This document shows positions 1-64,000 of a stretch of DNA of 64,000 bases, one piece after another. The position numbers and the translations under genes were made by a program. The notes under the pieces are model-generated. The model saw only the letters and a program-made list of their open reading frames with translations. It did no database searches and had not been told where the DNA came from. The stretch is taken from positions 25,930 through 89,929 of the forward strand of contig JADQBQ010000004.1 in assembly GCA_016278505.1 (NCBI GenBank), in the 5' to 3' direction. Each line of letters starts with the position of its first letter. The first letter of the stretch is position 1. The stretch is from Clostridiales bacterium. GTDB lineage: Bacteria; Bacillota; Desulfotomaculia; Desulfotomaculales; VENG01.

Positions 1-180
1 CTGATCTCCCTCGCCATTGTTATCGCCGGGCCCATTGAAGATTTTCTCACTAACTATGTGGAAGAATCCCCTTCCCTGTCACCTAATGATAAAAAGCATT
101 ACACCGATATCATAGATCAGAGCACAAGCCTTGCTTTCCTGGCTCTTTTGGGACTTGCAGTTTTATGTACTGGTGAATAA
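1..180 (+). CDS. C-terminal end of a truncated CDS (hydrophobic, probable membrane protein)
   Basis: Open frame from base 1 to TAA at 178-180: LISLAIVIAGPIEDFLTNYVEES...LAFLALLGLAVLCTGE*. Confidence 0.5.
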   Translation: MISLAIVIAGPIEDFLTNYVEESPSLSPNDKKHYTDIIDQSTSLAFLALLGLAVLCTGE

Positions 181-187
181 TAAGTAT

Positions 188-655
188 TTAATCAATATTG
201 AAGTTAAGATAGTCAACTTTCCAAGCAGGATTAGGTGCTTCAATTTCAATGGTTAACTCATAAACCAGAGGAACAGTTATTGCCTTTACTACAGTAGGTG
301 AAAAAAATTCTACTTCCTGCTCCGGATTACATATAAATTTTACCTGGGCGTGAAACTGGTCATCATAGATAATCCTATTGCTAACACCATACTCGCATAT
401 ATCTTTACCCCATTCATGCCTAATTTGCGCCAAAACGGAATTCAATTGTTCCCTGATAAAGAAGTTATCAAAACTTATGGTTCTTAACTGTTCCAGGGTA
501 AAAAATCCTTTACTGTACCAATGACCTTTAAAAAAGCCCTGAGCTTCTGAACTTATCAAACCCCAAAAAGCCACAGCATCATTATCTTTAAAAATAGTAT
601 GCAGAAAGGCCAGAGCTACGCGGTGTTGTGGTCCCAATAGGTTTCTTTTTTTCAT
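188..655 (-). CDS. hypothetical protein, 155 aa
   Basis: ORF track; no family recognised. Confidence 0.6.
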   Translation of the reverse strand: MKKRNLLGPQHRVALAFLHTIFKDNDAVAFWGLISSEAQGFFKGHWYSKGFFTLEQLRTISFDNFFIREQLNSVLAQIRHEWGKDICEYGVSNRIIYDDQFHAQVKFICNPEQEVEFFSPTVVKAITVPLVYELTIEIEAPNPAWKVDYLNFNID

Positions 656-742
656 TATTCCAACCTTATAAACATATTATTGTAATTATTTACTACTCTT
701 GCAAAGTATAATAACACTGGAAAACCGCCGTGTAAACCTATC

Positions 743-1195
743 TTAAACACCACAAACACGAGAAATCTCTTGGTGGAAATAATATGGTCCCTGTCCCCAA
801 TGTGCCTGGTCATGTATAACATCATTTTTAGCCAGCCATTCCAGCGCTGTTTCAACCATGGCCAGGGCCGCCTCAGCAGCGCTTTCCTCATGGAGGACAA
901 AGTATTCATAATCATCCATATACCCCAAGGATTCACTGTTTATGGAACTGTGTAACACTATTGAATTACCAGGCAGCCGGGCATAGTCGAAACAAATAAA
1001 ATCTTTGGTACTGCCCGCCACAAATTTCAATGCCCCGTATGGATCCGTAGCTTCCCGGGCATAAACCGCTTTACCTTTGTCCGTGGTCGGTCTTTCGTTA
1101 TCATCATATAGATCATCGGGCATCAATGCTTGTCCAAATTCATCGTAAGGAATGCCATCCTCCCAATCTGATATTTCTTCAAGAGCATAGCTCAC
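743..1195 (-). CDS. hypothetical acidic protein, 150 aa
   Basis: ORF track; purine-rich RBS-like sequence upstream on minus strand. Confidence 0.6.
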   Translation of the reverse strand: MSYALEEISDWEDGIPYDEFGQALMPDDLYDDNERPTTDKGKAVYAREATDPYGALKFVAGSTKDFICFDYARLPGNSIVLHSSINSESLGYMDDYEYFVLHEESAAEAALAMVETALEWLAKNDVIHDQAHWGQGPYYFHQEISRVCGV

Positions 1196-1483
1196 GTGCT
1201 ATACCTCCTCCAGATATAACTTGATTCCATCCTACATATTCCATATTTATCCTTGTCCATCTGTTTATTTTTAATACCGTTTAACTGATCCACAATAACG
1301 CAAACAATACATACTTTATAAATTTTCCTACGCAGTTTTTCTATTATCTCTTCTCTAATTAAGAATAATTTCCTTGTCTCAGCTACTTTTTCTGAACCAA
1401 CTTTTTATCATTGCCAAAGGAGTTTTAACTCCGACATTGAAATTAACTAATGTAATCAATCACGTAAATGAGAGGCTTAATCA

Positions 1484-2734
1484 ATGAAATTAGACGACTT
1501 GAAACAGGTGTTTAATGAGAAACTTATTAATTGGTTTCCCGTGGTAGCCGATGACGATAAAACATATGTAAATAACGTATTAACTTATACTAACATCCTA
1601 CGTCTTCGTTTAATTGCTTGGATGCTAATAATTTTCATGACAGTCCTGATTTGTATTCACTTAATTTATATTGATAAAGTGCAGCTGGAAAGTGTAATTA
1701 AAATAGCTCCGCTCATAATGGCCTTAAGAATAATATTTATAGGAGTTGCCGCTATTTTTTTAGTTGTTACTGGCAAGTTAAGCTTCCCAGGATCGATTAC
1801 GCGCAATCACCAATTATATGAGTCGGCATTTATAATGTTCAATCTTATAGGTTTTGCTATTTTATCCGGCCTAACTCAATCACTGGGACCAGGCATAACA
1901 TCAGCTTATTTAATAGCGGTATTAGTCTCAGCAACCTTTCTGTACCTTGATTGGAAGAAAAGTATTTTAATTTACACCACTGCCTGGACAGTATTGACAG
2001 TGATGATATGGACTTTTCAACCCGATTGGATTGTTGCCTTTTCCGGTTTCTTGAATGGTACTTTTATAACAATACTGGCCATTAGCATTTCCAGATTTAT
2101 TTACGCGAATCGAGTCCAAGATTTCATGAGTAAACGATTAATTGAGAAGCAAAAAGAAAATCTGGCCTCAACTAATAAAATACTTGAAAAAATGTCGTAC
2201 CTTGACGGGCTCACCAATATAACTAACAGGCGCTTCTTTGATGAATTTTTAGCACGGGAATTGAAACGGGCCGCCAGGGAAAGCTTTTCAATATCGCTGG
2301 TAATGCTGGACATTGATAAATTCAAACAATACAATGATACATTTGGTCACCAGGCCGGGGATAATGTACTTGTTCAGGTTGCCGAGGTCCTTAGTAAAAG
2401 CATCAAAAGACCTGGAGATATAGCCGCTCGTTACGGCGGTGAAGAATTTGCGATTGTTCTTACTAATACCGACCTCGAAGGTGCAAATTGTGTAGCTGAA
2501 TCTGTACGCAAATCGATAGAAAACCTAAACATTGAAAACCCTCACTCACCAACGAATAAGCTAACTGTCAGCTGCGGCCTTGCTTGCATGCAGCCCAACA
2601 ACGACCAGGAATCTCCCACTATAATTATCGCTTCTGCGGATAAAGCCCTTTACGAGGCCAAAAAAGCAGGGGGAAATAAATGTATATGGGCCAAATCACA
2701 GAATGGCCGACGCATTTTAGTGAATGTAAAATAA
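1484..2734 (+). CDS. membrane-anchored diguanylate cyclase (GGDEF)
   Basis: N-terminal TM segments, then DGLTNITNRRFFDEF, DIDKFKQYNDTFGHQAGD and ARYGGEEFAIVL. Confidence 0.92.
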   Translation: MKLDDLKQVFNEKLINWFPVVADDDKTYVNNVLTYTNILRLRLIAWMLIIFMTVLICIHLIYIDKVQLESVIKIAPLIMALRIIFIGVAAIFLVVTGKLSFPGSITRNHQLYESAFIMFNLIGFAILSGLTQSLGPGITSAYLIAVLVSATFLYLDWKKSILIYTTAWTVLTVMIWTFQPDWIVAFSGFLNGTFITILAISISRFIYANRVQDFMSKRLIEKQKENLASTNKILEKMSYLDGLTNITNRRFFDEFLARELKRAARESFSISLVMLDIDKFKQYNDTFGHQAGDNVLVQVAEVLSKSIKRPGDIAARYGGEEFAIVLTNTDLEGANCVAESVRKSIENLNIENPHSPTNKLTVSCGLACMQPNNDQESPTIIIASADKALYEAKKAGGNKCIWAKSQNGRRILVNVK

Positions 2735-2867
2735 AAATGGAATTTAATCAACAACCACCCAACTTCCTCCCAATCCTATCGGTACCGGAGCCCGCTTAAA
2801 CAGTACCGACCATATCAATTTCCTACCTCCATGCCCTCCGTCATACTTTTTATAATGACACTAAAAT

Positions 2868-2901
2868 AAAAATTCGGCACTGCTCTCAGTGCCGAATTTT
2901 T
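2868..2901 (-). terminator. intrinsic terminator downstream of tRNA-Val
   Basis: Perfect 15-bp inverted repeat aaaaattcggcactg/ctct/cagtgccgaattttt. Confidence 0.8.
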
Positions 2902-2909
2902 GATACATA

Positions 2910-2984
2910 TGGTGGGCGGGAGAAGAATTGAACTTCCGACCTCTTGCGTGTCAAGCAAGCGTTCTCCCACTGAACTACCCGCCC
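2910..2984 (-). tRNA. tRNA-Val (GAC)
   Basis: Reverse complement GGGCGGGTAGTTCAGTGGGAGAACGCTTGCTTGACACGCAAGAGGTCGGAAGTTCAATTCTTCTCCCGCCCACCA; acceptor stem pairs; anticodon loop TTGACAC; CCA encoded. Confidence 0.95.
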
Positions 2985-3067
2985 GAATTGTTACGTCCTT
3001 TATTATGCAATAAATTCAGGCGGAAGTCAAGTTGAATGTGTCTTCTGTTATCTACTAACCGGGCTTT

Positions 3068-4198
3068 TTATTTCCATATTCTCACTGGCCACCAGGGTTT
3101 TCGTACGCTTTCCTTGGCCACCAGGTCCGTTCTACCCAATTCTCCTTGATCTGTTGTAAAGATTACTTGTCCTATAATATCACCTTTTTTAACCGGGGCA
3201 GTTAGTTTAGAGGCTATAACCTTCCCCTGTACTTGGGTCGGGTTTTGCGTGTCCATATAGGCGGACACTTCCTCATTTGCTATTGCAGGTACTCTGGATT
3301 TTACACCTTCACTCACCGAAACACCGGGGAAAGCTTGTCCTTTCCGGCAAAGAACGTATAAATCAGTGTTGTTAAAACCGTAATCTAAAAGCTCAACCGC
3401 ATCTTCATACCTTTTTGGGCTGTGTAGAATAACTGCAATTAAGCGGCGACCATCCCTGGTGGCGGATGCTATATAACACTTCCCTGCTTTAATGGCCGTA
3501 CCTGTTTTAACCCCGTCTATGCCCGGGTACTCCTCTTGGGTTAATATCCTGTTGGTATTTTTAATTTCTTTTTCTTTGATTGGCTCGTACCAGGCAACTG
3601 TGGTTTCTTTGGTACTTACCAGCCGGTTAAAAGATTCATTTTGAAGAGCATAGCGCGTTATTATAGCCAGGTCTTGGGCCGTAGAATAATGATTGGGATT
3701 ACTGTAGCCATTGGTATTGGCAAAACGGGTCTGAAAAGCACCCAAGGCAACTGCCTTTTTATTCATTAAGTGTATAAATGCGTCGTGACTGAGACCGATA
3801 TGTTCAGCAATGGCCACGGTGGAATCATTGGCGGAAGAGAGCAACGCAGCTTCCAGGAGGTTACTCAGGGTAATTTTATCACCGGCCTTAAGGCCGATAG
3901 TGGAACCGGTGGATACTGCTCCGGCCTTGCGGCTAACAGTTACTACCTCGCCCAGGTGAGAGTATTCAAGCGCTATTATGCCGGTCATAATTTTGGTCAG
4001 GCTGGCAGGAGAGCGGCGCTTAGAACCATGCTTGTCATACAGCACCTGCCCGCTTGAAACATCCATCAAAATAGCAGCGTCAGCTGCTATTTTAGGTGCA
4101 GCGTCACTAGAGGCGGGAGAAAATACAGACATTGCCAAGATTAAAGCTAAAAAGATTAGTTTCTCTTTTACGAACCGCAAGTTTTTCACGCCTTTCAT
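3068..4198 (-). CDS. D-alanyl-D-alanine carboxypeptidase (peptidase S11, DacF-like)
   Basis: Motifs SPASLTKIMTG (SxxK), SSANDS (SxN), GVKTGTA (KTG); signal peptide. Confidence 0.93.
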   Translation of the reverse strand: MKGVKNLRFVKEKLIFLALILAMSVFSPASSDAAPKIAADAAILMDVSSGQVLYDKHGSKRRSPASLTKIMTGIIALEYSHLGEVVTVSRKAGAVSTGSTIGLKAGDKITLSNLLEAALLSSANDSTVAIAEHIGLSHDAFIHLMNKKAVALGAFQTRFANTNGYSNPNHYSTAQDLAIITRYALQNESFNRLVSTKETTVAWYEPIKEKEIKNTNRILTQEEYPGIDGVKTGTAIKAGKCYIASATRDGRRLIAVILHSPKRYEDAVELLDYGFNNTDLYVLCRKGQAFPGVSVSEGVKSRVPAIANEEVSAYMDTQNPTQVQGKVIASKLTAPVKKGDIIGQVIFTTDQGELGRTDLVAKESVRKPWWPVRIWK

Positions 4199-4272
4199 GG
4201 AATTTTATTCTCACAGACATAACGACACCACCAAGTAAATAACCTTGATTAGGAGAAAATGAAGGAGGTGTA

Positions 4273-4980
4273 ATGATGCGAGTATTCTATTTTGACCTGG
4301 TAAAAATATCGCGTAATTTCCTGGTGTTTTTTTTACTGACCACAACAGCTATATTGTTTTCTATGATAGTGAGACAAAACGTCCCCAGCACTGCCGGTGC
4401 GGCCGGCAGTGTGATAACCAAAGTCCAGACCCAAGAAAAAGTTGCAGCTTTAACATTTGATATAACACTGGAAACAGATGTAGCAACAATTGTACGGTCT
4501 TTAGAGGAAAACCAAATTACCGCTACTTTTTTTCTGGATCCGGATTGGGCCCAAAACAACCAGAAAGCCATCCGTCACATGGCATTAAAGGGACATGAAA
4601 TAGGCGTTTTATTAGATAGCAAGGTAATAATAAATAATTATCCTGAAAACATGGACAAAGCAAAGGAGCTATATTCTCTTTGGGCAGGGTCATCCCCCAG
4701 GCTGGTGAGGCTTACGGATAACAAACCGGATGCAAAAGGGCCTCAAATTCTTCATTCCCATGGGTTCAAAGTTATTGACAGCACCGTAAAGATACAAGAT
4801 ATGCCCGGCCAAAATACGGACTGGCTACTGCCCGGCAGCATTTTACACATTATCCCCCAAAGTAGTAGCAGCACTACACAAAAATTGCTTACCGAAGTTA
4901 TGTCTGCAGCCAAAGAAGAACATTTTCGCCTAAATACACTTTCCGAATTATTGTCCTATGGGCCGGGTATTGTAAATTAA
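4273..4980 (+). CDS. polysaccharide deacetylase-like (NodB fold), apparently degenerate
   Basis: N-terminal TM; VAALTFDITLETDVATIVRSLEENQITATFFLDPDWA...KGHEIGVL resembles NodB but lacks the canonical TFDDG and HxxxH motifs. Confidence 0.7.
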   Translation: MMRVFYFDLVKISRNFLVFFLLTTTAILFSMIVRQNVPSTAGAAGSVITKVQTQEKVAALTFDITLETDVATIVRSLEENQITATFFLDPDWAQNNQKAIRHMALKGHEIGVLLDSKVIINNYPENMDKAKELYSLWAGSSPRLVRLTDNKPDAKGPQILHSHGFKVIDSTVKIQDMPGQNTDWLLPGSILHIIPQSSSSTTQKLLTEVMSAAKEEHFRLNTLSELLSYGPGIVN

Positions 4981-5027
4981 CCTGTTGTTTATTATGCAAA
5001 AATATAACGTTTTTCATTCCAGATAAT

Positions 5028-5062
5028 AAATCACCCCTGGCATATACTGCCAGGGGTGATTT
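5028..5062. terminator. bidirectional intrinsic terminator between convergent genes
   Basis: aaatcacccctggca/tatac/tgccaggggtgattt. Confidence 0.75.
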
Positions 5063-5065
5063 ACT

Positions 5066-5683
5066 TTATTCGTCCTCATCTTTTTTACTACTATGATTAC
5101 GGCGCCAGAAGTATAACACCAGCACAACGGACAGAATGAAGAAGAATAAGCCCAATAAAACAGAGTAAGATTCCAGCTTGCCCCAATTGGCCCCCAATAA
5201 CAGCCCGGCAGCGAGAAAAGTGGAGCTCCAGAATGCTGTACCAATAAAAGAAAGGACGGCAAAAGTAGTCCATGGCATACTTGCCATTCCTGCCACGTAA
5301 GCACTTAGCGGCCGAACACCGGAAATAAAACGGCCGAACACCAATACAATAACACACCGGTTGCTGAACCACTCTTCTACCTTTTTCAGTTTCTTTTCAT
5401 TCAAACCACCGTATTTGCCATATTTAACCACAAACGGCCGGCCCAGGCGGGCACCAAAGAAATAGGCTACCATCGATCCACACCAGGAAAAACCCAGAGC
5501 CGTAGCCCACGTAGGGATAAAGTCCAATACACCGCGCCAAACCATAAAACCCGCGAACCCCAGTGCTATTTCGCCGGGAAAGGGAAGACCCGTAAATTCC
5601 ATCAACATTCCGAGCCCGAGCCCAAGATATCCAAAATTGCTGATCAGACCAAGTGCCATGTCTTTAAAGTTCATATTGTCCAC
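5066..5683 (-). CDS. DedA family membrane protein
   Basis: LPFPGEIALGFAGFMV, FGRFISGVRPLSAYVAGMASM; several TM helices. Confidence 0.88.
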   Translation of the reverse strand: MDNMNFKDMALGLISNFGYLGLGLGMLMEFTGLPFPGEIALGFAGFMVWRGVLDFIPTWATALGFSWCGSMVAYFFGARLGRPFVVKYGKYGGLNEKKLKKVEEWFSNRCVIVLVFGRFISGVRPLSAYVAGMASMPWTTFAVLSFIGTAFWSSTFLAAGLLLGANWGKLESYSVLLGLFFFILSVVLVLYFWRRNHSSKKDEDE

Positions 5684-5699
5684 CTATTAATAGAAAAAG

Positions 5700-6320
5700 T
5701 TACTTGTGTCTCCTACGGCGTCTCCACCAATACACTAACACCAGAATAAAACCGACAACAACGACGACGTCCAGGCGATGGAACCAGGGTTTTAGAGCGT
5801 CCCAGTTTTGCCCCATTTTAACCCCAAGATAAACCAGTAAAATTGACCACGGTAACGATCCTAAAAAACTATAAATCAAAAACCGCCAGATATTCATACC
5901 GGCAATTCCCGCGGGCAAGGAAATAAAAGTACGCACCACCGGCATAAGGCGTGTAAAAAAGACAGTGGCCTCACCGTAACGGTTAAACCATCTTTCCGCC
6001 AGCAAAAAGTGATTATCTGAGATGCCCACGTACCGCCCATACTTTTGTAAAAAGGGGCGGCCGCCCCATAAACCCAGATAATAAGAAGCTACTGAGCCGC
6101 CAATGCCACCAAGGGTCCCTGCCATTACTGCGCCCCAAAAGGTAAGCCTGCCCGTGGATACCAAATACCCACCGAAAGGCAGTATAATTTCACTGGGCAA
6201 GGGTATGTTCGCACTCTCTATGGCCATACCAATGGCCAACCCCCAGTAACCCAGGGCCGCAATGAACTCAGTAATCCGGGCTGCCACTATTTCCATTATA
6301 GTTTGAAATAATTCAAACAA
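5700..6320 (-). CDS. DedA family membrane protein (paralogue)
   Basis: IPLPSEIILPFGGYLV, FTRLMPVVRTFISLPAGIAGM. Confidence 0.9.
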   Translation of the reverse strand: MFELFQTIMEIVAARITEFIAALGYWGLAIGMAIESANIPLPSEIILPFGGYLVSTGRLTFWGAVMAGTLGGIGGSVASYYLGLWGGRPFLQKYGRYVGISDNHFLLAERWFNRYGEATVFFTRLMPVVRTFISLPAGIAGMNIWRFLIYSFLGSLPWSILLVYLGVKMGQNWDALKPWFHRLDVVVVVGFILVLVYWWRRRRRHK

Positions 6321-6407
6321 AAAGCTCCCCTACCTCATTAATCAAGTAAAACTTCTCCCACCTTTTTATGAGGGAGAAGCTGCATAAATGACTATTTTGA
6401 CCGTTTT

Positions 6408-7640
6408 TTATTTTCGTTTGGAAAGGTAATGGGATAAGAAAGATATGGTATTACTTACTCTACGAATACTGTCAGACTTGCCACAAGTAGAGTACCGCTC
6501 GTCACAATCTTTCAAGTTAAGGATTTTGCGGATAGAACGGCATTTGCCTGAAATAGTGGAAGCTGATATACCATATCTCTCAGCCAATGAAATTTGGTTT
6601 TCACGATCATCTTTTTCCAGTCTGGACACCGTATATACAATGGCTGCTACCCAAACTTCCGGTTTGCGAAAGGCCGGCCTCTCTAATGATGTAAAGTCAT
6701 ACCACAAACGCAGTGCATTGCTCACCTGTTGAGAATCATATCTAAATGTATAAAGCTCCTCCGCTACTTCCCGTGCCACACGCTGATAACGAGCTTCTCT
6801 CCAGGGAAAATCCTCAGGCACCTTACAGTGACTGTTAAACTCAATTTCTTGGAATAATTGTTCCGGTCGCCCTTCTTCACAATCCTCATCAAGCCATTCT
6901 AAACCGGAATCTGTAGTAATTTGCATCACAACACTATTCACCACGTGGCTGCGTTCCCTAAGGTAGAACTTCCAATCCTCCTGGTGATTGCGGTTCTCCC
7001 AAAAATGAAAAGCATCGGCGAATAGCTTTTTTAATAAGATACTCCTACAGTTGCTCGGCAAGGCTAAGCCGCTGGTGGAAAATTCATTTTCGTCTCCAAC
7101 GGGTAAAATGCGCATGTAAAGAATAAAACCAGGATTAATTTCTTTTACCGCGTTAACATCCGTTACTACCAACTGATCACGCAATAGCAAATCTTCTAGA
7201 AAAAGTTTTCCGGGATAAACAGCCTTAACTTCATAGAGACTGTTTGCTGCTCGGGACCAACATTCCAAAAGAAACTTCTCATCGTCACTCAAAGTAGTTA
7301 ACCTTTTGAATTTATCAATAATCCTATCTCCGTCCGGGAGCCTGAAATCAAATATAAACCATTCAAAACAGCGTTCCATTAAAAAGTCGTCGTCAAAATC
7401 ATTTATACTAACGTCAAGGTGCCGAAAGTATAATTCCTGGGCCCGGGAGGCATCTTTAGCAAACTCATACCTTCCCACATAGTCACCCAACAAACGGCGC
7501 AGTTTTTGTCCCACCTTACGCAAACGTACTTGAGTTAAAGAAACAACGTTTGAGGTGCTTCCACAGCACACCTCATATTCCACCCCACTGCCACATGGAC
7601 AGGGCATACTTTTTTTTGCCAACACCTTCACCTCCCCCAC
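6408..7640 (-). CDS. SEC-C motif protein with C-terminal HTH-like (DUF6398-like) segment
   Basis: N-terminal MPCPCGSGVEYEVCCG (SEC-C); C-terminal RKPEVWVAAIVYTVSRL...SLAERYGISASTISGKCRSIRKIL. Confidence 0.6.
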   Translation of the reverse strand: MGEVKVLAKKSMPCPCGSGVEYEVCCGSTSNVVSLTQVRLRKVGQKLRRLLGDYVGRYEFAKDASRAQELYFRHLDVSINDFDDDFLMERCFEWFIFDFRLPDGDRIIDKFKRLTTLSDDEKFLLECWSRAANSLYEVKAVYPGKLFLEDLLLRDQLVVTDVNAVKEINPGFILYMRILPVGDENEFSTSGLALPSNCRSILLKKLFADAFHFWENRNHQEDWKFYLRERSHVVNSVVMQITTDSGLEWLDEDCEEGRPEQLFQEIEFNSHCKVPEDFPWREARYQRVAREVAEELYTFRYDSQQVSNALRLWYDFTSLERPAFRKPEVWVAAIVYTVSRLEKDDRENQISLAERYGISASTISGKCRSIRKILNLKDCDERYSTCGKSDSIRRVSNTISFLSHYLSKRK

Positions 7641-7719
7641 ATTGCGGGGATACTATACTATATTATATTATTCCACACTGCATATTATTTTCCTGCCCAA
7701 ACACCTTTCCGTCCAAAGG

Positions 7720-9261
7720 TTACCGTGTGGTTATGCTTACATTGTCCGGAGTGGTGTTAATATTAAGTTTAAGCAATTTCAATGCTTCAAGGGATATATA
7801 ACGCACCCCTTCTACTGTCTTTACGGGGTCCTTCAACTCTTTCTCATCCTTATTCAAAATTAATTTGCCACTATCGGGATATACTTCCAAAGTATCGCCG
7901 AAACCACTAATTCTGATACAGTTAAGATCGAAGAAAACCTCGTATCCAAGTGCTTCCAACGAGAACCTTAAAGGGATAAATAAAGATTCTGATTTCATCT
8001 GCGGCATAGGTCCCATATATTCTACTTCTTGGTTATTAATTCTTACAATTTTATCTTTTAGTGCAAATTCCAACAGGGGGTTACTTCCTGTCAATACCTG
8101 AGCAGCAGCAACAAGCTGCAGCTCAGGGGTAAGCACCCGCCGATCAGGAATCAAACCGGTGCCGTCAAGATCGGTGCCCGAAGGTGTATAATACCGGTGG
8201 GTAGTAACCTTTAAAGCCCCTTTGTTGGACAGAGGAATAACCGTTTGCATTACTCCTTTGCCGTAAGTTTGAGTTCCCACCAGTACCGCCCGATCATGAT
8301 CTCGCATAGCACCGGCCATCACCTCTGCCGCGCTGGCCGAACTTTCATTTACCACAATAGCAGTTTGTACTGCCGTGGCCGACGGCCGCCCTGAAGTCAC
8401 GTAAGAGTCGGTATTTCCATCTTTATCAACTATTGATACCACCGCACTGCCGGGAGAAAGAAATTGTGACACCATATCTACCGCTGCCTGCAGATACCCT
8501 CCGCCATTATTACGTAAATCCAAAACCAGAAATTTTATATCCTCAGCAAGTAAATCACCAAGTGCACTACTAAACTCGTTAGCGGTTTCCGAGCCAAAGG
8601 AACCGACATAAATATAACCGGTTTGATCATCCAGTAAGCTAGAATCCACCGTAGGTATATTTATATGTCCCCTTACTACGTTAAAGTCCTTTTGCCCTTT
8701 GCCTGGCCGGTCTACAGTAATTTTCACCTTAGATCCTTCCGGTCCCCGTATGATCTGCACCACTTCAGCAAAATTAAGTCCCTTTAAACTGGCATCATCT
8801 ACAGCTACAATAGTGTCACCGGCCTGAATTCCCGCGTCTTTAGCGGGAGAAGAAGGTATCACCCTAACCACTATGGGGTGATAATCACCGGGCCGCAATT
8901 CCACCCCGATGCCAAACAAATCATTATCCAGGGCATTGGCAAACTCCTTCAGCTCTTCAGGGCTGAAATATTCAGTATAGGGATCCTCCATGGAGCCTAA
9001 CATACCGTTTATGGCGCCTTGCATCAACTGACCCGGCTCTGGTTGATCAAGATGGTACTGATTCAGGCGGCCCATCATTTCTTCTAATAAAAGCAAATCC
9101 TCAATGGCAGCATCGTCAGCACCTGCAGCCGGCACTCCGGACAGCAGCAGACTAATTAATAAGACAATTAATAAAACTCGCCTGAACAAAATATACCACT
9201 CCCAAGTAATTTTTGGAGATTCACGTGAAAAAAATCTCACCAGGATTGAATGAGTTTCCAA
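7720..9261 (-). CDS. S41 family C-terminal processing peptidase with C-terminal copper amine oxidase N-like domain
   Basis: PDZ region (GIQAGDTIVAVDDASLKGL), NESSASAAEVMAGAMRDHDRAVLVGTQTYGKGVMQT catalytic S/K motifs; N-terminal signal; the first residues may precede the true start. Confidence 0.9.
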   Translation of the reverse strand: METHSILVRFFSRESPKITWEWYILFRRVLLIVLLISLLLSGVPAAGADDAAIEDLLLLEEMMGRLNQYHLDQPEPGQLMQGAINGMLGSMEDPYTEYFSPEELKEFANALDNDLFGIGVELRPGDYHPIVVRVIPSSPAKDAGIQAGDTIVAVDDASLKGLNFAEVVQIIRGPEGSKVKITVDRPGKGQKDFNVVRGHINIPTVDSSLLDDQTGYIYVGSFGSETANEFSSALGDLLAEDIKFLVLDLRNNGGGYLQAAVDMVSQFLSPGSAVVSIVDKDGNTDSYVTSGRPSATAVQTAIVVNESSASAAEVMAGAMRDHDRAVLVGTQTYGKGVMQTVIPLSNKGALKVTTHRYYTPSGTDLDGTGLIPDRRVLTPELQLVAAAQVLTGSNPLLEFALKDKIVRINNQEVEYMGPMPQMKSESLFIPLRFSLEALGYEVFFDLNCIRISGFGDTLEVYPDSGKLILNKDEKELKDPVKTVEGVRYISLEALKLLKLNINTTPDNVSITTR

Positions 9262-9375
9262 CCTTTATCCAATTTATTCTAGTAGCGTGGGTTAAACTCC
9301 TGCCGCCATACACAGCTTAATGGCAGGTATTTTAGCCCACTGCGGTGAAATACTAGAAAATATCACTCCAGGAAG

Positions 9376-12030
9376 GTGCCGGTTATGTCACAGAATAGAA
9401 TGTTGGTAATCGATGGTAACAGCTTGGCCCACAGAGCCTTTCATGCCATACCTTTGCTGTCTAACAGCGAAGGTATTATTACTAATGCCGCTTACGGATT
9501 TACAACTATGTTGTTTAAAGTACTACAGGAGCGCAAACCGGAGCTGGTTGCCGTGGCGTTTGATAAAGGGAAAATCACTTTCAGACACAGCCAGTACTCC
9601 GAATACAAGATGCACAGGAAAGCTACACCCGACGAACTCAGACCTCAGTTCCCATTATTAAAAGATATTTTAAAAGCGATGCGCATCCCTATTTTTGAAG
9701 TAGACAACTACGAAGCAGATGACCTTATAGGTGCCATCGTTACCAAAGCAGAAGAGAAGAACTTGAACTGCCTGATAGTTTCGGGGGACCGTGACGTATT
9801 ACAACTTGTCTCCCCTAATACAACAGTTCTACATACAAAAAAAGGAATCAGCCAACTAGAAGAATATGACGAGGAAAGCGTGAAAAATAAATTCGGGGTT
9901 ACCCCGCAATATTTTACTGACCTTAAGGGTCTGATGGGCGACTCTTCCGATAATATCCCGGGTGTACCCGGGATAGGTCCCAAAACTGCCGCTAAATTAC
10001 TCCAGGAGTACCCCACTATAGAAGAATTGCTGGCCAATAAAGAGAAACTACCGTCCCGCTGGCATAACAAGCTGGAGGAATTTGAGCAGCAGGCCCTAAT
10101 GTCCAAGGAATTAGCAACAATAACGCGTGAAGTACCGGTGGAAATCGATATAGAAAGGTGCCGTTGGCACGGTCCCGATTACCCCGAACTGCTGCAAATC
10201 TTCAGTCGCCTCGAATTCAAATCTCTAGTTAAAAATATTATCGAGGAAATGGGTGAAAAACCGGTTAAAGAAGATGATAATGATCATGCAGATAGCGGTT
10301 TTAGCCCCTACACCCCTACGTATTCTGTCGTAAAAACAGAAGAAAAGCTTAATCAGCTAAAACAAAAGGTAAACAACACCGGGGAAATGGCCGTTGCCAT
10401 TAATCAAAACAAGCAGGGTAAATTAACTTCAATTGCATTAACACCGGCCGCCGGGGAAAACTTTTATGTTCCATTGGATAACAACGTGGACAATGAACAA
10501 ATTCCACAGGTGTTAAAGGATCTCTGTTCTGATCCTGGCATTAAAAAATACTGTCACGATGCTAAAAGAATTACCAGATTGCTTTATTTTTTAGGAGTAC
10601 CTTTTGAAAATATAACCTTTGATACCATGGTGGCCGCTTACCTGTTAAATCCCGGTTATACTGGGTTAGAGGTCAATGAGCTGGCCCTAAAATACTTGAA
10701 TATAGTACTCCCGTCCGAGCAAGAGCAAAATACTGCGGCAATTGCTGAAAGCATTTATACTATGGTCAAAATATTGGAAGATAAACTGAAGGAAAATGAT
10801 TTATTTGATCTTTATTATAACGTTGAGCTTCCCCTTATTTCTATATTGGCACGCATGGAGATAGACGGAGTAGCGGTAGACGCACAACAGTTGCAAGAAA
10901 TGTCCGCCGGTCTAAAAAAACAAATTGAAGACATTGCCGCAGATATATATTCTCTGGCCGGGGAAGAATTTAATATAAATTCCACACGGCAGCTGGGCCA
11001 AATTCTCTTTGAAAAACTGGAATTACCTGTTATCAAGCGTACTAAAACCGGTTATTCCACTGACGCCAAGGTATTAGAAGAATTAACCGGTAGTCATACG
11101 ATAATAGAAAAGATTATCACCCACCGCCAACTGGCTAAACTAAAATCTACTTATGTTGACGGTCTGACTCACCTGGTTAACCGCACCACCGGCAAGCTTC
11201 ATACTACCTTTCACCAGACTGTTACAGCTACGGGGCGTCTTTCCAGCGCCGAGCCGAACCTGCAAAACATACCCATTAGACTGGAACAAGGACGAAGAAT
11301 AAGAAAGGTATTTTTACCGCGGAAGGCCGGCAACATCATTTTGGCAGCTGATTATTCTCAGATAGAATTGCGTATTCTTGCCCACATGTCCAGTGACGCC
11401 GTTCTCAGCGAGGCCTTTGAGCAGCAACAGGACATACATTCCAGAACCGCCTCGGAAGTATTTGGGGTCGATATGGAACAGGTGACAAGGGATATGCGCA
11501 GTAGGGCGAAGGCCGTAAATTTTGGTATTGTTTATGGTATGAGTGAGTTTGGCCTTTCCAGAGATATCAAAGTCACCCGGGCAGAGGCCAAGCGATATAT
11601 TGAAAACTATTTTGCCCGGTATACCGGGGTGCAAAGTTATATACAGCAAACCATCGACGAGGCACGGAAGAACGGTTATGTAACCACCATTTTGCATCGA
11701 AAACGCTACCTGCCTGATATCTTCAGCCCTAACCGTAATGTGCGCAATTTCGGTGAGCGGACAGCGGTGAATACACCTATTCAGGGGAGCGCCGCAGATA
11801 TTATAAAACTGTCCATGGTAAAAGTTGCCGATGAATTAAAGAAGCAAAACCTCCAGGCCAAGATGATACTGCAGGTACACGACGAATTGATCTTTGACGT
11901 ACCGCAAGAAGAATTAACATCCCTTATAAAACTCGTGCGGGAATGTATGGAAAACGCCATTAGTTTGAATGTACCACTGACCGTAGATTTGAAAGCAGGG
12001 CCCAATTGGTATGATGTGAAAAAACTTTAG
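9376..12030 (+). CDS. polA: DNA polymerase I
   Basis: 5'-3' exonuclease (LVIDGNSLAHRAFHA, NYEADDLIGAI, GDSSDNIPGVPGIGPKTA) and polymerase motifs (ADYSQIELRILAHMS, RSRAKAVNFGIVYGMSEFGLS, QVHDELIFDV); likely start ATG at 9385 (MSQNRM). Confidence 0.97.
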   Translation: MPVMSQNRMLVIDGNSLAHRAFHAIPLLSNSEGIITNAAYGFTTMLFKVLQERKPELVAVAFDKGKITFRHSQYSEYKMHRKATPDELRPQFPLLKDILKAMRIPIFEVDNYEADDLIGAIVTKAEEKNLNCLIVSGDRDVLQLVSPNTTVLHTKKGISQLEEYDEESVKNKFGVTPQYFTDLKGLMGDSSDNIPGVPGIGPKTAAKLLQEYPTIEELLANKEKLPSRWHNKLEEFEQQALMSKELATITREVPVEIDIERCRWHGPDYPELLQIFSRLEFKSLVKNIIEEMGEKPVKEDDNDHADSGFSPYTPTYSVVKTEEKLNQLKQKVNNTGEMAVAINQNKQGKLTSIALTPAAGENFYVPLDNNVDNEQIPQVLKDLCSDPGIKKYCHDAKRITRLLYFLGVPFENITFDTMVAAYLLNPGYTGLEVNELALKYLNIVLPSEQEQNTAAIAESIYTMVKILEDKLKENDLFDLYYNVELPLISILARMEIDGVAVDAQQLQEMSAGLKKQIEDIAADIYSLAGEEFNINSTRQLGQILFEKLELPVIKRTKTGYSTDAKVLEELTGSHTIIEKIITHRQLAKLKSTYVDGLTHLVNRTTGKLHTTFHQTVTATGRLSSAEPNLQNIPIRLEQGRRIRKVFLPRKAGNIILAADYSQIELRILAHMSSDAVLSEAFEQQQDIHSRTASEVFGVDMEQVTRDMRSRAKAVNFGIVYGMSEFGLSRDIKVTRAEAKRYIENYFARYTGVQSYIQQTIDEARKNGYVTTILHRKRYLPDIFSPNRNVRNFGERTAVNTPIQGSAADIIKLSMVKVADELKKQNLQAKMILQVHDELIFDVPQEELTSLIKLVRECMENAISLNVPLTVDLKAGPNWYDVKKL

Positions 12031-12041
12031 GAGATGCTGAT

Positions 12042-12869
12042 ATGCCCGAATTACCGGAAGTTGAAACTATTAAAAGATCACTGGAAAAAAAACTGCTTGG
12101 CACCGTAATAACAGAAGTAAAAATTTACTTGCCTAAGGTAATTCGACTGCAGACACAGAATGCTTTTATACAACAGATTGCGGGCAAAAAAATTATTGGT
12201 TTGGGTAGAAGAGGGAAATATCTGCTCATTCACCTCTCAGAGAATTTAACATTGGTAATACACCTGCGCATGACCGGGCGCCTGGTATACACACCGCCTT
12301 GTACGCCGGAAAAACACACGCATGCAGTTTTCGTATTAGACAGCGGGTTTGAGCTCCACTTTAACGACACGCGCCAGTTTGGCAAAATAATACTCAGTCC
12401 TTCCAATGAACTGGATGCTGTGCCCGGGCTTAAAGATTTAGGCATAGAGCCCCTTGACGAAAACTTTGACAAAAACGTTTTCCGGCGCGATTTGCGGCGG
12501 CGAAGGGCAAAGATAAAAAGTCTTTTACTGGATCAAACATTTATCGCCGGCCTGGGAAACATATATGTGGATGAAGCGCTGCACCGCGCACGCATTAACC
12601 CGCAGCGAATTGCAGCCTCGTTAAAGCCGAGGGAAGTAACTAACCTATACCATGCCATTCGTAAGGTTCTCAGAGAAGGCATCAAAAACCGCGGTACCAC
12701 TTTCAGGGATTACGTGGACGGGGATGGTAGAATGGGTAACTACCAAGGATTACTCCGCGTTTACAGTAGGGAAGGCCAGCCCTGTCTGAATTGCGAAACA
12801 GAAATTAAGAGAATGAAACTAAGCGGCCGCAGTTCTTATTTTTGTCCCCGCTGTCAAAAGGCTAAATAA
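12042..12869 (+). CDS. mutM: formamidopyrimidine-DNA glycosylase
   Basis: MPELPEVETI N-terminus; C-terminal zinc finger CLNCETEIKRMKLSGRSSYFCPRCQ. Confidence 0.97.
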   Translation: MPELPEVETIKRSLEKKLLGTVITEVKIYLPKVIRLQTQNAFIQQIAGKKIIGLGRRGKYLLIHLSENLTLVIHLRMTGRLVYTPPCTPEKHTHAVFVLDSGFELHFNDTRQFGKIILSPSNELDAVPGLKDLGIEPLDENFDKNVFRRDLRRRRAKIKSLLLDQTFIAGLGNIYVDEALHRARINPQRIAASLKPREVTNLYHAIRKVLREGIKNRGTTFRDYVDGDGRMGNYQGLLRVYSREGQPCLNCETEIKRMKLSGRSSYFCPRCQKAK

Positions 12870-12948
12870 CTGGGCCAAGCACGTTTAAGGCTTCTCTCCC
12901 ATAGTATTGTTTACGGAATGTTTACTTAGGGAGGGATAGCCAAAAAGA

Positions 12949-13596
12949 ATGGAAATATTGACTTTGGTATTGTTTGCCCTGGCACTAAACCTGGACGCTT
13001 TCGGTGCCGGTACAGCTTACGGGATTCGTAACATTAAGCTGCCTTTGACCTCTATACTGATTATCAGTGCCATGTCTATGGCAGCCATAGCCATCTCCAT
13101 GCTTGCCGGACATACCTTGTCAAACTACATTCCGGAAACTATTGCCCACAGATTGGGCGGCATACTATTGATGGCCGTTGGCCTTTGGGTACTCATCCAA
13201 TCTCTGCGCGATCACCGTAATGTAACAACAGCCGAAGATGAGGGTAAACAGGGAACAGTTATGGAAATTCGCATCCACGCACTGGGCCTGGTCATCCAGA
13301 TCTTAAGAGAGCCAGCCCGGGCCGACCTTGATCGTTCAGGGGAAATCTCTCCCCGTGAGGCATTGATTTTAGGGCTGGCACTGTCTATGGATGCCCTTGC
13401 CGCGGGCTTTGCAGTATCCATGCTGGGATATTCTGTTCTACTGACAGCCTTTATAGTTGGGGTGGGACACTTGATACTCACTTACGCCGGTCTTATTCTT
13501 GGCAAGGGTATCGGCGCCACCACCATCGGCAGACAGTTAAGTGCGATACCGGGATGCATATTGATTGCCCTTGGAATTTTTAAAATTTATCCTTAA
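12949..13596 (+). CDS. ytaF: sporulation membrane protein YtaF (MntP-like)
   Basis: LNLDAFGAGTAYGIRNIKLP...LALSMDALAAGFAVSMLG; polA-mutM-ytaF-coaE order. Confidence 0.85.
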   Translation: MEILTLVLFALALNLDAFGAGTAYGIRNIKLPLTSILIISAMSMAAIAISMLAGHTLSNYIPETIAHRLGGILLMAVGLWVLIQSLRDHRNVTTAEDEGKQGTVMEIRIHALGLVIQILREPARADLDRSGEISPREALILGLALSMDALAAGFAVSMLGYSVLLTAFIVGVGHLILTYAGLILGKGIGATTIGRQLSAIPGCILIALGIFKIYP

Positions 13597-13625
13597 CAGA
13601 TGTGTATTTTCTGTTATAATCCTTT

Positions 13626-14246
13626 ATGGTGATGAAATTGATTATCGGGCTGACAGGAAATATTGGCAGCGGCAAAAGTACCGTTGCCCGGCATTTAAAA
13701 AATCTAGGTGCCTGGGTTTTAGATACCGACCAGGTAGCCAGGGATGTAGTAATGCCCGGAAAACCCGCCTTAAAGGCCATAGTTGAAGCCTTTGGCAAGC
13801 AGGTATTACATGATGACGGGACTTTAAACCGCCAGGCAGTGGGTAATATTATATTCCGGAATTCGGATTCCCGTAAACGCCTGAATTCCATTATGCATCC
13901 CCGTATTATGCAGGAGGTAAAGGAAACCATAGCCCGTTTTCAAACCAACCGGGGCCCTAAGGCCCCGGCTTTGGTCATTGAAGTACCGCTTCTTTTTGAG
14001 ACCGGCATGGAAAAGCTTATGGATGAAGTTTGGCTGGTAACGGTAGACAAGCCGGTACAATTAAAGCGCATTGTGGAAAGAGACAACATTAGTGTAGAAC
14101 AAGCCAAGCACCGCATTGACAGCCAGATGCCCCAGGCTGACAAGGTAAAAAAAGCACACCGTATTATTGATAACAGTGGGCCGCCGCAAGAGACCTTTAA
14201 CAAGGTGGCAGAACTTTGGAGAAAGTTATTTTACTCATTTTCATAG
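13626..14246 (+). CDS. coaE: dephospho-CoA kinase
   Basis: IIGLTGNIGSGKSTVARHL, VLDTDQVARDVV, HPRIMQEV. Confidence 0.95.
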   Translation: MVMKLIIGLTGNIGSGKSTVARHLKNLGAWVLDTDQVARDVVMPGKPALKAIVEAFGKQVLHDDGTLNRQAVGNIIFRNSDSRKRLNSIMHPRIMQEVKETIARFQTNRGPKAPALVIEVPLLFETGMEKLMDEVWLVTVDKPVQLKRIVERDNISVEQAKHRIDSQMPQADKVKKAHRIIDNSGPPQETFNKVAELWRKLFYSFS

Positions 14247-14283
14247 CATAATCTGTAACAAGCAGGCCCGGGAGTGATTATTT

Positions 14284-14856
14284 TTGGCAGTTATTTACCA
14301 AAAAAGAAAAAAACTAGTTACAATTCTCCTCATTATTATCTTTTTAGCTTTACTCTTTAACATTGAAAACCTGGGCAGTTACTTATACCCGTACCACCAC
14401 CAACATGTAATAGAAAAATATGCAGCTCAAAACGGTGTAGATCCATTACTGCTTGCTGCCATCATCAAACAAGAAAGTAATTTCAATCCCGGGGCAAGAT
14501 CACCAAAAGGGGCCCGGGGATTGATGCAAATAATGCCTACAACAGGTGATTGGATAGCCCAACAACTTGGCATGGAATCATTCCATCCTGACCAATTGTA
14601 CGAGGTGGAGCCCAGTATACGCATGGGAGCATGGTATGTATCGCACCTTTTAAAGCAATTTAACGGTGACCTGCAGGCAGCATTGGCGGCCTACAACGGC
14701 GGACAAGGTAATGTGAGAAAGTGGCTGGCTGAAAAGGATTGGGAGGAAAACCAGCTCCAAACATCTGAAATTCCGTTCCCTGAGACCAGGAATTTTGTGG
14801 CTAGAGTTATGAAAAATTATAAAATCTATAGCTACCTTTATTTAGAGAAACCATAG
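14284..14856 (+). CDS. lytic transglycosylase (SLT domain)
   Basis: LLLAAIIKQESNFNPGARSPKGARGLMQIMPTTGDWIA...AALAAYNGGQGNV. Confidence 0.93.
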   Translation: MAVIYQKRKKLVTILLIIIFLALLFNIENLGSYLYPYHHQHVIEKYAAQNGVDPLLLAAIIKQESNFNPGARSPKGARGLMQIMPTTGDWIAQQLGMESFHPDQLYEVEPSIRMGAWYVSHLLKQFNGDLQAALAAYNGGQGNVRKWLAEKDWEENQLQTSEIPFPETRNFVARVMKNYKIYSYLYLEKP

Positions 14857-14974
14857 TTTTTTGACCTCACTCGGGGGTCTCAGATAGAAATTTCCATTTA
14901 TCATCTCTTGCTTTGAAAAAGCATATTTGTTATAATAGTTCTTGCGTAACAATGAGCCACGAAAAAAGTTACAC

Positions 14975-15059
14975 GTCGGAGTGGCGGAATCGGCAGACGC
15001 GCACGTTTGAGGGGCGTGTGGGGTAACTCGTGGGGGTTCAAGTCCCCCCTCCGACACCA
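14975..15059 (+). tRNA. tRNA-Leu (GAG); island integration target
   Basis: GTCGGAG...CTCCGAC acceptor pairing, long variable arm, anticodon loop TTGAGGG, encoded CCA. Confidence 0.95.
15006..15059 (+). repeat. attL-like direct repeat (54 bp, 3' part of tRNA-Leu)
   Basis: tttgaggggcgtgtggggtaactcgtgggggttcaagtcccccctccgacacca, identical to 52629-52682. Confidence 0.92.
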
Positions 15060-15068
15060 AACACAGAT

Positions 15069-15116
15069 AAAATGGGCTTTTTGAGGGATTACCAAAAAAG
15101 CCCATTTTTTATTTTT
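15069..15116 (+). terminator. intrinsic terminator after tRNA-Leu (supplied by the inserted element)
   Basis: aaaatgggcttttt...aaaaaagcccattttttattttt. Confidence 0.8.
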
Positions 15117-15190
15117 AAAAACAAGACGTATGCATGTCCACCAAAAAGTAGTGTGCGAAGGTTTTATCTAACCGCACACTACTTTTTTTT

Positions 15191-16165
15191 ATGGGAGGTA
15201 TGAAAATGGCACGGCGTAAGGGACTTAAGACATCACACAGCAGTACACTACCTAAAAATGGAGTAAAAGAAATTGATTTTACGGAAGCCGTCGATATCTT
15301 TTTGACCGGCATGCTGCTTAAGGGTCTAGCTCCCCGCACAAGGGAGTGGCATAAAGAAAACCTGTCAGCCCTTAAAAACTTTTTGACCCAGGAAGGAAAG
15401 AATACCGCACCGGTGTCTATGACAGAAAGTATTTTAAAGCAAAATTTTATCCTGCCCATGATTAAGCACGGATTCAAAATTAATACCATCAATGGCAGAA
15501 TCAGAACCTGCCGCAGCTTTTACACGTACCTTCTTAAAGAGGGATATATCTTGTCCAATCCTGCCAAGCGCCTCACCAAGCTCAAGCAGGACAAGCCAAT
15601 TATTGAAACCTTTACCAAAAATCAGGTTAACAAACTTTTATCAGTCATTAATAGGCAAACATTTGTTGGCTTTCGGGATTACGTTATCATTTTACTCTTT
15701 TTGGAAACAGGCATTCGGGTATCCGAGGCCGCAAGAATAAAAGTTGAACATATTTTGTTTGAGGAGCAGATGATTAGGATACATGGCAAGGGGGCTAAGG
15801 GGCGTATTGTCCCCTTTCAAACTAAACTAAAGGGGCTGATGTATAAATACCTAAAAGAGCGCAGTGAAGTTGACCATCCCTACCTTTTTATTAACCGGGA
15901 TGAAAAACCACTTAAGAAAAGAACGATTCAAGATAGGTTCTCCATCTACGGTAAGAAGGCAAATCTTAAGGGGGTTCGCTGCTCCCCTCACACCATGCGC
16001 CACACCATGGCCAAGTTTTACATTATGGCCGGGGGAGATGTTTTTAGCCTGCAAAAAATTTTAGGCCACGCCTCTCTTGACATGGTTCGAAGGTATGTCG
16101 AGCTTTTTGGCAGCGAGATAAAAGAACAGCACAAAAAATATAGTCCCATTAAAGATTTTACATAA
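15191..16165 (+). CDS. tyrosine recombinase/integrase
   Basis: LETGIRVSEAARI, SPHTMRHTMAKFYI, LGHASLDMVRRYV (R..HxxR..Y); probable start ATG 15206 after GGGAGGT. Confidence 0.92.
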   Translation: MGGMKMARRKGLKTSHSSTLPKNGVKEIDFTEAVDIFLTGMLLKGLAPRTREWHKENLSALKNFLTQEGKNTAPVSMTESILKQNFILPMIKHGFKINTINGRIRTCRSFYTYLLKEGYILSNPAKRLTKLKQDKPIIETFTKNQVNKLLSVINRQTFVGFRDYVIILLFLETGIRVSEAARIKVEHILFEEQMIRIHGKGAKGRIVPFQTKLKGLMYKYLKERSEVDHPYLFINRDEKPLKKRTIQDRFSIYGKKANLKGVRCSPHTMRHTMAKFYIMAGGDVFSLQKILGHASLDMVRRYVELFGSEIKEQHKKYSPIKDFT

Positions 16166-16183
16166 AAAAAGCGCCTGTTGGCG

Positions 16184-17158
16184 CTAAAAACTGCTTAAAG
16201 GGCTGTATTTATCATGCTGCTTTTTAACTTCGCCGCCCCAGAGGTTTACGTAGATTTTCACTGTGTCCATATTCTTATGGCGAAGTATCTTCTGCAGTGA
16301 AAAGGCATCCCCCCCGCCCAGAATATAGTATTTAGCGAAGGTATGGCGCAAGGTGTGGGGCGAGACGCGTACGTCAAAGATATTAGCCTTTTTGCCGTAC
16401 TTTTTAAACTGGTCCTGAATAGTGCTGCGGCTAAGGGCTGTCCCACGGATACTGGTGAATAAATGATCAGAATCATTAGGCCTTAGGTCTCTATAGTAAA
16501 GATATTTTTCTAGTATTCTTGCACACTTGCCCGAAAAAGGGACATGACCGCTTGAGCCTTTACCTGAGACCTTGATCATCCCCTCTTTTAAATCAACATC
16601 TTGAATTCGCAAGCCGCAAAGCTCGGCCAATCGGATTCCAGTGTCCAACAGCAAAAGGAAGATCGTATAATCACGAAAGCCGGTAAAGGTAGTCCTGTCA
16701 GGCTGCTCTAAGAGCCTTGCCACCTGATCTTTTGTAAAGGCCTGGATGGGCTCCCCTTTACCCCTCACCTTTTTTAAAGTCGAAGCAAAATTCGTCTCAA
16801 TATAATCTTCCTGGGACAGAAAGGTTATGTATTTACGCAGAGTTTTAATTCTCCCATTGATCGTATTTGGCTTATAGTTCTTACTTACCATGTATAAAAT
16901 GAGATTCTGCTTAATCATATCTTTGGTGAGCTTAGCTGGAGTTTTAATGATAATACCCTGCTTTTTAAGTATTTTTAACATGGCGGCCATGTTCTCCATA
17001 TGAAAGGCTATCGTACGTTGGCCTAAGTTTTCTGCCTGCATATCTGTAACAAACGTTTTTAAAGACTCTTTAATGGTAGTTTTGCGCACCAGCTTTGGTT
17101 CCATAGGAAGAACATTTGATGGCCTCTTTTTATAATTCTCTCTTTCTAATCCTAACAT
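16184..17158 (-). CDS. tyrosine recombinase/integrase (paralogue, convergent)
   Basis: LDTGIRLAELCGL, SPHTLRHTFAKYYILGGGDAFSLQKILRHKNMDTVKIYV. Confidence 0.92.
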   Translation of the reverse strand: MLGLERENYKKRPSNVLPMEPKLVRKTTIKESLKTFVTDMQAENLGQRTIAFHMENMAAMLKILKKQGIIIKTPAKLTKDMIKQNLILYMVSKNYKPNTINGRIKTLRKYITFLSQEDYIETNFASTLKKVRGKGEPIQAFTKDQVARLLEQPDRTTFTGFRDYTIFLLLLDTGIRLAELCGLRIQDVDLKEGMIKVSGKGSSGHVPFSGKCARILEKYLYYRDLRPNDSDHLFTSIRGTALSRSTIQDQFKKYGKKANIFDVRVSPHTLRHTFAKYYILGGGDAFSLQKILRHKNMDTVKIYVNLWGGEVKKQHDKYSPLSSF

Positions 17159-17379
17159 GTACTTTCACCTCCGATTATTTTAGCGACTTCATTTTAAACA
17201 AATGAATCCTTGGATAAAAGGAAAAAAACAAACAAAAAAATTCACTTGAAAAAAAGCGCAATTTTTTTTCAAGTGAACTATTTTAGCGATTAATTTCATG
17301 TGAAAAAAAAAGTAAATATATTTCCTTTTATATTAACTTCCTTGCACCTAAAATTATTCCCGTAAGTGGGAGGACCACT

Positions 17380-17502
17380 ATGATGAAATATGATGAATTA
17401 TTATTTCCAGAAGAGTATCATGAAGCGAACTGGTTTGAAATCTTAGTAACTAAAGCAATCGAAGTCCTTCTCGAAGAATTAGATGCGGAGGTGGAAGAAT
17501 GA
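17380..17502 (+). CDS. small acidic protein (40 aa) translationally coupled to the serine recombinase
   Basis: MMKYDELLFPEEYHEANWFEILVTKAIEVLLEELDAEVEE*, upstream gggagg, ATGA overlap with ATG at 17499; not in ORF track. Confidence 0.5.
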   Translation: MMKYDELLFPEEYHEANWFEILVTKAIEVLLEELDAEVEE

Positions 17503-18987
17503 ATGTCAACAAAGAAGTCAGTGCTTATATAAGGGCCTCTACCAATCAGCAGCAGCTGACCTTGGCATTTCAAAAGAGAAAAAACATAGAGGCCGCCCAA
17601 AACCTCGGGATCATATTAAAGGAAGAAAACATTTTCACTGATGCCGGGGTATCCGGCTTTAAAATCCCAATGGAGCAGCGAAAAAACCTGCAAGCAATGC
17701 TTAAAAAAGCAAAAAAAGGTGAGGTCAGCCATCTAATCGTTTTCAAACGGGACAGGTTAACGCGAAGGGCAAGGGAATATTTGAAAATAGCCCATTCCCT
17801 TCAAGAATATGGGGTACAAATAATTTTCTCTGACCCCGCTGAACATCCCTTTATTACTGATTATGGGTGGATGGTTGAATGCGTTTTTGCTGCTTTGCTG
17901 CAAAAAGAATGTGAAGGGATTAGGGAAAAAGTAATTCTCGGCCTGAAAACATCGCACAGCATGGGGCTCTGGACGGGTGGTCAGCCGGGATTTGGATTTC
18001 AATATGATAAAAATAGCAAGAAACTAAATGTCATTAGGGAAGAATCGGCAGCAGTTAAGCAAATAATTCATCTACTTGCAAATGGCAAAAGCCCCCAAGA
18101 AATTGCCCAACTTTTAAATAAACAAAACACTCTTTGGGCCGCCCGCAACGGCAAAACCGGCAAATGGACAACTGCCAAGATAAAACAAATCGGCAGTAAC
18201 CCCCTATTTTTAGGCATTTCAGAGCGGTTTGGCGAAAAGGTCCACTTAAAAGACCAAAAACCAATCGTGGATATGCAAATCTGGCAGCAAGCTCAAGAAA
18301 CCCTTGAAAAGTATGCGCCAGCTTCCAGATCAAAAAATAGTAAGAAAAAGGCAGCTTTTATTAGAAGGCCTTGTGTGCTGTGCGCAAAATTATGAAACCA
18401 CCTTCAGAGTAAGGAAGTTAGGCAAAAAATACAAATATTGTTGTCCCGATAGTAATTGCACCCAAAACTGTCCTAATAAACGAATAGACATCAATGAATT
18501 GGAATCTATGGTATTTTCTCACTGCAGCCACTGGTTTAGCAGCCTTGACAATAGGGTATTAGAAAAGAAGACCGGATTAGTATTACAAAACCGTCTGCGC
18601 GAGATAGAAACCAAAATCAACACCCTTAACAGTAAAAAGGAAAGGTTAGCAAAAGAAATAAGCCGCCACTCTGACAATTTCTGCAGGGAAACCCATGAAT
18701 TCAAAAAAAGGCAGCTCGAGAGTAAAATTATGAAACTTCATGAGCAAAAAACAGAAATAGGGAGAAAGATGAGTCACTTTAATAGCGCACAAAGTGAATT
18801 ATACGCATTGGGGAAACGGCAGGATAAAGTTTTGTCCATCCTTAAAGACTGGGAGAAAAGTTTTGCAAGCCTAAATTTTAACGAGCAGAAGAGTGTTTAT
18901 AACCAAATAATTAAGTTTATTTTGATTCACCCTTTTAGGATTGAAGCTTTAACCAATGATACAGAAATTCTGGGAGTTGCAGGCTAA
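17499..18987 (+). pseudogene. large serine recombinase, split by a frameshift near 18335-18360 (ORFs 17499-18395 and 18304-18987)
   Basis: ORF1 has resolvase and recombinase domains (AYIRASTNQQQLTLAFQKR, HLIVFKRDRLTRRAREYLKI); ORF2 continues with the zinc-ribbon/coiled-coil tail (LLLEGLVCCAQNY...CPDSNCTQNCPNKRIDINELE). Confidence 0.75.
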
Positions 18988-19009
18988 GTTTCAGTAAGGA
19001 GTGAGATAA

Positions 19010-20641
19010 TTGCCAATTTCAGACGCTTTAAAACCACAAACTCCCGTGGCCATTTACAACAGGTACTCGTCACACAAGCAGGAATCAGGCATGAGCATCG
19101 AAATGCAGATGCAGGCCGCGCAAAAAATAATTACAGAATATGAACTCCGTCTAACTAATACCTACCAAGACGAAAAAAAACCTGGGTATAAAACGCATTT
19201 TACCAGGCGTAAAGGCATGATGGAACTACTAAAGGATGCGCGAAAAGGCGTATTTAAAGCGGTTATCACACTATGCAGCGACAGGGTTTCCAGGGATGTA
19301 GTCCAGTTCATTTCAATTATAGAGATATTGGACCAATGTGGAATTCAGCTAATCTACTCCATGCCGGGGATGACCCAGCCCTTTGAGCAGGATATTGTAA
19401 GCGAAATGATTTCCTATGCCAACGCCATGCACGAGTCAGAAAGAACCAGCGCCAGGGTACGCGAAGCAATGAAAAACAAAGTTGATAAAGGAGAGTGGGT
19501 GGGCGGCAGCATACCCTTTGGTTACCAGTTAAACATTAAAACAGGCGCAATTGAAATTTTGCCTTTAGCGGCAGAAATCGTAAAAGATGTTTATCAAAAA
19601 TATATCCGGGGCTTTAGTTTTCAGAGTATAGCTCACTCTTTAGCCCCAGGTCATTCACCAACCGGAAGATGGACCAGATGGCAAATTGAAGGGATCATAA
19701 AAAACCCGTTTTATGCCGGATACCTAACTTGGAATAAAAGATTAGACCGGTCCAACAGCGCTTGGCGTAACCCCGCCGACTGGATGATGGTTGAGAGCAA
19801 GTATATTCCTAAAATCATAGATAAAAAGACCTGGGACATTGCCCAGGGAGTGCTTTTGAGAAAGAAAACCAACCGCATATCATCCAAACATTATTCGTCT
19901 CCCAACATACTAAAGGGACTTTTGTACTGCTCATGCGGACAAATGCTACTGCCAAAGGATAACCGGTCAAAGGATAACCGGTCAAAAAGCATTTTAAAAA
20001 GCGGCACAGAAAAGGTCTATGGAAATCGTATTTACAAATGCCCTAAAAAATGTTTACGGCTTCCGGCAGATACAATAGAAGAATTTGTCATTAACGATAT
20101 TAAAGAAATAATTGCCACTCTCCCAGAGGACGAACTATTATCTAAAATTGAGGAAAAAGTTAAATCAGAGATATCCGATGTTATTTTAGATATTGAAATG
20201 CTAGAAGAGCAGTTGGTGCACCTGAAAAATAAGGCCGCAAAATTTAAGGCTTTATCGGAAGAGGCAAAGTTAGAGCAAGACGATAGTGACCAGGAAAGCA
20301 AACTAGCTTGCTACAACGACATCGTAATGAATACCTCAAAAGAGATTCAACAAGTTAAAAGCATAATGCAAGAAAACAAAATATTTTTACGGCAAAAAGA
20401 ATCTCTTTTGACATTAAAAGCTGGATGGCTGGAGAAACTGGTAAGCATCCCAATGTTATGGGATCAAATGAGTATAGAGGAAAAGAAAGTGGTTACTGAA
20501 GAGCTTTACAGGAAAATTGTAGTTACTCCTAATAAAGAGGTCATTTTAGATAACAAAATCTTTCCACAGAAAAGTAAAAAAAGAAACTTGTTTGAAGGAA
20601 AGCTATTGTGGCAGTATGACAGTTTTATTCACACTAACTAA
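19010..20641 (+). CDS. large serine recombinase (site-specific integrase)
   Basis: VAIYNRYSSHKQESGMSIEMQ, TLCSDRVSRDVVQFISIIE, GSIPFGYQLN, LKGLLYCSCGQMLLPK, coiled-coil C-terminus; TTG start. Confidence 0.9.
   Translation: MPISDALKPQTPVAIYNRYSSHKQESGMSIEMQMQAAQKIITEYELRLTNTYQDEKKPGYKTHFTRRKGMMELLKDARKGVFKAVITLCSDRVSRDVVQFISIIEILDQCGIQLIYSMPGMTQPFEQDIVSEMISYANAMHESERTSARVREAMKNKVDKGEWVGGSIPFGYQLNIKTGAIEILPLAAEIVKDVYQKYIRGFSFQSIAHSLAPGHSPTGRWTRWQIEGIIKNPFYAGYLTWNKRLDRSNSAWRNPADWMMVESKYIPKIIDKKTWDIAQGVLLRKKTNRISSKHYSSPNILKGLLYCSCGQMLLPKDNRSKDNRSKSILKSGTEKVYGNRIYKCPKKCLRLPADTIEEFVINDIKEIIATLPEDELLSKIEEKVKSEISDVILDIEMLEEQLVHLKNKAAKFKALSEEAKLEQDDSDQESKLACYNDIVMNTSKEIQQVKSIMQENKIFLRQKESLLTLKAGWLEKLVSIPMLWDQMSIEEKKVVTEELYRKIVVTPNKEVILDNKIFPQKSKKRNLFEGKLLWQYDSFIHTN
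19954..19983 (+). repeat. 15-bp in-frame tandem duplication
   Basis: aaaggataaccggtc x2, encoding KDNRS KDNRS in the zinc-ribbon region of the serine recombinase. Confidence 0.8.
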
Positions 20642-21003
20642 ACATGTGATAGCGTCCCGCTATCCCGGACATGACTCCGTCAAGAGCCGCTTTCTCTGAA
20701 GCAAAACTCTATACTCATGACGATTAGGAGCCGTTTAGGGCAAACTCCGGAATAGGTGCTCGGAAAAGAGCAGAATCACTGCCGGGTTTGACTGGAATAT
20801 GCATAGAATAACAGAAACAGGGGTACTAACTTCCCAGCTCTTAGAGTTGACTATACTCGTGCAGGATATCAACTCTCTTGTGAAGCCATCATAAAAAATA
20901 ACCCAATATCAGATAGCTAACCTGTTAAAAAAATTAAAGCCTCCCAGTTCCCATTCCAAGACTGGGACGGGAGGCTAGAGGACTTAGCTGAATGACCCCA
21001 AAA

Positions 21004-21040
21004 GTTGGCCGCTCCTGGGCTACCCCCAGAAGCGGCCAAC
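21004..21040. other. strong stem-loop between serine recombinase and lipoprotein genes
   Basis: gttggccgct cctgggctacccccaga agcggccaac; no following T-run. Confidence 0.6.
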
Positions 21041-21136
21041 ATGTTAACAAATTATATGAGTAATATTTCAGGATAACCCACTCGTGCACTCAAAAAGAAC
21101 CACCATGTGCATCAAATAGATCCACCTTGGTCAATT

Positions 21137-21991
21137 TCAATACCCTATAAAAAACATATCAACTGTATCTTGATAATTTGAAAATGAATAAAGACTGTGC
21201 ATATTCCCTTCGCCTTTCTCCATTTCATTGGCCCACATTCGTAACGTTCCATCAAAGAACCAAACGGGAACTTCCGCTTTGGGAAGGCCCGATTCTGTAT
21301 TTACCTTGGATTCGGAAAACTCTTTTGCACATAGAACATGAAAGGAATGGAAATAATCTATTAAAAATATTTGTTGCTTTTCTCTAAACCAACTTTTCTG
21401 TTGGTAGTCTTTCAATCGGTTCGTATAAAAGTTACCAAAGTAAAATTCTTTTGCTTCTGTTAACAACTTTGCAACCTCTTTATAACGTTCTTCCTTACTC
21501 ATTTGGGCAACTTCTTTCAAAGTATAATTCTCTCTTTGGTATTCATACAAAGCGTCCCAATTAACATCCCTATCAAAGAACCAAACCAAATAAGCTTGGA
21601 ATTTCGGTTCTTTCTTAATAAGCTCGTCCCAACTAATTGTTCCAAACCCCGGAACCGGCAACATATTGTTATTTGACCAAATTCGAAGTCTTTCCGGCCT
21701 ATACCCTTTTCCCGGCGTCCAATCTTTAACCGGCGGCTTGTGCTTGTCCTTGTAATTCCCGCTTAATACGTTTTCTTGTTTTTCCCTTTCTTCCGCCAAT
21801 GCTTTTCTTGACGCCGAATCTTTACTCTTAGTCGGTTTGCAATTGACCGCAAGTGGAGATGGACTAACTTCGTTCCTTTGTTGATTCTTTAGTTGGTTGG
21901 CATTTGTATCGACGTTCGTATTATCACCGGTATGGCCACAACCGCTAACCAACAAGGCCGCCAAAGAAACGGTCGCGATAACTCTTTTCAA
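21137..21991 (-). CDS. putative lipoprotein, 284 aa
   Basis: MKRVIATVSLAALLVSGCG lipobox; rest unrecognised. Confidence 0.75.
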   Translation of the reverse strand: MKRVIATVSLAALLVSGCGHTGDNTNVDTNANQLKNQQRNEVSPSPLAVNCKPTKSKDSASRKALAEEREKQENVLSGNYKDKHKPPVKDWTPGKGYRPERLRIWSNNNMLPVPGFGTISWDELIKKEPKFQAYLVWFFDRDVNWDALYEYQRENYTLKEVAQMSKEERYKEVAKLLTEAKEFYFGNFYTNRLKDYQQKSWFREKQQIFLIDYFHSFHVLCAKEFSESKVNTESGLPKAEVPVWFFDGTLRMWANEMEKGEGNMHSLYSFSNYQDTVDMFFIGY

Positions 21992-22061
21992 GGTAATAAC
22001 CCCTTTTTGAAATTATGTTCCTTTTTTTAGTTACTTCTACACATTTTGTTTGAATCATTCA

Positions 22062-22112
22062 GAGGGGCGTGTGGCTAAAACTGTGCGGGTTCAAGTCCCG
22101 CCTCCGACACCA
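22062..22112 (+). repeat. divergent tRNA-Leu 3'-end fragment (internal att-like site)
   Basis: gaggggcgtgtggctaaaactgtgcgggttcaagtcccgcctccgacacca aligns to the tRNA-Leu 3' half with substitutions. Confidence 0.85.
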
Positions 22113-22156
22113 CTTGAAATGTAGCGTGGGGCATTAGTTCCACGCTACATTTCAAG
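22113..22156. repeat. perfect 17-bp inverted repeat between two att-like fragments
   Basis: cttgaaatgtagcgtgg / ggcattagtt / ccacgctacatttcaag. Confidence 0.85.
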
Positions 22157-22226
22157 TCCCCCCTCCGACACCAGAAACCGACAAAAATGCAGGTTTGAGG
22201 CTGAATGTTGATAATAACACGTTTTT
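22151..22226 (+). repeat. second internal tRNA-Leu 3'-end fragment plus copy of the native downstream flank
   Basis: ttcaagtcccccctccgacaccagaaaccgacaaaaatgcaggtttgaggctgaatgttgataataacacgtt parallels 52660-52732 with a few mismatches. Confidence 0.85.
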
Positions 22227-22685
22227 AAGGGAGGTTCTTTAAATGACTGTAAATGCTTTAGTTTGACCGAACAGTAGAGTTTTTGATTGTCATGATCCAG
22301 AGGTGCTGGTGATGGAGGATTACCACTGCCATTAAAACGACATTGAGGGTGCTACACGGGTGCAAATGGTTGTAGAAGTACCAGGAAGGGAGAGTGTCTA
22401 GCATGGATGCTCTTACACGGGAACTAGCATTGACGGGGTTAATAAAGCCCACCAGATGACCACCAAGACGGAAACTTTCAATAAACTCATGGAAAAGTTT
22501 ATCGCCGTAGAAGTGAACTTGAAGAACTTATTGGGGAAGGCTCGGATGAGTTAATAAGTAAATTCTATACTGCCTGGGGCGAGATTGAAGAATTAAAAAA
22601 CAGAACTGTTACATGCTATGGAAACCGGTTAAAATCACAGAATAGTCATAATAAATATCCTCCCATCAAAGGCAGGATATTTATT

Positions 22686-23216
22686 TCAAGGATTATTATA
22701 ATATTCTTCTAATAAATCCGCAAACTCAAGGTTTAGATAGATAAAAGTAATTGGTTCGTTTTCTATGTTAGAAAATTCATCTTCTATCATTAGTTTAAAT
22801 TGAAATTTACTTCTATACCAATCAACTACTTCAGTTAAAGCTGCTCCAACAATATATTTCTCATTAAACATATATGCTAAATCAATTATATGACTAACTA
22901 CTAATTGACCAAAACCCAACCCTTGTTTTGATTCTAAAATTGCAATTCTAGCAATTTCCAAACAATCTTCTGTATGGATTTCATCATCTGTTTCAAAAGC
23001 AACCTCTTGATGTCTTAATGTAAAGTATCCAATAATTTCATCCTCAACGAATACTAAAGTAGTACTGGAATCTTTTTCTAAGTGACTTAAACGGGCCTCT
23101 GTTCTTAAAAATGATTCCATGCTACTGTTTTTACATCGAAAATTTTTATATGTGTCATAATTACAATCGATAATAGGGTAAAAACTTAAAGGCTGTTCTC
23201 CTATTTGGGTTTGCAT
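22686..23216 (-). CDS. GNAT family N-acetyltransferase
   Basis: TLVFVEDEIIGYFTLRHQEV, EIARIAILESKQGLGFGQLVVSHII. Confidence 0.8.
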   Translation of the reverse strand: MQTQIGEQPLSFYPIIDCNYDTYKNFRCKNSSMESFLRTEARLSHLEKDSSTTLVFVEDEIIGYFTLRHQEVAFETDDEIHTEDCLEIARIAILESKQGLGFGQLVVSHIIDLAYMFNEKYIVGAALTEVVDWYRSKFQFKLMIEDEFSNIENEPITFIYLNLEFADLLEEYYNNP

Positions 23217-23380
23217 ATATAAAAACCTTTACTTCTCCTACTAACTTTTCGGGTGGGTGGATCATTTTTAAAATTATGGCTTAACTTCTCTCTCAACTCT
23301 TCTATTTTCTTTTTTTCCTCCAAAAATCTTTCCGCATCCCTTCCTTTTACGGTTGGGAACTCTCTCAAACTGACTGCCAT
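23201..23380 (-). CDS. small basic protein upstream of and overlapping the GNAT gene
   Basis: From internal ATG at 23380: MAVSLREFPTVKGRDAERFLEEKKKIEELREKLSHNFKNDPPTRKVSRRSKGFYICKPK; track ORF runs to 23548. Confidence 0.55.
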   Translation of the reverse strand: MAVSLREFPTVKGRDAERFLEEKKKIEELREKLSHNFKNDPPTRKVSRRSKGFYICKPK

Positions 23381-23677
23381 TCTTCCACCCCCTGGTTTAT
23401 GATCTTTTTTAGAATCTTTTTCATTTGTATTCTTAGATTTGTTCTTGTCCAAATTATACACCTCCACTGGGCACTCATTAACAAATACTATGCCCACTAC
23501 CCAGGTGCATAACCACAATTTTACAGAAATCACATACAGTATTGGCAAATTTAGTTATTTCAAAGTGTAGCATGTAACATGTGTGACAGTCAAGACAATA
23601 TTTGCAAGCGTAAAGTTTGTTTAGGAATCAAAATAACCTCCCCTGTAAAAAGCGAAGGCTCTTTTAGTGGGGTACTA

Positions 23678-26600
23678 CTATACTGGAATCCATTGTTGTA
23701 ATTGAGTAAAATATAGCCCGGTTTCATGGACTTTTTCGCCAACAATCTCTTCCCAGTATTCTTTATACATCTGCACCTGAGGGGTGTAGTATTCCACCAG
23801 CTCTGCCAGCATGTCATTATCTTCCACAGTATCCGTCTTGTAGTCCACCAGCACCCAGCCGTCCTCTTCTAGGAAAACCAGGTCAATGGCGCCGGAAACT
23901 ATCGTTTCGGTAGTAAAACCGTATTCGCCGGTTTCCACCTTCACAGAAAGGGGCACTTCTACAAAGCGCTTTTCACTTTTTAGCATCCTCTTCCAGAGAC
24001 TTGACTTTAAAATTCCATTGACCAGGTTTAAAACCTCCGTTTTCTCCCCGGCATCCCTTTCTTCTTCGGCAAGGATGTTTTCCACGAAAAGCTCCAGGTT
24101 TGAGGGAACCTTTTCAGCGCAGGCTTCTAAAACCCTGTGCAGTACCCGGCCCCAGGACTGCCCGCGGCCCGTCCGTTGCCTGGCAGGGCCTCCACTCTTC
24201 CCTTTTACCAGTTCCGTAACAGCAGCAACATTATAACTGGGTTCATTCATGGGATTCCGCGGTCCCAGGAACCCACCCTTTGCTTCGTCCAAGTCCTCCA
24301 GGCTAATCTCGATACTTTCCTCACCGGTTGGGCTTGAATCGGTGCCTGAAACATCTTCTAACTCTGAAACACCCGCGAAATGACCATTGAAAGGATGCCA
24401 TGCGCTCAAGTCGGGTTTGCCCGGGTAGGTGCTAACAACCAGGAGGTTTTTGGCCCTTGTGGCTGCAACATAGATTAAGCGTGTTTCCTCGGCATCCAGG
24501 TATTGCTGTTCTATCTGGCAATACCGGTCCCAAGTCACGGGTTGCCCCAGGGTCTCTTTGTTAAATGACTTTTGCTTTTGGATAACGAAGTACCCCTAGG
24601 AGTGCTATCCCCCACTCTGTTAATGTGCATGGTTGGTAGCCACTTTACATTTTTGCCGGGGTTGGCCAGAAACACCACCGGCGCCTCCAAGCCCTTTGCC
24701 TTATGCAGGTTCATCAGTCTTACCGCGTTATCTTCCCAGGGCGTAATGTTGATTTCCTCTTCCACGCCGGATTCCATAAGGAGTGTGAGGTATTCCACCA
24801 GCGAGTAAAATGAAGTTATACCACTGCGTTCGGCGGCGGCAATAAACTCCTGGAATTGCAGCAGATGCCCGCTGCAGCTCTTGCCCAGTTCTCCTGTAAG
24901 CGCGTGAGAAATTATTCCCAGCTCACGCACAATATTCTGCATAGCAGCACTGGCCGGGAGAGTAATTGTCCATTCCCTGAAGTTTCGGAACATGGTGAAG
25001 GCCCACTCAAAAATCTCTTTGTCATCATCATCTAAGCCAGAGGGTACGTCGCTATATATGTTAAAACGGCCGCCTGCTTGTTTAAAGAGCCATAACTGAT
25101 TGTCACTGATACCGAAAAGGCTTCCCCTTAGGGCAGCAACCAGCAGCACCGGGTCATCAGGGTCAATAATGACCCTTAATATTTTAATCACTTCCGCCAT
25201 TTCGGCAGAATTGGAAAATCCGTCACCGCCGGCAATTCTAAAAGGTATACCCTGCTCTTCTAAAGCCCTTGCATACAGATCCATGTGTGCCTTGTAGCGC
25301 AGCAAAATCATGAAGTCTTCCGGACGGGGATTATCAGTTAGCCCTGCCTCCAATTCACTGTCGGTGCGGCACAAAGAAATACCGCCGTCAACGGCCCAGC
25401 GAATCCAGCGGGCAATACGTCCGGCATCTATAAATGCGATCTGATCCCTTCTATTAGACTTAATTTTAGGTATGGTAATGGTCTTCACACCATACGCTTT
25501 ACCGTTAATGTTTTGCCTCACGGTATCCATGCTGGTAAAGGCAGCCTGGTACGAGTCGGCCTTTTCGGGCAAAAGTTCCTTGAATACCGGGTTTACCCAG
25601 TCCCCAATGTCCTGCAGCGAGCGGAAGTTAGTGGTCAGGTAAAGGATTTTGCCGCCGCTGTTTTCAATAAGCCGCTTTACCTCGTTGTATGTATCTATGT
25701 CGGCGCGCCGGAAACGGTAAATGGCCTGCTTGGGGTCACCCACAACAAATAAAGAGCCGGGGTAAGGGGTCAGCTTACGCCAGTCCCTTTCGTCGATTTC
25801 CTGTCCGGTCAAATAAAACATAATCTGGGCTTGGATGGGGTCTGTATCCTGGAACTCATCCACCAAAAGGTGAGAATACCTTGCCCGAAAGTACCGTCGG
25901 ACTTCCGGGTTTTCCCTTAATAGAGCAGCAGCATGCATTAAAAGATCCTGGTAATTGAGCTTTGACTGCTCCATCCGGCGCTGCCCGTAAAGCTCAACCG
26001 CGGGCAGTACAAAGTCCACCAGCTGTTTATGCCTGTGCTCGTGCCACACCTCCAGGGTAGGAACAATGTAAGTTTCCCGGAAACCATCAAAAGCTTTCTT
26101 GATGGTTTTGGCATCCTCCGGTGACAACCACCGCTTTTGTGTAATACCCCCGGACTTGTTAAGCACCCCCAGCAACCGCAGCAGCATTAAGTCATTTTCA
26201 AGATCAAAGACACCACGCCACCTCAAGGCCCGCCTCAATATTTTCTGCAGGCCGTCCCAACCACCTCCGGGCACCGTCTTGGGCAGCACGTCTTTAGCGG
26301 AATCCAAAAGGTTAATTAATTCCTTGCGCACCGGCTCTAAATCAGGTTTAGGGGCATATTCCCGCACAATTTCTACATCGGGGTAAGTGGCTAATACCTT
26401 ATAGCAATCTTGTAAGTCTCCGGCTTCCACATCAATCTCTGCCAGCCCTTCAATTACCTCAGGTCTATCTGCCTGCATGCGCACCAGGTAATCGTCCCAG
26501 GCCCTTTCCCGCAGCAGCGCGTCTTCCAAATCTTCCAGCTCCACAAAATCAGGATCCAGTCCGGCCTCAATGGGCCGCTCCCGGAGAAGGGCAGCACAGA

Positions 26601-26928
26601 AAGAGTGTATGGTGCCTAAAAAACAGCGGTCCAGCCCGGTCAAAGCCGCACTTAACCGCTCTTTTTTATCCCGGTCCGTTTCAGAGGCCAGGGCTTTTTC
26701 CAGGGCCAGTTGGAATCTGCCCTTTAATTCTGCGGCCGCCTTCCTCGTAAATGTAACCGCTGCCAGCTTGTCTACTGTACATATGCCTTCCTTGATTAAT
26801 GCCACCATGCGTTCTATTAAGCTATATGTCTTTCCCGAGCCTGCCCCTGCTTCCACCAGTATGGAGGTTTGTAAATCCTGTACAATTGACCTGCGTGCAT
26901 CATGGTCTTTCAAGGTAGTATTAGTCAT
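23678..26928 (-). pseudogene. AddA-like UvrD helicase/PD-(D/E)XK nuclease, interrupted by an apparent -1 frameshift at about 24593-24596
   Basis: Track ORFs 24535-26928 (Walker A VEAGAGSGKTYSLIERM; LLVDEFQDTDPIQ; VVGDPKQAIYRFRRADI) and 23678-24538 (ETRLIYVAATRAKNLLVVS; WVLVDYKTD). Reading -1 at the GGGG run restores GYFVIQKQKSFNKETLGQPVTWDRY. Confidence 0.85.
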
Positions 26929-29900
26929 GCTCCTTCAACCTCCTCAAGGGGTTTAAACAAGGGCCGCTGCCGCTTAAAAGCAAATCCTTGGCCCTGGCCA
27001 ATGCGCTTTCCTGGTTACATACATCCGGGTAGTCGCAAATCCCGCACTTTTCGCCGTGGTCAGCGGCAATAAAACAGCCACTGGCTAATAGGTCAAAGAG
27101 GTGGTTAAGTACCTGAAAAACTGAACTGCGGTCTGACTGCTGCCGGGCTACCTTTTGTCCCTCGCCTTTTTCCGTGGGAAAATAATAACCGGACAATTCT
27201 ACCCGGGGTGTTTCCCCGGACATCAGCCCCTTTAGCAAATCTTCCACGGCAATGGCATACAGGGCATGCTGTACCTGTCGGCCCCCGCAAAGGTGTTTGT
27301 GGTCATCAAAACCATACGTGCTGCCGGTCTTGTAGTCCCAGACATGGTACACACCGTCCCGCACCCGGTCGATACGGTCCACCTTACCGCGCAATAGAAA
27401 GCCCGTATCATCGTCCAATTTGACCTCAACCGGATCGGCCAGGCCGCAGCCCGCCTCCTTTGCGGCTCCAGTGCCAAACCCGAAGGGAACCTCGAAAAAC
27501 TCCGGTGAACCATCCGTTTGTGACTCTTCTAAAGTTAGAAACATTTCGCAGCACGTATAAATCTCCGCTGCTTCCCGCTTAAAGACCACATCATTCGGGG
27601 GTGGAACTAATCGCTTGTAGTTTGTAATTAACTCGTCGGCCATTTCCATCATCATCTTTCTATGCCCGCTTAAAGAAGGTATTTCTTTGTCTGCCTTTAC
27701 TTTACACATAAACTTGTAGAAAAGATCGTGCAGTAAAGACCCACGGTCCAGCGCATCAAGCCAGCGCCCGGGGTCGTAAGTAATTTGTTCCGGGGGATAA
27801 ATCTTTAGTACATACCGCAAAAAATAAGCAAAGGGACAGCCGGCCAAATACTCTATTCTGCTGCAGGACATAATCATATCCTTATTTTCCCTCGGGTCAA
27901 GCTCAACATCGCCCGGGTCAATTACCCCGTCATATTCGGTAGGTTCAGGGTTTTGCCGGGCAGTTACGGCCTTTTGTCCCAGTTTTATGCCTTTATAGCA
28001 ATCTATAACTGCCTCCGGGCCGTTTCGTATACCCGGCCCGGTTAAGGCCTTGCCCAGCCACCATTCCACCTCATCCAGTGCGTTTTCCCCATCCCGGGAA
28101 CAATAGCCCGCTGGTTTTCCCAGGAAGTTCATCATCCGGCTATAATTAAGGGTGTTATCCCTCTCAAGCAGCCGAAATACTTGCAAAAGCAAGGATGAAG
28201 GGAAAGCCAACCTATTTTCCACCACGTCAAAGGAGGAAAAGCTTAAGGTTACCCTGCCCCTTCTGGAAGCTAGCGCCAGAGCCATTTTGTACTGGTTTTC
28301 CCCGGGTTTTTCTATCCCCAGCGGCAGTTGGGAATTTATTTTGGCCCGCTCCACGTCAAGCAATACGGGATCCTGCCTGCCGCTGCCCGGGAAGGAATTA
28401 GCATCCAAGCCTACCACAAATGTATATGGACGATCAGACCAGATTAAATGATTGTAGCTCGCCAGGTGAATATGCCCCGGTTTGGGGCCACAGCTGCCCA
28501 CCCCGTAACCAGCAAAAAGGTTTTCCACCCGGTCCAGTGCCTCATCCATACCCAATGCAAAGGAACTTATTTTACCCATGGCAATAAGGTCCTCTGTCAC
28601 GGCCTTTAATGCTGCAGCATCCATTTCTCCCCTGACTCTTGTCAATTCCGCCACAGCGGAAGCCAGGCTGCTGGTAAGTTCCCTAAAACTAACCTTTCCC
28701 TCAACATCCGGAACCGGTAGATATGACAGTATGCCATCCATTATCTCATGCAGCCGGAAGGCCTGCTCCCCCTGGCGCAGGAACCTTTCCTGCCTTCCGT
28801 CATTGTCTTCCTCCACCTTCACGGCTGCCTTTTCTTTAAAGCCATTTGCTAAAGTTTTTAACAAACTGTAACGGTCCCTTCCCCAGCCTATACCGGAAAT
28901 ACGTAATATGCGTGCTGCCTCTGACGGCGACAGGCTTAGTTCGCCGCCTTGCCTCAGCTGCACATCGCCGCTGAGCAGCAGGTCTCTAAAATCCCTGGTG
29001 GGAAAATCATTCCTTATCCATTCAATTAGACCTTTCAATACCTTACCTGCGGCAGTAAAGAAAACGGAGATGCCTTCTTCCATAGTTATACCCAGCCCGG
29101 CGACTCCGGCCAGGGTATATAATGCTGGTATGTAATCGCTCTTCGTGTAGGCTATGGTCACTTTGTCTAAGGGGATTCTCTCCTTTTGAATCCTCCGAAA
29201 AATCTCCCTTACTTCGTTGTTGATCCCGTATGCATGAAAGCAGTCCAATGAACCGTCTCCTACCGGCGGCGGAGACATGTTTACCTGGTACAGCCAGGGC
29301 AAGAGATCTACATCTGTATTCGGTGTAAATTCCTGTCCGGCATCAGGCTCTGGTTTGGCTACTCCGGGCCTGCTGAGGCCGTAAACAGGATCGGCCTCTA
29401 ACAGAAAGAGGTCTTCACCGGCCATTAATTCAATAAGTTGTTGTTCCAGGGGGTAAAGCTTAAGGAAAGACGGGAGCAGGTAAAGAATATCACCTTTAGG
29501 GCCTGTTCTTTGGTGAGAGAGTAATTCAATAGCCAGGGAAAAAAGCCCCGGCACATCAATAAGATTGTGTTCATCCAGGAAGTGCTCGTAGGCCAACAGT
29601 AGGACTGCCATATCCTGTCCCTTTTTTACACTTACGAAATTATCCTCCACTAAGCTGCTGCCTGTAAGCCCCGCGTTCCTTAGTTCCAATATTGAAGATG
29701 CTACTGCCCTTATAATCCCGGAATAATTGCCCTCCCGGGTAAAATATTGTAGGGTCCCTTGTTCTTCCAGTTTGTGAAAAACGTCTTCAATCACTGAAAA
29801 GCTTAGATTACCGGGTAGAAGTGTGAGATTGTTTTCGGCCATGTGTTCCCCTGCCACTATGTGAGCCAATCCAACTGCTGTCTCGGGTTGCAGGTTTACC

Positions 29901-30031
29901 CATCCACCGCTATCCCTTGCCAGGCACTCACAGAGCTCATGCCCTGCACGGTAGCCGGAGGCAATGAGCAACTTTTCGTTTAAGGGATACTTCCAGCATA
30001 TTTCTCCCAGAGAAGAAAGAAATCTATTCAC
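26921..30031 (-). CDS. AddB-like PD-(D/E)XK nuclease with inactivated helicase domain
   Basis: YHVWDYKTGSTYGFDDHK nuclease motif; YLAGCPFAYFLRYVLKIYPPE and CGICDYPDVCNQ Fe-S-type cysteines; no Walker A; overlaps the AddA-like start by 8 bp. Confidence 0.85.
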   Translation of the reverse strand: MNRFLSSLGEICWKYPLNEKLLIASGYRAGHELCECLARDSGGWVNLQPETAVGLAHIVAGEHMAENNLTLLPGNLSFSVIEDVFHKLEEQGTLQYFTREGNYSGIIRAVASSILELRNAGLTGSSLVEDNFVSVKKGQDMAVLLLAYEHFLDEHNLIDVPGLFSLAIELLSHQRTGPKGDILYLLPSFLKLYPLEQQLIELMAGEDLFLLEADPVYGLSRPGVAKPEPDAGQEFTPNTDVDLLPWLYQVNMSPPPVGDGSLDCFHAYGINNEVREIFRRIQKERIPLDKVTIAYTKSDYIPALYTLAGVAGLGITMEEGISVFFTAAGKVLKGLIEWIRNDFPTRDFRDLLLSGDVQLRQGGELSLSPSEAARILRISGIGWGRDRYSLLKTLANGFKEKAAVKVEEDNDGRQERFLRQGEQAFRLHEIMDGILSYLPVPDVEGKVSFRELTSSLASAVAELTRVRGEMDAAALKAVTEDLIAMGKISSFALGMDEALDRVENLFAGYGVGSCGPKPGHIHLASYNHLIWSDRPYTFVVGLDANSFPGSGRQDPVLLDVERAKINSQLPLGIEKPGENQYKMALALASRRGRVTLSFSSFDVVENRLAFPSSLLLQVFRLLERDNTLNYSRMMNFLGKPAGYCSRDGENALDEVEWWLGKALTGPGIRNGPEAVIDCYKGIKLGQKAVTARQNPEPTEYDGVIDPGDVELDPRENKDMIMSCSRIEYLAGCPFAYFLRYVLKIYPPEQITYDPGRWLDALDRGSLLHDLFYKFMCKVKADKEIPSLSGHRKMMMEMADELITNYKRLVPPPNDVVFKREAAEIYTCCEMFLTLEESQTDGSPEFFEVPFGFGTGAAKEAGCGLADPVEVKLDDDTGFLLRGKVDRIDRVRDGVYHVWDYKTGSTYGFDDHKHLCGGRQVQHALYAIAVEDLLKGLMSGETPRVELSGYYFPTEKGEGQKVARQQSDRSSVFQVLNHLFDLLASGCFIAADHGEKCGICDYPDVCNQESALARAKDLLLSGSGPCLNPLRRLKEHD

Positions 30032-30152
30032 GGTTTAACCTCCTTGTTACCTTAACCGGTATAGATAGACCGCTCCAAATTACATTACAATATGGAGGTA
30101 TGAATAAAAACAACACCGTGTTTTGTTAGGTGCTTATATCACGGTGCCGCGC

Positions 30153-31181
30153 TTAATCATTTTTACGATATAGAGTTAATATTCTTTCCGCCAGTCTACA
30201 CATATCCTCCCGCAGCCAACCAGGTTCCAGCACTTCTACCGAGTCTCCCCACTGCACTATCCAGGTTTTCATCTCGGTAATACCGCAGACGTTAAAGGAG
30301 ACAATTATTGACCCGTCTTCCAGTTCCGTCTCCAGTACTTGAGACGGATGATAAATGACGTTTTTAACCCTAAATGCCACATGGGGACTAAACTTAAGCT
30401 TGATCTGGCATTCTTCTCCGTCATTGATCACACCCCAGCTGTGTGCCATGTGTTCTTTAAGGTTAAAATCTTTCGGGTAATCAAATATCTCGTTGGTATA
30501 AGAGATTACATTCTCTAACTGGTCAATCCGGAACACCCTAATGGCCTGGCGTTTCAAGCAGTGCCCTACCAGGTACCAGTTTTGGCGTTTGCAAATCAGG
30601 CCATAGGGTTCCACCACCCGCTCGGTAACCCGGCCGCTGTGAGCAACGAAATACTTTATCTTCACCCGGTGGCAGTCTTTTAGCGCTGTGACCAGCCTGG
30701 TGAAGAAATCTCCTACCCGCTCCGGATCAGCCAGGGCTTCTTCCACCAGGTGGATCCTGTTCTGCAGTTTCTCTTCCGCAAGCTCTTTGGGATTGTAGTG
30801 ATATTTAAATAATGTCGATACCAGCGCATCTTTAAGGTCATTCAGGTGTCCGGCCAGGGCAGAACCCTGCTGCTGCAGCATACTTATAAAAATAGCGGTA
30901 GCTTTTTCCGGGCTCAAGCTGGGCAAATAGCCAACCTCAAAAGAATAGAAGGCGCACTTATTCCGGTCAACAACCTTTTCTCCCTTTCTTAACGGCAGCC
31001 TCATGTCATTTTGAATTGCGTCTAGGTCCCTTCGTATCTGCCGCTCGGTAACCTCGTATCTATCGGACAGCTCTTTCAAAGTTACTCCACCATAGGGCGT
31101 TCGCCGGTTAATATAGTCAACTATCATATTGAGCCGTAAACCACGGCTGGCGTCCTTTTGGGGCCTGTTAGACATGGGCAA
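30153..31181 (-). CDS. HTH-WYL domain transcriptional regulator
   Basis: N-terminal HTH (VTLKELSDRYEVTERQIRRDLDAIQ) and WYL region (VEPYGLICKRQNWYLVGHCLKRQAIRVFRIDQLENV). Confidence 0.92.
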   Translation of the reverse strand: MPMSNRPQKDASRGLRLNMIVDYINRRTPYGGVTLKELSDRYEVTERQIRRDLDAIQNDMRLPLRKGEKVVDRNKCAFYSFEVGYLPSLSPEKATAIFISMLQQQGSALAGHLNDLKDALVSTLFKYHYNPKELAEEKLQNRIHLVEEALADPERVGDFFTRLVTALKDCHRVKIKYFVAHSGRVTERVVEPYGLICKRQNWYLVGHCLKRQAIRVFRIDQLENVISYTNEIFDYPKDFNLKEHMAHSWGVINDGEECQIKLKFSPHVAFRVKNVIYHPSQVLETELEDGSIIVSFNVCGITEMKTWIVQWGDSVEVLEPGWLREDMCRLAERILTLYRKND

Positions 31182-31318
31182 AACCTCCGGCGCGCAATAA
31201 TCAATTATTTAACGGTTCGCCAGAAAGTGCCCAATGCCTGCAAAAAATTACTTAATTATACAGTACAAACATATGGCCCCAAAGCTTTAAGTTAAGTCCC
31301 TAGAACATAGTTACATGA

Positions 31319-32569
31319 CTATTTTCTTTTCCCCCTGCCCCTTTTTTGGCGGTAAGCACTATAAGCCATTTTTTTGCGAGATGACTTTGTATAATTTTCT
31401 GCCTGCATAAAGCAAATACTGTCATTCAACTCATCCAGTTCCTGCAGCATATCGGAATCTTCCATAAGGCCGGTGGAGGTACGCATGTCCAGCACCCTAT
31501 TTTTCAGCACCTGGTGGCCGGCCTCAAAATCCCCTTCGTCGGCCAGGCGTATGGCCTCTTCTTTGGCCTGCATACAACGGAACAACTCTAACTGTTTCAC
31601 AACTTCCATATTTTCTACCGGTCCCTCGTTATCAGCGTTAAAGTGTACTTCCAGGCCCGCGGACAAATTAACCAGGGCCAGGTTGTTCCTCACGTCGGCG
31701 TACTCAAGCTCTAATTCAATGTGGCTTTGAACCCCTTCCTGGCAGGGCGGTATATCTAACTCGAAAAGCAGGATTTTCGTTTCCCCGCTGTAAATGTCCG
31801 GCAGTGAAACCTTCACATCATTACCGGGATCAAAGGGATATCCCAAAACACCATTTACTCCAATACCCCGGCCGGGCTTGACCTTAATGGTCAAGTTCTG
31901 GGCGATTATGCTTAAAAGGCCTGACAGTTCTTCTTCGAATATACCGGGTATTTGGTCCGGTGATTCAATATAGTAAAAGTTACCCCCACCTACCTCCGAC
32001 ATGGCCTGCAGCAGGTCCTCTTCAAAATCTTCGCCCAGGCCGAAGGTAGATAGATTTATACCGGCACCGGCCATCTCCGCAGCCTTTTCCACCAGGGCGC
32101 GGTGGTCAGTTACCCCCACGTTGGCCATCCCGTCAGTCAGCAAAAGCACGCGGTTAATTTGATTTTCCCGGTAAGCCAATTTCACTTCACGCATCCCCAT
32201 GAGCATACCTCCGCTGAGGTTGGTAGTGCCCCCTGAATAGATACTCTCTACGGCCATTTTCAGGGCATCTTTGTTTTCCACCTTATGCGATGAGGCAATC
32301 ATATTCACCATGTCATCAAAGGCCACCACCGAACAATAATCCTGGGGCCCTAAATGGCCAATGGCAAAGGAGACCGCCGTTTTAGTATAATCCAGTTTTG
32401 TGCCGGACATACTCCCGCTGCGGTCAATGACAAAGGACAGGTTCTGGTCCGGCCGGTCATCTACAAGGTTCTCCGGGGCGGTGAGTTTTACCATCATATA
32501 AGCGGTTTGCCTGGTATCAGGCAGCAGTGCGGTTTTGTCCAAGGATAAGTCGATTTTGATTTGCTCCAT
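31319..32569 (-). CDS. von Willebrand factor type A domain protein
   Basis: MIDAS motif LSFVIDRSGSMSGTKLDYTK; LLLTDGMANVGVTD. Confidence 0.92.
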   Translation of the reverse strand: MEQIKIDLSLDKTALLPDTRQTAYMMVKLTAPENLVDDRPDQNLSFVIDRSGSMSGTKLDYTKTAVSFAIGHLGPQDYCSVVAFDDMVNMIASSHKVENKDALKMAVESIYSGGTTNLSGGMLMGMREVKLAYRENQINRVLLLTDGMANVGVTDHRALVEKAAEMAGAGINLSTFGLGEDFEEDLLQAMSEVGGGNFYYIESPDQIPGIFEEELSGLLSIIAQNLTIKVKPGRGIGVNGVLGYPFDPGNDVKVSLPDIYSGETKILLFELDIPPCQEGVQSHIELELEYADVRNNLALVNLSAGLEVHFNADNEGPVENMEVVKQLELFRCMQAKEEAIRLADEGDFEAGHQVLKNRVLDMRTSTGLMEDSDMLQELDELNDSICFMQAENYTKSSRKKMAYSAYRQKRGRGKRK

Positions 32570-32616
32570 AAGATAATCCCTCCCGTGTTATTGGTAATCA
32601 TATGATAACAACCGGG

Positions 32617-32636
32617 TGTGACCAATGTTTGTCACG
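32617..32636. promoter_or_regulatory. palindromic operator candidate upstream of VWA gene
   Basis: tgtgaccaatgtttgtcacg; similar to 37829-37848. Confidence 0.5.
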
Positions 32637-32688
32637 GTAGGGATTAATTTTTTCTAGCTGCATTGTTATTCAGCAACAGATTATTGTA

Positions 32689-34488
32689 TCAGCAAATTAA
32701 CTCTTTCAAAATCTTTTGTTCAAGGTACTCCTGAAAATGTGGATTGTCTCTACCGGGAGTTAACTGCACAATTGCAATCCGATACGGTTCCACTGGCATT
32801 ACCGTTGCAGATTCTTTGTCCACGGGAAAAAGAGCTAGTACCTGGAAAACAGGCCTAGAGTCTTGATCATCTATACTTGATAAGCCTATGCGGTAGTTTC
32901 TAAGCTGGCGCATGTTTACAGACCACTTGGGCCGCTGTTCCTCGATATCATGATTCCAAATGTTTTTACATGGGCGGTATTTGACCTCTAAAATAATTGA
33001 ACGATAATACTCACCGTTACGGTACAGGTCCAAGCGCATATCCGGCCTGTTATTCTCCGATTCGCTCCAAATAGGAATTTTTCGCTGTTTGGCCTCTTCC
33101 AGCCGGTAAGGAACAGTTTGATCATAAATCAAATCTAACCGCCAGGTGTCTTTATAAAACGTCACCTGGGTCCCCGGCTCGATGCTGGGTATAAACATGG
33201 AGTCGGAAAAATCCCACCTGTGGGAAAAGATCCACCCACTGTGAGGAGTAAAACCTAATTTCCTCACGGCTTCCATGGTTTTTACAAAACACCAATACTC
33301 ATATAGCAGATCTGTTCTTTTCCACTGGTAATCGGCTGCCGATTGCACTTGAACCTCGGAATGTTGAGTCAATTGCCGCCAAAAACGATATATAAACCAG
33401 TATCTGAAATCCTTTTGTAATCCAGGAGTTATGGGAATAAAACCAGAACAGTATTTAACCTCATTTAGAGGGAAGCTATTTAGGAGTTGCCAAAACTGGC
33501 CCTGCAAGCCTCCACAGCGGTTTAAGTCTTCCCTCAGCTTATTTATCTCTTGTTTTGTTCTCTCTGAAACAATTACATTACTGGAGTAAAATTGTTGTTC
33601 CAACTTAAATTCTTTTTTCTTTTGTTCCAATGTACTCTCAATGGCACTTTGAATTTCACCGAGTACCTGAATGATATCTCGTAATATTTTTTTTAGCCAC
33701 CGATTTTCCGGTAAATCAAATTGAATTTCATTATTAGGGGAAAGGACAAACTGCGGGTCTTTTGTGGTGTTACAATTTTTTCGCCTCCCCTGTTCCGAAT
33801 TGAGCCACCGTAAAGTCCGGTTATCCCAAACCTTTGCCCTGTGCACAGGTAATACACTGTACTTTTTAGATGCTTGCTGGTGAGGCTTTTGCAAAATATC
33901 CAAAATGGTAGCATATAAGCGGGGAAACTCCCGCTCAATGACATGGTATTGGTAAAATCGCTCTGGCAGAGACCGTACAACTTCGGATGTACCGATACCC
34001 TGGTTTTGCAAAACAATATCCATGGCTAGACCGCGGACGTAATTTTCTAGCTCAAAACGCATTTGTTCTAGCTGATCGTCCGTCATATTTTTTGCCCTTA
34101 CCCTTAAAATGGTAAAATACTCTTTATCACCCCACACTACTTTTACCCTGTATTGCCCAGGAATCCAAGGGTAAGTATTTTCCCCGGACTTGTATAAGGA
34201 AATGCTGCATGGACAGGGCAAGTACGCCCCGTCCAAGTCCCGTTGAACCAGGTCACTTTCAATCCCGTCCAACCCGTCAATATACAACTTGGTTTTAGAA
34301 GGGACTTCATATCCTGGCGCGGGACTGAATTCCAGATTCGAGTTGCTGAATTCCAGCAAATAAGTGTAATCAACGGCGGCTTCCTTTTCCTTTTGACAAA
34401 AATTGATTAGGGGTCTTGATGCGCTTCTTTCGACACCTCCCAGGTGCAAGATTACTTGAAAAGGCAACTTATTAGGAGGCATAACCAA
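32689..34488 (-). CDS. DUF2357/PD-(D/E)XK protein (McrC-like partner of McrB-type ATPase)
   Basis: Beta-rich N-terminus; C-terminal NRPDMRLDLYRNGEYYRSIILEVKYRPCKN nuclease-like motif; overlaps the McrB-like gene. Confidence 0.75.
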   Translation of the reverse strand: MVMPPNKLPFQVILHLGGVERSASRPLINFCQKEKEAAVDYTYLLEFSNSNLEFSPAPGYEVPSKTKLYIDGLDGIESDLVQRDLDGAYLPCPCSISLYKSGENTYPWIPGQYRVKVVWGDKEYFTILRVRAKNMTDDQLEQMRFELENYVRGLAMDIVLQNQGIGTSEVVRSLPERFYQYHVIEREFPRLYATILDILQKPHQQASKKYSVLPVHRAKVWDNRTLRWLNSEQGRRKNCNTTKDPQFVLSPNNEIQFDLPENRWLKKILRDIIQVLGEIQSAIESTLEQKKKEFKLEQQFYSSNVIVSERTKQEINKLREDLNRCGGLQGQFWQLLNSFPLNEVKYCSGFIPITPGLQKDFRYWFIYRFWRQLTQHSEVQVQSAADYQWKRTDLLYEYWCFVKTMEAVRKLGFTPHSGWIFSHRWDFSDSMFIPSIEPGTQVTFYKDTWRLDLIYDQTVPYRLEEAKQRKIPIWSESENNRPDMRLDLYRNGEYYRSIILEVKYRPCKNIWNHDIEEQRPKWSVNMRQLRNYRIGLSSIDDQDSRPVFQVLALFPVDKESATVMPVEPYRIAIVQLTPGRDNPHFQEYLEQKILKELIC

Positions 34489-36445
34489 ACCACCTTAATT
34501 CCTTAGCCTTCTGTTTTATTTCCTCACGGCTAAAAGTAAATTCACTTATACTTTCATATTTATCCATTAAGTTTAATAGTTCGCTGTTTTCCACGTCATC
34601 CGTTGTATCATTAAACCGGCCAAACAGTTTTACTAATTGTTCCTGCGGACCCCGCAGCATTGGAAACACTTTTTGCAGCAAAAGAAAATCAAAGGCCTTA
34701 GCCCTAGTCAGCAGCGGACTATGTTGGGTACGGGGGATATTAAGCAGGTACTTATCTATATGGCGCAACATGCGGTAACTAATTCCTTTTCCGGCATCCG
34801 CAGCATTAATGTGCTGGTGCATCTCGAACAGAAATTCTATCTCGGAGTTATTTAAAGCTAACCCTTTATCACCATGATTTACCCACTGCAAAAACTGCCC
34901 GGTAGTCACCTCATAATCCATTTCCTCGAAGGGTTCACTTGCAAGCCCTTCTTTCAATTTATCAAAAGGCAAAACTTTAAGGCGCAGTACATTGGCCCGG
35001 TTTAACACCTTATCGCTGAAAGTATAAGTAGACTCATCAATGTTTACGGTACCGACAAACAAGACATTGCTGCCTATCTTAATTTGAGGCGGGTACTGGC
35101 TGGAATTGTAAATGCGGTCTTTGAGCTCAGGGTTATACAACTGCAAACTTCTATTTTTCTCCGGCAGTTCCAAAATACTTAAGAACTGGCCAAAATAATG
35201 CTCTACCCGGGCAAGATTCATTTCATCTAAACAAAATAGATACAAGCGATCTGGATGTCCTTCAGCCTCCAGGAGTAAATTAACAATACCTGTATCCGCC
35301 GGGCGATAAATATTGTTGGCTGTATCCAAAAAGCCAATCAAATCCGTATCATCAACCCAGTTGGGACGTACCGGTAAAAATTTAAAGCGTCCGTTATTGC
35401 TGTTTTCATTTAGACCAAGTGCCTCAGAGTACATTCGGACCAGGTGCGACTTACCGGTGCCCGACATACCCGCCAGTATTACTAACCCACCCACCTTTAG
35501 GGCTGTGTGAAAATTTAAAAGGTCATCTTCGTCGTATAATAGGCCAGAGGCACGACACAGCCTGTCCAATCGATATATAAATTTTTCCTCGTCTTTATTT
35601 CCGGCAGGCTCATTGCTTTTCTCTGCTTCGGCAGAAACAGTCTCCGCAAAGTCTTCAGATTCCCCATGAGTTCCCTGGGTTTCGGCGCTCTCATTATTCT
35701 CTTCAACTTCTGTTGCCATGAAAGTTTTGGGGGAAATTACTTCTCCATCGCTGTCCAGCATGGCCTGAAAATCCTTGAGATAAGTAAAAGATTCAACAAA
35801 GGCTACTTCACCGAAAGTAATTATGCTTTCCTGTTCCAACAAGTCATAAGGCACGCGCATAATTTCATCGTTAAATTCGTATACCCATTTTTTATGACGT
35901 TCTACCCTGTTATAAAAACTCCCGTATAAGTAACCGTTAACATAAACGTATATTGGATCTACTTTAGGCATCTGTAATGGGTAATAGCGGAAAGGTCCTA
36001 AAGGCGATTGTTTAAGCAGTAATGCCTCATAATCTTCTTCGCTTTTTTGGTTTAGGTGCAACATGGGAATCAACCTAGATTCTGTATCTATTCTCACAGG
36101 TTTAGGTAAAACCATTACAGGTTCCGCGACATACAAAGTTTCACCTTTTTTGCGTTGTTCGGAGGGTCGAAACAGCACAATTTTATCCATTAAAAACGCT
36201 TCAAATTTTCTTGCCCTTATAGGCCAATCTTCATAATAGTCGTCCTCAAATTCGTAATCTCTAAATTTATTGGCATAACAAGTTATGGTTTTATCTAAAT
36301 GTAAAGATTCCGGGCCGTCAGAAATTATTTTCAGTGCAAATTGTATTTCCCCTATTTTATTTACAAAGGTTACTAAATCCCTATCCGGGGGTAAATCATC
36401 ACGTTCAGCTAAAATTCCTACCAGAATGCAGTCCAGGTCGTTCAT
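34472..36445 (-). CDS. McrB-like AAA+ ATPase/GTPase
   Basis: Walker A LAGMSGTGKSHLV; LFCLDEMNLARVEHYFGQFLSILE; VNIDESTYTFSDKVLNRANVLRL. Confidence 0.9.
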   Translation of the reverse strand: MNDLDCILVGILAERDDLPPDRDLVTFVNKIGEIQFALKIISDGPESLHLDKTITCYANKFRDYEFEDDYYEDWPIRARKFEAFLMDKIVLFRPSEQRKKGETLYVAEPVMVLPKPVRIDTESRLIPMLHLNQKSEEDYEALLLKQSPLGPFRYYPLQMPKVDPIYVYVNGYLYGSFYNRVERHKKWVYEFNDEIMRVPYDLLEQESIITFGEVAFVESFTYLKDFQAMLDSDGEVISPKTFMATEVEENNESAETQGTHGESEDFAETVSAEAEKSNEPAGNKDEEKFIYRLDRLCRASGLLYDEDDLLNFHTALKVGGLVILAGMSGTGKSHLVRMYSEALGLNENSNNGRFKFLPVRPNWVDDTDLIGFLDTANNIYRPADTGIVNLLLEAEGHPDRLYLFCLDEMNLARVEHYFGQFLSILELPEKNRSLQLYNPELKDRIYNSSQYPPQIKIGSNVLFVGTVNIDESTYTFSDKVLNRANVLRLKVLPFDKLKEGLASEPFEEMDYEVTTGQFLQWVNHGDKGLALNNSEIEFLFEMHQHINAADAGKGISYRMLRHIDKYLLNIPRTQHSPLLTRAKAFDFLLLQKVFPMLRGPQEQLVKLFGRFNDTTDDVENSELLNLMDKYESISEFTFSREEIKQKAKELRWFGYAS

Positions 36446-36470
36446 TATAATTAAGCCTCCTATTAACTAT

Positions 36471-37571
36471 CTATTTTGCTATATGATTCGCACTTTGAAG
36501 GATATTGTTTTCGACTTGCTTCATACTAGCTACTTCAATCAATCCGTTGAATTTCTTTAAAAATGAAATACGTTGTCTGTGATTGCAGCGGCTGGAAATA
36601 AGGAAAATCAAGTCAAATTCTTCAGAGCGACCACCATTTATATACTTTTCTTCAGCTGTAGATAGGTCAACAGACTTTAATTCCACCGGGACGCCGTTAA
36701 GGAATTTGCATTGCCTGCGTGGTTTATCGCCGATAATTATTGCACGCAGCACATCTCTTGCAGGGTTTTCCTCAGGGTACTTTGCCTGCCACAAATCTAA
36801 AACAGAGTTTTTGTCGGCTAGCTGCTGCTCATATTCTCTGTTTTGTTCAGCTAACTGATTAATTTGCATTTCTTTCTCGGCTAGCTCTTTTTCCAACTTT
36901 TCTTTTTGTTTGGTTACCCAAGCTAGGTTTTCTTTTAGCTTGGAGATTTCGGTTGCTTTTTCTTGGTTAAGTTTATTTATTTTACCTAACTCATCCTTGT
37001 ATTTTTCTTCCAACCTGCCTCTTTGGGATTTTTCTTTCTGTAATTTGGCATGGAAGGACTCATTTAGGTTTTGGAGTTTTGATTTTAGTTTACTGACTTC
37101 CTTTTGGAGTCTTATATTTTCTTCTTTAAGGCCATTGCTTAGTTCAACTATTCCCACCTCTTTATCATTATCCTCATCCTGCTGGTCAAGCCTCTCCATC
37201 AATTCTGTAATATAGCTTTTTACTTCTTCAGATTCAAAATCATTTTCTTCTTGTAATGCAACCAGTGCAAAAACATAATCAACGCCCCCATAATCTTTTA
37301 TTAAATTGCGTTCATTCGATTTAATAGTATCAAGGTCTTCATCGGCCATCGCTTCATATAAGCCTGGATTCAATCTAAAAATTACCGCTGCAAAAATACT
37401 TGCAGTTTCCGCTTTTGTAGCAAATTTTACAGTTTTATTTCTAATTAACTGCTTTGGTGCTTTTGATAAATCTTTTGAAAAACCTGGTAGGCTTAAATCT
37501 ATCTCTTTCGCCAGTTTTATTAGCCGGTTTTCATCCAAGTTCTCTACGTACCATTTGTAAAACTCCTTCAT
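36471..37571 (-). CDS. coiled-coil protein, first gene of the McrBC-like operon
   Basis: Long heptad-like region (LKEENIRLQKEVSKLKSKLQNL...EKLEKELAEKEMQINQLAEQNREYEQQLADK) with a distinct C-terminal domain. Confidence 0.75.
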   Translation of the reverse strand: MKEFYKWYVENLDENRLIKLAKEIDLSLPGFSKDLSKAPKQLIRNKTVKFATKAETASIFAAVIFRLNPGLYEAMADEDLDTIKSNERNLIKDYGGVDYVFALVALQEENDFESEEVKSYITELMERLDQQDEDNDKEVGIVELSNGLKEENIRLQKEVSKLKSKLQNLNESFHAKLQKEKSQRGRLEEKYKDELGKINKLNQEKATEISKLKENLAWVTKQKEKLEKELAEKEMQINQLAEQNREYEQQLADKNSVLDLWQAKYPEENPARDVLRAIIIGDKPRRQCKFLNGVPVELKSVDLSTAEEKYINGGRSEEFDLIFLISSRCNHRQRISFLKKFNGLIEVASMKQVENNILQSANHIAK

Positions 37572-37828
37572 TTTTCATCGCTCCTCTTGAATTATTTTTC
37601 CATTTAAACTCTTATCCACATACTCATTTTTAAAGCCTCCTATCCTCTGCACAATTTGGGTTTTGGTATTATTGCCTAATATTAACCAAATTCGACAGGC
37701 GATGTGATATTTCCTATTTCTATCCCATAAGACCGATCTTTTAGAGTTTTAACAAGATATGTTAACCAACCGATCCATTAAGGTTTTCCCTCCCCTGGTT
37801 CTTATTTGAATTCATTATAACGGTATAC

Positions 37829-37848
37829 TGTGACAACGGTTTGTCACA
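37829..37848. promoter_or_regulatory. palindromic operator candidate upstream of the McrBC-like operon
   Basis: tgtgacaacggtttgtcaca inverted repeat. Confidence 0.5.
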
Positions 37849-37978
37849 GAAAAAAATCGCCTCTTGAAAATTGAGGCGACTAGTGATTTCTTGAAAACGT
37901 ATCTCATTCAATTTTTACTATTTTGCACACACTTTCAATGTTCATTTCCCGATTCTTCAAAGACCGTGCCGCGGCTTA

Positions 37979-38294
37979 GAAGCCCTATTTTGAGGATGAA
38001 CATTTTGTTTATGTACACGGCGGCATCAGGCCCGGCATCAGCCTCTGCCAGCAGGCAGAAGAAGACCTGCTGTGGCTGCGAGAGGAATTCTACCTAAATC
38101 CTATGACAGGAGAAAAAACTGTTATCTTCGGGCATACACCAACCTGTAATATTAACGGCACGTGGCACCCGTTTATTACTGACGGCTGCATTGGAATTGA
38201 TACGGGCTGCGTTTACGGCGGCTGCCTGAGTGCGCTGGAGTTAAACGATGGAGTGCTGCAAGCTGTCCACCAGGTCAGCAAACACGCTGCATAA
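37979..38294 (+). pseudogene. 5'-truncated metallophosphatase (PPP-family phosphatase-like) remnant
   Basis: Frame reads KPYFEDEHFVYVHGGIRPGISLCQQAEEDLLWLREEFYLNPMTGEKTVIFGHTPTCN...GIDTGCVYGGCLSALEL*, preceded by an in-frame stop. Confidence 0.75.
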
Positions 38295-38319
38295 CCTATA
38301 AAAATACTGAAGGGAGATT

Positions 38320-39166
38320 GTGATAATAATGAGAGCTTTAAACCCCGAATTGCTACGCTTTTACCGGAATGCTTTTGACCCTGTATTAAAGGAAGCGGCA
38401 GAGACCCAATTAGCAGGAAACCAGGATTTTAGCCCTATTAAAATGTATTGCCCTTATATGCCGGATGAAAGCCTGCTGGGGCCTGTACAGAAAGACTTGT
38501 TAAACAAAATGGTAGCTTCGGGTAGAAAGTTTGTAATTAAGTTTTTTGTAAGCTGCATTGATGGAGCCCGGGAGTGGGATAATGCTTCTCACTTTACAAT
38601 CGGGCGCAGGGAGGATAACCAGCCGGTTTATATAGAAATAGCTCTACTTATGCTACCTGAAATTTATATATCCCGCCAGCTGGACGAATATTTTGAACTA
38701 AATCACGGTGATTCGGGAGCAGAGCTTTTCATGAGAGATGTTTTGGGTGCAAAAATCTACGATGAATTGGATGAAGAATTTAATGGTGACTATGACCTTA
38801 TAGACTTTGACTTATTAATTAAAAAAGACTGCCCTGTAGATGCATCCATAGACGACGTACTGGCTCTCTTCAAAGAGGAGCTGGATAATATGGAGGAAAA
38901 TAATGCAGATCTCTTATCTTTGTGTGAGAAGATCAAACAAAAGGTAACAGCAGAAAAGATAGCTGAGTTAACAAGAGATGTTACTGTGCCTGAAAATGCA
39001 AAAGGCCGGATAGAAGCTTTGATTGACAACGGCTGGAGCGAAAGTCTTAACGGCGGGCAGTACGGGGCATTCCACCTATGTGAATGACAGCAGGAGTTAC
39101 GTGCTGCTGAAAGATGTGCCGGATGTATGGTTTAATCAAGTTTATTTTGCGGATTTTATTGATTAA
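38320..39166 (+). pseudogene. hypothetical protein, probably frameshifted near 39050-39070
   Basis: Track ORF 38320-39087; another frame continues STYVNDSRSYVLLKDVPDVWFNQVYFADFID* to 39166. Confidence 0.45.
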
Positions 39167-39435
39167 CTTAAGAAAACCTACAAATGTGGCCTTTATAGAT
39201 ACCAACAGCACTGTGGTTTGTAAGATGTATCTACCACGGTGCTGTATTTAATCACCGTTACGGCACACATTTAACCTACTTTCCGCTTTTCAGCGCTTCA
39301 TAAGGATTGAACCCAAGGCTAACCGGTCGGAAAAAATCGAAAACTACAAGGATTTTATGAGATTAAATTGAAATTTTAGTTATGTTACATTAATTTTGAC
39401 AATAAATGAAAAAACGAATATGAATATGCGGGGGT

Positions 39436-40926
39436 TTGAGAGTGGAGCAAAATCAACCAAAACACTCATTTGTGCTTTTTACTCATAGAGTTGACCATAA
39501 AATGTTTAACCGTCTATTGGACTACAATAAGCAGGGAATTAAGGTGTACCTTTTCACTACCGATTCCCTGGAACATTATGAAACAGATGCTGTTTTGGAA
39601 GAAGCAAGGAAGTACGGATTTTTGTATTGGCATGAAATCCCAATACACGAAGCATTACCGAAGAATAAGGTTGAATTTGTAGACGGCCAAATTACAAACC
39701 CGCAACTGTATGACTACCTGTGCCAAAAATCATCTTTTAACCACGAACAATATTCCATAGAACATGAAAGGTCCGATAACCATTTGATGATATCGGCCGG
39801 TGCCGGCACCGGTAAAACTACCATCATGATTAACCGCCTGCTCTTTCTTAAGCATACCATGCCCGCCCTCTCGTTTGCCAACATAATCATGATTACATTT
39901 ACAAATGAAGCAGCGGTACAAATGCGCCAAAGACTCACATCACTACTAATGAACTATTACTACATTACAAAGAACAGGCGTTATTTGGAGTGGATTGAAG
40001 AAGCCCAAAGGTTGCAAATCTCGACGGTGCACTCCTTCGCAAAAAAATTCTTGCAAACGGCGGGGCAGGAGTTGGGTTTTCCTTCTTCATTCTCAGTTAG
40101 GTCATTCCGGTTTGATAAAAAGCACATTATTCAAAAGTGGATTAATGAGTTCGCTCGCCTTTATCCGGACCAATTCCAACACTTTGCCTTTATCCCACAG
40201 TACCATCTTGTTAACGCAGTAATCTTCGTCAATACAGTATTGGAAAATAGGTCCATAAGTGCAGATAAGATTGCCAACCAGTTAGATTTAGGTCACGATA
40301 AAAAACCCTTTTCAGTTCTTCTAAAGTACCTGTTGTATCACTTGCAACAAGATTTAAACCAGACTAAAAAGGAAGAAAACAAATGGGAAATGTCAGATCT
40401 TGTCCGCGAACTGGAGCGTTTAAAAGGTACAAGCAATCTGCAAGGGAAATTTGACACCCTTTATTTAATGGTGGATGAATTTCAAGATACAGATATTGTC
40501 CAGGTAAGATTTGTTTTATGGTTATTGGATAAACTAAATTTTAGGCTATTTGTGGTGGGGGATGAAAAACAGAGTATATACCGTTTCCGGGGTGCAGATT
40601 ACACGGCCTTCAGACAGCTGGAGGAAGGAATCAAAGCACGTGGTCAAAAGCTAACCCAAAAGTCCTTGGTCAAGAACTATCGTACAACCGCTAAACTACT
40701 AAACCAGTTAAACCCTTTATTCGAGCAGTGGGACAAAGATGTTAGCAAATTTCACTGTACCGGCAGCGACCGGCTGGAGCCTGTAATAATTGAAACGGAA
40801 TCCAGTAATGGATTGGATAAATTCATTACCTGGGCCAAGCTAAAGGAAATTCTCAATAAGTTGATTGACCAGGAAACGGCTATCCCGCGACCTCCTCATT
40901 ACCGAGATAAATCCTTTGTATTATAA
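39436..40926 (+). CDS. UvrD/Rep-like SF1 helicase, C-terminally truncated, with N-terminal extension
   Basis: ISAGAGTGKTTIMINRLL (Walker A), LMVDEFQDTDIVQ, VVGDEKQSIYRFRGADYTAF; ends before the usual C-terminal motifs. Confidence 0.85.
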   Translation: MRVEQNQPKHSFVLFTHRVDHKMFNRLLDYNKQGIKVYLFTTDSLEHYETDAVLEEARKYGFLYWHEIPIHEALPKNKVEFVDGQITNPQLYDYLCQKSSFNHEQYSIEHERSDNHLMISAGAGTGKTTIMINRLLFLKHTMPALSFANIIMITFTNEAAVQMRQRLTSLLMNYYYITKNRRYLEWIEEAQRLQISTVHSFAKKFLQTAGQELGFPSSFSVRSFRFDKKHIIQKWINEFARLYPDQFQHFAFIPQYHLVNAVIFVNTVLENRSISADKIANQLDLGHDKKPFSVLLKYLLYHLQQDLNQTKKEENKWEMSDLVRELERLKGTSNLQGKFDTLYLMVDEFQDTDIVQVRFVLWLLDKLNFRLFVVGDEKQSIYRFRGADYTAFRQLEEGIKARGQKLTQKSLVKNYRTTAKLLNQLNPLFEQWDKDVSKFHCTGSDRLEPVIIETESSNGLDKFITWAKLKEILNKLIDQETAIPRPPHYRDKSFVL

Positions 40927-41028
40927 CTTACTTACTTAAACTCGCACACAAAGAAAACAACACTGCCCTTCCGTCAATTTTCTCTTTGAGATAAAGTTCA
41001 TAATATGAATCGCTCGAATATCATAGTT

Positions 41029-41961
41029 TCATTTACGATTTTTGGGTTTTGACTTTCTTCTAGGTGGCCTTGCCCGAAGTTCATAACCTGCTATTTCGGC
41101 AATCCTTTTTATACCTTTATAGACTGTACTCGGATCCAATTCTTCATTGTGTTCATCGCAAACCTGCTCAATAAGTTTGTTATTAAACTGGCATTCATTG
41201 AAATATTTAACATATTTCTTCCATCTTAAAGGGTATCTTTGGACTCCCTTTTGAATTTCGTCCCAGTTATCTTTTATATCTTTTCTGGTTATTCCTGGAT
41301 ACAACTCTAGAAAGCTCTTATGCTTAGTTGTCGCTTTACCATCTGAACGCCTAAAACCTTCCAAAAAACCATGCAAATGTGGATCATTCTTCTCCATATG
41401 TGTATCCAAATCAAAATTATATATATGCTCTATTAATTTTTCCGCATAGATTAACTTAATTAAATAATAGACGCCAGAAATGTCATTAAAACTATGTAAA
41501 TATATTTTTTTAAAATGTATCTCTGGTAGTTCGTCAGTTTTAAAGAATATGCACCTTAATAAAAATCTTTGCACAGGATCATCATAGTTGCCAATTATAG
41601 TCGGAGGGCTTTCCGGAAACCAAATATCTGAGATCCGAAATATTTCTTCACAAAAATCACGGGCATATTCCCATAAGTAAATAAAAATCTCTCTATACTC
41701 AAAGACATCCTCTAAACGAAAAAAACCCGGCTTTAATTCTTTTAAGTAAATATTGTTTTTGTAGTTTTTATCCTTTATTACCTTTAATAAACACCTAGAA
41801 AATATTTTGGCTTCCGCATCCAAATCCCTAGATACTTCAACTGGATATGGCTCTACATTAATATTATGTCTTTTTCTGAATAAGGTCAGGCTTTCTTGAA
41901 ATTCAGGGTCATTAATTATTACACATGATCTAATCATGGCACTTAATTCCATGAAGAACAC
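41029..41961 (-). CDS. hypothetical protein, 310 aa
   Basis: ORF track; basic C-terminus ELRARPPRRKSKPKNRK; no family recognised. Confidence 0.6.
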   Translation of the reverse strand: MFFMELSAMIRSCVIINDPEFQESLTLFRKRHNINVEPYPVEVSRDLDAEAKIFSRCLLKVIKDKNYKNNIYLKELKPGFFRLEDVFEYREIFIYLWEYARDFCEEIFRISDIWFPESPPTIIGNYDDPVQRFLLRCIFFKTDELPEIHFKKIYLHSFNDISGVYYLIKLIYAEKLIEHIYNFDLDTHMEKNDPHLHGFLEGFRRSDGKATTKHKSFLELYPGITRKDIKDNWDEIQKGVQRYPLRWKKYVKYFNECQFNNKLIEQVCDEHNEELDPSTVYKGIKRIAEIAGYELRARPPRRKSKPKNRK

Positions 41962-42033
41962 TCCAATCTGTGGGGGAGGCTAATACGAAAGTATATAATT
42001 ATTTCATGAACAATCTAGCGCATGATTTCGAAA

Positions 42034-42258
42034 TTAACTATTTGTATATAGCATCTTGCGCCGTTTTTTAACGCACTCAATCTCAATACAACGGATCACA
42101 ACATCACCAGTCTGCAGAGTAGTGCACAGGATATCCCCCGGTGCTTTAACCGATGATATTACTGGCTTTATTCCAAGGTAGTTTTCTAGGTACGGTGCGG
42201 AAACTATTTCGACTTCCTCAGTATCATCAGAAAAACACTGCAAGTACTTGCCGTCCAA
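42034..42258 (-). CDS. hypothetical small protein, 74 aa
   Basis: ORF track; position only. Confidence 0.35.
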   Translation of the reverse strand: MDGKYLQCFSDDTEEVEIVSAPYLENYLGIKPVISSVKAPGDILCTTLQTGDVVIRCIEIECVKKRRKMLYTNS

Positions 42259-42340
42259 ACTCTCTTCAGAAGGGCTGGCCTTTTTTATAGGCCCTCTCTC
42301 CAGTTGGCCATTCCTTAGGGTTCGGACCTCTTATTTAAAA

Positions 42341-42661
42341 TTATCGAGACAGCAAGGTTTTTTTCTCTATCTCTAACTCAGCTCTTTGCTTTTTAAGTTG
42401 ATGGGTGTATCTCTCTATGGACTCAAGTATGGGAGTATGAGTGTATATTTTTATTAGGTCATATTGATTGGCTATTTTTTTTATTTCTATATTGATTTTA
42501 AGGAGGGACATATTAATTTCATCTATTGTGGCCCGCTTTCCTTGGACCTCGGCTGCTTGCATTTCCTCCAATTTTTGGTCAAGTATTTCTTGTGCCTTTT
42601 CAACTTTATTTTGCTTGACATATTGAAGAATGTCACTAATAATACCGCCTGTCATGTCCAT
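42341..42661 (-). CDS. small coiled-coil protein (last tightly linked gene of the dynamin operon)
   Basis: Charged helical composition; 3-bp gap to preceding gene. Confidence 0.65.
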   Translation of the reverse strand: MDMTGGIISDILQYVKQNKVEKAQEILDQKLEEMQAAEVQGKRATIDEINMSLLKINIEIKKIANQYDLIKIYTHTPILESIERYTHQLKKQRAELEIEKKTLLSR

Positions 42662-42664
42662 TCT

Positions 42665-43114
42665 CTACTTTTCCTTCAACGCACTCTTTATCGCACAATC
42701 AAACGTATCAAGGACTTTCTCTTTTACTTCATCTGAAATATGTGATTGGTTAAGATATGCATACAAATCACGAAGCATACTTTGAACTCGTTCGCTCTTA
42801 CTTTGCATCGTTTGACGTTTCTCAATTTCACGCCGCACAAAGTCTTCTGTTTGAACACGCATTAGATCAATTCCTTTATCCATGCGTTTTATCTCCGCTT
42901 CAGATGCAAGTTCCACTTTATGGATATCTACAATATCCTTAAAAATATTGACGACATCGGGTAAAGATTCAAGTATTTTCAATCTCACTTCATGTTCTCG
43001 TTCGCGTTCCCGTTCATCAGGCTTATTAAATCTTCCAAACGGAGCATCAACAATTTCACCCTCAAATACTTCTGGTTGCTCGACTCTTTGTAGCATTTGC
43101 CTTCGTTCAGCCAT
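42665..43114 (-). CDS. small helical protein in the dynamin operon
   Basis: Overlaps dynamin-like gene 3 by 1 bp; highly charged helices. Confidence 0.7.
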   Translation of the reverse strand: MAERRQMLQRVEQPEVFEGEIVDAPFGRFNKPDEREREREHEVRLKILESLPDVVNIFKDIVDIHKVELASEAEIKRMDKGIDLMRVQTEDFVRREIEKRQTMQSKSERVQSMLRDLYAYLNQSHISDEVKEKVLDTFDCAIKSALKEK

Positions 43115-44931
43115 TAGCTTGCAATCCTCTCCCTTTCAATATTTTGCAATATGGATTGGATTTCAGATAACTGTTCCTCAATCCTATTGATGTTTTCTTC
43201 ATTTCCTTCATACTCTTTTAATGAAAATGCTTCTTTATATTCTCTAAAGAAGCTCTCTACTTGCTCAAGGTTATGCCTCTTCAATTCTAACAGGTCATTA
43301 TCGACTGCTTTAATGGATTTTTCTTCCCAAAGCGATACAGCTTTCCCAACCTGTTTGATAAGTTCTGACTGCCATAGCGCTACTTCATATAAGTAAAAGC
43401 CTGCTTCAACGATAACCGCTGCTGCGGCACCAATCGCCCTCGTTGATGTGGCACCTATTCGACTTAAAAATCTAGCAAGTTGGTTATGAGTCTCCCTAGA
43501 AAAAGTCTTCCCAACTAAGTCACCAGCCTTTTTAAGACCTTTTTTTGCAGCATTTGCAACACCAGCACCTGCTCCGCCAACCCCACCATATTGGCGGAAA
43601 AAGGCTTGAAGTGCTTGGTCAGCAAAACGTTGGGCAACCCTATTACTAACATTTAAAACCAGTTGCTCAAAAGCCCTATTTTCGATATGGATTTTTCTTT
43701 CCAACTTCTGGACAGCGGCATTTAACATCGAATCAATTTCTTCATTTAATTGATCTAACTCTCTTTCAATATAGGCCCTTATATTCTTTGTTTCTTTCTT
43801 AGCAAGCATAGGCATGAGATGTGTTTGGACATACCCTGCACATTCCTGTTGATGAGTCCAACGGTTAGATGATGTAATTTCTGATTGAATGCAAGCAACA
43901 ATTTCATCTGCACTGCTTTTAAACATTTTCTTAGTTGTTGTATTTACTCTTTCAAACGTACTTTCTATTTTAGTTTCCACAACCTGCTTTTTAGCTAGAA
44001 ATTCTGCTGATGTTTCTTCAAGTAATTTCCTCTCTTCATCGGTAACCAACTGTTCCACTTTCCGTTTCTCTAAGTACCCCTGAACATCAAATAGTAAGCT
44101 TTTTTGAAACCCTAAAAGGGAATGATGGAGGGCCATTTTTCTTTTTTCAGAAGAGATTTCATTTTTAATGCTCTCCCACAACTCCTCGGCTGCAGGCAAA
44201 GGCGGTTCACCATCCATGGTAGAGACTTCTCCATGCACAAGATAAACGGGAATCTCTTGATGAAGTAAGTCCTGAACGTGATTTATAATTTCCTTTACTC
44301 TTCGGTCATTTGTCGCTTTATTTTCGGGAGTCCGATTAATAACTAGATAAAATGTCATATCTTCTCTAAACAGCTCTTCAATTAACCCAATGAACTCTGC
44401 ATCACTTTCGTTTACACCTACCCGATAACTGATAACATATATAATAATATCGCTATTCGGCATAAAGGACTTGATAATTTTTTCATGATTTTCATGAATA
44501 GAACCATATCCTGGTGTGTCAAAGAAACGTAGACCTTTCAATCCTTTTGGATAAGATGGAGTTAGTAGCCTTAGCCGTTCATACTGTTCTGGCAAGTTTT
44601 TGCTAAATTGCCCGAACTGTTCTTTAGTTAACGTCTCCAATTTAGCATTTTTAGTAACGGCAAAGTATTCAAAGTTTTTTATAGCTGGATCATCCATGAT
44701 TTCAACAACAGCCCCTGTCGTCGGGTTCGGACCAGTACGAAGGATGTTACTTCCTAAAAGACCATTAAGAATACTGGATTTTCCACTGCTTGTTTCACCA
44801 AGCAGCGTAACAAAGCTCTCTGGATATTCAATGCGTTCTTGCAAAAAATCAAATAGCGTTCTAAAGTCCTGACACGCAACTTTATCAACTACTGTCTTGA
44901 TAGATTTCATATTACTGACTAATTGGTTCAT
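43114..44931 (-). CDS. dynamin-like GTPase 3
   Basis: G1 LLGETSSGKSSILNGLLG, G2 NPTTG, G3 FFDTPGYGS, weak G4 NRTPE; C-terminal Gly/Ala-rich hydrophobic segment. Confidence 0.88.
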   Translation of the reverse strand: MNQLVSNMKSIKTVVDKVACQDFRTLFDFLQERIEYPESFVTLLGETSSGKSSILNGLLGSNILRTGPNPTTGAVVEIMDDPAIKNFEYFAVTKNAKLETLTKEQFGQFSKNLPEQYERLRLLTPSYPKGLKGLRFFDTPGYGSIHENHEKIIKSFMPNSDIIIYVISYRVGVNESDAEFIGLIEELFREDMTFYLVINRTPENKATNDRRVKEIINHVQDLLHQEIPVYLVHGEVSTMDGEPPLPAAEELWESIKNEISSEKRKMALHHSLLGFQKSLLFDVQGYLEKRKVEQLVTDEERKLLEETSAEFLAKKQVVETKIESTFERVNTTTKKMFKSSADEIVACIQSEITSSNRWTHQQECAGYVQTHLMPMLAKKETKNIRAYIERELDQLNEEIDSMLNAAVQKLERKIHIENRAFEQLVLNVSNRVAQRFADQALQAFFRQYGGVGGAGAGVANAAKKGLKKAGDLVGKTFSRETHNQLARFLSRIGATSTRAIGAAAAVIVEAGFYLYEVALWQSELIKQVGKAVSLWEEKSIKAVDNDLLELKRHNLEQVESFFREYKEAFSLKEYEGNEENINRIEEQLSEIQSILQNIERERIAS

Positions 44932-44933
44932 TT

Positions 44934-46748
44934 TTAAATAGCCACCTCTATCTTTTCCAAATAGCTTAAATCGTCTTCAATCTTCTGACGCCGTTCCCCA
45001 ATCTCTTCCTCAGAGAGTTTTATGTTCCGGCGGTGCTCTTCCCTATCAGCTTCTAGTTGTTTCTCTTGTGCTGCTATGAACTGCTCTAAACTTTTATTTA
45101 TACTGGTAAAATAATCGTCAACATGGTCATTGATTGAATTAAGTAAACTATCTTTAAACTCTTCGATTGGTCCTTCTAGATCTGACATTGTAGCTTCCAT
45201 TCGCGTATCCTCAACATATTCCTTTGTTTTCTTTCCGATAAAGCTTGAAAACAAACTAATGCCAATGCCTACCACACCACCTACGACAGTACCAACTGGC
45301 CCCCCAATCGCTGTGCCAATCGCTAAACCAGCATAGATTCCTGTTATTGAACCGCCAATGCCAATGGTTGGTGCCAACCCCTTTTCGTACTTAAATGCTG
45401 ATTCCTTGTAAAAATCAGCAAGACCGTTGTATGTGTCATCCATATTTCTTACTTCCAGGTCTCCGATTTCAACTTCCATGAGCTTTTTCACTTCAAATAA
45501 CTTGTCATTTAATCCTTCAATGGCATCTAAGGCAAACATCTGCTCATTTTCTCGAAGAACCCTGGTTAGAAGATCACCATCAACAACTTTATTACCCGTC
45601 ACCCTCCTCATTTCATTACGTAGGTTTTCTGCTTGTTTCTTACTTTGCACATGTGCGTAGTTTCGCAAATCCGTTTCGAATCGTTGAATACTCAGCCTAA
45701 TTTGTGAAATTTTATCCCTGTTAGAATTAATAATATCCTCAAACTTTCTTTCTTGTTCACGGTACTTTTTACGAAGTGTTTTTCTATCTAACTGGCTGTC
45801 TCGCAATTGTTCTTCAAGCTTGCTTTTGATTCTTCCAACCAATAGTCGAATATCATCTGAAAACTTTTCAAAAATTGTAGTCCGCCATGTTTTCGCGATT
45901 TCTGAAATGTAATTCCTCAACTCCGGAATTCCAGACTCTTCCATAACGACTTCATCATTTTGAAGACAACTATTTAGGGCTTTATATACATTTACAATCC
46001 GGATGTCAATATTTTCGTTTGTTTTGTGGTTTCTTGCAATTTCCGTTAACACATCCTTGTTATGCTTTAAACCCTCATTTACCTCTTTCCAACTTTCATC
46101 TGTCCATTGGTTTTGTATAAACCATGCCTTTGTCAATTTTGGCCATGCGGTGCTTAAAAATACTCGCTCACTTCTGGTGATTGGAGGAACCGTTCTCAAC
46201 AAAAATATTGCTGCAGACAGCTTTTCAATATAATCCATAGTTGTTTTTACATTTCCCTGAGTAAGACTAGATACGCCTGGCAAATCAACAAATACCAGAC
46301 CTTCTTTTAATATGGAATCGTTTTTAAAAATTACAATATGAGATACGTTTTTCTGATTAGCATAATTGTAATAGTTATGTACGTATTGCTCAATTTCCTT
46401 TGCTTCATACAAGATATTCGGTTCTTTTTCATCTAACAAATATACGCAAATCTGGCCATCAATATCTTTACCATATCGAACTTCGACAGGGATACAAGTT
46501 GTTTCGTCAGCATCAACGGGCAAAATCAAGTCATCCATTAATAATGCATTAAGGAGACTACTTTTGCCTGAGCCTTGAACCCCTAATACAGGTATTAAAA
46601 ACTCATCTTTGCTTATGTTATTAAGCTTGTGAGATATGTAATTTTTATACGTCTCCTTTCCTCCATCTCCAGTTAAAATCGGCAAATACCGGTCTGCTAA
46701 TTCCAAAAACCTTTCTTCTTCTATTATTGACTTAATCTTTACTGTCAC
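44934..46748 (-). CDS. dynamin-like GTPase 2
   Basis: G1 VLGVQGSGKSSLLNALL, G2 DETTC, G3 FVDLPGVSS, G4-like NQWTDE; glycine-rich hydrophobic hairpin. Confidence 0.88.
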   Translation of the reverse strand: MTVKIKSIIEEERFLELADRYLPILTGDGGKETYKNYISHKLNNISKDEFLIPVLGVQGSGKSSLLNALLMDDLILPVDADETTCIPVEVRYGKDIDGQICVYLLDEKEPNILYEAKEIEQYVHNYYNYANQKNVSHIVIFKNDSILKEGLVFVDLPGVSSLTQGNVKTTMDYIEKLSAAIFLLRTVPPITRSERVFLSTAWPKLTKAWFIQNQWTDESWKEVNEGLKHNKDVLTEIARNHKTNENIDIRIVNVYKALNSCLQNDEVVMEESGIPELRNYISEIAKTWRTTIFEKFSDDIRLLVGRIKSKLEEQLRDSQLDRKTLRKKYREQERKFEDIINSNRDKISQIRLSIQRFETDLRNYAHVQSKKQAENLRNEMRRVTGNKVVDGDLLTRVLRENEQMFALDAIEGLNDKLFEVKKLMEVEIGDLEVRNMDDTYNGLADFYKESAFKYEKGLAPTIGIGGSITGIYAGLAIGTAIGGPVGTVVGGVVGIGISLFSSFIGKKTKEYVEDTRMEATMSDLEGPIEEFKDSLLNSINDHVDDYFTSINKSLEQFIAAQEKQLEADREEHRRNIKLSEEEIGERRQKIEDDLSYLEKIEVAI

Positions 46749-47488
46749 TATTTGTTAGACCTCCCTCTAAACCACTTTTTGAAAAATGGTTGATTAGCCC
46801 ATTTTATTTCCCTCTCAACTTCTTCAACCCTACTTGAAATATTATTCAGTTCTTTTTCAACACGACTCAAAACCTTGGTTTCTATTTGATCAAGGCATCT
46901 CCCAACTTTGTCCTCAATTGTCTCAAACACGTACTGTACACGAGTTTCATGATCATTTTGTTTTGTTTTAATTTCGTTTAATTGTTCATAAACCTCTATT
47001 TTGATTCTATTGCTACTATCCTTAAACTCTTTACTTTCTTTTTGAACTGATTGGTGAAGTATACTTGTTGTTTCCACAATCGTTGTAATTTGTTTATTTA
47101 AGTTCTTACCAAGTTCCTCGATATTTTCAATTTTTCTAGTAACCAAACTCAGAAGTTCTCTTTTTTCGGCCAGCAATACTTCTTTGACCGCATCAATTTG
47201 TTTTTCACTATCTTTTTTGATTGAATTAACTAGTATATTAAGGTTATCTTCTAAAGTGTCCGTTAAATCCCCCATATCTTCTTCAAGCCGGGTAGTCTCC
47301 TTCGCAATATTTTTTTCTATATCTCTAATATAATCATGCAGCTGGGAAGACATTGCTTGCACCATTCTGTTATTGTCACTCTTAAAACTCTCAAAACTTT
47401 GTTCAACTCCTTTTGACATCCTACTTTCAACTAATTCCAGAATTGATTTCGTTGTCTCATCGACTTCAATCATTACAGATTTGCTCAT
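46748..47488 (-). CDS. coiled-coil protein between dynamin-like genes
   Basis: Long helical heptads; basic C-terminus FFKKWFRGRSNK; overlaps both neighbours. Confidence 0.75.
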   Translation of the reverse strand: MSKSVMIEVDETTKSILELVESRMSKGVEQSFESFKSDNNRMVQAMSSQLHDYIRDIEKNIAKETTRLEEDMGDLTDTLEDNLNILVNSIKKDSEKQIDAVKEVLLAEKRELLSLVTRKIENIEELGKNLNKQITTIVETTSILHQSVQKESKEFKDSSNRIKIEVYEQLNEIKTKQNDHETRVQYVFETIEDKVGRCLDQIETKVLSRVEKELNNISSRVEEVEREIKWANQPFFKKWFRGRSNK

Positions 47489-50138
47489 TAAAAATTCCTC
47501 CTCTGCAGTCTATTAGTGCTTTAATAAATGAACGAATATGATCCTCCTCACCAGGAATAGCTGTTAAATATTGATAATTAACTTTTATATTATGTAGGAA
47601 TTCTTGAGCATCTGCGATTATGGTTTTGGGTTCGTTCAGTTGCAAACTCGCCATGGAGTACAGTGGGTTTTTATCGTTCACAAGGACCTTTCCTTTTTTT
47701 AATAAATTAAGTTCACAAATTAGTTCATACAAAACACGAACTGCTTCATCTAAATTGCGACCTTCTTTGAATTCCTGGATTGATTGAATAACGCAGTTTA
47801 TTGGTATTTTATGACAGTTTGGCATTTCATACAGCAAACTCTTAATAAACCTTTTTCTAGCTTGTCCACTTTGTATCAGATGAATTAGTACATAAATATT
47901 ATAATTACCATTTTGTAATAGCAACTTTAGCTCCTTAAACACCTGGGGATGGAGCATCTGTTCATTCACGAACAAGAGTTTATTATTTTTTTTGGGGATA
48001 ACCATTCCGTTATTTTCGAGCTTCTTCTCTTCATCTGTACTGAAGGTTATATTTAAATATCGTTCGGAATAGGACAATAGAGAATGGGTATCCCATCCCC
48101 AGATCAAAGTACGAGTTAAGTTCTTTAGATATTTCCTGTCCTCCCTCTGGACCAACTCCCAACACTTCTTAAAGTGAAGGTTTAGGAAGTGATAACTTAG
48201 TTTAAAAAGGTAAAAGGTTTCTTCTTGAATGCTAACTTGCGAATAATCCTTCGTTGTCTCTTTTGCCTGTGTTTTTTTCTGTGACTTCACCGAAGTAATT
48301 CTTTTAAATTCCTCTTCCCCTTTCACCGTCCTAACGACTCTTTTTATATCTTCCAAGACAGCAACCATTTCTTGCTGTTCCAATAAATTACTGCGTTTTT
48401 GTTCAAGTTCCATACTCTGTCGTTGCACTTCTTCTTTCGCCTTCGTCAAAAATTTACCTAAACGATTTTGCCATTGATCAATAAAACCATAGAAGGAATG
48501 AGATAATTTTTGTTGATAGGAATTTAAACCTTTTGATATAGCTTGAAAATCAATAACCTCAACATCCTTAGTTTGATACTCATAACCCCAATCCTCATCT
48601 AGAAAATCACCAAAAAATCTGGCTATTTTATTACCTAAACCACTTTTTTTTCTTCGATGTTCTTCTTGGATAATTTTCTTTTTTACGGAAAAGTAGTGCT
48701 GGGTGCGAACGGATTTAGGTAAAATATCATTTTCATAATCCTTTGACTGAAGATTTAACAATTCTAAAAAATCACTTACTTTTCCATTCAGGTCCCGTAT
48801 ATTTGCAATAAATGCTTTTTCTATTGTTTTAGCTTCATCTCTTATATAGTTTAGCAATTCTGTGCATGAATCAGTGTCTTCGTTATCTAACATTTCTATT
48901 TTGTTTATTGTTGCTGATGTCTCTTTTTCAAGCTGCACCAGTTTTTCCATGAGAATCTCTCTTGCAGACACTGTTTTATCATTTAGCTGCTTCTGTTTAT
49001 CATGTAGGTATTGCAACTCTCTTTCCTGTTCACTGGTAATTTTCTCAAGAGTTTCCACATCACCGACAATTTTTTCTTCACGTTCTTGGATGCTCGTTAA
49101 ATGTCTTAAAATCTGATTTGTCCGTTCTACATATAACTTTGGCCTAATTATCTTTTCATGCTCTTTCATATTGTCAACTAAAATGTTAAACTTGGATTGT
49201 CTTATTTTCTGACAATCACTCTCTCTCCTACCGTCAACAGCTCTTTTCGCAGATAACTGAACAATATTAACTATCTCATTCAGATTGGGATCAATGCTTT
49301 TTAATATCCTTTCAATTCTCTTAATGTGTTCCCTTGCCACTTGGTCTTTCGTCTTTAATACCTCTCCACCTTTGCCAATTTTAGGTTCCACGGAATCAAG
49401 CATATTTTGGATAATGATTAACGGTTTCTGATGCTCATAAATCGTATGTAATATTTCCCTTGTAATTGAATCGGAGTTTGCTTTTAAAGTGACCACATAC
49501 ATACATAAATCTACAGTTGGTAATAGCATCTCCATCGTGATCTGTTCATGCTTTTCAAGTCCGTGGGCGTCTAATCCAGGGCTATCAATAATTTGTATCT
49601 TCTCAGGAAAAAGAAAGTTGGGTGATTTAACATTAATTATTTTTACTTTATATTTGTTGTTTTCGTTAAAGCGCTCGTCTCCATATATTTGAATTTTCTC
49701 TCTCAATTGATTCTTCGGTATGTTGACAAAGGTTCCATTTTCAAAATAAACTACAGCCTCGACATATTTGCCCTTAGAGCAGGTAATTAATGTACCTGAA
49801 GTAGGTCTAACAGCCGTCGGTAGGATGTCATCTCCTAATATGGCATTTAATAACGTCGATTTACCGCTACTGGTTACCCCTACTAACCCCACTCGAATGT
49901 AATTTTTTTCCCACTGGGACATTCGGTCATTCAACCAATCAATATTGCTTTTGAAATAACCCTTAATGGATTCGTTTTTCGAAAAGACCTTAATTAGTAC
50001 TTGTGCTATTTGTTTCTCGTTTTTAACCTTGTTCACTTTTATTAACCACCTAGTTTTAACTCTTGTAATATTCATATTAACAGTGCCTAAAGTTGTTAAG
50101 TTTATTTTACCGGTTACACTTCTGGCCGATCTTTGCAA
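47466..50138 (-). CDS. dynamin-like GTPase 1 (large)
   Basis: G1 LVGVTSSGKSTLLNAILG, G2 RPTSG, G3 IIDSPGLDAHG, G4-like NMLD; true start probably internal to the track ORF. Confidence 0.88.
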   Translation of the reverse strand: MQRSARSVTGKINLTTLGTVNMNITRVKTRWLIKVNKVKNEKQIAQVLIKVFSKNESIKGYFKSNIDWLNDRMSQWEKNYIRVGLVGVTSSGKSTLLNAILGDDILPTAVRPTSGTLITCSKGKYVEAVVYFENGTFVNIPKNQLREKIQIYGDERFNENNKYKVKIINVKSPNFLFPEKIQIIDSPGLDAHGLEKHEQITMEMLLPTVDLCMYVVTLKANSDSITREILHTIYEHQKPLIIIQNMLDSVEPKIGKGGEVLKTKDQVAREHIKRIERILKSIDPNLNEIVNIVQLSAKRAVDGRRESDCQKIRQSKFNILVDNMKEHEKIIRPKLYVERTNQILRHLTSIQEREEKIVGDVETLEKITSEQERELQYLHDKQKQLNDKTVSAREILMEKLVQLEKETSATINKIEMLDNEDTDSCTELLNYIRDEAKTIEKAFIANIRDLNGKVSDFLELLNLQSKDYENDILPKSVRTQHYFSVKKKIIQEEHRRKKSGLGNKIARFFGDFLDEDWGYEYQTKDVEVIDFQAISKGLNSYQQKLSHSFYGFIDQWQNRLGKFLTKAKEEVQRQSMELEQKRSNLLEQQEMVAVLEDIKRVVRTVKGEEEFKRITSVKSQKKTQAKETTKDYSQVSIQEETFYLFKLSYHFLNLHFKKCWELVQREDRKYLKNLTRTLIWGWDTHSLLSYSERYLNITFSTDEEKKLENNGMVIPKKNNKLLFVNEQMLHPQVFKELKLLLQNGNYNIYVLIHLIQSGQARKRFIKSLLYEMPNCHKIPINCVIQSIQEFKEGRNLDEAVRVLYELICELNLLKKGKVLVNDKNPLYSMASLQLNEPKTIIADAQEFLHNIKVNYQYLTAIPGEEDHIRSFIKALIDCRGGIFNEQICND

Positions 50139-50505
50139 AAGGCCATTAAATCTTTGTATTCAGGTCCCTCCGGCTAGTATCGCCCAATGCAAAAAATTGG
50201 CTGTTTTATTGTGAAGGTGGCGCCATAACAACTTCGGCAAAGGCCAAGTCAAATTTTTAGCTTGTTACTCCACTGTCAAGGGTTTGGTCACTTGGTTATT
50301 AACTATCTCCTCTTCTACAATTGAACTGATTTTTGTCAGTAAAATAATTTCCTTATTTCAATTATCACACTCACCTGTGGCATATGCTAAAAAGCATCAT
50401 AACGGAATTAGTAAGGTACCGTTTAAGATCCCCCTCCCAAGACATAGGGTATTAATTTTTATCTAGGCAAATGCCTCAACAAGGTCAACAACTTGTGTTA
50501 TACCC

Positions 50506-51492
50506 CTATTGATATAGTTCCATCATTTCACAAATAGTTTGTTTCATTTCTTCACGAAATTCCGGGGGTGAAATTACTTCTAGATACTGGGCCTGGCTAA
50601 GTAACCACATCTTAACACCCCGACCAAATACTTCTGCTTCTATGACCGAAATATCCCCTTCATAATCTATAACGTGTGCCGTAGGAAGACGATCCAGAAC
50701 TGCTTCCAAGGATTTCCCCCAGAACTTGAACCTAACAGTTAATACGCGCCCTGTTTGCATAAACTGAACGCGTCTGCGTAATTCTCCGTCTTTATATTTC
50801 TCAATTACAGGGTTTGACTCAGAGACACGAAAATGTTCGTCTAAAATCATGTAATTTTGTATATGATCCAGCCTATAAATGGCAGGAAATTCATAGTCAA
50901 AGCCATGAATAAATGCAATTAGGTAAAAGTAAAACTCTGAAAATACTATTCCTTGGGGCTCAAGAACACGTTTAACAATGCTGTTTGAGCCAACCTTCAT
51001 GTAATCAATTTCAATTCTTTTATGCCGATTTATCGCTAAGCTCAGGTGCCAGATGGTTTGTGAAAGTGGTTTGCCATATCGGGTGGGGTTATAGTGGAAA
51101 CGCTCGTGAAGAATAACCTCTTTGACATGTTTGCGCTCCTCAGGAGCACATTGTAAAATCAACTTATCTAGAAGACTTTCCATCTCATATTTTGTTAACG
51201 CCCGGCTCTCCAAGAGAACTTTTGCCGTAAGAAGTACTTCTTGACTGGTTAGCCAAATATGCTCGTCCCGATACAATACATAACCGCATTTTTTCTTGTC
51301 ATATTCAATGAGACTATCGATGGAATAATGGTTAGCCAGGAAATTCCGCAAGTCTTCAATGTCGCGCTGTATTGTTTTTTCACTGACGACGAATTGTGTA
51401 GCATAACGTTTCTTATTAACTACCTTGCCCTTGTGTAAATCCTCATAAATTGCCAATAGCCGTGAAATCCTAGATTCATTCATTTCATCCAC
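50506..51492 (-). CDS. HTH-WYL domain transcriptional regulator
   Basis: VNKKRYATQFVVSEKTIQRDIEDLRNFL HTH and LEPQGIVFSEFYFYLIAFIHGFDYEFPAIYRLDHIQNY WYL-like region. Confidence 0.88.
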   Translation of the reverse strand: MDEMNESRISRLLAIYEDLHKGKVVNKKRYATQFVVSEKTIQRDIEDLRNFLANHYSIDSLIEYDKKKCGYVLYRDEHIWLTSQEVLLTAKVLLESRALTKYEMESLLDKLILQCAPEERKHVKEVILHERFHYNPTRYGKPLSQTIWHLSLAINRHKRIEIDYMKVGSNSIVKRVLEPQGIVFSEFYFYLIAFIHGFDYEFPAIYRLDHIQNYMILDEHFRVSESNPVIEKYKDGELRRRVQFMQTGRVLTVRFKFWGKSLEAVLDRLPTAHVIDYEGDISVIEAEVFGRGVKMWLLSQAQYLEVISPPEFREEMKQTICEMMELYQ

Positions 51493-51548
51493 CCGCTTAT
51501 CATAAATACCTTTTATTTGCGTTTTTGCGCTTAAATTCTATAATTCTG

Positions 51549-51773
51549 TTAATTATTCTCAATTAAATTATTTTTTCCTTTAGCAGATATTGTCGAAATT
51601 TGAGATTTACAACTTCCTTCTTGCGTTAAACAGAAATTATCTTCAAAGAGATCATCCCCAGGTAATGGGTTACCACAGTAAGGACAATTTTTATCATTCA
51701 ACTGACTAAAAGGGGCAGCGGATGCACTCCATTTTTTACAAAAAGTACAACAACTCCAATAAGCCATCTCCAT
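51549..51773 (-). CDS. small zinc-ribbon-like protein
   Basis: CCTFCKKW...NCPYCGNPLPGDD cysteine pairs. Confidence 0.55.
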   Translation of the reverse strand: MEMAYWSCCTFCKKWSASAAPFSQLNDKNCPYCGNPLPGDDLFEDNFCLTQEGSCKSQISTISAKGKNNLIENN

Positions 51774-52628
51774 TTTCTCCCTTCACATATATAATTCTTA
51801 GTGCAATTCTAGTTAATGAAACGGACAATATATGTCCGTGTTCTTAAGCCGGGAGAAATTTTTTCCGGGGATCGCAAATTTATATTTAGATCTGGCTTTA
51901 CACAATCCAGTGAAAAACCGCTCCTGTGCCCCCTAAAATGATATTCACTTTGCGATAGAATAGCTTCCATCATTTCTGCACCTTCTTCCATGGATTACCC
52001 TTGAAGAAGGCTGGAGCAAGGTACTTTATGATTAAACATTTTAATTAACCACCTTACCTAGCTTTATGTCCACTACCCGTTCATCTTTATGCCCGTTGTT
52101 ATTTGCCACCGTTACCCCTCTTTAAGGTAAAAACTTTCCAGTTGGAATTCTTGATCGGTAGTGACTTCTGCCGCCTCCACTTATAACCTTTAGTTTAATT
52201 ACTTTACATTGCTTGTTAGATTACATTTTATAAAAAGATATGCCCATATATTGTCCACCCAAAATATCCATGTAAATTCTTATTCAATATATGTTGTCAT
52301 AAGGGGTATTTACGCAGCCATAGGAAACAGCAGATAGCACAATTAAACCATAAATTGTGAAAGTTAAGAAAAACCACGGAAATAAAAAGCCTACTGTCAT
52401 AAACAGTAGACACTCTAAGGTATATTTTTGTTTGGTCCGGGAAATAACTTTAGATGCACACTACTTTATCGGCATACGACTTCATGGTTTAGATGTATCG
52501 GATAAACGTGTTAATATATTCTAGGATGTATGCATCTAATACCAACATAAAAATTCAATAACCTTTGCTAATCCCTCAATTCTATTGAGTTTAAGCACCA
52601 TTTTTAATGTGAATAAACTACGCACCCA

Positions 52629-52682
52629 TTTGAGGGGCGTGTGGGGTAACTCGTGGGGGTTCAAGTCCCCCCTCCGACACCA
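52629..52682 (+). repeat. attR-like direct repeat (54 bp, tRNA-Leu 3' end)
   Basis: Exact copy of 15006-15059. Confidence 0.92.
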
Positions 52683-52707
52683 GAGACCGCTAGAAATGCG
52701 GGTTTGA

Positions 52708-52742
52708 GGCTGAATGTGGATAATAACACGTTCAGCCTTTTT
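52708..52742 (+). terminator. displaced native terminator of tRNA-Leu
   Basis: ggctgaatgtg/gataataa/cacgttcagcc followed by TTTTT, 25 bp after the CCA copy. Confidence 0.8.
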
Positions 52743-52801
52743 CGTATTGAACGTGTGGACAAAACGTGTATGGTAGGAATGATTTAAGAATCTACAATCT
52801 A

Positions 52802-54037
52802 TTATTTATAATCGTTTATTGGCCCTTTATCCATCAATATTTCAACCATTCCGGTCGAACCCATTTTAAGCTTTGGTCTTTTTTCCGATCCCGGCTTGCT
52901 ATAAAGCTCAACTGCCTTTATTAAAATTCCATTTGGCGTGTTAAGTAATACACCCGGAACGCAAGTATAAACTCTATCATTTTTACTTGCATTATTTGCT
53001 GAAATCATAACCGATGTTCCCTGATGATTATCAATGCACATTGATACCTTATAACGGTAAAATGAACCTGTTCCATTAGACTGTGCAGAATAGACCACAG
53101 GAACCACCCCAAGAATACTATCATTTAATCTTATTTTAATTATTTCTGTCTTAACAGATTTACTATCTCGCCCAACATCACCCATATGTTCTACAGCACC
53201 ATTACCAAACCGCTTGAGAGGAGGTACCCCCGCTGCTCCAAACATGGCAACATCAATCTGCTTGCCATCCGTTGTATAAACCAAAGCATAAATATCATAA
53301 TCTGTTCCCGTCTTCCAAGATACTGACGCTGTGATTTCAGGTGTCTTCTCAATCAAGACTGGGTCCTTACCTTTATCGAGATTAATCTTGCCTTTAATTT
53401 TTTCAAGATTTATTGAGGCTAATGAATGGTTCAAACTTTCTTCACTTACAGGTTCTTTCTTTTTAGTTGCTTGAGATACCGAAGATAGGTTCTGCTCTAC
53501 GGATTCAGAAACCTCAACACCATAATTTCTGCACAAACCATCAAGGCCGGAAACGAAACCTTTCCATATTGCACGTGCCTTTGGTTGGCCATTTTTTAGA
53601 TACAGTTCTAAAACAACTATTCCATTCTCATTTGTAAAATTTGAGGGAATTAACTGAATAACATCTCCACCAACATGTATCTCAGCTCTAAGATTCTTTA
53701 CATTTGAAAAACCCGCGGCATTATCTTCTGTAAGCGTAACAGCTACTTTAGTAATACCCGCTGGTGCTTTACTTAGGTCAAAATTAATTTTATGATTCTT
53801 GGTATTACCCAAGTCATTTGGTGAGATAAAAGTAGCTACACCCAAAGGCCCTTCCGGTTGATTATAAAATACAATTCCACTATCCCCCTGCACCTTGCCC
53901 GCATCGGTTACAAGGAAGGCAGTCAAAGAAATATCTATCAAATGTGAGATATCATGCGTAACAATAACAGTGCCTTTAAAAGCACTAAGAACAATATTTC
54001 CCCCCGTTTGAAGAGATTGTTTCATAATGGTCATCAA
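52802..54037 (-). CDS. TerD family protein (two TerD-like domains)
   Basis: LIDISLTAFLVTDAGKVQGDSGIVFYNQPEGPLG...INFDLSKAPAGITKVAVTLT; second domain VSWKTGTDYDIYALVYTTDGKQIDVAMFGA. Confidence 0.85.
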   Translation of the reverse strand: MMTIMKQSLQTGGNIVLSAFKGTVIVTHDISHLIDISLTAFLVTDAGKVQGDSGIVFYNQPEGPLGVATFISPNDLGNTKNHKINFDLSKAPAGITKVAVTLTEDNAAGFSNVKNLRAEIHVGGDVIQLIPSNFTNENGIVVLELYLKNGQPKARAIWKGFVSGLDGLCRNYGVEVSESVEQNLSSVSQATKKKEPVSEESLNHSLASINLEKIKGKINLDKGKDPVLIEKTPEITASVSWKTGTDYDIYALVYTTDGKQIDVAMFGAAGVPPLKRFGNGAVEHMGDVGRDSKSVKTEIIKIRLNDSILGVVPVVYSAQSNGTGSFYRYKVSMCIDNHQGTSVMISANNASKNDRVYTCVPGVLLNTPNGILIKAVELYSKPGSEKRPKLKMGSTGMVEILMDKGPINDYK

Positions 54038-54265
54038 CCTTTCTCACCTTTACTACGATATATTTATAATTTTCTGTACTAAATGCCGAAATCCTTTTTA
54101 TTACAACAATTCTATTGCCTAGATATCCCAACATGTACTTTCAAAAAATAAAATTGCATTAGTGAAAGAGTCTGTTCGAAAAGTCTTTAGATAAACCTCT
54201 TTTTCATTTCTTCAACTCATAAAACGTACTCTCGGCATATACTGGAATCTCATACCAATGAGGAA

Positions 54266-54290
54266 CTCCCACTTTTAAAAGTGGGAGTCT
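54266..54290. repeat. short perfect palindrome
   Basis: actcccacttttaaaagtgggagt. Confidence 0.6.
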
Positions 54291-54347
54291 TAGAAATCGG
54301 ATAAAAAACCTACTGCCCTAACAGAATATCTCCGATATGTATAAACC

Positions 54348-56171
54348 TTAATAACTTAGGTACCCGTTACCAAGTAACAGCTGTATAAACTGCTCAACCA
54401 ATTGCGGATCAAATTGAATGCCGGCATACCTTTTAAGCTCGCCCACCGCTTCCAGTTGGGTCATGGCCTTTCTGTAAGGCCGGTCGCTGGTCATGGCATC
54501 ATAAGCATCAGCAATGGAAAGAATTCTACATTCTAACGGGATCTCTTCTCCTTTAATCCCAAGGGGGTATCCTTTGCCGTTCCACCATTCATGATGCTTT
54601 AAAATAAAGTCGGCTATGGGGGTCAAGTCGGGTGCAGACTGTGCAATACGGTAACCAATTTCACTGTGTCGCCGCATTTCTTTCACTTCTTCCCCGGTAA
54701 GAGGGCCATTTTTAAACAATATACGGTCAGGAATACCTACCTTGCCGATATCATGAAACTGAGCTAACAGGCGCAATTCAATTCTTTTTTGTTCAGATAA
54801 CTTTAACGCCTTGGCCAGATCTATCACTAGGTCATAGAGGCGGTCAGCGTGCCCTTCGGTAATGTAGTCTCTTTCCTCCAAAGTTTGCATGAGAGTATTA
54901 ACAATAGCACTTCTCGCACTTCGACTGTGGTAAAGCTTTTCACGATACATGTTGTCATCAGCTTCTTTAAATAACTCCATAATACCGGCTGACAAACCAC
55001 TGGAGGTTGCAAAGCCTACGGATATACTCAATGGAACTTTAGGATTTTCCGTGTTATATTCAAAAACGGCATCACGAATCCGTTTAGAAATTTTATCCAC
55101 TTGGATTTCGTCTCTATTGGGAAGTAAAACAGCAAATTCGTCACCACCGATTCGTGCCACCACACAACTGTCACCGACGGATTCCTTTAAAACTTTGGCT
55201 GTTATTACCAGCAGCTTATCGCCAAATTGATGTCCCAAAGAATCATTTACAAGTTTAAGACCATTTATATCACAAACTATTAAGCTTATTAATTGAAAAT
55301 TAATAAGGCTCATTTCTTGTTCGAAGAAAACCCTATTATAAAGGCCCGTTAGTGGATCATGCCAACTTAGATATTTTAATTTATTTTCCAGACGTTTGCG
55401 GGCGGTTATGTCACGAACAACACAGACAAATCCACCCTCGTCAAGCAAAGTTATGGAAATGTCGTGGCATAACTCCATTCCATCGTATGTCTTAACAGTT
55501 GCTTCCCCTTGCCACTCCCCTTTTGCAATAACTCTTGGCTTTACATCCCTTTCAATTCTTTGCACTTGTTGTCTATCATAGAGAACTTTCCATGACTGAC
55601 CAATTAATTGCTCACGATTAGCATATCCATATATTTTGGCTAAGGCTTTGTTTACGTAAATAATATTCTCTTCGGAATCAAGTATTGCCATTCCGTCTGT
55701 TGAGCTCTCCATGGCAGTGGATTGCACTTTTAATAATTCCTCAGACTTTTTTCTCTGAGTAATGTCTCGGACAATTGACAATACAACATTTTCACCGTTT
55801 AGAATAAATAAATGGGAACTAATTTCCACAGGTATCTTCTTGTTGTATTTCGTCAAGTGAGCTATTTCAAAAGTAACATGTTTCTTTTGAAGTAGTTCAT
55901 CCATTATTTGTGGTACATTTTCTATGTGTTCTTTAGCGTCAATGTCTAAAGGGGACATTGCTAATAGTTCTTCCCTGGTATAGCCCCACATTTGGCAAGC
56001 TACATCATTGACTTCAATATAGCGACCGGGAAATCCGTCTTCAGTTATATGATGCAACGCAATTGCATCATTAGTATTATTAAATATCTTGCGGAATTTT
56101 TCTTCACTTTGTCTTAAGGCATGCTCTATCTTAGTTTCACCTCTATCTCTCATGTTACGAGTTGCCCCCAA
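54348..56171 (-). CDS. PAS-PAS-GGDEF-HD-GYP cyclic-di-GMP signalling protein
   Basis: PAS repeats, ARIGGDEFAVLLPN, HDIGKVGIPD, HHEWWNGKGYPLG. Confidence 0.93.
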   Translation of the reverse strand: MGATRNMRDRGETKIEHALRQSEEKFRKIFNNTNDAIALHHITEDGFPGRYIEVNDVACQMWGYTREELLAMSPLDIDAKEHIENVPQIMDELLQKKHVTFEIAHLTKYNKKIPVEISSHLFILNGENVVLSIVRDITQRKKSEELLKVQSTAMESSTDGMAILDSEENIIYVNKALAKIYGYANREQLIGQSWKVLYDRQQVQRIERDVKPRVIAKGEWQGEATVKTYDGMELCHDISITLLDEGGFVCVVRDITARKRLENKLKYLSWHDPLTGLYNRVFFEQEMSLINFQLISLIVCDINGLKLVNDSLGHQFGDKLLVITAKVLKESVGDSCVVARIGGDEFAVLLPNRDEIQVDKISKRIRDAVFEYNTENPKVPLSISVGFATSSGLSAGIMELFKEADDNMYREKLYHSRSARSAIVNTLMQTLEERDYITEGHADRLYDLVIDLAKALKLSEQKRIELRLLAQFHDIGKVGIPDRILFKNGPLTGEEVKEMRRHSEIGYRIAQSAPDLTPIADFILKHHEWWNGKGYPLGIKGEEIPLECRILSIADAYDAMTSDRPYRKAMTQLEAVGELKRYAGIQFDPQLVEQFIQLLLGNGYLSY

Positions 56172-56265
56172 GTCTAATTATTCCTTTATATAAGATATTT
56201 AGACATTATAGTACAATCTCCTTGCTCTTTTGACAGAAAATTCTTTTTAGCAAGAGTTGAAAAAT

Positions 56266-56640
56266 TCATTTTTCAACGTTGAGGATGACTACCGGTTCAT
56301 TCATCAGCTTGGCGCGTGCGTAGCCCATATGACTTTCCAAAGACTTATTTACGTAAGTGATCCTACTATTAAAATCTGTTAAAACTATAGGATTGGGCAT
56401 GTGTTCTACAACTTGCGCCAATATGTAATGCATCTCGCTTTCTTTCTGCTCTATTTTTAATTTTAATTCAGCATTTTCCTTACGCAAATCAATTAATTCC
56501 TTTAAATTACACATCCCCAATTGCCCTTGGAACAATTTGAAATAATAGTTTGGATTGGGGATAATTAGACATTTGTTTAGAAAATACCTTGGAAAGTTGT
56601 CGAACTCTGCAGAATAAAAGGACACCTGCCAGAGCATCAA
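56266..56640 (-). CDS. orphan PAS-domain fragment
   Basis: HMPNPIVLTDFNSRITYVNKSLESHMGYARAKLMNEPVVI, no output domain. Confidence 0.5.
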   Translation of the reverse strand: MMLWQVSFYSAEFDNFPRYFLNKCLIIPNPNYYFKLFQGQLGMCNLKELIDLRKENAELKLKIEQKESEMHYILAQVVEHMPNPIVLTDFNSRITYVNKSLESHMGYARAKLMNEPVVILNVEK

Positions 56641-56749
56641 TAACCCAATAGGTTTTATTCCTAGTCTTGCAGTGACCCGAATAATATGCTACCGTTGGAT
56701 TGCTAGACTTTCAACTACAAAACTTGAGCTTGAATAGGAGGTGTTTTTG

Positions 56750-56983
56750 ATGGGGTGTTGTTGTGGTAATAATTCCTCTAAAACCGTAACCCTAAACGTA
56801 GAAGGTATGTCCTGCAATCACTGCAAAATGGCTGTGGAGAAGTCCCTTTCCGAAGCAGGAGTGGATAAGATAGTGGTGGATCTGGAAGGTAAAAAAGTCA
56901 CTGCCACCTTTAATCCCGATAAGCTTAAAGAAGATGCTGTTAAGAAAGCAATCGCTGATACCGGGTATGAAGTGAAAGAATAA
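56750..56983 (+). CDS. heavy-metal-associated domain protein (CopZ-like)
   Basis: VTLNVEGMSCNHCKMAVEKSL (MxCxxC); start at MGCCCGNN after an aggaggtg RBS. Confidence 0.9.
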   Translation: MGCCCGNNSSKTVTLNVEGMSCNHCKMAVEKSLSEAGVDKIVVDLEGKKVTATFNPDKLKEDAVKKAIADTGYEVKE

Positions 56984-57085
56984 AATATCACAATAGTCTT
57001 ATCGTAGTAGCAAGGTTTATCCCTAACTGCAGGAGCGAAGAAAGGATTACTAAAAAGATCCTTCCTTCGCTCCATTTTTTATCTG

Positions 57086-57682
57086 CTATTGGAAAAACAT
57101 TACTCCTCCTAAATAAAGACCACCCAAGAATATAGTGATGATGACTATAAAATGAAATACTATCCAGGCCCACTTACCATACCGAAAGGAATCCTGGCTG
57201 ATAGGCCTTTGTGCTTTTTCTGGAACCATCAAATTGCCAATCCAGTCAAACAAAAGAAAATATATCCACCACCACGTATAGGAATCCCAGAAGTCCCATT
57301 TGAAATTGTAATCTATTAATTTGGTACTGTTTAGGATAAGCGTTTCCCCTAACATCCCTAAATGCACTATTGTCCAATAAAAAGGAATTTTGTATGCCCA
57401 TGATTTGGGGCTGTATCTCACTCCAAGCAGAACGTAAAAAGGAAATACGGTTAATATAGCCTCAAAGGGCATTATCGATATTTTGGGGAAAATTCGCACA
57501 GGAAATGAATAAAATCCAGTTTTGACAAAAATGTAACAAAGGATATTACCTACCAGACCGCTGATGAGAAACAGTAAGCCATATCTTTTCCAATCGAATC
57601 TAATTATCAATAAACTTCCAACTATACTAAACGTGGTGGCTAAAGCCAAGATTAATAATTCGGTACTCCAATAGAGATTCAT
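57086..57682 (-). CDS. CBO0543-family-like membrane protein
   Basis: Multi-TM; FEAILTVFPFYVLLGVRYSPKSW. Confidence 0.6.
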   Translation of the reverse strand: MNLYWSTELLILALATTFSIVGSLLIIRFDWKRYGLLFLISGLVGNILCYIFVKTGFYSFPVRIFPKISIMPFEAILTVFPFYVLLGVRYSPKSWAYKIPFYWTIVHLGMLGETLILNSTKLIDYNFKWDFWDSYTWWWIYFLLFDWIGNLMVPEKAQRPISQDSFRYGKWAWIVFHFIVIITIFLGGLYLGGVMFFQ

Positions 57683-57829
57683 ATATATATATCCTTCGCT
57701 AAAAGTTTACTTGTGGTTATTATTTACTCTATAGGCTGATAAAAATAACAAAACTTGCAGGTTTTATATGGAATTTAAAGAAATATATAAGAAAGTGTAT
57801 TTTTTAAGAGAAGATAAGCGGAGGCAAAG

Positions 57830-58285
57830 ATGAACTTCATATTTTTTTTACAGGGTATTCCGGAGACTATAGGAACTATTGCCCTAAGTTTAGCGATGGC
57901 GCGGATCCCTATCCGCTGGGGCCCGGTAGTTTTAGCAGGTTCATTAATATCCGTAACGGGATGTATTATTAAGTGGTTGCCGGTCACACTAGGGCTTCAT
58001 TCTATTGCAATGTTATTATTAACTACCTTCTTTATTTTAAAAGCAACCCGTGTTTCATCTGCGAAAGGCTTTATAACTATCACGGCCAGCGTAGCAATTT
58101 TAATATTCCTTGAAATAATGATTCACTTATCTTTGGTGAATTTTACAGACCTTGACCTTAAAAACATTGAACAGGATAGTTTACTATGGTTTTTAATTGG
58201 ACTTCCTCAAGCAATAATATTATTCATCATTGCTTTAATCGTACGCCGAATTAAGGAACCGGTACCGGGTGGGTGGAAGATATGA
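57830..58285 (+). CDS. small multi-TM membrane protein (possible orphan peptide-receptor-like domain)
   Basis: About 5 hydrophobic segments; 13-bp overlap with the AgrB-like gene; no kinase domain. Confidence 0.65.
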   Translation: MNFIFFLQGIPETIGTIALSLAMARIPIRWGPVVLAGSLISVTGCIIKWLPVTLGLHSIAMLLLTTFFILKATRVSSAKGFITITASVAILIFLEIMIHLSLVNFTDLDLKNIEQDSLLWFLIGLPQAIILFIIALIVRRIKEPVPGGWKI

Positions 58286-58920
58286 CTATTTTTTTTAGTA
58301 AACGTTGGGCCAGTTATCTAGCTGTTAAGACAGGTCAATCCAGGGAAAACGAAGCTGTTTTAGCCTACGTTATAGAGGTACTTGCCATCAACTTAGTCAA
58401 TACAGTAATCCTAATTTCACTCGGCTTAATATTTGATGTACTAACAACCATCATTGCCTGTATGATTACTATGGCATTATTGCGTTTTACAGCTGGCGGT
58501 GCCCACTCAAATAACCCTTGGCGCTGCGCTGTAGTAACCGCTTTTGTTTTCCTGTCCATAGCATTAATTTCATCATACCTTTTCCCTACCAACCAATTAT
58601 ATATAAACATAACCGCAACATTTACCATAATATTTACTGTTTTTTCGATTATTCGTTTTGCCCCGGTGGATTCCCCTTCAGCGCCAATTATATCGGCCGT
58701 ACGGCGCAAGAGGTTAAGGCTTATGTCATTATTTGTCGTTGCTTTCTTAGCAGCAGCCGTTGTTTTTTTGCAACAGTTTAATTTGATATACACCAGGGAG
58801 ATACAAGTTGCCATAATTTTGTGCGCATTGTGGGGGAGTTTAAATTTAACTGGCATTGGACATCGTGTAATGGCTTTAATAGATAAAATCAATATTACAC
58901 CAAAAAGAAAGGAGGTTTAG
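58273..58920 (+). CDS. AgrB-like accessory gene regulator protease
   Basis: TALLRFTAGGAHSNNPWRCAVVT-type core (ITMALLRFTAGGAHSNNPWRC) with catalytic-type His and Cys. Confidence 0.9.
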   Translation: MEDMTIFFSKRWASYLAVKTGQSRENEAVLAYVIEVLAINLVNTVILISLGLIFDVLTTIIACMITMALLRFTAGGAHSNNPWRCAVVTAFVFLSIALISSYLFPTNQLYINITATFTIIFTVFSIIRFAPVDSPSAPIISAVRRKRLRLMSLFVVAFLAAAVVFLQQFNLIYTREIQVAIILCALWGSLNLTGIGHRVMALIDKINITPKRKEV

Positions 58921-58924
58921 AAAA

Positions 58925-59056
58925 ATGAAAAGATTTACTAACAGTCTATTCAGCGCTGCAGTTTCAGTAATGTTAGCGGCCGCTGCTTTCGTAGTGACTC
59001 CAACATGTTGGGCCTGGCACTACCAGCCTGAAGTTCCAGAGTCATTGAGGAAATAG
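58925..59056 (+). CDS. AgrD-like cyclic lactone autoinducer prepeptide (43 aa)
   Basis: MKRFTNSLFSAAVSVMLAAAAFVVTPTCWAWHYQPEVPESLRK*; RBS aaaggaggt; 4 bp after agrB-like stop; missing from ORF track. Confidence 0.9.
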   Translation: MKRFTNSLFSAAVSVMLAAAAFVVTPTCWAWHYQPEVPESLRK

Positions 59057-59107
59057 TTTGGAAAAAGGTGGTCCTCACCACCTTTTTTCCAGTTTCGGGG
59101 TGAGCTT

Positions 59108-60898
59108 ATGACATCGGAAAAAGAAAGACAGAAGGAATTATATGAATATATAACAACCGCTCACATGCTTTGTCTTATTATTTTCGTATTAGCAATAATT
59201 CTTAGTGGCTATGATGTATTGCCGCAAAAAAATTTTTATCCTTTTATTAATATAGACTTCTTTATTCTGCTATGCTCCATGGGAGCAGTAATTGTCTTAT
59301 TATACAATACCAGAATCAGCCAGCTACCCAAGAACCCAAAGTCCATTCACTGTATTGATATCGCCTACGTTGGTTTTCCATTATTAGTAGCTACCCTAAC
59401 TCTGTTTGTTACTGAAAAAAAGCTTCCCTATGCCCAAGCGATTCTTTTACTTCCCATATTCATTACAGCATCGGTTATGGGCAAACTCCCGGGCTTAATC
59501 ATGGCTACAATTTGCAGCATTCTTCTTGTTTTTAATGAAATGCTGATAACCCCGGGAATAAATATTTTACAGGCAACAGAGTCCGGATTAATCCTGATCA
59601 GCCTGATGTATGTGGTGGGTTGGTTCATAGGCGGTCTGGCAAACCTGGAAACAAGAAACCGTGAATACCTCACCGAAATTGCTAATACAGACATACTGAC
59701 AGGATTATATAACCACCGGTACTTTCAGGAAGTGTTAAAAAAATATTTTTCCAAAGGGATTACCGCGTATAATCGGCTATCATTAATCATTTTGGATATT
59801 GATTATTTTAAAAATTATAATGACACTTTTGGCCACCTGGCTGGGGATGAAGTGCTAAGAACCTTTGGCATCCTATTAAAAAAAGAGGTTAAAGACAGTG
59901 GTTTTGTAGCCCGCTACGGCGGAGAAGAATTCGTTGTCGTACTACCGGGTTACAACAGTCAGCAGGCATTGGAAAAGGCCGAAGACATTAAAGATAGAAT
60001 TGAACAGCAGCAGTTTTTCGGTGAAGAACACCAGCCCGGCGGTAAAATCACCATATCCTGCGGTATAGCAACCAGCCCGGATCATGCAGTAAAAGCACGG
60101 GGATTAATCAAACAGGCTGATAATGCCCTTTATAAGGCCAAGGGTCTCAACAAAAACAAAGTAGAATTGTACTTTTCAGTATTTGATGACCTTGAGCTGG
60201 ATGAGAACGAAAAAGACCTTCTGAATTCCATTCGGACGTTAATATCTGTAATTAACGCCAAGGACCGGTATACTTACGGGCATTCGGAAAGAGTCACCGA
60301 ATATTCTATCAAACTGGCCGAAAAAATTGGTGTTTCGGAACAAGAAATGCAGCTGCTAAGATATGCGGCTTTTTTACATGACATCGGGAAAATCGAGATA
60401 GACAGAGATACCCTGACTAAACCCGGCCGTCTCAACGAGCAAGAATGGGGTATCCTTAAGCAGCATCCGAGATGGGGTAGTGACATCGTTAAATCAGTGA
60501 CGTCATTAAGATCTACCGTACCAATTATACTTTACCACCATGAAAACTACGACGGGTCCGGCTATCCGGAAGGAATAAAAGAAGAAAGCATTCCCACTTT
60601 GGCTAGAATTATCAGAATTACTGACAGCTTTGATGCCATGACGTCAAACCGCACTTATAAAACAAATATGTCCCCCGATGAAGCTATAGCCGAGATAAAA
60701 CGGTGCTCGGGGAGCATGTATGACCCGGAACTGGCACGTAACTTTATAGAAATAGTACAGGCTAACACCTGTATAAAAAATTTACATACGAATAAACTAC
60801 CTGAACCTCAGGAATACTACTCCCGTAAATTAAGTAAAAAACCATGGGAGGAATATACTAATGCCCCAACAACAACAACTAGGACAAATAATGACTAA
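59108..60898 (+). CDS. multi-TM GGDEF-HD-GYP protein
   Basis: ARYGGEEFVVVLPG, LHDIGKIEIDRD, HHENYDGSGYPEG. Confidence 0.93.
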   Translation: MTSEKERQKELYEYITTAHMLCLIIFVLAIILSGYDVLPQKNFYPFINIDFFILLCSMGAVIVLLYNTRISQLPKNPKSIHCIDIAYVGFPLLVATLTLFVTEKKLPYAQAILLLPIFITASVMGKLPGLIMATICSILLVFNEMLITPGINILQATESGLILISLMYVVGWFIGGLANLETRNREYLTEIANTDILTGLYNHRYFQEVLKKYFSKGITAYNRLSLIILDIDYFKNYNDTFGHLAGDEVLRTFGILLKKEVKDSGFVARYGGEEFVVVLPGYNSQQALEKAEDIKDRIEQQQFFGEEHQPGGKITISCGIATSPDHAVKARGLIKQADNALYKAKGLNKNKVELYFSVFDDLELDENEKDLLNSIRTLISVINAKDRYTYGHSERVTEYSIKLAEKIGVSEQEMQLLRYAAFLHDIGKIEIDRDTLTKPGRLNEQEWGILKQHPRWGSDIVKSVTSLRSTVPIILYHHENYDGSGYPEGIKEESIPTLARIIRITDSFDAMTSNRTYKTNMSPDEAIAEIKRCSGSMYDPELARNFIEIVQANTCIKNLHTNKLPEPQEYYSRKLSKKPWEEYTNAPTTTTRTNND

Positions 60899-61301
60899 AA
60901 ATGTGGTATCAGTGAACCCAGAGCAGTCCGTCGCAGAAGCCGCACAAAAAATGAGCCAATATAATATAGGCTCGGTACCGGTAGTACAAAACGGACAAGT
61001 TGTAGGAATTTTAACGGACAGAGATGTCTCGCTGCGGGCAACATCCAAAGGGCTTGACCCTAATAATACTAAAGTAAATGCTGTAATGTCTCAAAATTTG
61101 GTGACTGGATCTTCACAAATGGATGTCCATGAAGCAGCAGGTCTGATGAAGCAAAAGCAAATCAGACGTCTTCCCGTAGTTGATAATAACCAACTTGCCG
61201 GTATGGTATCCATTGGTGACTTGGCCACCAAGAACGTTTACCAGAATGAAGCAGGAGAAGCATTATCAGGTATTTCTCAGCCTTCATCCCCACTACTATA
61301 G
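60861..61301 (+). CDS. tandem CBS domain protein
   Basis: IMTKNVVSVNPEQSVAEAAQKMSQYNIGSVPVV...VGILTDRDVS; second CBS with IRRLPVVDNNQLAGMVSIGDLA. Confidence 0.92.
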   Translation: MPQQQQLGQIMTKNVVSVNPEQSVAEAAQKMSQYNIGSVPVVQNGQVVGILTDRDVSLRATSKGLDPNNTKVNAVMSQNLVTGSSQMDVHEAAGLMKQKQIRRLPVVDNNQLAGMVSIGDLATKNVYQNEAGEALSGISQPSSPLL

Positions 61302-61319
61302 AGTTTAAAATAAGCAATT

Positions 61320-61353
61320 AACAAGGCCGGGTGATTTAAAGTCCGGCCTTGTT
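61320..61353 (+). terminator. intrinsic terminator after CBS gene
   Basis: aacaaggccgg...ccggccttgtt. Confidence 0.7.
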
Positions 61354-61375
61354 GTTGGTTTCTGTTTTACCCACT

Positions 61376-61504
61376 TCACTCACCTTTCATTCTCTCAGGA
61401 ACCTTATTCCTTTTATTTATTTGTGCTCTTTCCAACTCAGCTTTGAAAAAAGGCTCCTCCCAAAAATGTTTTAACCACCTGTGAAGTTTTGCAGTTAAAT
61501 CCAC
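61376..61504 (-). CDS. possible small protein (42 aa)
   Basis: GTG start after AGAGGTGG: MDLTAKLHRWLKHFWEEPFFKAELERAQINKRNKVPERMKGE*; not in ORF track. Confidence 0.35.
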   Translation of the reverse strand: MDLTAKLHRWLKHFWEEPFFKAELERAQINKRNKVPERMKGE

Positions 61505-61879
61505 TTTAACCACCTCTTTTTCATTATGTCCAAAAAACAAATCTTAGATTATTCAAAAAAGAATGATTTTTTATGAAACTATGTTAAGAAAAGCCTGAAG
61601 GATCTATTTGAACTATGTTTCATTATTTGAGATTTGATAGAGTGATTTGACAATTGCTCATAACTAATTGACTGGTTTACTATGGTAATAGTGTAATTAA
61701 CAGGTTTGCCTAGTGACAAAAGACACTATCATCGGCTACAGCGACAGGAGTGGAGTTTGTTAATTATTTTTTATGGGGGCAGGTGATCTATTAGAAGGAG
61801 TTAATAGTCCAGTAACATTAGCGATCAAAATTATTCTAACGCAAGAATTCCAACCTTTATTACAAAGGAGGTCGAAAGA

Positions 61880-63901
61880 ATGCCAAGGTTTAAAGATCCA
61901 AGCCTTACAAGCCGGCCATCGGGTAAGGCACCCAGGGTAGTTGATCCCAAAAATATAAAGCGGTCAATAGACCCCGCAGTTGTTGAGATGATTGACGTAG
62001 CCCAAGAACAAGGGGTTGTTACGGCGTTCGACCGCGTTTTAGCACAGCAGCCGCAATGTCAATTTGGCTATAAAGGTATTTGCTGTCGCTTCTGCATGAT
62101 GGGCCCATGCCGCATTAAAGCAGAGGAAGGCCCTGCCAGCAGGGGGATCTGTGGGGCCAACTCGTGGACCATAGTGGCCCGCAGTGTGGGCCTGATGATT
62201 CTGACCGGCTGTGCATCACATGCCCAGCACGGGAATCACATCACTCATACCATGCACATGATAGCCGAAGGGGATGCACCGGATTATGAAATAAAAGACG
62301 AGGACAAGTTAAGGCGGATTTGCCAAAAGGTTGGTATTGGCACAGACGGCAAAGATAAAATAACCCTGGCCAAAGAATTATCGGAGAAAGCAAGCGAGGA
62401 CTTCAGCCGCCTAAAGGGCGAAGGTGAAGCAACATGGATAGCTGATATGGTTACCAAGGATAGAAACAAGCTTTACCGGTCACATAATGTTATGCCTCAC
62501 GGTATCCATGCAACCATATCAGATCTTGTCACCCAAGCTCACGTAGGTATGGATAACGATCCGGTAAACTTGGTGTTTAGTGCCGTCCGGGTAGGTTTAG
62601 CTGACCTGGCCGGAAAGTGGGTTGCCACTGACCTGTCGGATATTATTTTCGGTACACCCGAACCGGTTGCAAGTGAAGCCAATATGGGCGTGCTGGATCC
62701 CAAAAAAGTTAACATCGTGTTACACGGCCATAACCCGCTGCTTAGCGAAATGGTGGTTGGGGCGGCACGGGAAATGGAAGAACAGGCCAAGGCCGCCGGC
62801 GCAAACGGCATCAACCTGGTAGGTATTTGTTGTACCGGTAACGAGGTATTAATGCGCCAGGGAATCCCTCTTGTTACCTCCTTCTCCTCACAAGAACTTG
62901 CCATCTGCACAGGTGCCGTTGATGCCATGGTAGTGGACGTACAGTGCATTATGCCTGGATTAAATACCATAGCTCAGTGTTTTGGCACCAGGCTGATTAC
63001 TACTTCTGATATTGTTAAAAACCCAGGCACCATCCATATAGACTATCAGGAATCCAAGGCTATGGAGAATGCTCAACAGGTTGTGGGACATGCCATTGAA
63101 GCCTACCAGGAACGCGGCACCCGTCCTGTACACATTCCCAATATTAAGAGTAAGACTGTGGCAGGCTGGAGCAATGAGGCCATTTTCGAGCTTTTTAAAA
63201 CCGTGAATCCGGATAACCCTGTAAGAGTCTTAAACGACGCTATTCTATCCGGAGAGCTTAAAGGGATCATTTTAATGGCCGGATGCAACAACTTAAAAAC
63301 TTTCCAGGATCAAGCTCACATAGAGATTACCAAGGAAATGCTCAAAAACGACGTATTTGTAGTCACTACCGGATGTAACGCACAAGCTTGTGCCAAAGCA
63401 GGTTTAATGGATCCGGCCAACGTTGATAAGTATTGTGGTGAAGGGCTGAAGAAATTCCTCAAGCGCATTGGTGAAAAAGCAAACCTTAGTACTGGCTTAC
63501 CACCGACATTCCATATTGGATCCTGCGTTGACAACTCCAGAGCGGCTGAGCTGCTCATGCTGATGGCAGAAGACCTTGGCGTAGATACTCCCAAGGTACC
63601 CTTCGTGGCATCGGCACCAGAGGCCATGAGCGGTAAGGCTACCAGTATCGGGACCTGGGCAGTGACCATCGGGATGCCCACCCACGTAGGTACCATGCCC
63701 CCAGTTGAAGGCTCAGATTTAATATACAGTATTTTAACCCAAGTTGCCGGAGACGTATTTGGCGGTTACTTCATTTTGGAACCGGATATTGAAACTGCCA
63801 GCCAGAAACTGCTCAACGCATTGGAATATAGGACTTGGAAGCTAGGGATTCACAAAAAGGTAGCTGACGATCAAGAAGCCACACTATGTCAAAACTGGTA
63901 A
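61880..63901 (+). CDS. cooS: anaerobic carbon monoxide dehydrogenase catalytic subunit
   Basis: CQFGYKGICCRFCMMGPCRI, RGICGANSWTIVARSVGLMILTGCASHAQHGNHI, VGICCTGNEVLMR, GCNAQACAKAGLM. Confidence 0.96.
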   Translation: MPRFKDPSLTSRPSGKAPRVVDPKNIKRSIDPAVVEMIDVAQEQGVVTAFDRVLAQQPQCQFGYKGICCRFCMMGPCRIKAEEGPASRGICGANSWTIVARSVGLMILTGCASHAQHGNHITHTMHMIAEGDAPDYEIKDEDKLRRICQKVGIGTDGKDKITLAKELSEKASEDFSRLKGEGEATWIADMVTKDRNKLYRSHNVMPHGIHATISDLVTQAHVGMDNDPVNLVFSAVRVGLADLAGKWVATDLSDIIFGTPEPVASEANMGVLDPKKVNIVLHGHNPLLSEMVVGAAREMEEQAKAAGANGINLVGICCTGNEVLMRQGIPLVTSFSSQELAICTGAVDAMVVDVQCIMPGLNTIAQCFGTRLITTSDIVKNPGTIHIDYQESKAMENAQQVVGHAIEAYQERGTRPVHIPNIKSKTVAGWSNEAIFELFKTVNPDNPVRVLNDAILSGELKGIILMAGCNNLKTFQDQAHIEITKEMLKNDVFVVTTGCNAQACAKAGLMDPANVDKYCGEGLKKFLKRIGEKANLSTGLPPTFHIGSCVDNSRAAELLMLMAEDLGVDTPKVPFVASAPEAMSGKATSIGTWAVTIGMPTHVGTMPPVEGSDLIYSILTQVAGDVFGGYFILEPDIETASQKLLNALEYRTWKLGIHKKVADDQEATLCQNW

Positions 63902-63928
63902 AAAATAAGGTCGAAGGGAGGAATGAAA

Positions 63929-64000
63929 ATGACCGAAACCTCTAATTTTGATCAACTATTCGAAGGCGCTATTGAGCCGGGTCAAGAGCCCAAGCCGCTC
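63929..64000 (+). CDS. acsB: start of CO-methylating acetyl-CoA synthase (truncated by window end)
   Basis: ATG after gggagg; MTETSNFDQLFEGAIEPGQEPKPL resembles AcsB N-termini. Confidence 0.75.
   Translation, partial: MTETSNFDQLFEGAIEPGQEPKPL

Follow-up and report, generated by a model that had tools for sequence, protein, structure and literature searches.

The interval at 15006–52682 of the DNA stretch analysed here (the window, 64 kb in length) is probably a composite island that accreted within the 3′ half of a tRNA-Leu(GAG) gene, with outer ends that match one another and inner ends that are fossil junctions (Table 1). An earlier note had described the same interval as a 37.6-kb genomic island bounded by tRNA-Leu direct repeats; its outer boundaries stand, and two tRNA-Leu ends that lie inside the interval speak against a simple single insertion. 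That the island excises, and the order in which its parts accreted, we infer from sequence.

Table 1. Coordinates of the tRNA-Leu target, core copies, ends and genes of the island in the window.
Feature	Position	Strand	Basis or remarks
tRNA-Leu(GAG), target gene, intact	14975–15059	+	ARAGORN; 3′ part element-supplied
Left 54-bp core repeat, copy 1	15006–15059	+	
Element left end	15060–15190	+	Terminator hairpin 15069–15108; second hairpin 15145–15186; right-end motifs shared
Int1, Xer-like tyrosine recombinase, core-binding and catalytic domains	15191–16165	+	Pfam PF00589 4e-37
Int2, convergent paralogous tyrosine recombinase	16184–17158	−	Pfam 1.4e-35
Large serine recombinase, frameshift-split (17499–18395 / 18304–18987)	17499–18987	+	
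Large serine recombinase	19010–20641	+	Pfam Resolvase 2.3e-19, Recombinase 2e-18
Predicted lipoprotein, no family	21137–21991	−	
Internal core copy 2, foreign-type tRNA-Leu 3′ end, putative fossil att site	22063–22113	+	
Long perfect hairpin after copy 2	22114–22156	+	19-bp stem, z −9.4
Copy 3 and decayed 50-bp native-flank copy	22151–22223	+	92% to 52660–52732
GNAT acetyltransferase and small upstream gene, inferred toxin–antitoxin-like	22686–23548	−	PF00583 1.9e-6
AddA-like helicase-nuclease (frameshifted near 24538), AddB-like PD-(D/E)XK protein	23678–30031	−	
WYL-domain regulator 1	30153–31181	−	
VWA protein, DUF2357/PDDEXK_7 nuclease, McrB-like AAA+ ATPase (PDC-M26A), coiled-coil protein	31319–37571	−	
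Unknown protein, 255 aa (+); truncated UvrD-like helicase (+, 39436–40926); unknown protein, 310 aa (−)	38320–41961		
Eleos-like cluster: three dynamin-family GTPases, coiled-coil protein, two small proteins	42341–50138	−	Dynamin_N
WYL-domain regulator 2	50506–51492	−	
Element right end	52379–52628	+	Left-end motifs GCACACTACTTT at 52456, TAATCCCTCAA at 52569, GTATGCAT at 52528
Right 54-bp core repeat, copy 4	52629–52682	+	
Native flank with displaced tRNA terminator	52683–52750	+	Fold calculation

Direct comparison of the two outer repeats, which the earlier note had reported as an exact duplication of the tRNA 3′ end, finds 54 of 54 bp identical and a mismatch from the next base on both sides. 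The repeat begins in the anticodon loop of tRNA-Leu(GAG) and ends with the encoded CCA. An exact 54-mer pair within 64 kb is far beyond chance; this identity alone does not establish a single-step movement of the entire composite. Two further claims, that the right copy is followed by the displaced native tRNA terminator and that the tRNA now reads into one supplied by the insert, are upheld by a hairpin and T-run at about 52706–52742, 3′ of copy 4 (−28.6 kcal/mol for 52683–52750, z −5.95), and by a strong terminator that is now 10–50 bp downstream of tRNA-Leu(GAG) (15060–15115, z −5.1). Because the element would bring a copy of the tRNA 3′ end as well as a terminator, the tRNA is expected to stay functional.

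On the left, the gene order mutM-ytaF-coaE-SLT followed by tRNA-Leu(GAG) is kept across relatives of the order. The right flank (52683–54300), short dispersed repeats excepted, was not found in the 60 relatives searched. In the one genome of the same family (G001) the site is occupied by an insertion sequence and by what is left of another element, of the large serine recombinase type. Within the right flank, 54257–54298 is a palindromic dispersed repeat, CTCCCACTTTTAAAAGTGGGAG, that has several copies in the source genome and is also present in G014 and G036; it looks like an IS200/IS605-type end or a REP-like element.

The outer ends share short, arm-like repeats, the best left–right motif being the 12-mer GCACACTACTTT. 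The number of 8-mers in common with the left end is 10–11 at 52351–52451 and at most 6 elsewhere (about 1260 segments of 250 bp, covering the 64 kb), and in a stricter test the stretch before copy 2 had no word longer than 6 in common with the left end. Because the left end has these short repeats in common with the outer right end, and the inner junction does not share them, the outer ends are probably functional, and there is moderate evidence that they belong to one element. The shortness of the repeats, and recombinases that show no recognisable arm-binding domain, count against this reading.

The integrase genes adjoin the tRNA gene, as had been claimed, with Int1 starting 131 bp past it and Int2 convergent. 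For relatives of Int1, 113 genomes of the class were searched in full, with E ≤ 1e-60 taken as close and partner genes counted apart. Besides the source genome, ten had close relatives. At nine of the close loci an entire tRNA-Leu directly precedes the gene in the same direction (eight GAG and one CAG), two come after a tRNA-Leu 3′ end and one is cut by a contig edge; every close relative with readable upstream DNA directly follows a tRNA-Leu or a tRNA-Leu 3′ end. A second tRNA end is present at 3.6, 12 and 82 kb in G027, G013 and G025, respectively, and starts at the anticodon loop in each case; the sharing of words between left and right ends exceeds controls in G027 and G013, and not in G025. 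More distant relatives follow tRNA-Gly, Val, Lys, Cys, Arg or Pro, and in named genomes and viral contigs members of the wider family commonly lie directly downstream of tRNA genes, those of Bacilli among them. With the same integrase family, the tRNA-Leu site and direct repeats recurring in other families of the order, the earlier proposal of tRNA-targeted integration, here to tRNA-Leu, is well supported at the level of sequence.

A solo member of the integrase family lies just after a tRNA-Gly in the source genome (L080, G000:C14:65380-66264), possibly marking a second island. The twin-integrase element of G025 (L041 4085-5715) has genes that read, by eye, like ParB and ParA, which suggests that this 82-kb element is plasmid-like. 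In G030, a type I restriction system apparently comes after the twin-integrase locus, judging from a reading of the sequence.

Int1 and Int2 are 44% identical and lie tail to tail with a gap of 18 bp. Both keep the six catalytic residues R-K-H-R-H-Y and, by length and family matches, both are Xer-like, without a recognisable arm-binding domain; in a published survey, simple enzymes of this kind were carried by 27 phages and arm-binding ones by 410 (PMC8138268). Seven other genomes have the same tail-to-tail pair (G025, G079, G066, G030, G057, G098 and G002, of which G079 has a frameshifted partner, G066 is cut by a contig end and G002 has its pair at tRNA-Leu(CAG)), and a partner integrase was found in none of the seven relatives sited at other tRNAs. 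In a maximum-likelihood tree, Int1 of G030, G079, G066, G025 and G098 forms one clade (100/99), and Int2 of G030, G079, G025 and G098 forms one clade (98/98) that branches as the Int1 clade does. Int1 and Int2 distances agree across the seven pairs (Mantel r = 0.935, 3 of 5040 permutations), as they do when only the five pairs of GAG type are taken (r = 0.967, 4 of 120 permutations). Given the mirrored trees and agreeing distances, the pair appears to have been inherited together. The two enzymes may also act jointly. An origin of the pair by accretion of two independent integrases was rejected, given the recurring tail-to-tail spacing and the matching trees.

A limited literature search for a convergent integrase pair as a known layout returned nothing fitting. 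Tentatively, the pair might be a two-subunit integrase in which each subunit acts on one half of the asymmetric tRNA-Leu core, an XerC/XerD-like division of labour put to integration; this reading concerns an Xer-like pair that diverged together and is found in at least eight genomes of the class. If both enzymes were needed, the integrase would be unusual in consisting of two different subunits and in lacking an arm-binding domain. Beyond the class, there are possible convergent pairs at L110 and L250 (Paenibacillus mellifer; a viral contig after tRNA-Gln). Another two-recombinase layout, tandem overlapping pairs of the family on the same strand, is seen at L101, L103, L105, L107, L109 and L114, from Paenibacillus, Cohnella and metagenome-assembled genomes.

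The retention of all six catalytic residues in both tyrosine recombinases, together with the identity of the outer cores, makes it rather unlikely that the island is an immobile relic, with real ends, lost excision and genes kept for defence. What speaks for such a relic is that frameshifts, from either mutation or sequencing error, interrupt the AddA-like gene and one of the serine recombinases, and that relaxase, transfer and excisionase genes were not recognised among the open reading frames scanned.

The evidence for layering lies in two tRNA-Leu 3′ ends at about 22.1 kb. The first, copy 2, shares 84% identity with the host tRNA-Leu end, and its T-stem, GCGGG/CCCGC, is fully paired; the host type is GGGGG/CCCCC. 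Because the differences keep the stem paired, copy 2 has the appearance of a 3′ end from some other tRNA-Leu type rather than of a decayed copy. A search for its donor in the 113 genomes of the class gave no match at up to 3 mismatches, and an exact search with its last 42 nt found none in the genome and viral collections; only its last 30 nt recur, in tRNA-Leu ends from other families of the order. The hairpin that follows, which we propose to be the remains of a terminator from another element or host, runs into copy 3 at TTCAAG. The core of copy 3 (22151–22173) is identical to the host-type tRNA-Leu end at 23 of 23 positions, and the native-flank copy after it has now lost the terminator fold. 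No simple order of events fully explains this duplicated flank (22174–22223). With one inner end of foreign type and the other bearing a copy of the native flank, the interval holds at least two earlier junctions, and the presence of these old junctions inside it indicates that the island accreted in layers.

A different order of events, in-place sequential accretion, would make 22174–52628 an old, integrase-less, cis-mobilisable remnant beside which the 7.1-kb segment 15060–22113 arrived last and moves alone. The integrase module ends precisely where core copies 2 and 3 lie, the integrases adjoin the tRNA and no integrase was found among the open reading frames of 22174–52628, all as this scheme would have it; however, copy 2 is only 84% identical to copy 1, whereas copy 4 is identical, and the left-end motifs, which recur at the outer right end, are not seen ahead of copy 2, so that we regard the scheme as unlikely. 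A single simple island, in which chance or the capture of a meaningless tRNA fragment accounts for the pieces inside, suits the exact, long outer repeat and the one integrase module at one end but is highly improbable, because the paired alternative T-stem and the 50-bp native-flank extension in the inner pieces cannot be chance.

If the island is the layered composite that we favour, Int1, probably joined by Int2, its co-inherited convergent partner, would catalyse recombination between the tRNA gene and the anticodon-loop core of a circular element, and the element would supply its own tRNA 3′ end and terminator. The outer ends would be the matched ends of the present unit, and the two inner tRNA-Leu ends would represent fossil junctions between stacked elements. 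Lacking an integrase of its own, the right 30 kb would ride as cargo consisting of phage-defence-like operons from sources of differing G+C.

The G+C content is 0.50 at 24–30 kb versus 0.34–0.39 at 42–51 kb. PADLOC matches in the Eleos-like cluster are to LeoA (4e-19) and to LeoBC (2e-17 and 4e-11), with both types present together. WYL regulator 1 has a 68% identical relative in G029, 1.3 kb from a tRNA-Leu. The distribution of the cargo in the class is patchy: AddB-like genes occur in 10 and McrB-like genes in 9 other genomes, and the dynamins have only distant relatives. By its gene content, the cargo appears to be phage-defence-like, and the tRNA-Leu(GAG) site is a recurrent hotspot with such defence-like cargo in the class. 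Separately, a 27-bp stretch of the AddA-like gene (25506–25532) matches 26 of 27 bp, on a different strand, in a carbon-monoxide dehydrogenase gene outside the island (62485–62511); with up to 3 mismatches allowed, the genome has no further site.

As in other tRNA-integrated islands, there is a tRNA 3′-end direct repeat at both ends and there are intact integrase genes at one end; as in accretion arrays, which have at least three att cores, there are several cores, here four, and an integrase-less part lies between two of them. Other classes of element were considered and set aside. An integrative and conjugative or mobilisable element (ICE or IME) was rejected on the basis that no relaxase or conjugation genes were recognised among open reading frames scanned with Pfam and PHROGs. 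The same goes for a prophage, with no structural or packaging genes among the open reading frames scanned with Pfam and no convincing structural match for the ten proteins compared with PHROGs. GInt and RIT elements have a three-recombinase operon on one strand, whereas the two tyrosine recombinases here are convergent.

The kind of island is known; its history is layered, and its least ordinary feature is the uncommon, conserved integrase pair. A review of tandem ICE and IME accretion with cis-mobilisable remnants (CIMEs) discusses both orders of events (PMC5704250). Like those arrays, the island has several att cores and an integrase-bearing part beside an integrase-less part; unlike them, it has no recognised transfer genes or relaxase, and its inner cores are partly fused, with one of another tRNA type. 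Islands formed at tRNA genes by tyrosine integrases likewise have a repeat that starts in the anticodon loop and reaches the CCA end, an integrase directly after the tRNA and a restored tRNA, but here the recombinases are two convergent, co-inherited, simple (Xer-like) enzymes, whereas the integrases of most phages and ICEs have an arm-binding domain (PMC8138268). More than one tyrosine recombinase per element, together with cargo, is also a feature of GInts and recombinase-in-trio elements (PMC5385486, PMC8138268), although theirs form same-strand operons of three and the two genes here are tail to tail beside tRNA-Leu. The dynamin cluster resembles Eleos in its LeoA and LeoBC matches, and the PDC-M26A match and the DUF2357/PDDEXK_7 gene next to the McrB-like ATPase recall McrBC-type systems; similarity to both is low, the neighbouring genes are WYL, VWA and AddAB-like, and there are three dynamin-family proteins instead of the one or two of Eleos. 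Islands at tRNA genes are ordinary; in this one, a foreign-type inner core and a core with a copy of the native flank leave a record of stacking that can still be read.

What the first reader, a model, noticed from the sequence alone, without database searches (positions are those of the whole stretch)
23678..37571. Composite defence-like block: McrBC-type operon, VWA, WYL regulator and AddAB-like pair in one orientation
Same-strand order is coiled-coil, McrB-like AAA+, DUF2357/PD-(D/E)XK, VWA, HTH-WYL, AddB-like, AddA-like. McrB-type ATPases with DUF2357 partners are type IV restriction relatives, and coiled-coil additions are known in the McrBC radiation (CoCoNuTs). Coupling to a VWA protein, a WYL regulator and an AddAB-like end-processing pair within an island is unusual and could be one two-stage system (recognition, then degradation).
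Basis: partly seen in the sequence, partly recalled or inferred. Interest (0 to 1): 0.75.

Follow-up and report, generated by a model that had tools for sequence, protein, structure and literature searches.

The report
AddAB-like module beside a McrBC-type triad
The block is two separable parts on a tRNA-anchored genomic island: a self-contained three-gene McrBC-type restriction system, and an apparently undescribed four-gene unit built around a second, divergent AddAB DNA-shredding enzyme that in other bacteria sits directly in front of interchangeable restriction systems; in this assembly its helicase gene carries a frameshift.

Summary
All seven gene identities, their order and strand are confirmed; the AddA-like gene is split by a 1-base frameshift absent from relatives. 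The seven genes are not one system: no other genome found has all seven. They fall into two units that also differ in base composition. (1) A coiled-coil/McrB/DUF2357-nuclease triad, found alone in 12 other Bacillota genomes and resembling CoCoNuT type I-B. (2) VWA-WYL-AddB-AddA, found in the same order in Paenibacillus. Its AddA lies on a long separate branch from canonical AddA, and the genome has a canonical addAB elsewhere. Unit-2 relatives stand beside two other kinds of McrBC-type pair, BREX-3, type I- and type III-like R-M, pPIWI-RE and Mza-like genes. In Paenibacillaceae near-identical AddAB heads carry different restriction cassettes, similarity ending within about 30 bp of the addA stop. 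Canonical addAB loci of the same genomes show none of this (0/20). Best reading: a defence-associated helicase-nuclease that degrades DNA ends made or exposed by partner systems; function untested. Other branches of the family look housekeeping in lineages without canonical AddAB. A terminator-like hairpin separates WYL from AddB here, so one seven-gene transcript is doubtful. No paper found describes the module.

The parts
36471..37571 (-). Coiled-coil protein, CnuA-like (366 aa): helical N-terminus, one long coiled-coil helix (140-264), alpha/beta C-terminus
   Evidence: fold search of the model found nothing significant
34472..36445 (-). McrB/CnuB-type AAA+ with NxD motif (VGTVNIDES)
   Evidence: NxD defined in PMC11090510
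32689..34488 (-). McrC/CnuC-type: DUF2357 + PD-(D/E)XK (PDDEXK_7)
   Evidence: motif PD...EVK visible
31319..32569 (-). VWA protein with intact MIDAS (DRSGS, T, D), ArnB/Sec23-24-like fold
30153..31181 (-). HTH-WYL-WCX transcriptional regulator
30090..30160 (-). Terminator-like hairpin between WYL and AddB (CACCGTG...CACGGTG, then TTGTTTTTATT)
   Evidence: sequence; dG -20.6, z -3.97
26921..30031 (-). AddB-like: inactive helicase-like region plus C-terminal PD-(D/E)XK nuclease; four-cysteine Fe-S set C732, C996, C999, C1005
24535..26928 (-). AddA-like, N-terminal part: UvrD-type helicase, broken off by the frameshift before motif VI
23678..24538 (-). AddA-like, C-terminal part in another frame: motif VI and PD-(D/E)XK nuclease
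15006..15059 (+). Left copy of a 54-bp repeat = 3' part of tRNA-Leu(gag), att-like
52629..52682 (+). Right copy of the 54-bp tRNA-Leu repeat, att-like
22085..22112 (+). Internal, imperfect copy of the tRNA-Leu 3' end
22151..22173 (+). Internal copy of the tRNA-Leu 3' end; the sequence after it resembles that after the right repeat
15191..16165 (+). Tyrosine integrase next to the tRNA gene (a second one at 16184-17158, minus strand)

Best explanation
The block joins two mobile defence units on a tRNA-Leu island. Unit A (coiled-coil, McrB-type AAA+, DUF2357-nuclease) is an autonomous McrBC-type system of the CoCoNuT type I-B kind. Unit B (VWA, WYL, AddB-like, AddA-like) is a dedicated, divergent AddAB-type helicase-nuclease with its own regulator (WYL) and an ArnB-like VWA partner. 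Proposed working: the WYL protein keeps the unit low or inducible; AddAB loads on double-stranded DNA ends; AddA unwinds; the two PD-(D/E)XK sites degrade both strands, so that DNA cut or exposed by a neighbouring restriction system is destroyed. Because the pair is so diverged from the host's own AddAB, it may also resist phage inhibitors aimed at the host enzyme. Shown here: gene content, intact catalytic residues in the family, conservation of unit B across distant Bacillota, its recurrent placement next to different restriction systems, and the absence of these neighbours from canonical addAB loci. Inferred: biochemical activity, functional coupling to neighbours, and the roles of VWA and WYL. 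In this genome AddA is frameshifted, so this copy may be inactive.
For: Second pair: canonical AddA elsewhere in the genome; canonical AddB in 29 of 48 genomes with the AddAB-like pair. Distinct clade: 53 AddA-like and 21 canonical AddA separate on one branch (length 2.66, support 100), yet AddB-like and canonical AddB align over 870 columns and match B. subtilis AddB in the PDB. Catalytic and Fe-S residues invariant in the alignments used. Unit B as a unit: in 15 of 18 Paenibacillaceae genomes the best WYL match of the genome (2-11 per genome) lies at the AddAB-like locus, and the VWA family does so in 10 (chance expectation 0.06 genomes for WYL; genomes not independent). L088, L101 and L107 have exactly VWA-WYL-AddB-AddA, WYL-AddB gaps 9-162 nt. 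GC3 groups the same four genes in the window. A WYL gene also precedes AddB-AddA on a Salinibacter plasmid. Defence linkage: BREX-3 (BrxF, BrxC, PglXI), BrxHI/II+PglZ+BrxA, HKD-SNF2+DUF4391+type III methylase, pPIWI-RE, MzaC-like; 15 of 29 AddAB-like loci in genomes with canonical AddB against 1 of 19 without and 0 of 20 canonical loci. Cassette exchange at the addA stop: L079 and L087 91% identical up to 16127 (stop 16118), then BREX-3 versus SNF2/methylase; L081 and L087 share the tail at 88% behind diverged heads.
Against: No functional or expression data. Co-location in defence islands can be hitch-hiking, and cassette exchange could reflect homologous recombination in a conserved hotspot. 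Several neighbour seeds came from these same loci, so the 15/29 count is biased upward; the VWA, WYL, DUF2357 and PglZ counts are not. AddAB-like is the only AddAB found in many other lineages (19 of 48 genomes without canonical AddB, some with what looks like RecJ upstream), so the family as a whole is not defence-specific. A weak alignment retains the residues at the B. subtilis Chi (F210) and latch (E129) positions, against a simple Chi-blind shredder. This copy is frameshifted and separated from WYL by a terminator-like hairpin.
Confidence: 0.5

Rival explanations
1. Independent cargo: the AddAB-like module is its own stand-alone anti-phage system (or a recombination hotspot) and shares islands with restriction systems without working with them.
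For: Each module occurs alone: the triad in 12 genomes, VWA-WYL next to BrxL/PglZ or type III R-M without AddAB, AddAB-like without recognised defence genes in 14 of 29 loci. Exchange exactly at the addA end could be homologous recombination in the conserved genes.
Against: Addition immediately behind addA with gaps of 28-181 nt in most cases with a known first cargo gene, and three different McrBC-type pairs next to the pair, suggest more than shared residence.
Confidence: 0.28
2. Repair or backup function: the pair is an alternative AddAB that repairs breaks (for example self-damage by restriction) or replaces the host AddAB when phage inhibitors block it.
For: It is the only AddAB found in Syntrophomonadaceae, Aminicenantes, Omnitrophota and Acidobacteria members, with ordinary-looking neighbours; residues at the Chi and latch positions are retained.
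Against: In genomes that already hold canonical AddAB it often sits with WYL, VWA and restriction genes, and split or truncated copies occur (L077, L084, L089, L072, the window), as expected of dispensable island genes.
Confidence: 0.15
3. One reading: all seven genes form one dedicated two-stage system, McrBC-type recognition followed by AddAB degradation.
For: One strand, contiguous, no unrelated gene between them; McrBC-AddAB linkage recurs in G010 and G037; a VWA remnant and a WYL gene lie on the same contig as a triad in G021.
Against: No other genome with all seven; triad autonomous in 12 genomes; different base composition of the two halves; terminator-like hairpin before AddB; AddA frameshift here.
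Confidence: 0.07

Closest known systems
AddAB helicase-nuclease (B. subtilis AddB, PDB 3U44/3U4Q; TIGR02785/TIGR02773)
   Same: Two subunits in the same order, UvrD helicase plus PD-(D/E)XK in AddA, inactive helicase-like region plus PD-(D/E)XK and four-Cys Fe-S set in AddB.
   Different: Far below the curated cut-offs (AddA 243 of 708 bits; AddB best 51 of 486), separate clade, smaller AddB, extra to the canonical pair, linked to WYL/VWA and restriction genes.
CoCoNuT type I-B (CnuA-CnuB-CnuC; PMC11090510)
   Same: Separate coiled-coil protein, McrB-type GTPase with NxD followed by E, DUF2357 partner, Bacillota.
   Different: REC and death-like domains of CnuA not confirmed; CSD/YTH and Ig-like domains not tested; that paper's text contains no AddA, UvrD or RecB.
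BREX type 3 and other R-M systems (PADLOC BrxF, BrxC, PglXI; HKD+Snf2; type III methylase)
   Same: Direct neighbours of the AddAB-like pair in Paenibacillaceae and Pelotomaculum relatives.
   Different: Not in the window; its genome has no PglZ match. The BREX survey PMC12839542 contains no AddA, AddB, UvrD or RecB in its text.
WYL regulators of defence systems (BrxR family; PMC9122601, PMC9122589)
   Same: HTH + WYL regulator next to defence genes.
   Different: Here coupled to a VWA protein and AddAB; PMC9122601 mentions neither.
ArnB / VWA2 of Sulfolobus (PDB 8S05, 5A8J)
   Same: Predicted fold over the full length (E 1e-26, TM 0.73).
   Different: 18% identity; bacterial; no ArnA or kinase partner identified.
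AddB-like nuclease with repeat arrays (PMC10910872)
   Same: AddB-like PD-(D/E)XK protein with inactive helicase domain outside canonical AddAB.
   Different: That one goes with CRISPR-like arrays; none found here.

Membership tests
Canonical AddAB | AddA: Walker A, DEFQD, motif VI and C-terminal D...DxK nuclease | tested here: met
   Invariant in ten related AddA-like proteins; the window copy holds all of them but in two frames
Canonical AddAB | AddB: PD-(D/E)XK and Fe-S cysteines | tested here: met
   H768, D885, D899, K901 and C732, C996, C999, C1005 invariant in nine proteins; aligned to 3u44_B
Canonical AddAB | Score above curated cut-off / inside the canonical clade | tested here: not met
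   243 of 708 bits AddA, 51 of 486 AddB; separate side of a 2.66 branch
CoCoNuT type I-B | NxD GTPase motif in the McrB homologue | tested here: met
   VGTVNIDES in the window, VNMDE in L031 and L032 (definition)
CoCoNuT type I-B | Separate coiled-coil CnuA in front of CnuB and CnuC | tested here: met
   Same three-gene order in the window, L146, L147 and in most of 12 further Bacillota loci (L231 lacks a called coiled-coil gene)
CoCoNuT type I-B | CnuA N-terminal PYD/CARD-like and C-terminal REC domain | tested here: inconclusive
   Model has N-terminal helices and a C-terminal alpha/beta domain but no significant structural match
CoCoNuT type I-B | CSD/YTH in CnuB and Ig-like N-terminus in CnuC | not tested
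CoCoNuT type I-B | Placement in the published GTPase tree | not tested
   Published alignment not held here
BREX | PglZ and BrxC in the locus | tested here: not met
   No PADLOC BREX core hit in the block; no PglZ match in the genome
ARMADA/DISARM-like McrBC association | YprA-family helicase with the McrBC genes | tested here: not met
   None among the block proteins; present next to the related triad in G024 and G021
Gabija | GajA next to GajB | tested here: not met
   GajB models match only through the UvrD domain; no GajA hit among the block proteins

The most novel reading that the evidence does not exclude
VWA-WYL-AddB-AddA is a portable degradation chassis: a constant helicase-nuclease head behind which whole restriction systems (BREX-3, type I, type III-like, Mza-like) are exchanged, with similarity ending at the addA stop codon, each then using the shared AddAB to finish off the DNA it has recognised.
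Probability: 0.3. Interest if true: 0.82.

Novelty: new variant of a known kind. Interest (0 to 1): 0.62.

Why it matters
Restriction systems are generally thought to rely on the host's RecBCD/AddAB to finish degradation (general knowledge), and BREX systems are described as appearing to contain no nuclease (PMC9122589 abstract). A dedicated, separately regulated AddAB relative placed directly in front of exchangeable restriction systems would mean that some islands bring their own finishing enzyme, perhaps one insensitive to phage inhibitors of the host enzyme. Close relatives that keep the same AddAB head but differ in the cassette behind it (Brevibacillus centrosporus and B. panacihumi) make this testable.

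Tried and rejected
Seven-gene order conserved across genomes: searched the order with AddB, DUF2357, VWA, WYL and PglZ, the phylum with McrB and GTDB contigs with an AddB profile; no second case. AddAB as the host's only one: rejected. Chi-blind shredder: not supported, key positions aligned and retained in a weak alignment. REC domain in the coiled-coil protein: fold search gave nothing. Phage origin of AddB: no phage or viral contig match. CRISPR-like arrays: none. RNA families: none. sigma-70-type promoters and the tool's terminator scan were at chance level. Defence counts from my own seeds are biased towards the loci that supplied them, so whole-genome counts with window VWA and WYL and with Pfam families were used as the main statistics.

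Full report
OBSERVATION. The seven gene families are present on the minus strand as described. The AddA-like gene is broken in this assembly: ORFs 24535-26928 and 23678-24538 lie in different frames, while relatives have one ORF of about 1080 aa covering both. Gaps inside CC-McrB-DUF2357 and AddB-AddA are short or overlapping; the three other gaps are 119-137 nt, and the one before AddB holds a terminator-like hairpin.

SETTING. The block lies on an integrative island: a 54-bp copy of the tRNA-Leu(gag) 3' end at 15006-15059 recurs at 52629-52682 (37.6 kb apart), next to tyrosine integrases and serine recombinases. Further copies of the tRNA end at 22085-22112 and 22151-22173 suggest two or more elements in tandem, the block lying in the right-hand one. 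GC3 separates CC/McrB/DUF2357 (0.34-0.45) from VWA/WYL/AddB/AddA (0.53-0.58).

TRIAD. The McrB has the shortened NxD motif followed by E, typical of CoCoNuTs and relatives (PMC11090510). The three-gene order recurs in G024 and G021, there behind a YprA-type helicase, and in 12 other genomes of 399 searched, where no VWA, WYL or AddAB was detected beside it (a separate coiled-coil gene was called in most, not in L231). It is therefore autonomous and best compared with CoCoNuT type I-B; the REC and death-fold domains of CnuA could not be confirmed.

ADDAB-LIKE PAIR. The genome has a canonical AddA elsewhere. AddB-like aligns with canonical AddB over 870 columns at 17% identity and with B. subtilis AddB in the PDB; nuclease and Fe-S residues are invariant. 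The AddA-like clade is separated from canonical AddA by a long branch. The pair occurs in 12 of 113 genomes of the order and in 68 loci of a GTDB scan. Of 48 such genomes, 29 also have a canonical AddB-type match; the 19 without are mostly Syntrophomonadaceae-like, Aminicenantes, Omnitrophota and Acidobacteria, where the pair looks like the only AddAB and mostly has ordinary neighbours.

FOUR-GENE MODULE. With the window VWA and WYL proteins as unbiased probes, the genome-best WYL lies at the AddAB-like locus in 15 of 18 Paenibacillaceae genomes, and the VWA family in 10. L088, L101 and L107 show exactly the window's order VWA-WYL-AddB-AddA. None of 20 canonical addAB loci from the same genomes has either. 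A WYL gene also precedes AddB-AddA on a Salinibacter plasmid. The VWA model has the ArnB/Sec23-24-like fold. In the window's own order VWA-WYL pairs also occur without AddAB, and VWA or WYL genes stand next to BREX or type III R-M genes; a second WYL-VWA pair exists in the own genome at G000:C33.

CARGO. Behind or before the AddAB-like pair stand McrB+DUF2357 of two other kinds (L031, L032), BrxHI/II+PglZ+BrxA (L027/L043), BREX-3 genes (L079, L084, L103), HKD-SNF2+DUF4391+type III methylase (L080-L082, L087), pPIWI-RE genes and MzaC-like genes. In the order, DUF2357 lies within 5 kb of AddB in 3 of the 4 genomes having both (expected 0.011), and PglZ in 2 of 6 (expected 0.04). L079 and L087 are 91% identical to 9 nt past the addA stop and then differ entirely; L081 and L087 share the tail at 88% behind diverged heads. 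This is exchange of restriction cassettes at the end of addA.

MECHANISM. Inference from family knowledge: AddAB enzymes load on DNA ends and degrade both strands. A dedicated pair next to restriction systems would destroy the ends these make or expose. Unshown: activity, coupling, and the roles of VWA and WYL. The window copy may be dead.

LITERATURE. Searches of the held library found no description of this association; absence from this library is not proof of novelty.

VERDICT. Observation confirmed; interpretation partly supported; what is left is a probably undescribed VWA-WYL-AddAB-like module with interchangeable restriction partners.

Noticed in passing
15006-15059, 22085-22112, 22151-22173, 52629-52682: Four copies of the tRNA-Leu(gag) 3' end; the sequence after 22173 resembles that after 52682, suggesting tandem integrations at one tRNA gene.
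   Followed up: partly
L079 versus L087, position about 16127 (also L081, L103, L085, L098): Restriction cassettes are exchanged just behind the addA stop codon between close relatives.
   Followed up: yes
43114-50138: Three dynamin-like GTPase genes and a coiled-coil gene in a row, next to a second WYL regulator (50506-51492) and a TerD-domain protein (52802-54037).
   Followed up: partly
39436-40926: UvrD-type helicase ORF of 496 aa that matches only the N-terminal helicase domain, possibly truncated.
   Followed up: no
22686-23548: GNAT acetyltransferase with a small gene overlapping it upstream, possibly a toxin-antitoxin pair, directly downstream of AddA.
   Followed up: no
L156 (G000:C33:13001-33000): Second WYL-VWA pair in the own genome, about 50% identical, beside a 1334-aa helicase, a PLD-like protein and a 755-aa protein without Pfam match.
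   Followed up: partly
L072, L157, L160, L077, L081: An OB-HD (YhaM-like) gene recurs next to or near the WYL gene in both Desulfotomaculales-like and Paenibacillaceae loci.
   Followed up: partly
L049, L051, L053, L061: In Syntrophomonadaceae-like genomes without canonical AddB, a gene that looks like RecJ directly precedes AddB-AddA (by eye, no family search).
   Followed up: no
L033/L056: In Desulfotomaculum copahuensis the AddAB-like pair lies near homologues of the genes next to the window's tRNA-Leu, so the chromosomal spot may be shared.
   Followed up: no
L146, L147, L160: CC-McrB-DUF2357 triad directly behind a 796-aa protein and a 1611-aa YprA-type helicase.
   Followed up: partly

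Follow-up and report, generated by a model that had tools for sequence, protein, structure and literature searches.

What are the six closely packed genes at 42341-50138 of the window (the whole 64,000-nucleotide stretch of contig analyzed here), three of which encode dynamin-like GTPases? Do they constitute one conserved unit, does this unit correspond to a system that already has a name, and what could it do for its host? The earlier note had read the locus as a three-GTPase operon with coiled-coil partners and a neighboring WYL regulator, and had suggested a role in defense.

The six-gene cassette

The cassette consists of six minus-strand genes packed as one operon and transcribed in the order A, B, C, D, E, F. 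The genes overlap or nearly abut as first described, the spacing being -23 bp between A and B, -1 bp between B and C, +2 bp between C and D, -1 bp between D and E, and +3 bp between E and F. The genes, with the evidence used for each, are as follows.

47466..50138, minus strand: gene A, dynamin-like GTPase, annotated as 890 aa (Dynamin_N match, orthologs in five loci, AF2 model and Foldseek)
46748..47488, minus strand: gene B, coiled-coil partner, 246 aa (alignment, held-out profile, heptad signal)
44934..46748, minus strand: gene C, dynamin-like GTPase, 604 aa (Dynamin_N match, BDLP and IniA profiles, hydropathy)
43114..44931, minus strand: gene D, dynamin-like GTPase, 605 aa (Dynamin_N match, mitofusin-1 profile, AF2 model and Foldseek)
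42665..43114, minus strand: gene E, conserved partner with no fold assigned, 149 aa (held-out profile)
42341..42661, minus strand: gene F, conserved partner with no fold assigned, 106 aa (held-out profile)

The annotated gene A begins at a TTG codon, and its first 34 residues are without a clear counterpart in the orthologs. A GTG codon at 50036, behind an AGGTGG ribosome site, is probably the true start. It would give a protein of 856 aa, which is the length of the Paenibacillus ortholog.

Conservation and distribution

Complete cassettes with all six genes in the same order are present on plasmid pART37 of Paenibacillus sp. 37 and in Fuchsiella alkaliacetigena, Tumebacillus flagellatus and Synergistales PG1894_167. 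A Clostridia metagenome-assembled genome carries A-B-C-D up to the end of its contig. The gaps between genes range from -28 to +23 bp across the copies. Judged by its sequences, the set is thus beyond chance, with five complete copies and a sixth, truncated one spread over different lineages, and the proposal that three GTPases and dedicated partners form one unit that is kept elsewhere is borne out. Since four other lineages have the cassette with the same gene order, it appears to be a real and as yet unnamed membrane-remodeling machine.

The small partners were followed with held-out profiles. These recovered the E orthologs in all five loci (E-values of 2.5e-6 to 6e-22) and likewise the F orthologs (6e-6 to 3e-18). 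The B profile found its ortholog in four of five loci; Fuchsiella B was identified by position and size only. The Clostridia copy, which lay outside profile building, scored 423 for A (truncated), 25 for B, 482 for C and 216 for D (truncated).

The cassette is conserved yet rare: two genomes have it among about 400 sampled from the phylum. A and D were found at full length in the same two of 397 genomes (E-values near 0 and at most 1e-254, respectively). The next-best matches, at about 1e-28 and 1e-26, cover the G domain only, and there is nothing between. The pairwise identities of C and D covary across the copies, with a rho of 0.92. When genome contigs were searched, protein C alone gave no match and a profile of A recovered further copies. 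Profile searches of IMG/VR with C, D and A revealed no cassette, the one match being to a short G1 region only. Phage records contained no homolog of D and one match to A, which was limited to the G domain.

The dynamin-like GTPases A, C and D

Proteins A, C and D share a dynamin-like architecture. Pfam Dynamin_N, which has a cut-off of 27 bits, matches A with 65 bits (E=8.5e-18), C with 74 bits (1.7e-20) and D with 79 bits (6.5e-22), and the match spans the G domain in each. The G1 (GxxxxGK[ST]) and G3 (DxPG) motifs are intact in all 15 GTPase sequences from the five complete loci. Three distinct dynamin-like GTPases are encoded, as proposed. The switch-I region contains an invariant serine (S114) in A at the place where D has an invariant threonine.

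Profile comparisons with dynamins of solved structure relate C to BDLP (2.9e-21) and, over its whole length, to IniA (3.8e-15). The D profile matches mitofusin-1 (4.6e-10), and the match of A to BDLP (3.1e-14) is limited to the G domain. AF2 models of A (mean pLDDT of 69) and D (62), which are of modest to low confidence and were built on shallow alignments of four sequences, show long helices after the G domain. The top Foldseek matches of both models are BDLP, IniA, the Campylobacter DLP pair and mitofusins. The A model matches BDLP with an E-value of 3.6e-14 and IniA with 1.1e-13, and the D model matches IniA with 6.9e-15 and BDLP with 9.4e-15. Normalized by query length, the global TM-scores of these models are in the range of about 0.2-0.36. 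These low values are attributed to the hinged nature of such proteins and to the shallow models. A helical neck and trunk thus follow the G domain in A and D according to AF2 and Foldseek, with modest confidence, and in C according to its full-length profile match to IniA. The architecture of all three proteins is dynamin-like, as anticipated.

In a tree of G domains, A, C and D each form one clade with a support of 100/100. The clades are set on long stems and are apart from the Leo proteins and from other dynamins of the order. Because of the long branches, the deep branching order is unsure.

The tips of the three stalks

Protein C contains a hydrophobic, glycine-rich segment (residues ~460-505) that resembles the BDLP paddle by hydropathy and is found in every ortholog. 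Protein D has a conserved Gly/Ala-rich tip (GGVGGAGAGVANAAKKG), followed by a hydrophobic stretch at residues ~500-518 that is likewise present in every ortholog. The presence of a hydrophobic tip in both proteins leads us to infer that C and D are a membrane-inserting pair, as in Campylobacter DLP1/DLP2 and in LeoA/LeoBC. The pairwise identities of C and D covary across the copies, with a rho of 0.92.

Protein A is composed of a G domain, a helical neck and trunk with a β-hairpin tip, and a C-terminal α/β domain (residues ~675-882) that is specific to this family. Its stalk is without a hydrophobic segment in any ortholog, as judged by hydropathy, and the AF2 model places a β-hairpin at the position of the tip. 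The C-terminal domain carries conserved GWD, QxG and NDxNPxYS motifs. It has no Pfam match, and when this domain alone was compared with plasmids, the Paenibacillus ortholog was the only match.

The partner proteins B, E and F

Protein B is conserved at its ends, which carry the motifs IEVD..TK (N-terminal) and W..P..KKWF (C-terminal), and its heptad-rich middle part is variable. The heptad signal of B exceeds that of shuffled sequences. E and F have no consistent heptad signal and no credible Pfam family. The coiled-coil designation of the earlier note is therefore upheld for B but not for E or F. The weak matches of the three partners in Pfam, NCBIfam and PADLOC (Spore_YpjB, a ZorA tail, RNase P and others) were judged to be compositional.

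Comparison with named systems

The gene set was compared with PADLOC, NCBIfam and Pfam, and no named system has a matching composition. A search of the open-access literature found no paper on this gene set; novelty is provisional, as subscription papers lay outside this search. That the composition belongs to no recognized system, as the earlier note had it, agrees with these comparisons.

One of the closest named systems is found among the Leo proteins. Eleos (LeoA and LeoBC; LeoABC in ETEC) is an anti-phage system listed in PADLOC. Like the cassette, it has adjacent dynamin-like GTPases and occurs on genomic islands. The best PADLOC models for D and C are in fact LeoA (67 bits) and LeoBC (61 bits), so that the cassette could be conceived as a divergent Eleos with extra subunits, in which D is LeoA, C is LeoBC and A is an added third dynamin. 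We regard this as very unlikely. The same genome contains a genuine Eleos pair on another contig (C8:20657-24167) that scores 283 bits for LeoA and 269 bits for LeoBC, compared to 45 for D and 55 for C in the same searches. The NCBIfam LeoA model does not match D, none of the cassette proteins has a full-length BLAST match to a Leo protein, and C, D and the Leo proteins fall into separate clades of the tree. Eleos has two dynamins, whereas the cassette has three and, in addition, three conserved partners. An identity of the cassette with Eleos proper is ruled out by the model scores, the tree and the missing BLAST matches, as well as by the occurrence of the genuine pair elsewhere in the genome.

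DynA of Bacillus subtilis is also dynamin-like and membrane-acting and provides an anti-phage precedent (PMC8844932). However, it is a fusion of two dynamins in one protein without partners, whereas the cassette has three separate GTPase genes. The NCBIfam DynA model gives D 52.6 and A 42.4 bits against a cut-off of 1600. A DynA-like frame of 997 aa with two Dynamin_N matches is found in the same genome (contig C56:10526-12322). The Campylobacter proteins Cj-DLP1/DLP2 (5owv, 5oxf) are heterotypic dynamins with a G domain, neck and trunk, and are matched by A and D in Foldseek. They comprise two subunits, but lack B, E and F and a third GTPase bearing a C-terminal α/β domain. BDLP, IniA and mitofusins, the top structural or profile matches of A, C and D, act as single proteins or pairs, and the absence of a hydrophobic tip sets A of the cassette apart from them.

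The tRNA-Leu island and its neighborhood

The features that define the genomic setting of the cassette are as follows.

15006..15059, plus strand: left direct repeat, attL-like, 54 bp, identical to the 3' part of the tRNA-Leu gene at 14975-15059
15191-16165, plus strand, and 16184-17158, minus strand: tyrosine integrases (Pfam Phage_integrase, 4e-37 and 1.4e-35)
17499-18395 and 19010-20641, both plus strand: serine recombinases (Pfam Resolvase, 1.2e-22 and 2.3e-19)
50506..51492, minus strand: WYL/WCX transcription regulator, local neighbor (Pfam WYL 4.5e-9, WCX 8.4e-6)
52629..52682, plus strand: right direct repeat, attR-like, exact 54-bp copy, right end of the island

The exact recurrence of the tRNA-Leu repeat at 52629-52682 delimits an island of 37.6 kb, which carries the cassette, together with the WYL gene, as cargo at its right end. 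The location inside a tRNA island, already noticed earlier, is thereby given its boundaries. The integrases and recombinases (15191..20641) cluster at the tRNA end. The GC content of the cassette is 36%, compared to about 43-45% in the chromosome flanking the island at the left side of the window. The 22-bp core of the repeat occurs at only two other sites of the genome, at 22151 and, with one mismatch, at 22090. These nested partial repeats, which lie within the island, suggest two elements in tandem, and the island is probably composite. A TerD gene at 52802 falls outside it.

The WYL regulator is present just upstream of gene A, as described. No WYL gene accompanies the other copies for which the upstream side can be read, so that the regulator is excluded as a member of the cassette and is a local neighbor outside the conserved unit. 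It may nevertheless regulate the cassette.

Other cargo of the island includes a PDC-M26A AAA gene, a gene for a DUF2357/PDDEXK_7 nuclease, and VWA and WYL genes. These are found, with a coiled-coil gene, on one strand of the 30153-37571 region, which has the look of a McrBC-type candidate. The UvrD and PDDEXK genes of the 23678-30031 region resemble AddAB; the C-terminus of UvrD and a nuclease domain are encoded by a separate reading frame. Adjoining the cassette, at 39436-40926, is a lone frame of 496 aa for the N-terminal part of a UvrD-type helicase, the C-terminal half of which was not recognized.

The neighborhoods of the other copies differ. The Paenibacillus cassette is directly preceded by a Dpd locus (dpdA, two dpdJ, dpdK, dpdF, queC/queE) and followed by a PDC-S49 candidate. 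The defense neighborhood in Fuchsiella is weak, and Tumebacillus has housekeeping neighbors and no defense genes. The expectation of known defense genes nearby thus holds here and in Paenibacillus, is weakly supported in Fuchsiella, and fails in Tumebacillus. The Synergistales contig begins just upstream of gene A, so that neighbors can be read downstream only. They include an AIG1/DUF697 GTPase, two frames that appear similar by eye and a frame with a GHSRG lipase-like motif (L060 8239-12665). Directly upstream of the Fuchsiella cassette is a UvrD helicase with an N-terminal part that, by eye, is RelE-like (L058 6403-8469).

Proposed function

DynA of B. subtilis reduces phage release and slows phage-induced lysis (PMC8844932), and heterotypic pairs of bacterial DLPs bind and tether membranes (PMC6104087). 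It is from these precedents and from the genomic setting that a defense role for a membrane complex of three dynamins is proposed. Carriage on a tRNA-Leu island and on a plasmid, together with sporadic occurrence, is as expected of anti-phage systems. By sequence and analogy, the chances are about even that the six gene products form a single heterotypic dynamin-like complex, with three GTPases and three partners, whose genes are borne on mobile DNA and which serves in anti-phage defense. Other functions of a mobile island are possible.

One of these is the repair of membranes under envelope stress, where the machine would seal or stabilize the membrane when antibiotics, toxins or pore formers attack it, and phage protection would be a side effect. 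DynA acts at membrane lesions generally (PMC8844932), and with IniA it would provide a precedent for such a role. IniA and BDLP are the nearest profile or fold relatives of C, D and A, and the lack of defense neighbors in Tumebacillus would also fit. Nevertheless, the sporadic distribution, the island and plasmid locations and the adjacency to Dpd argue against repair, as does the DynA-like protein already present in the genome, and we consider it unlikely. Alternatively, the cassette could serve the mobile element itself, in vesicle release, secretion or element transfer. LeoABC of ETEC influences vesicle release (PMC4159319), and the island and plasmid locations would agree with such a function. 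However, no conjugation or secretion genes were recognized beside the examined copies and there are Gram-positives among the host lineages, which makes this function highly improbable.

The anti-phage reading can be formulated more specifically, at odds that we put a little short of even: the cassette would be an unnamed system built as an obligate complex of three dynamin-like GTPases and three adaptors, with A as a soluble regulator carrying a novel C-terminal domain. It would then be the first bacterial machine with more than two types of dynamin. Within the broader anti-phage reading, C and D would be the membrane-inserting pair, soluble A would sense infection or control assembly, B would act as a coiled-coil tether whose length varies, and the role of adaptors would fall to E and F. 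Infection would cause the complex to assemble with GTP at the cytoplasmic membrane and to remodel it. The infected cell would be killed or arrested, or else its membrane would be stabilized against lysis; killing or arrest is slightly preferred.

To date, bacterial dynamins have been described as single proteins, as pairs and as fused pairs, and the way in which any of them stops phage is poorly understood. The apparent division of labor in the six-gene set, with an inserting pair, a soluble regulator, a tether and adaptors, could allow sensing to be separated genetically from assembly and from membrane action. Furthermore, dynamin-based systems stack in one genome, which contains Eleos, a DynA-like protein and the six-gene cassette.
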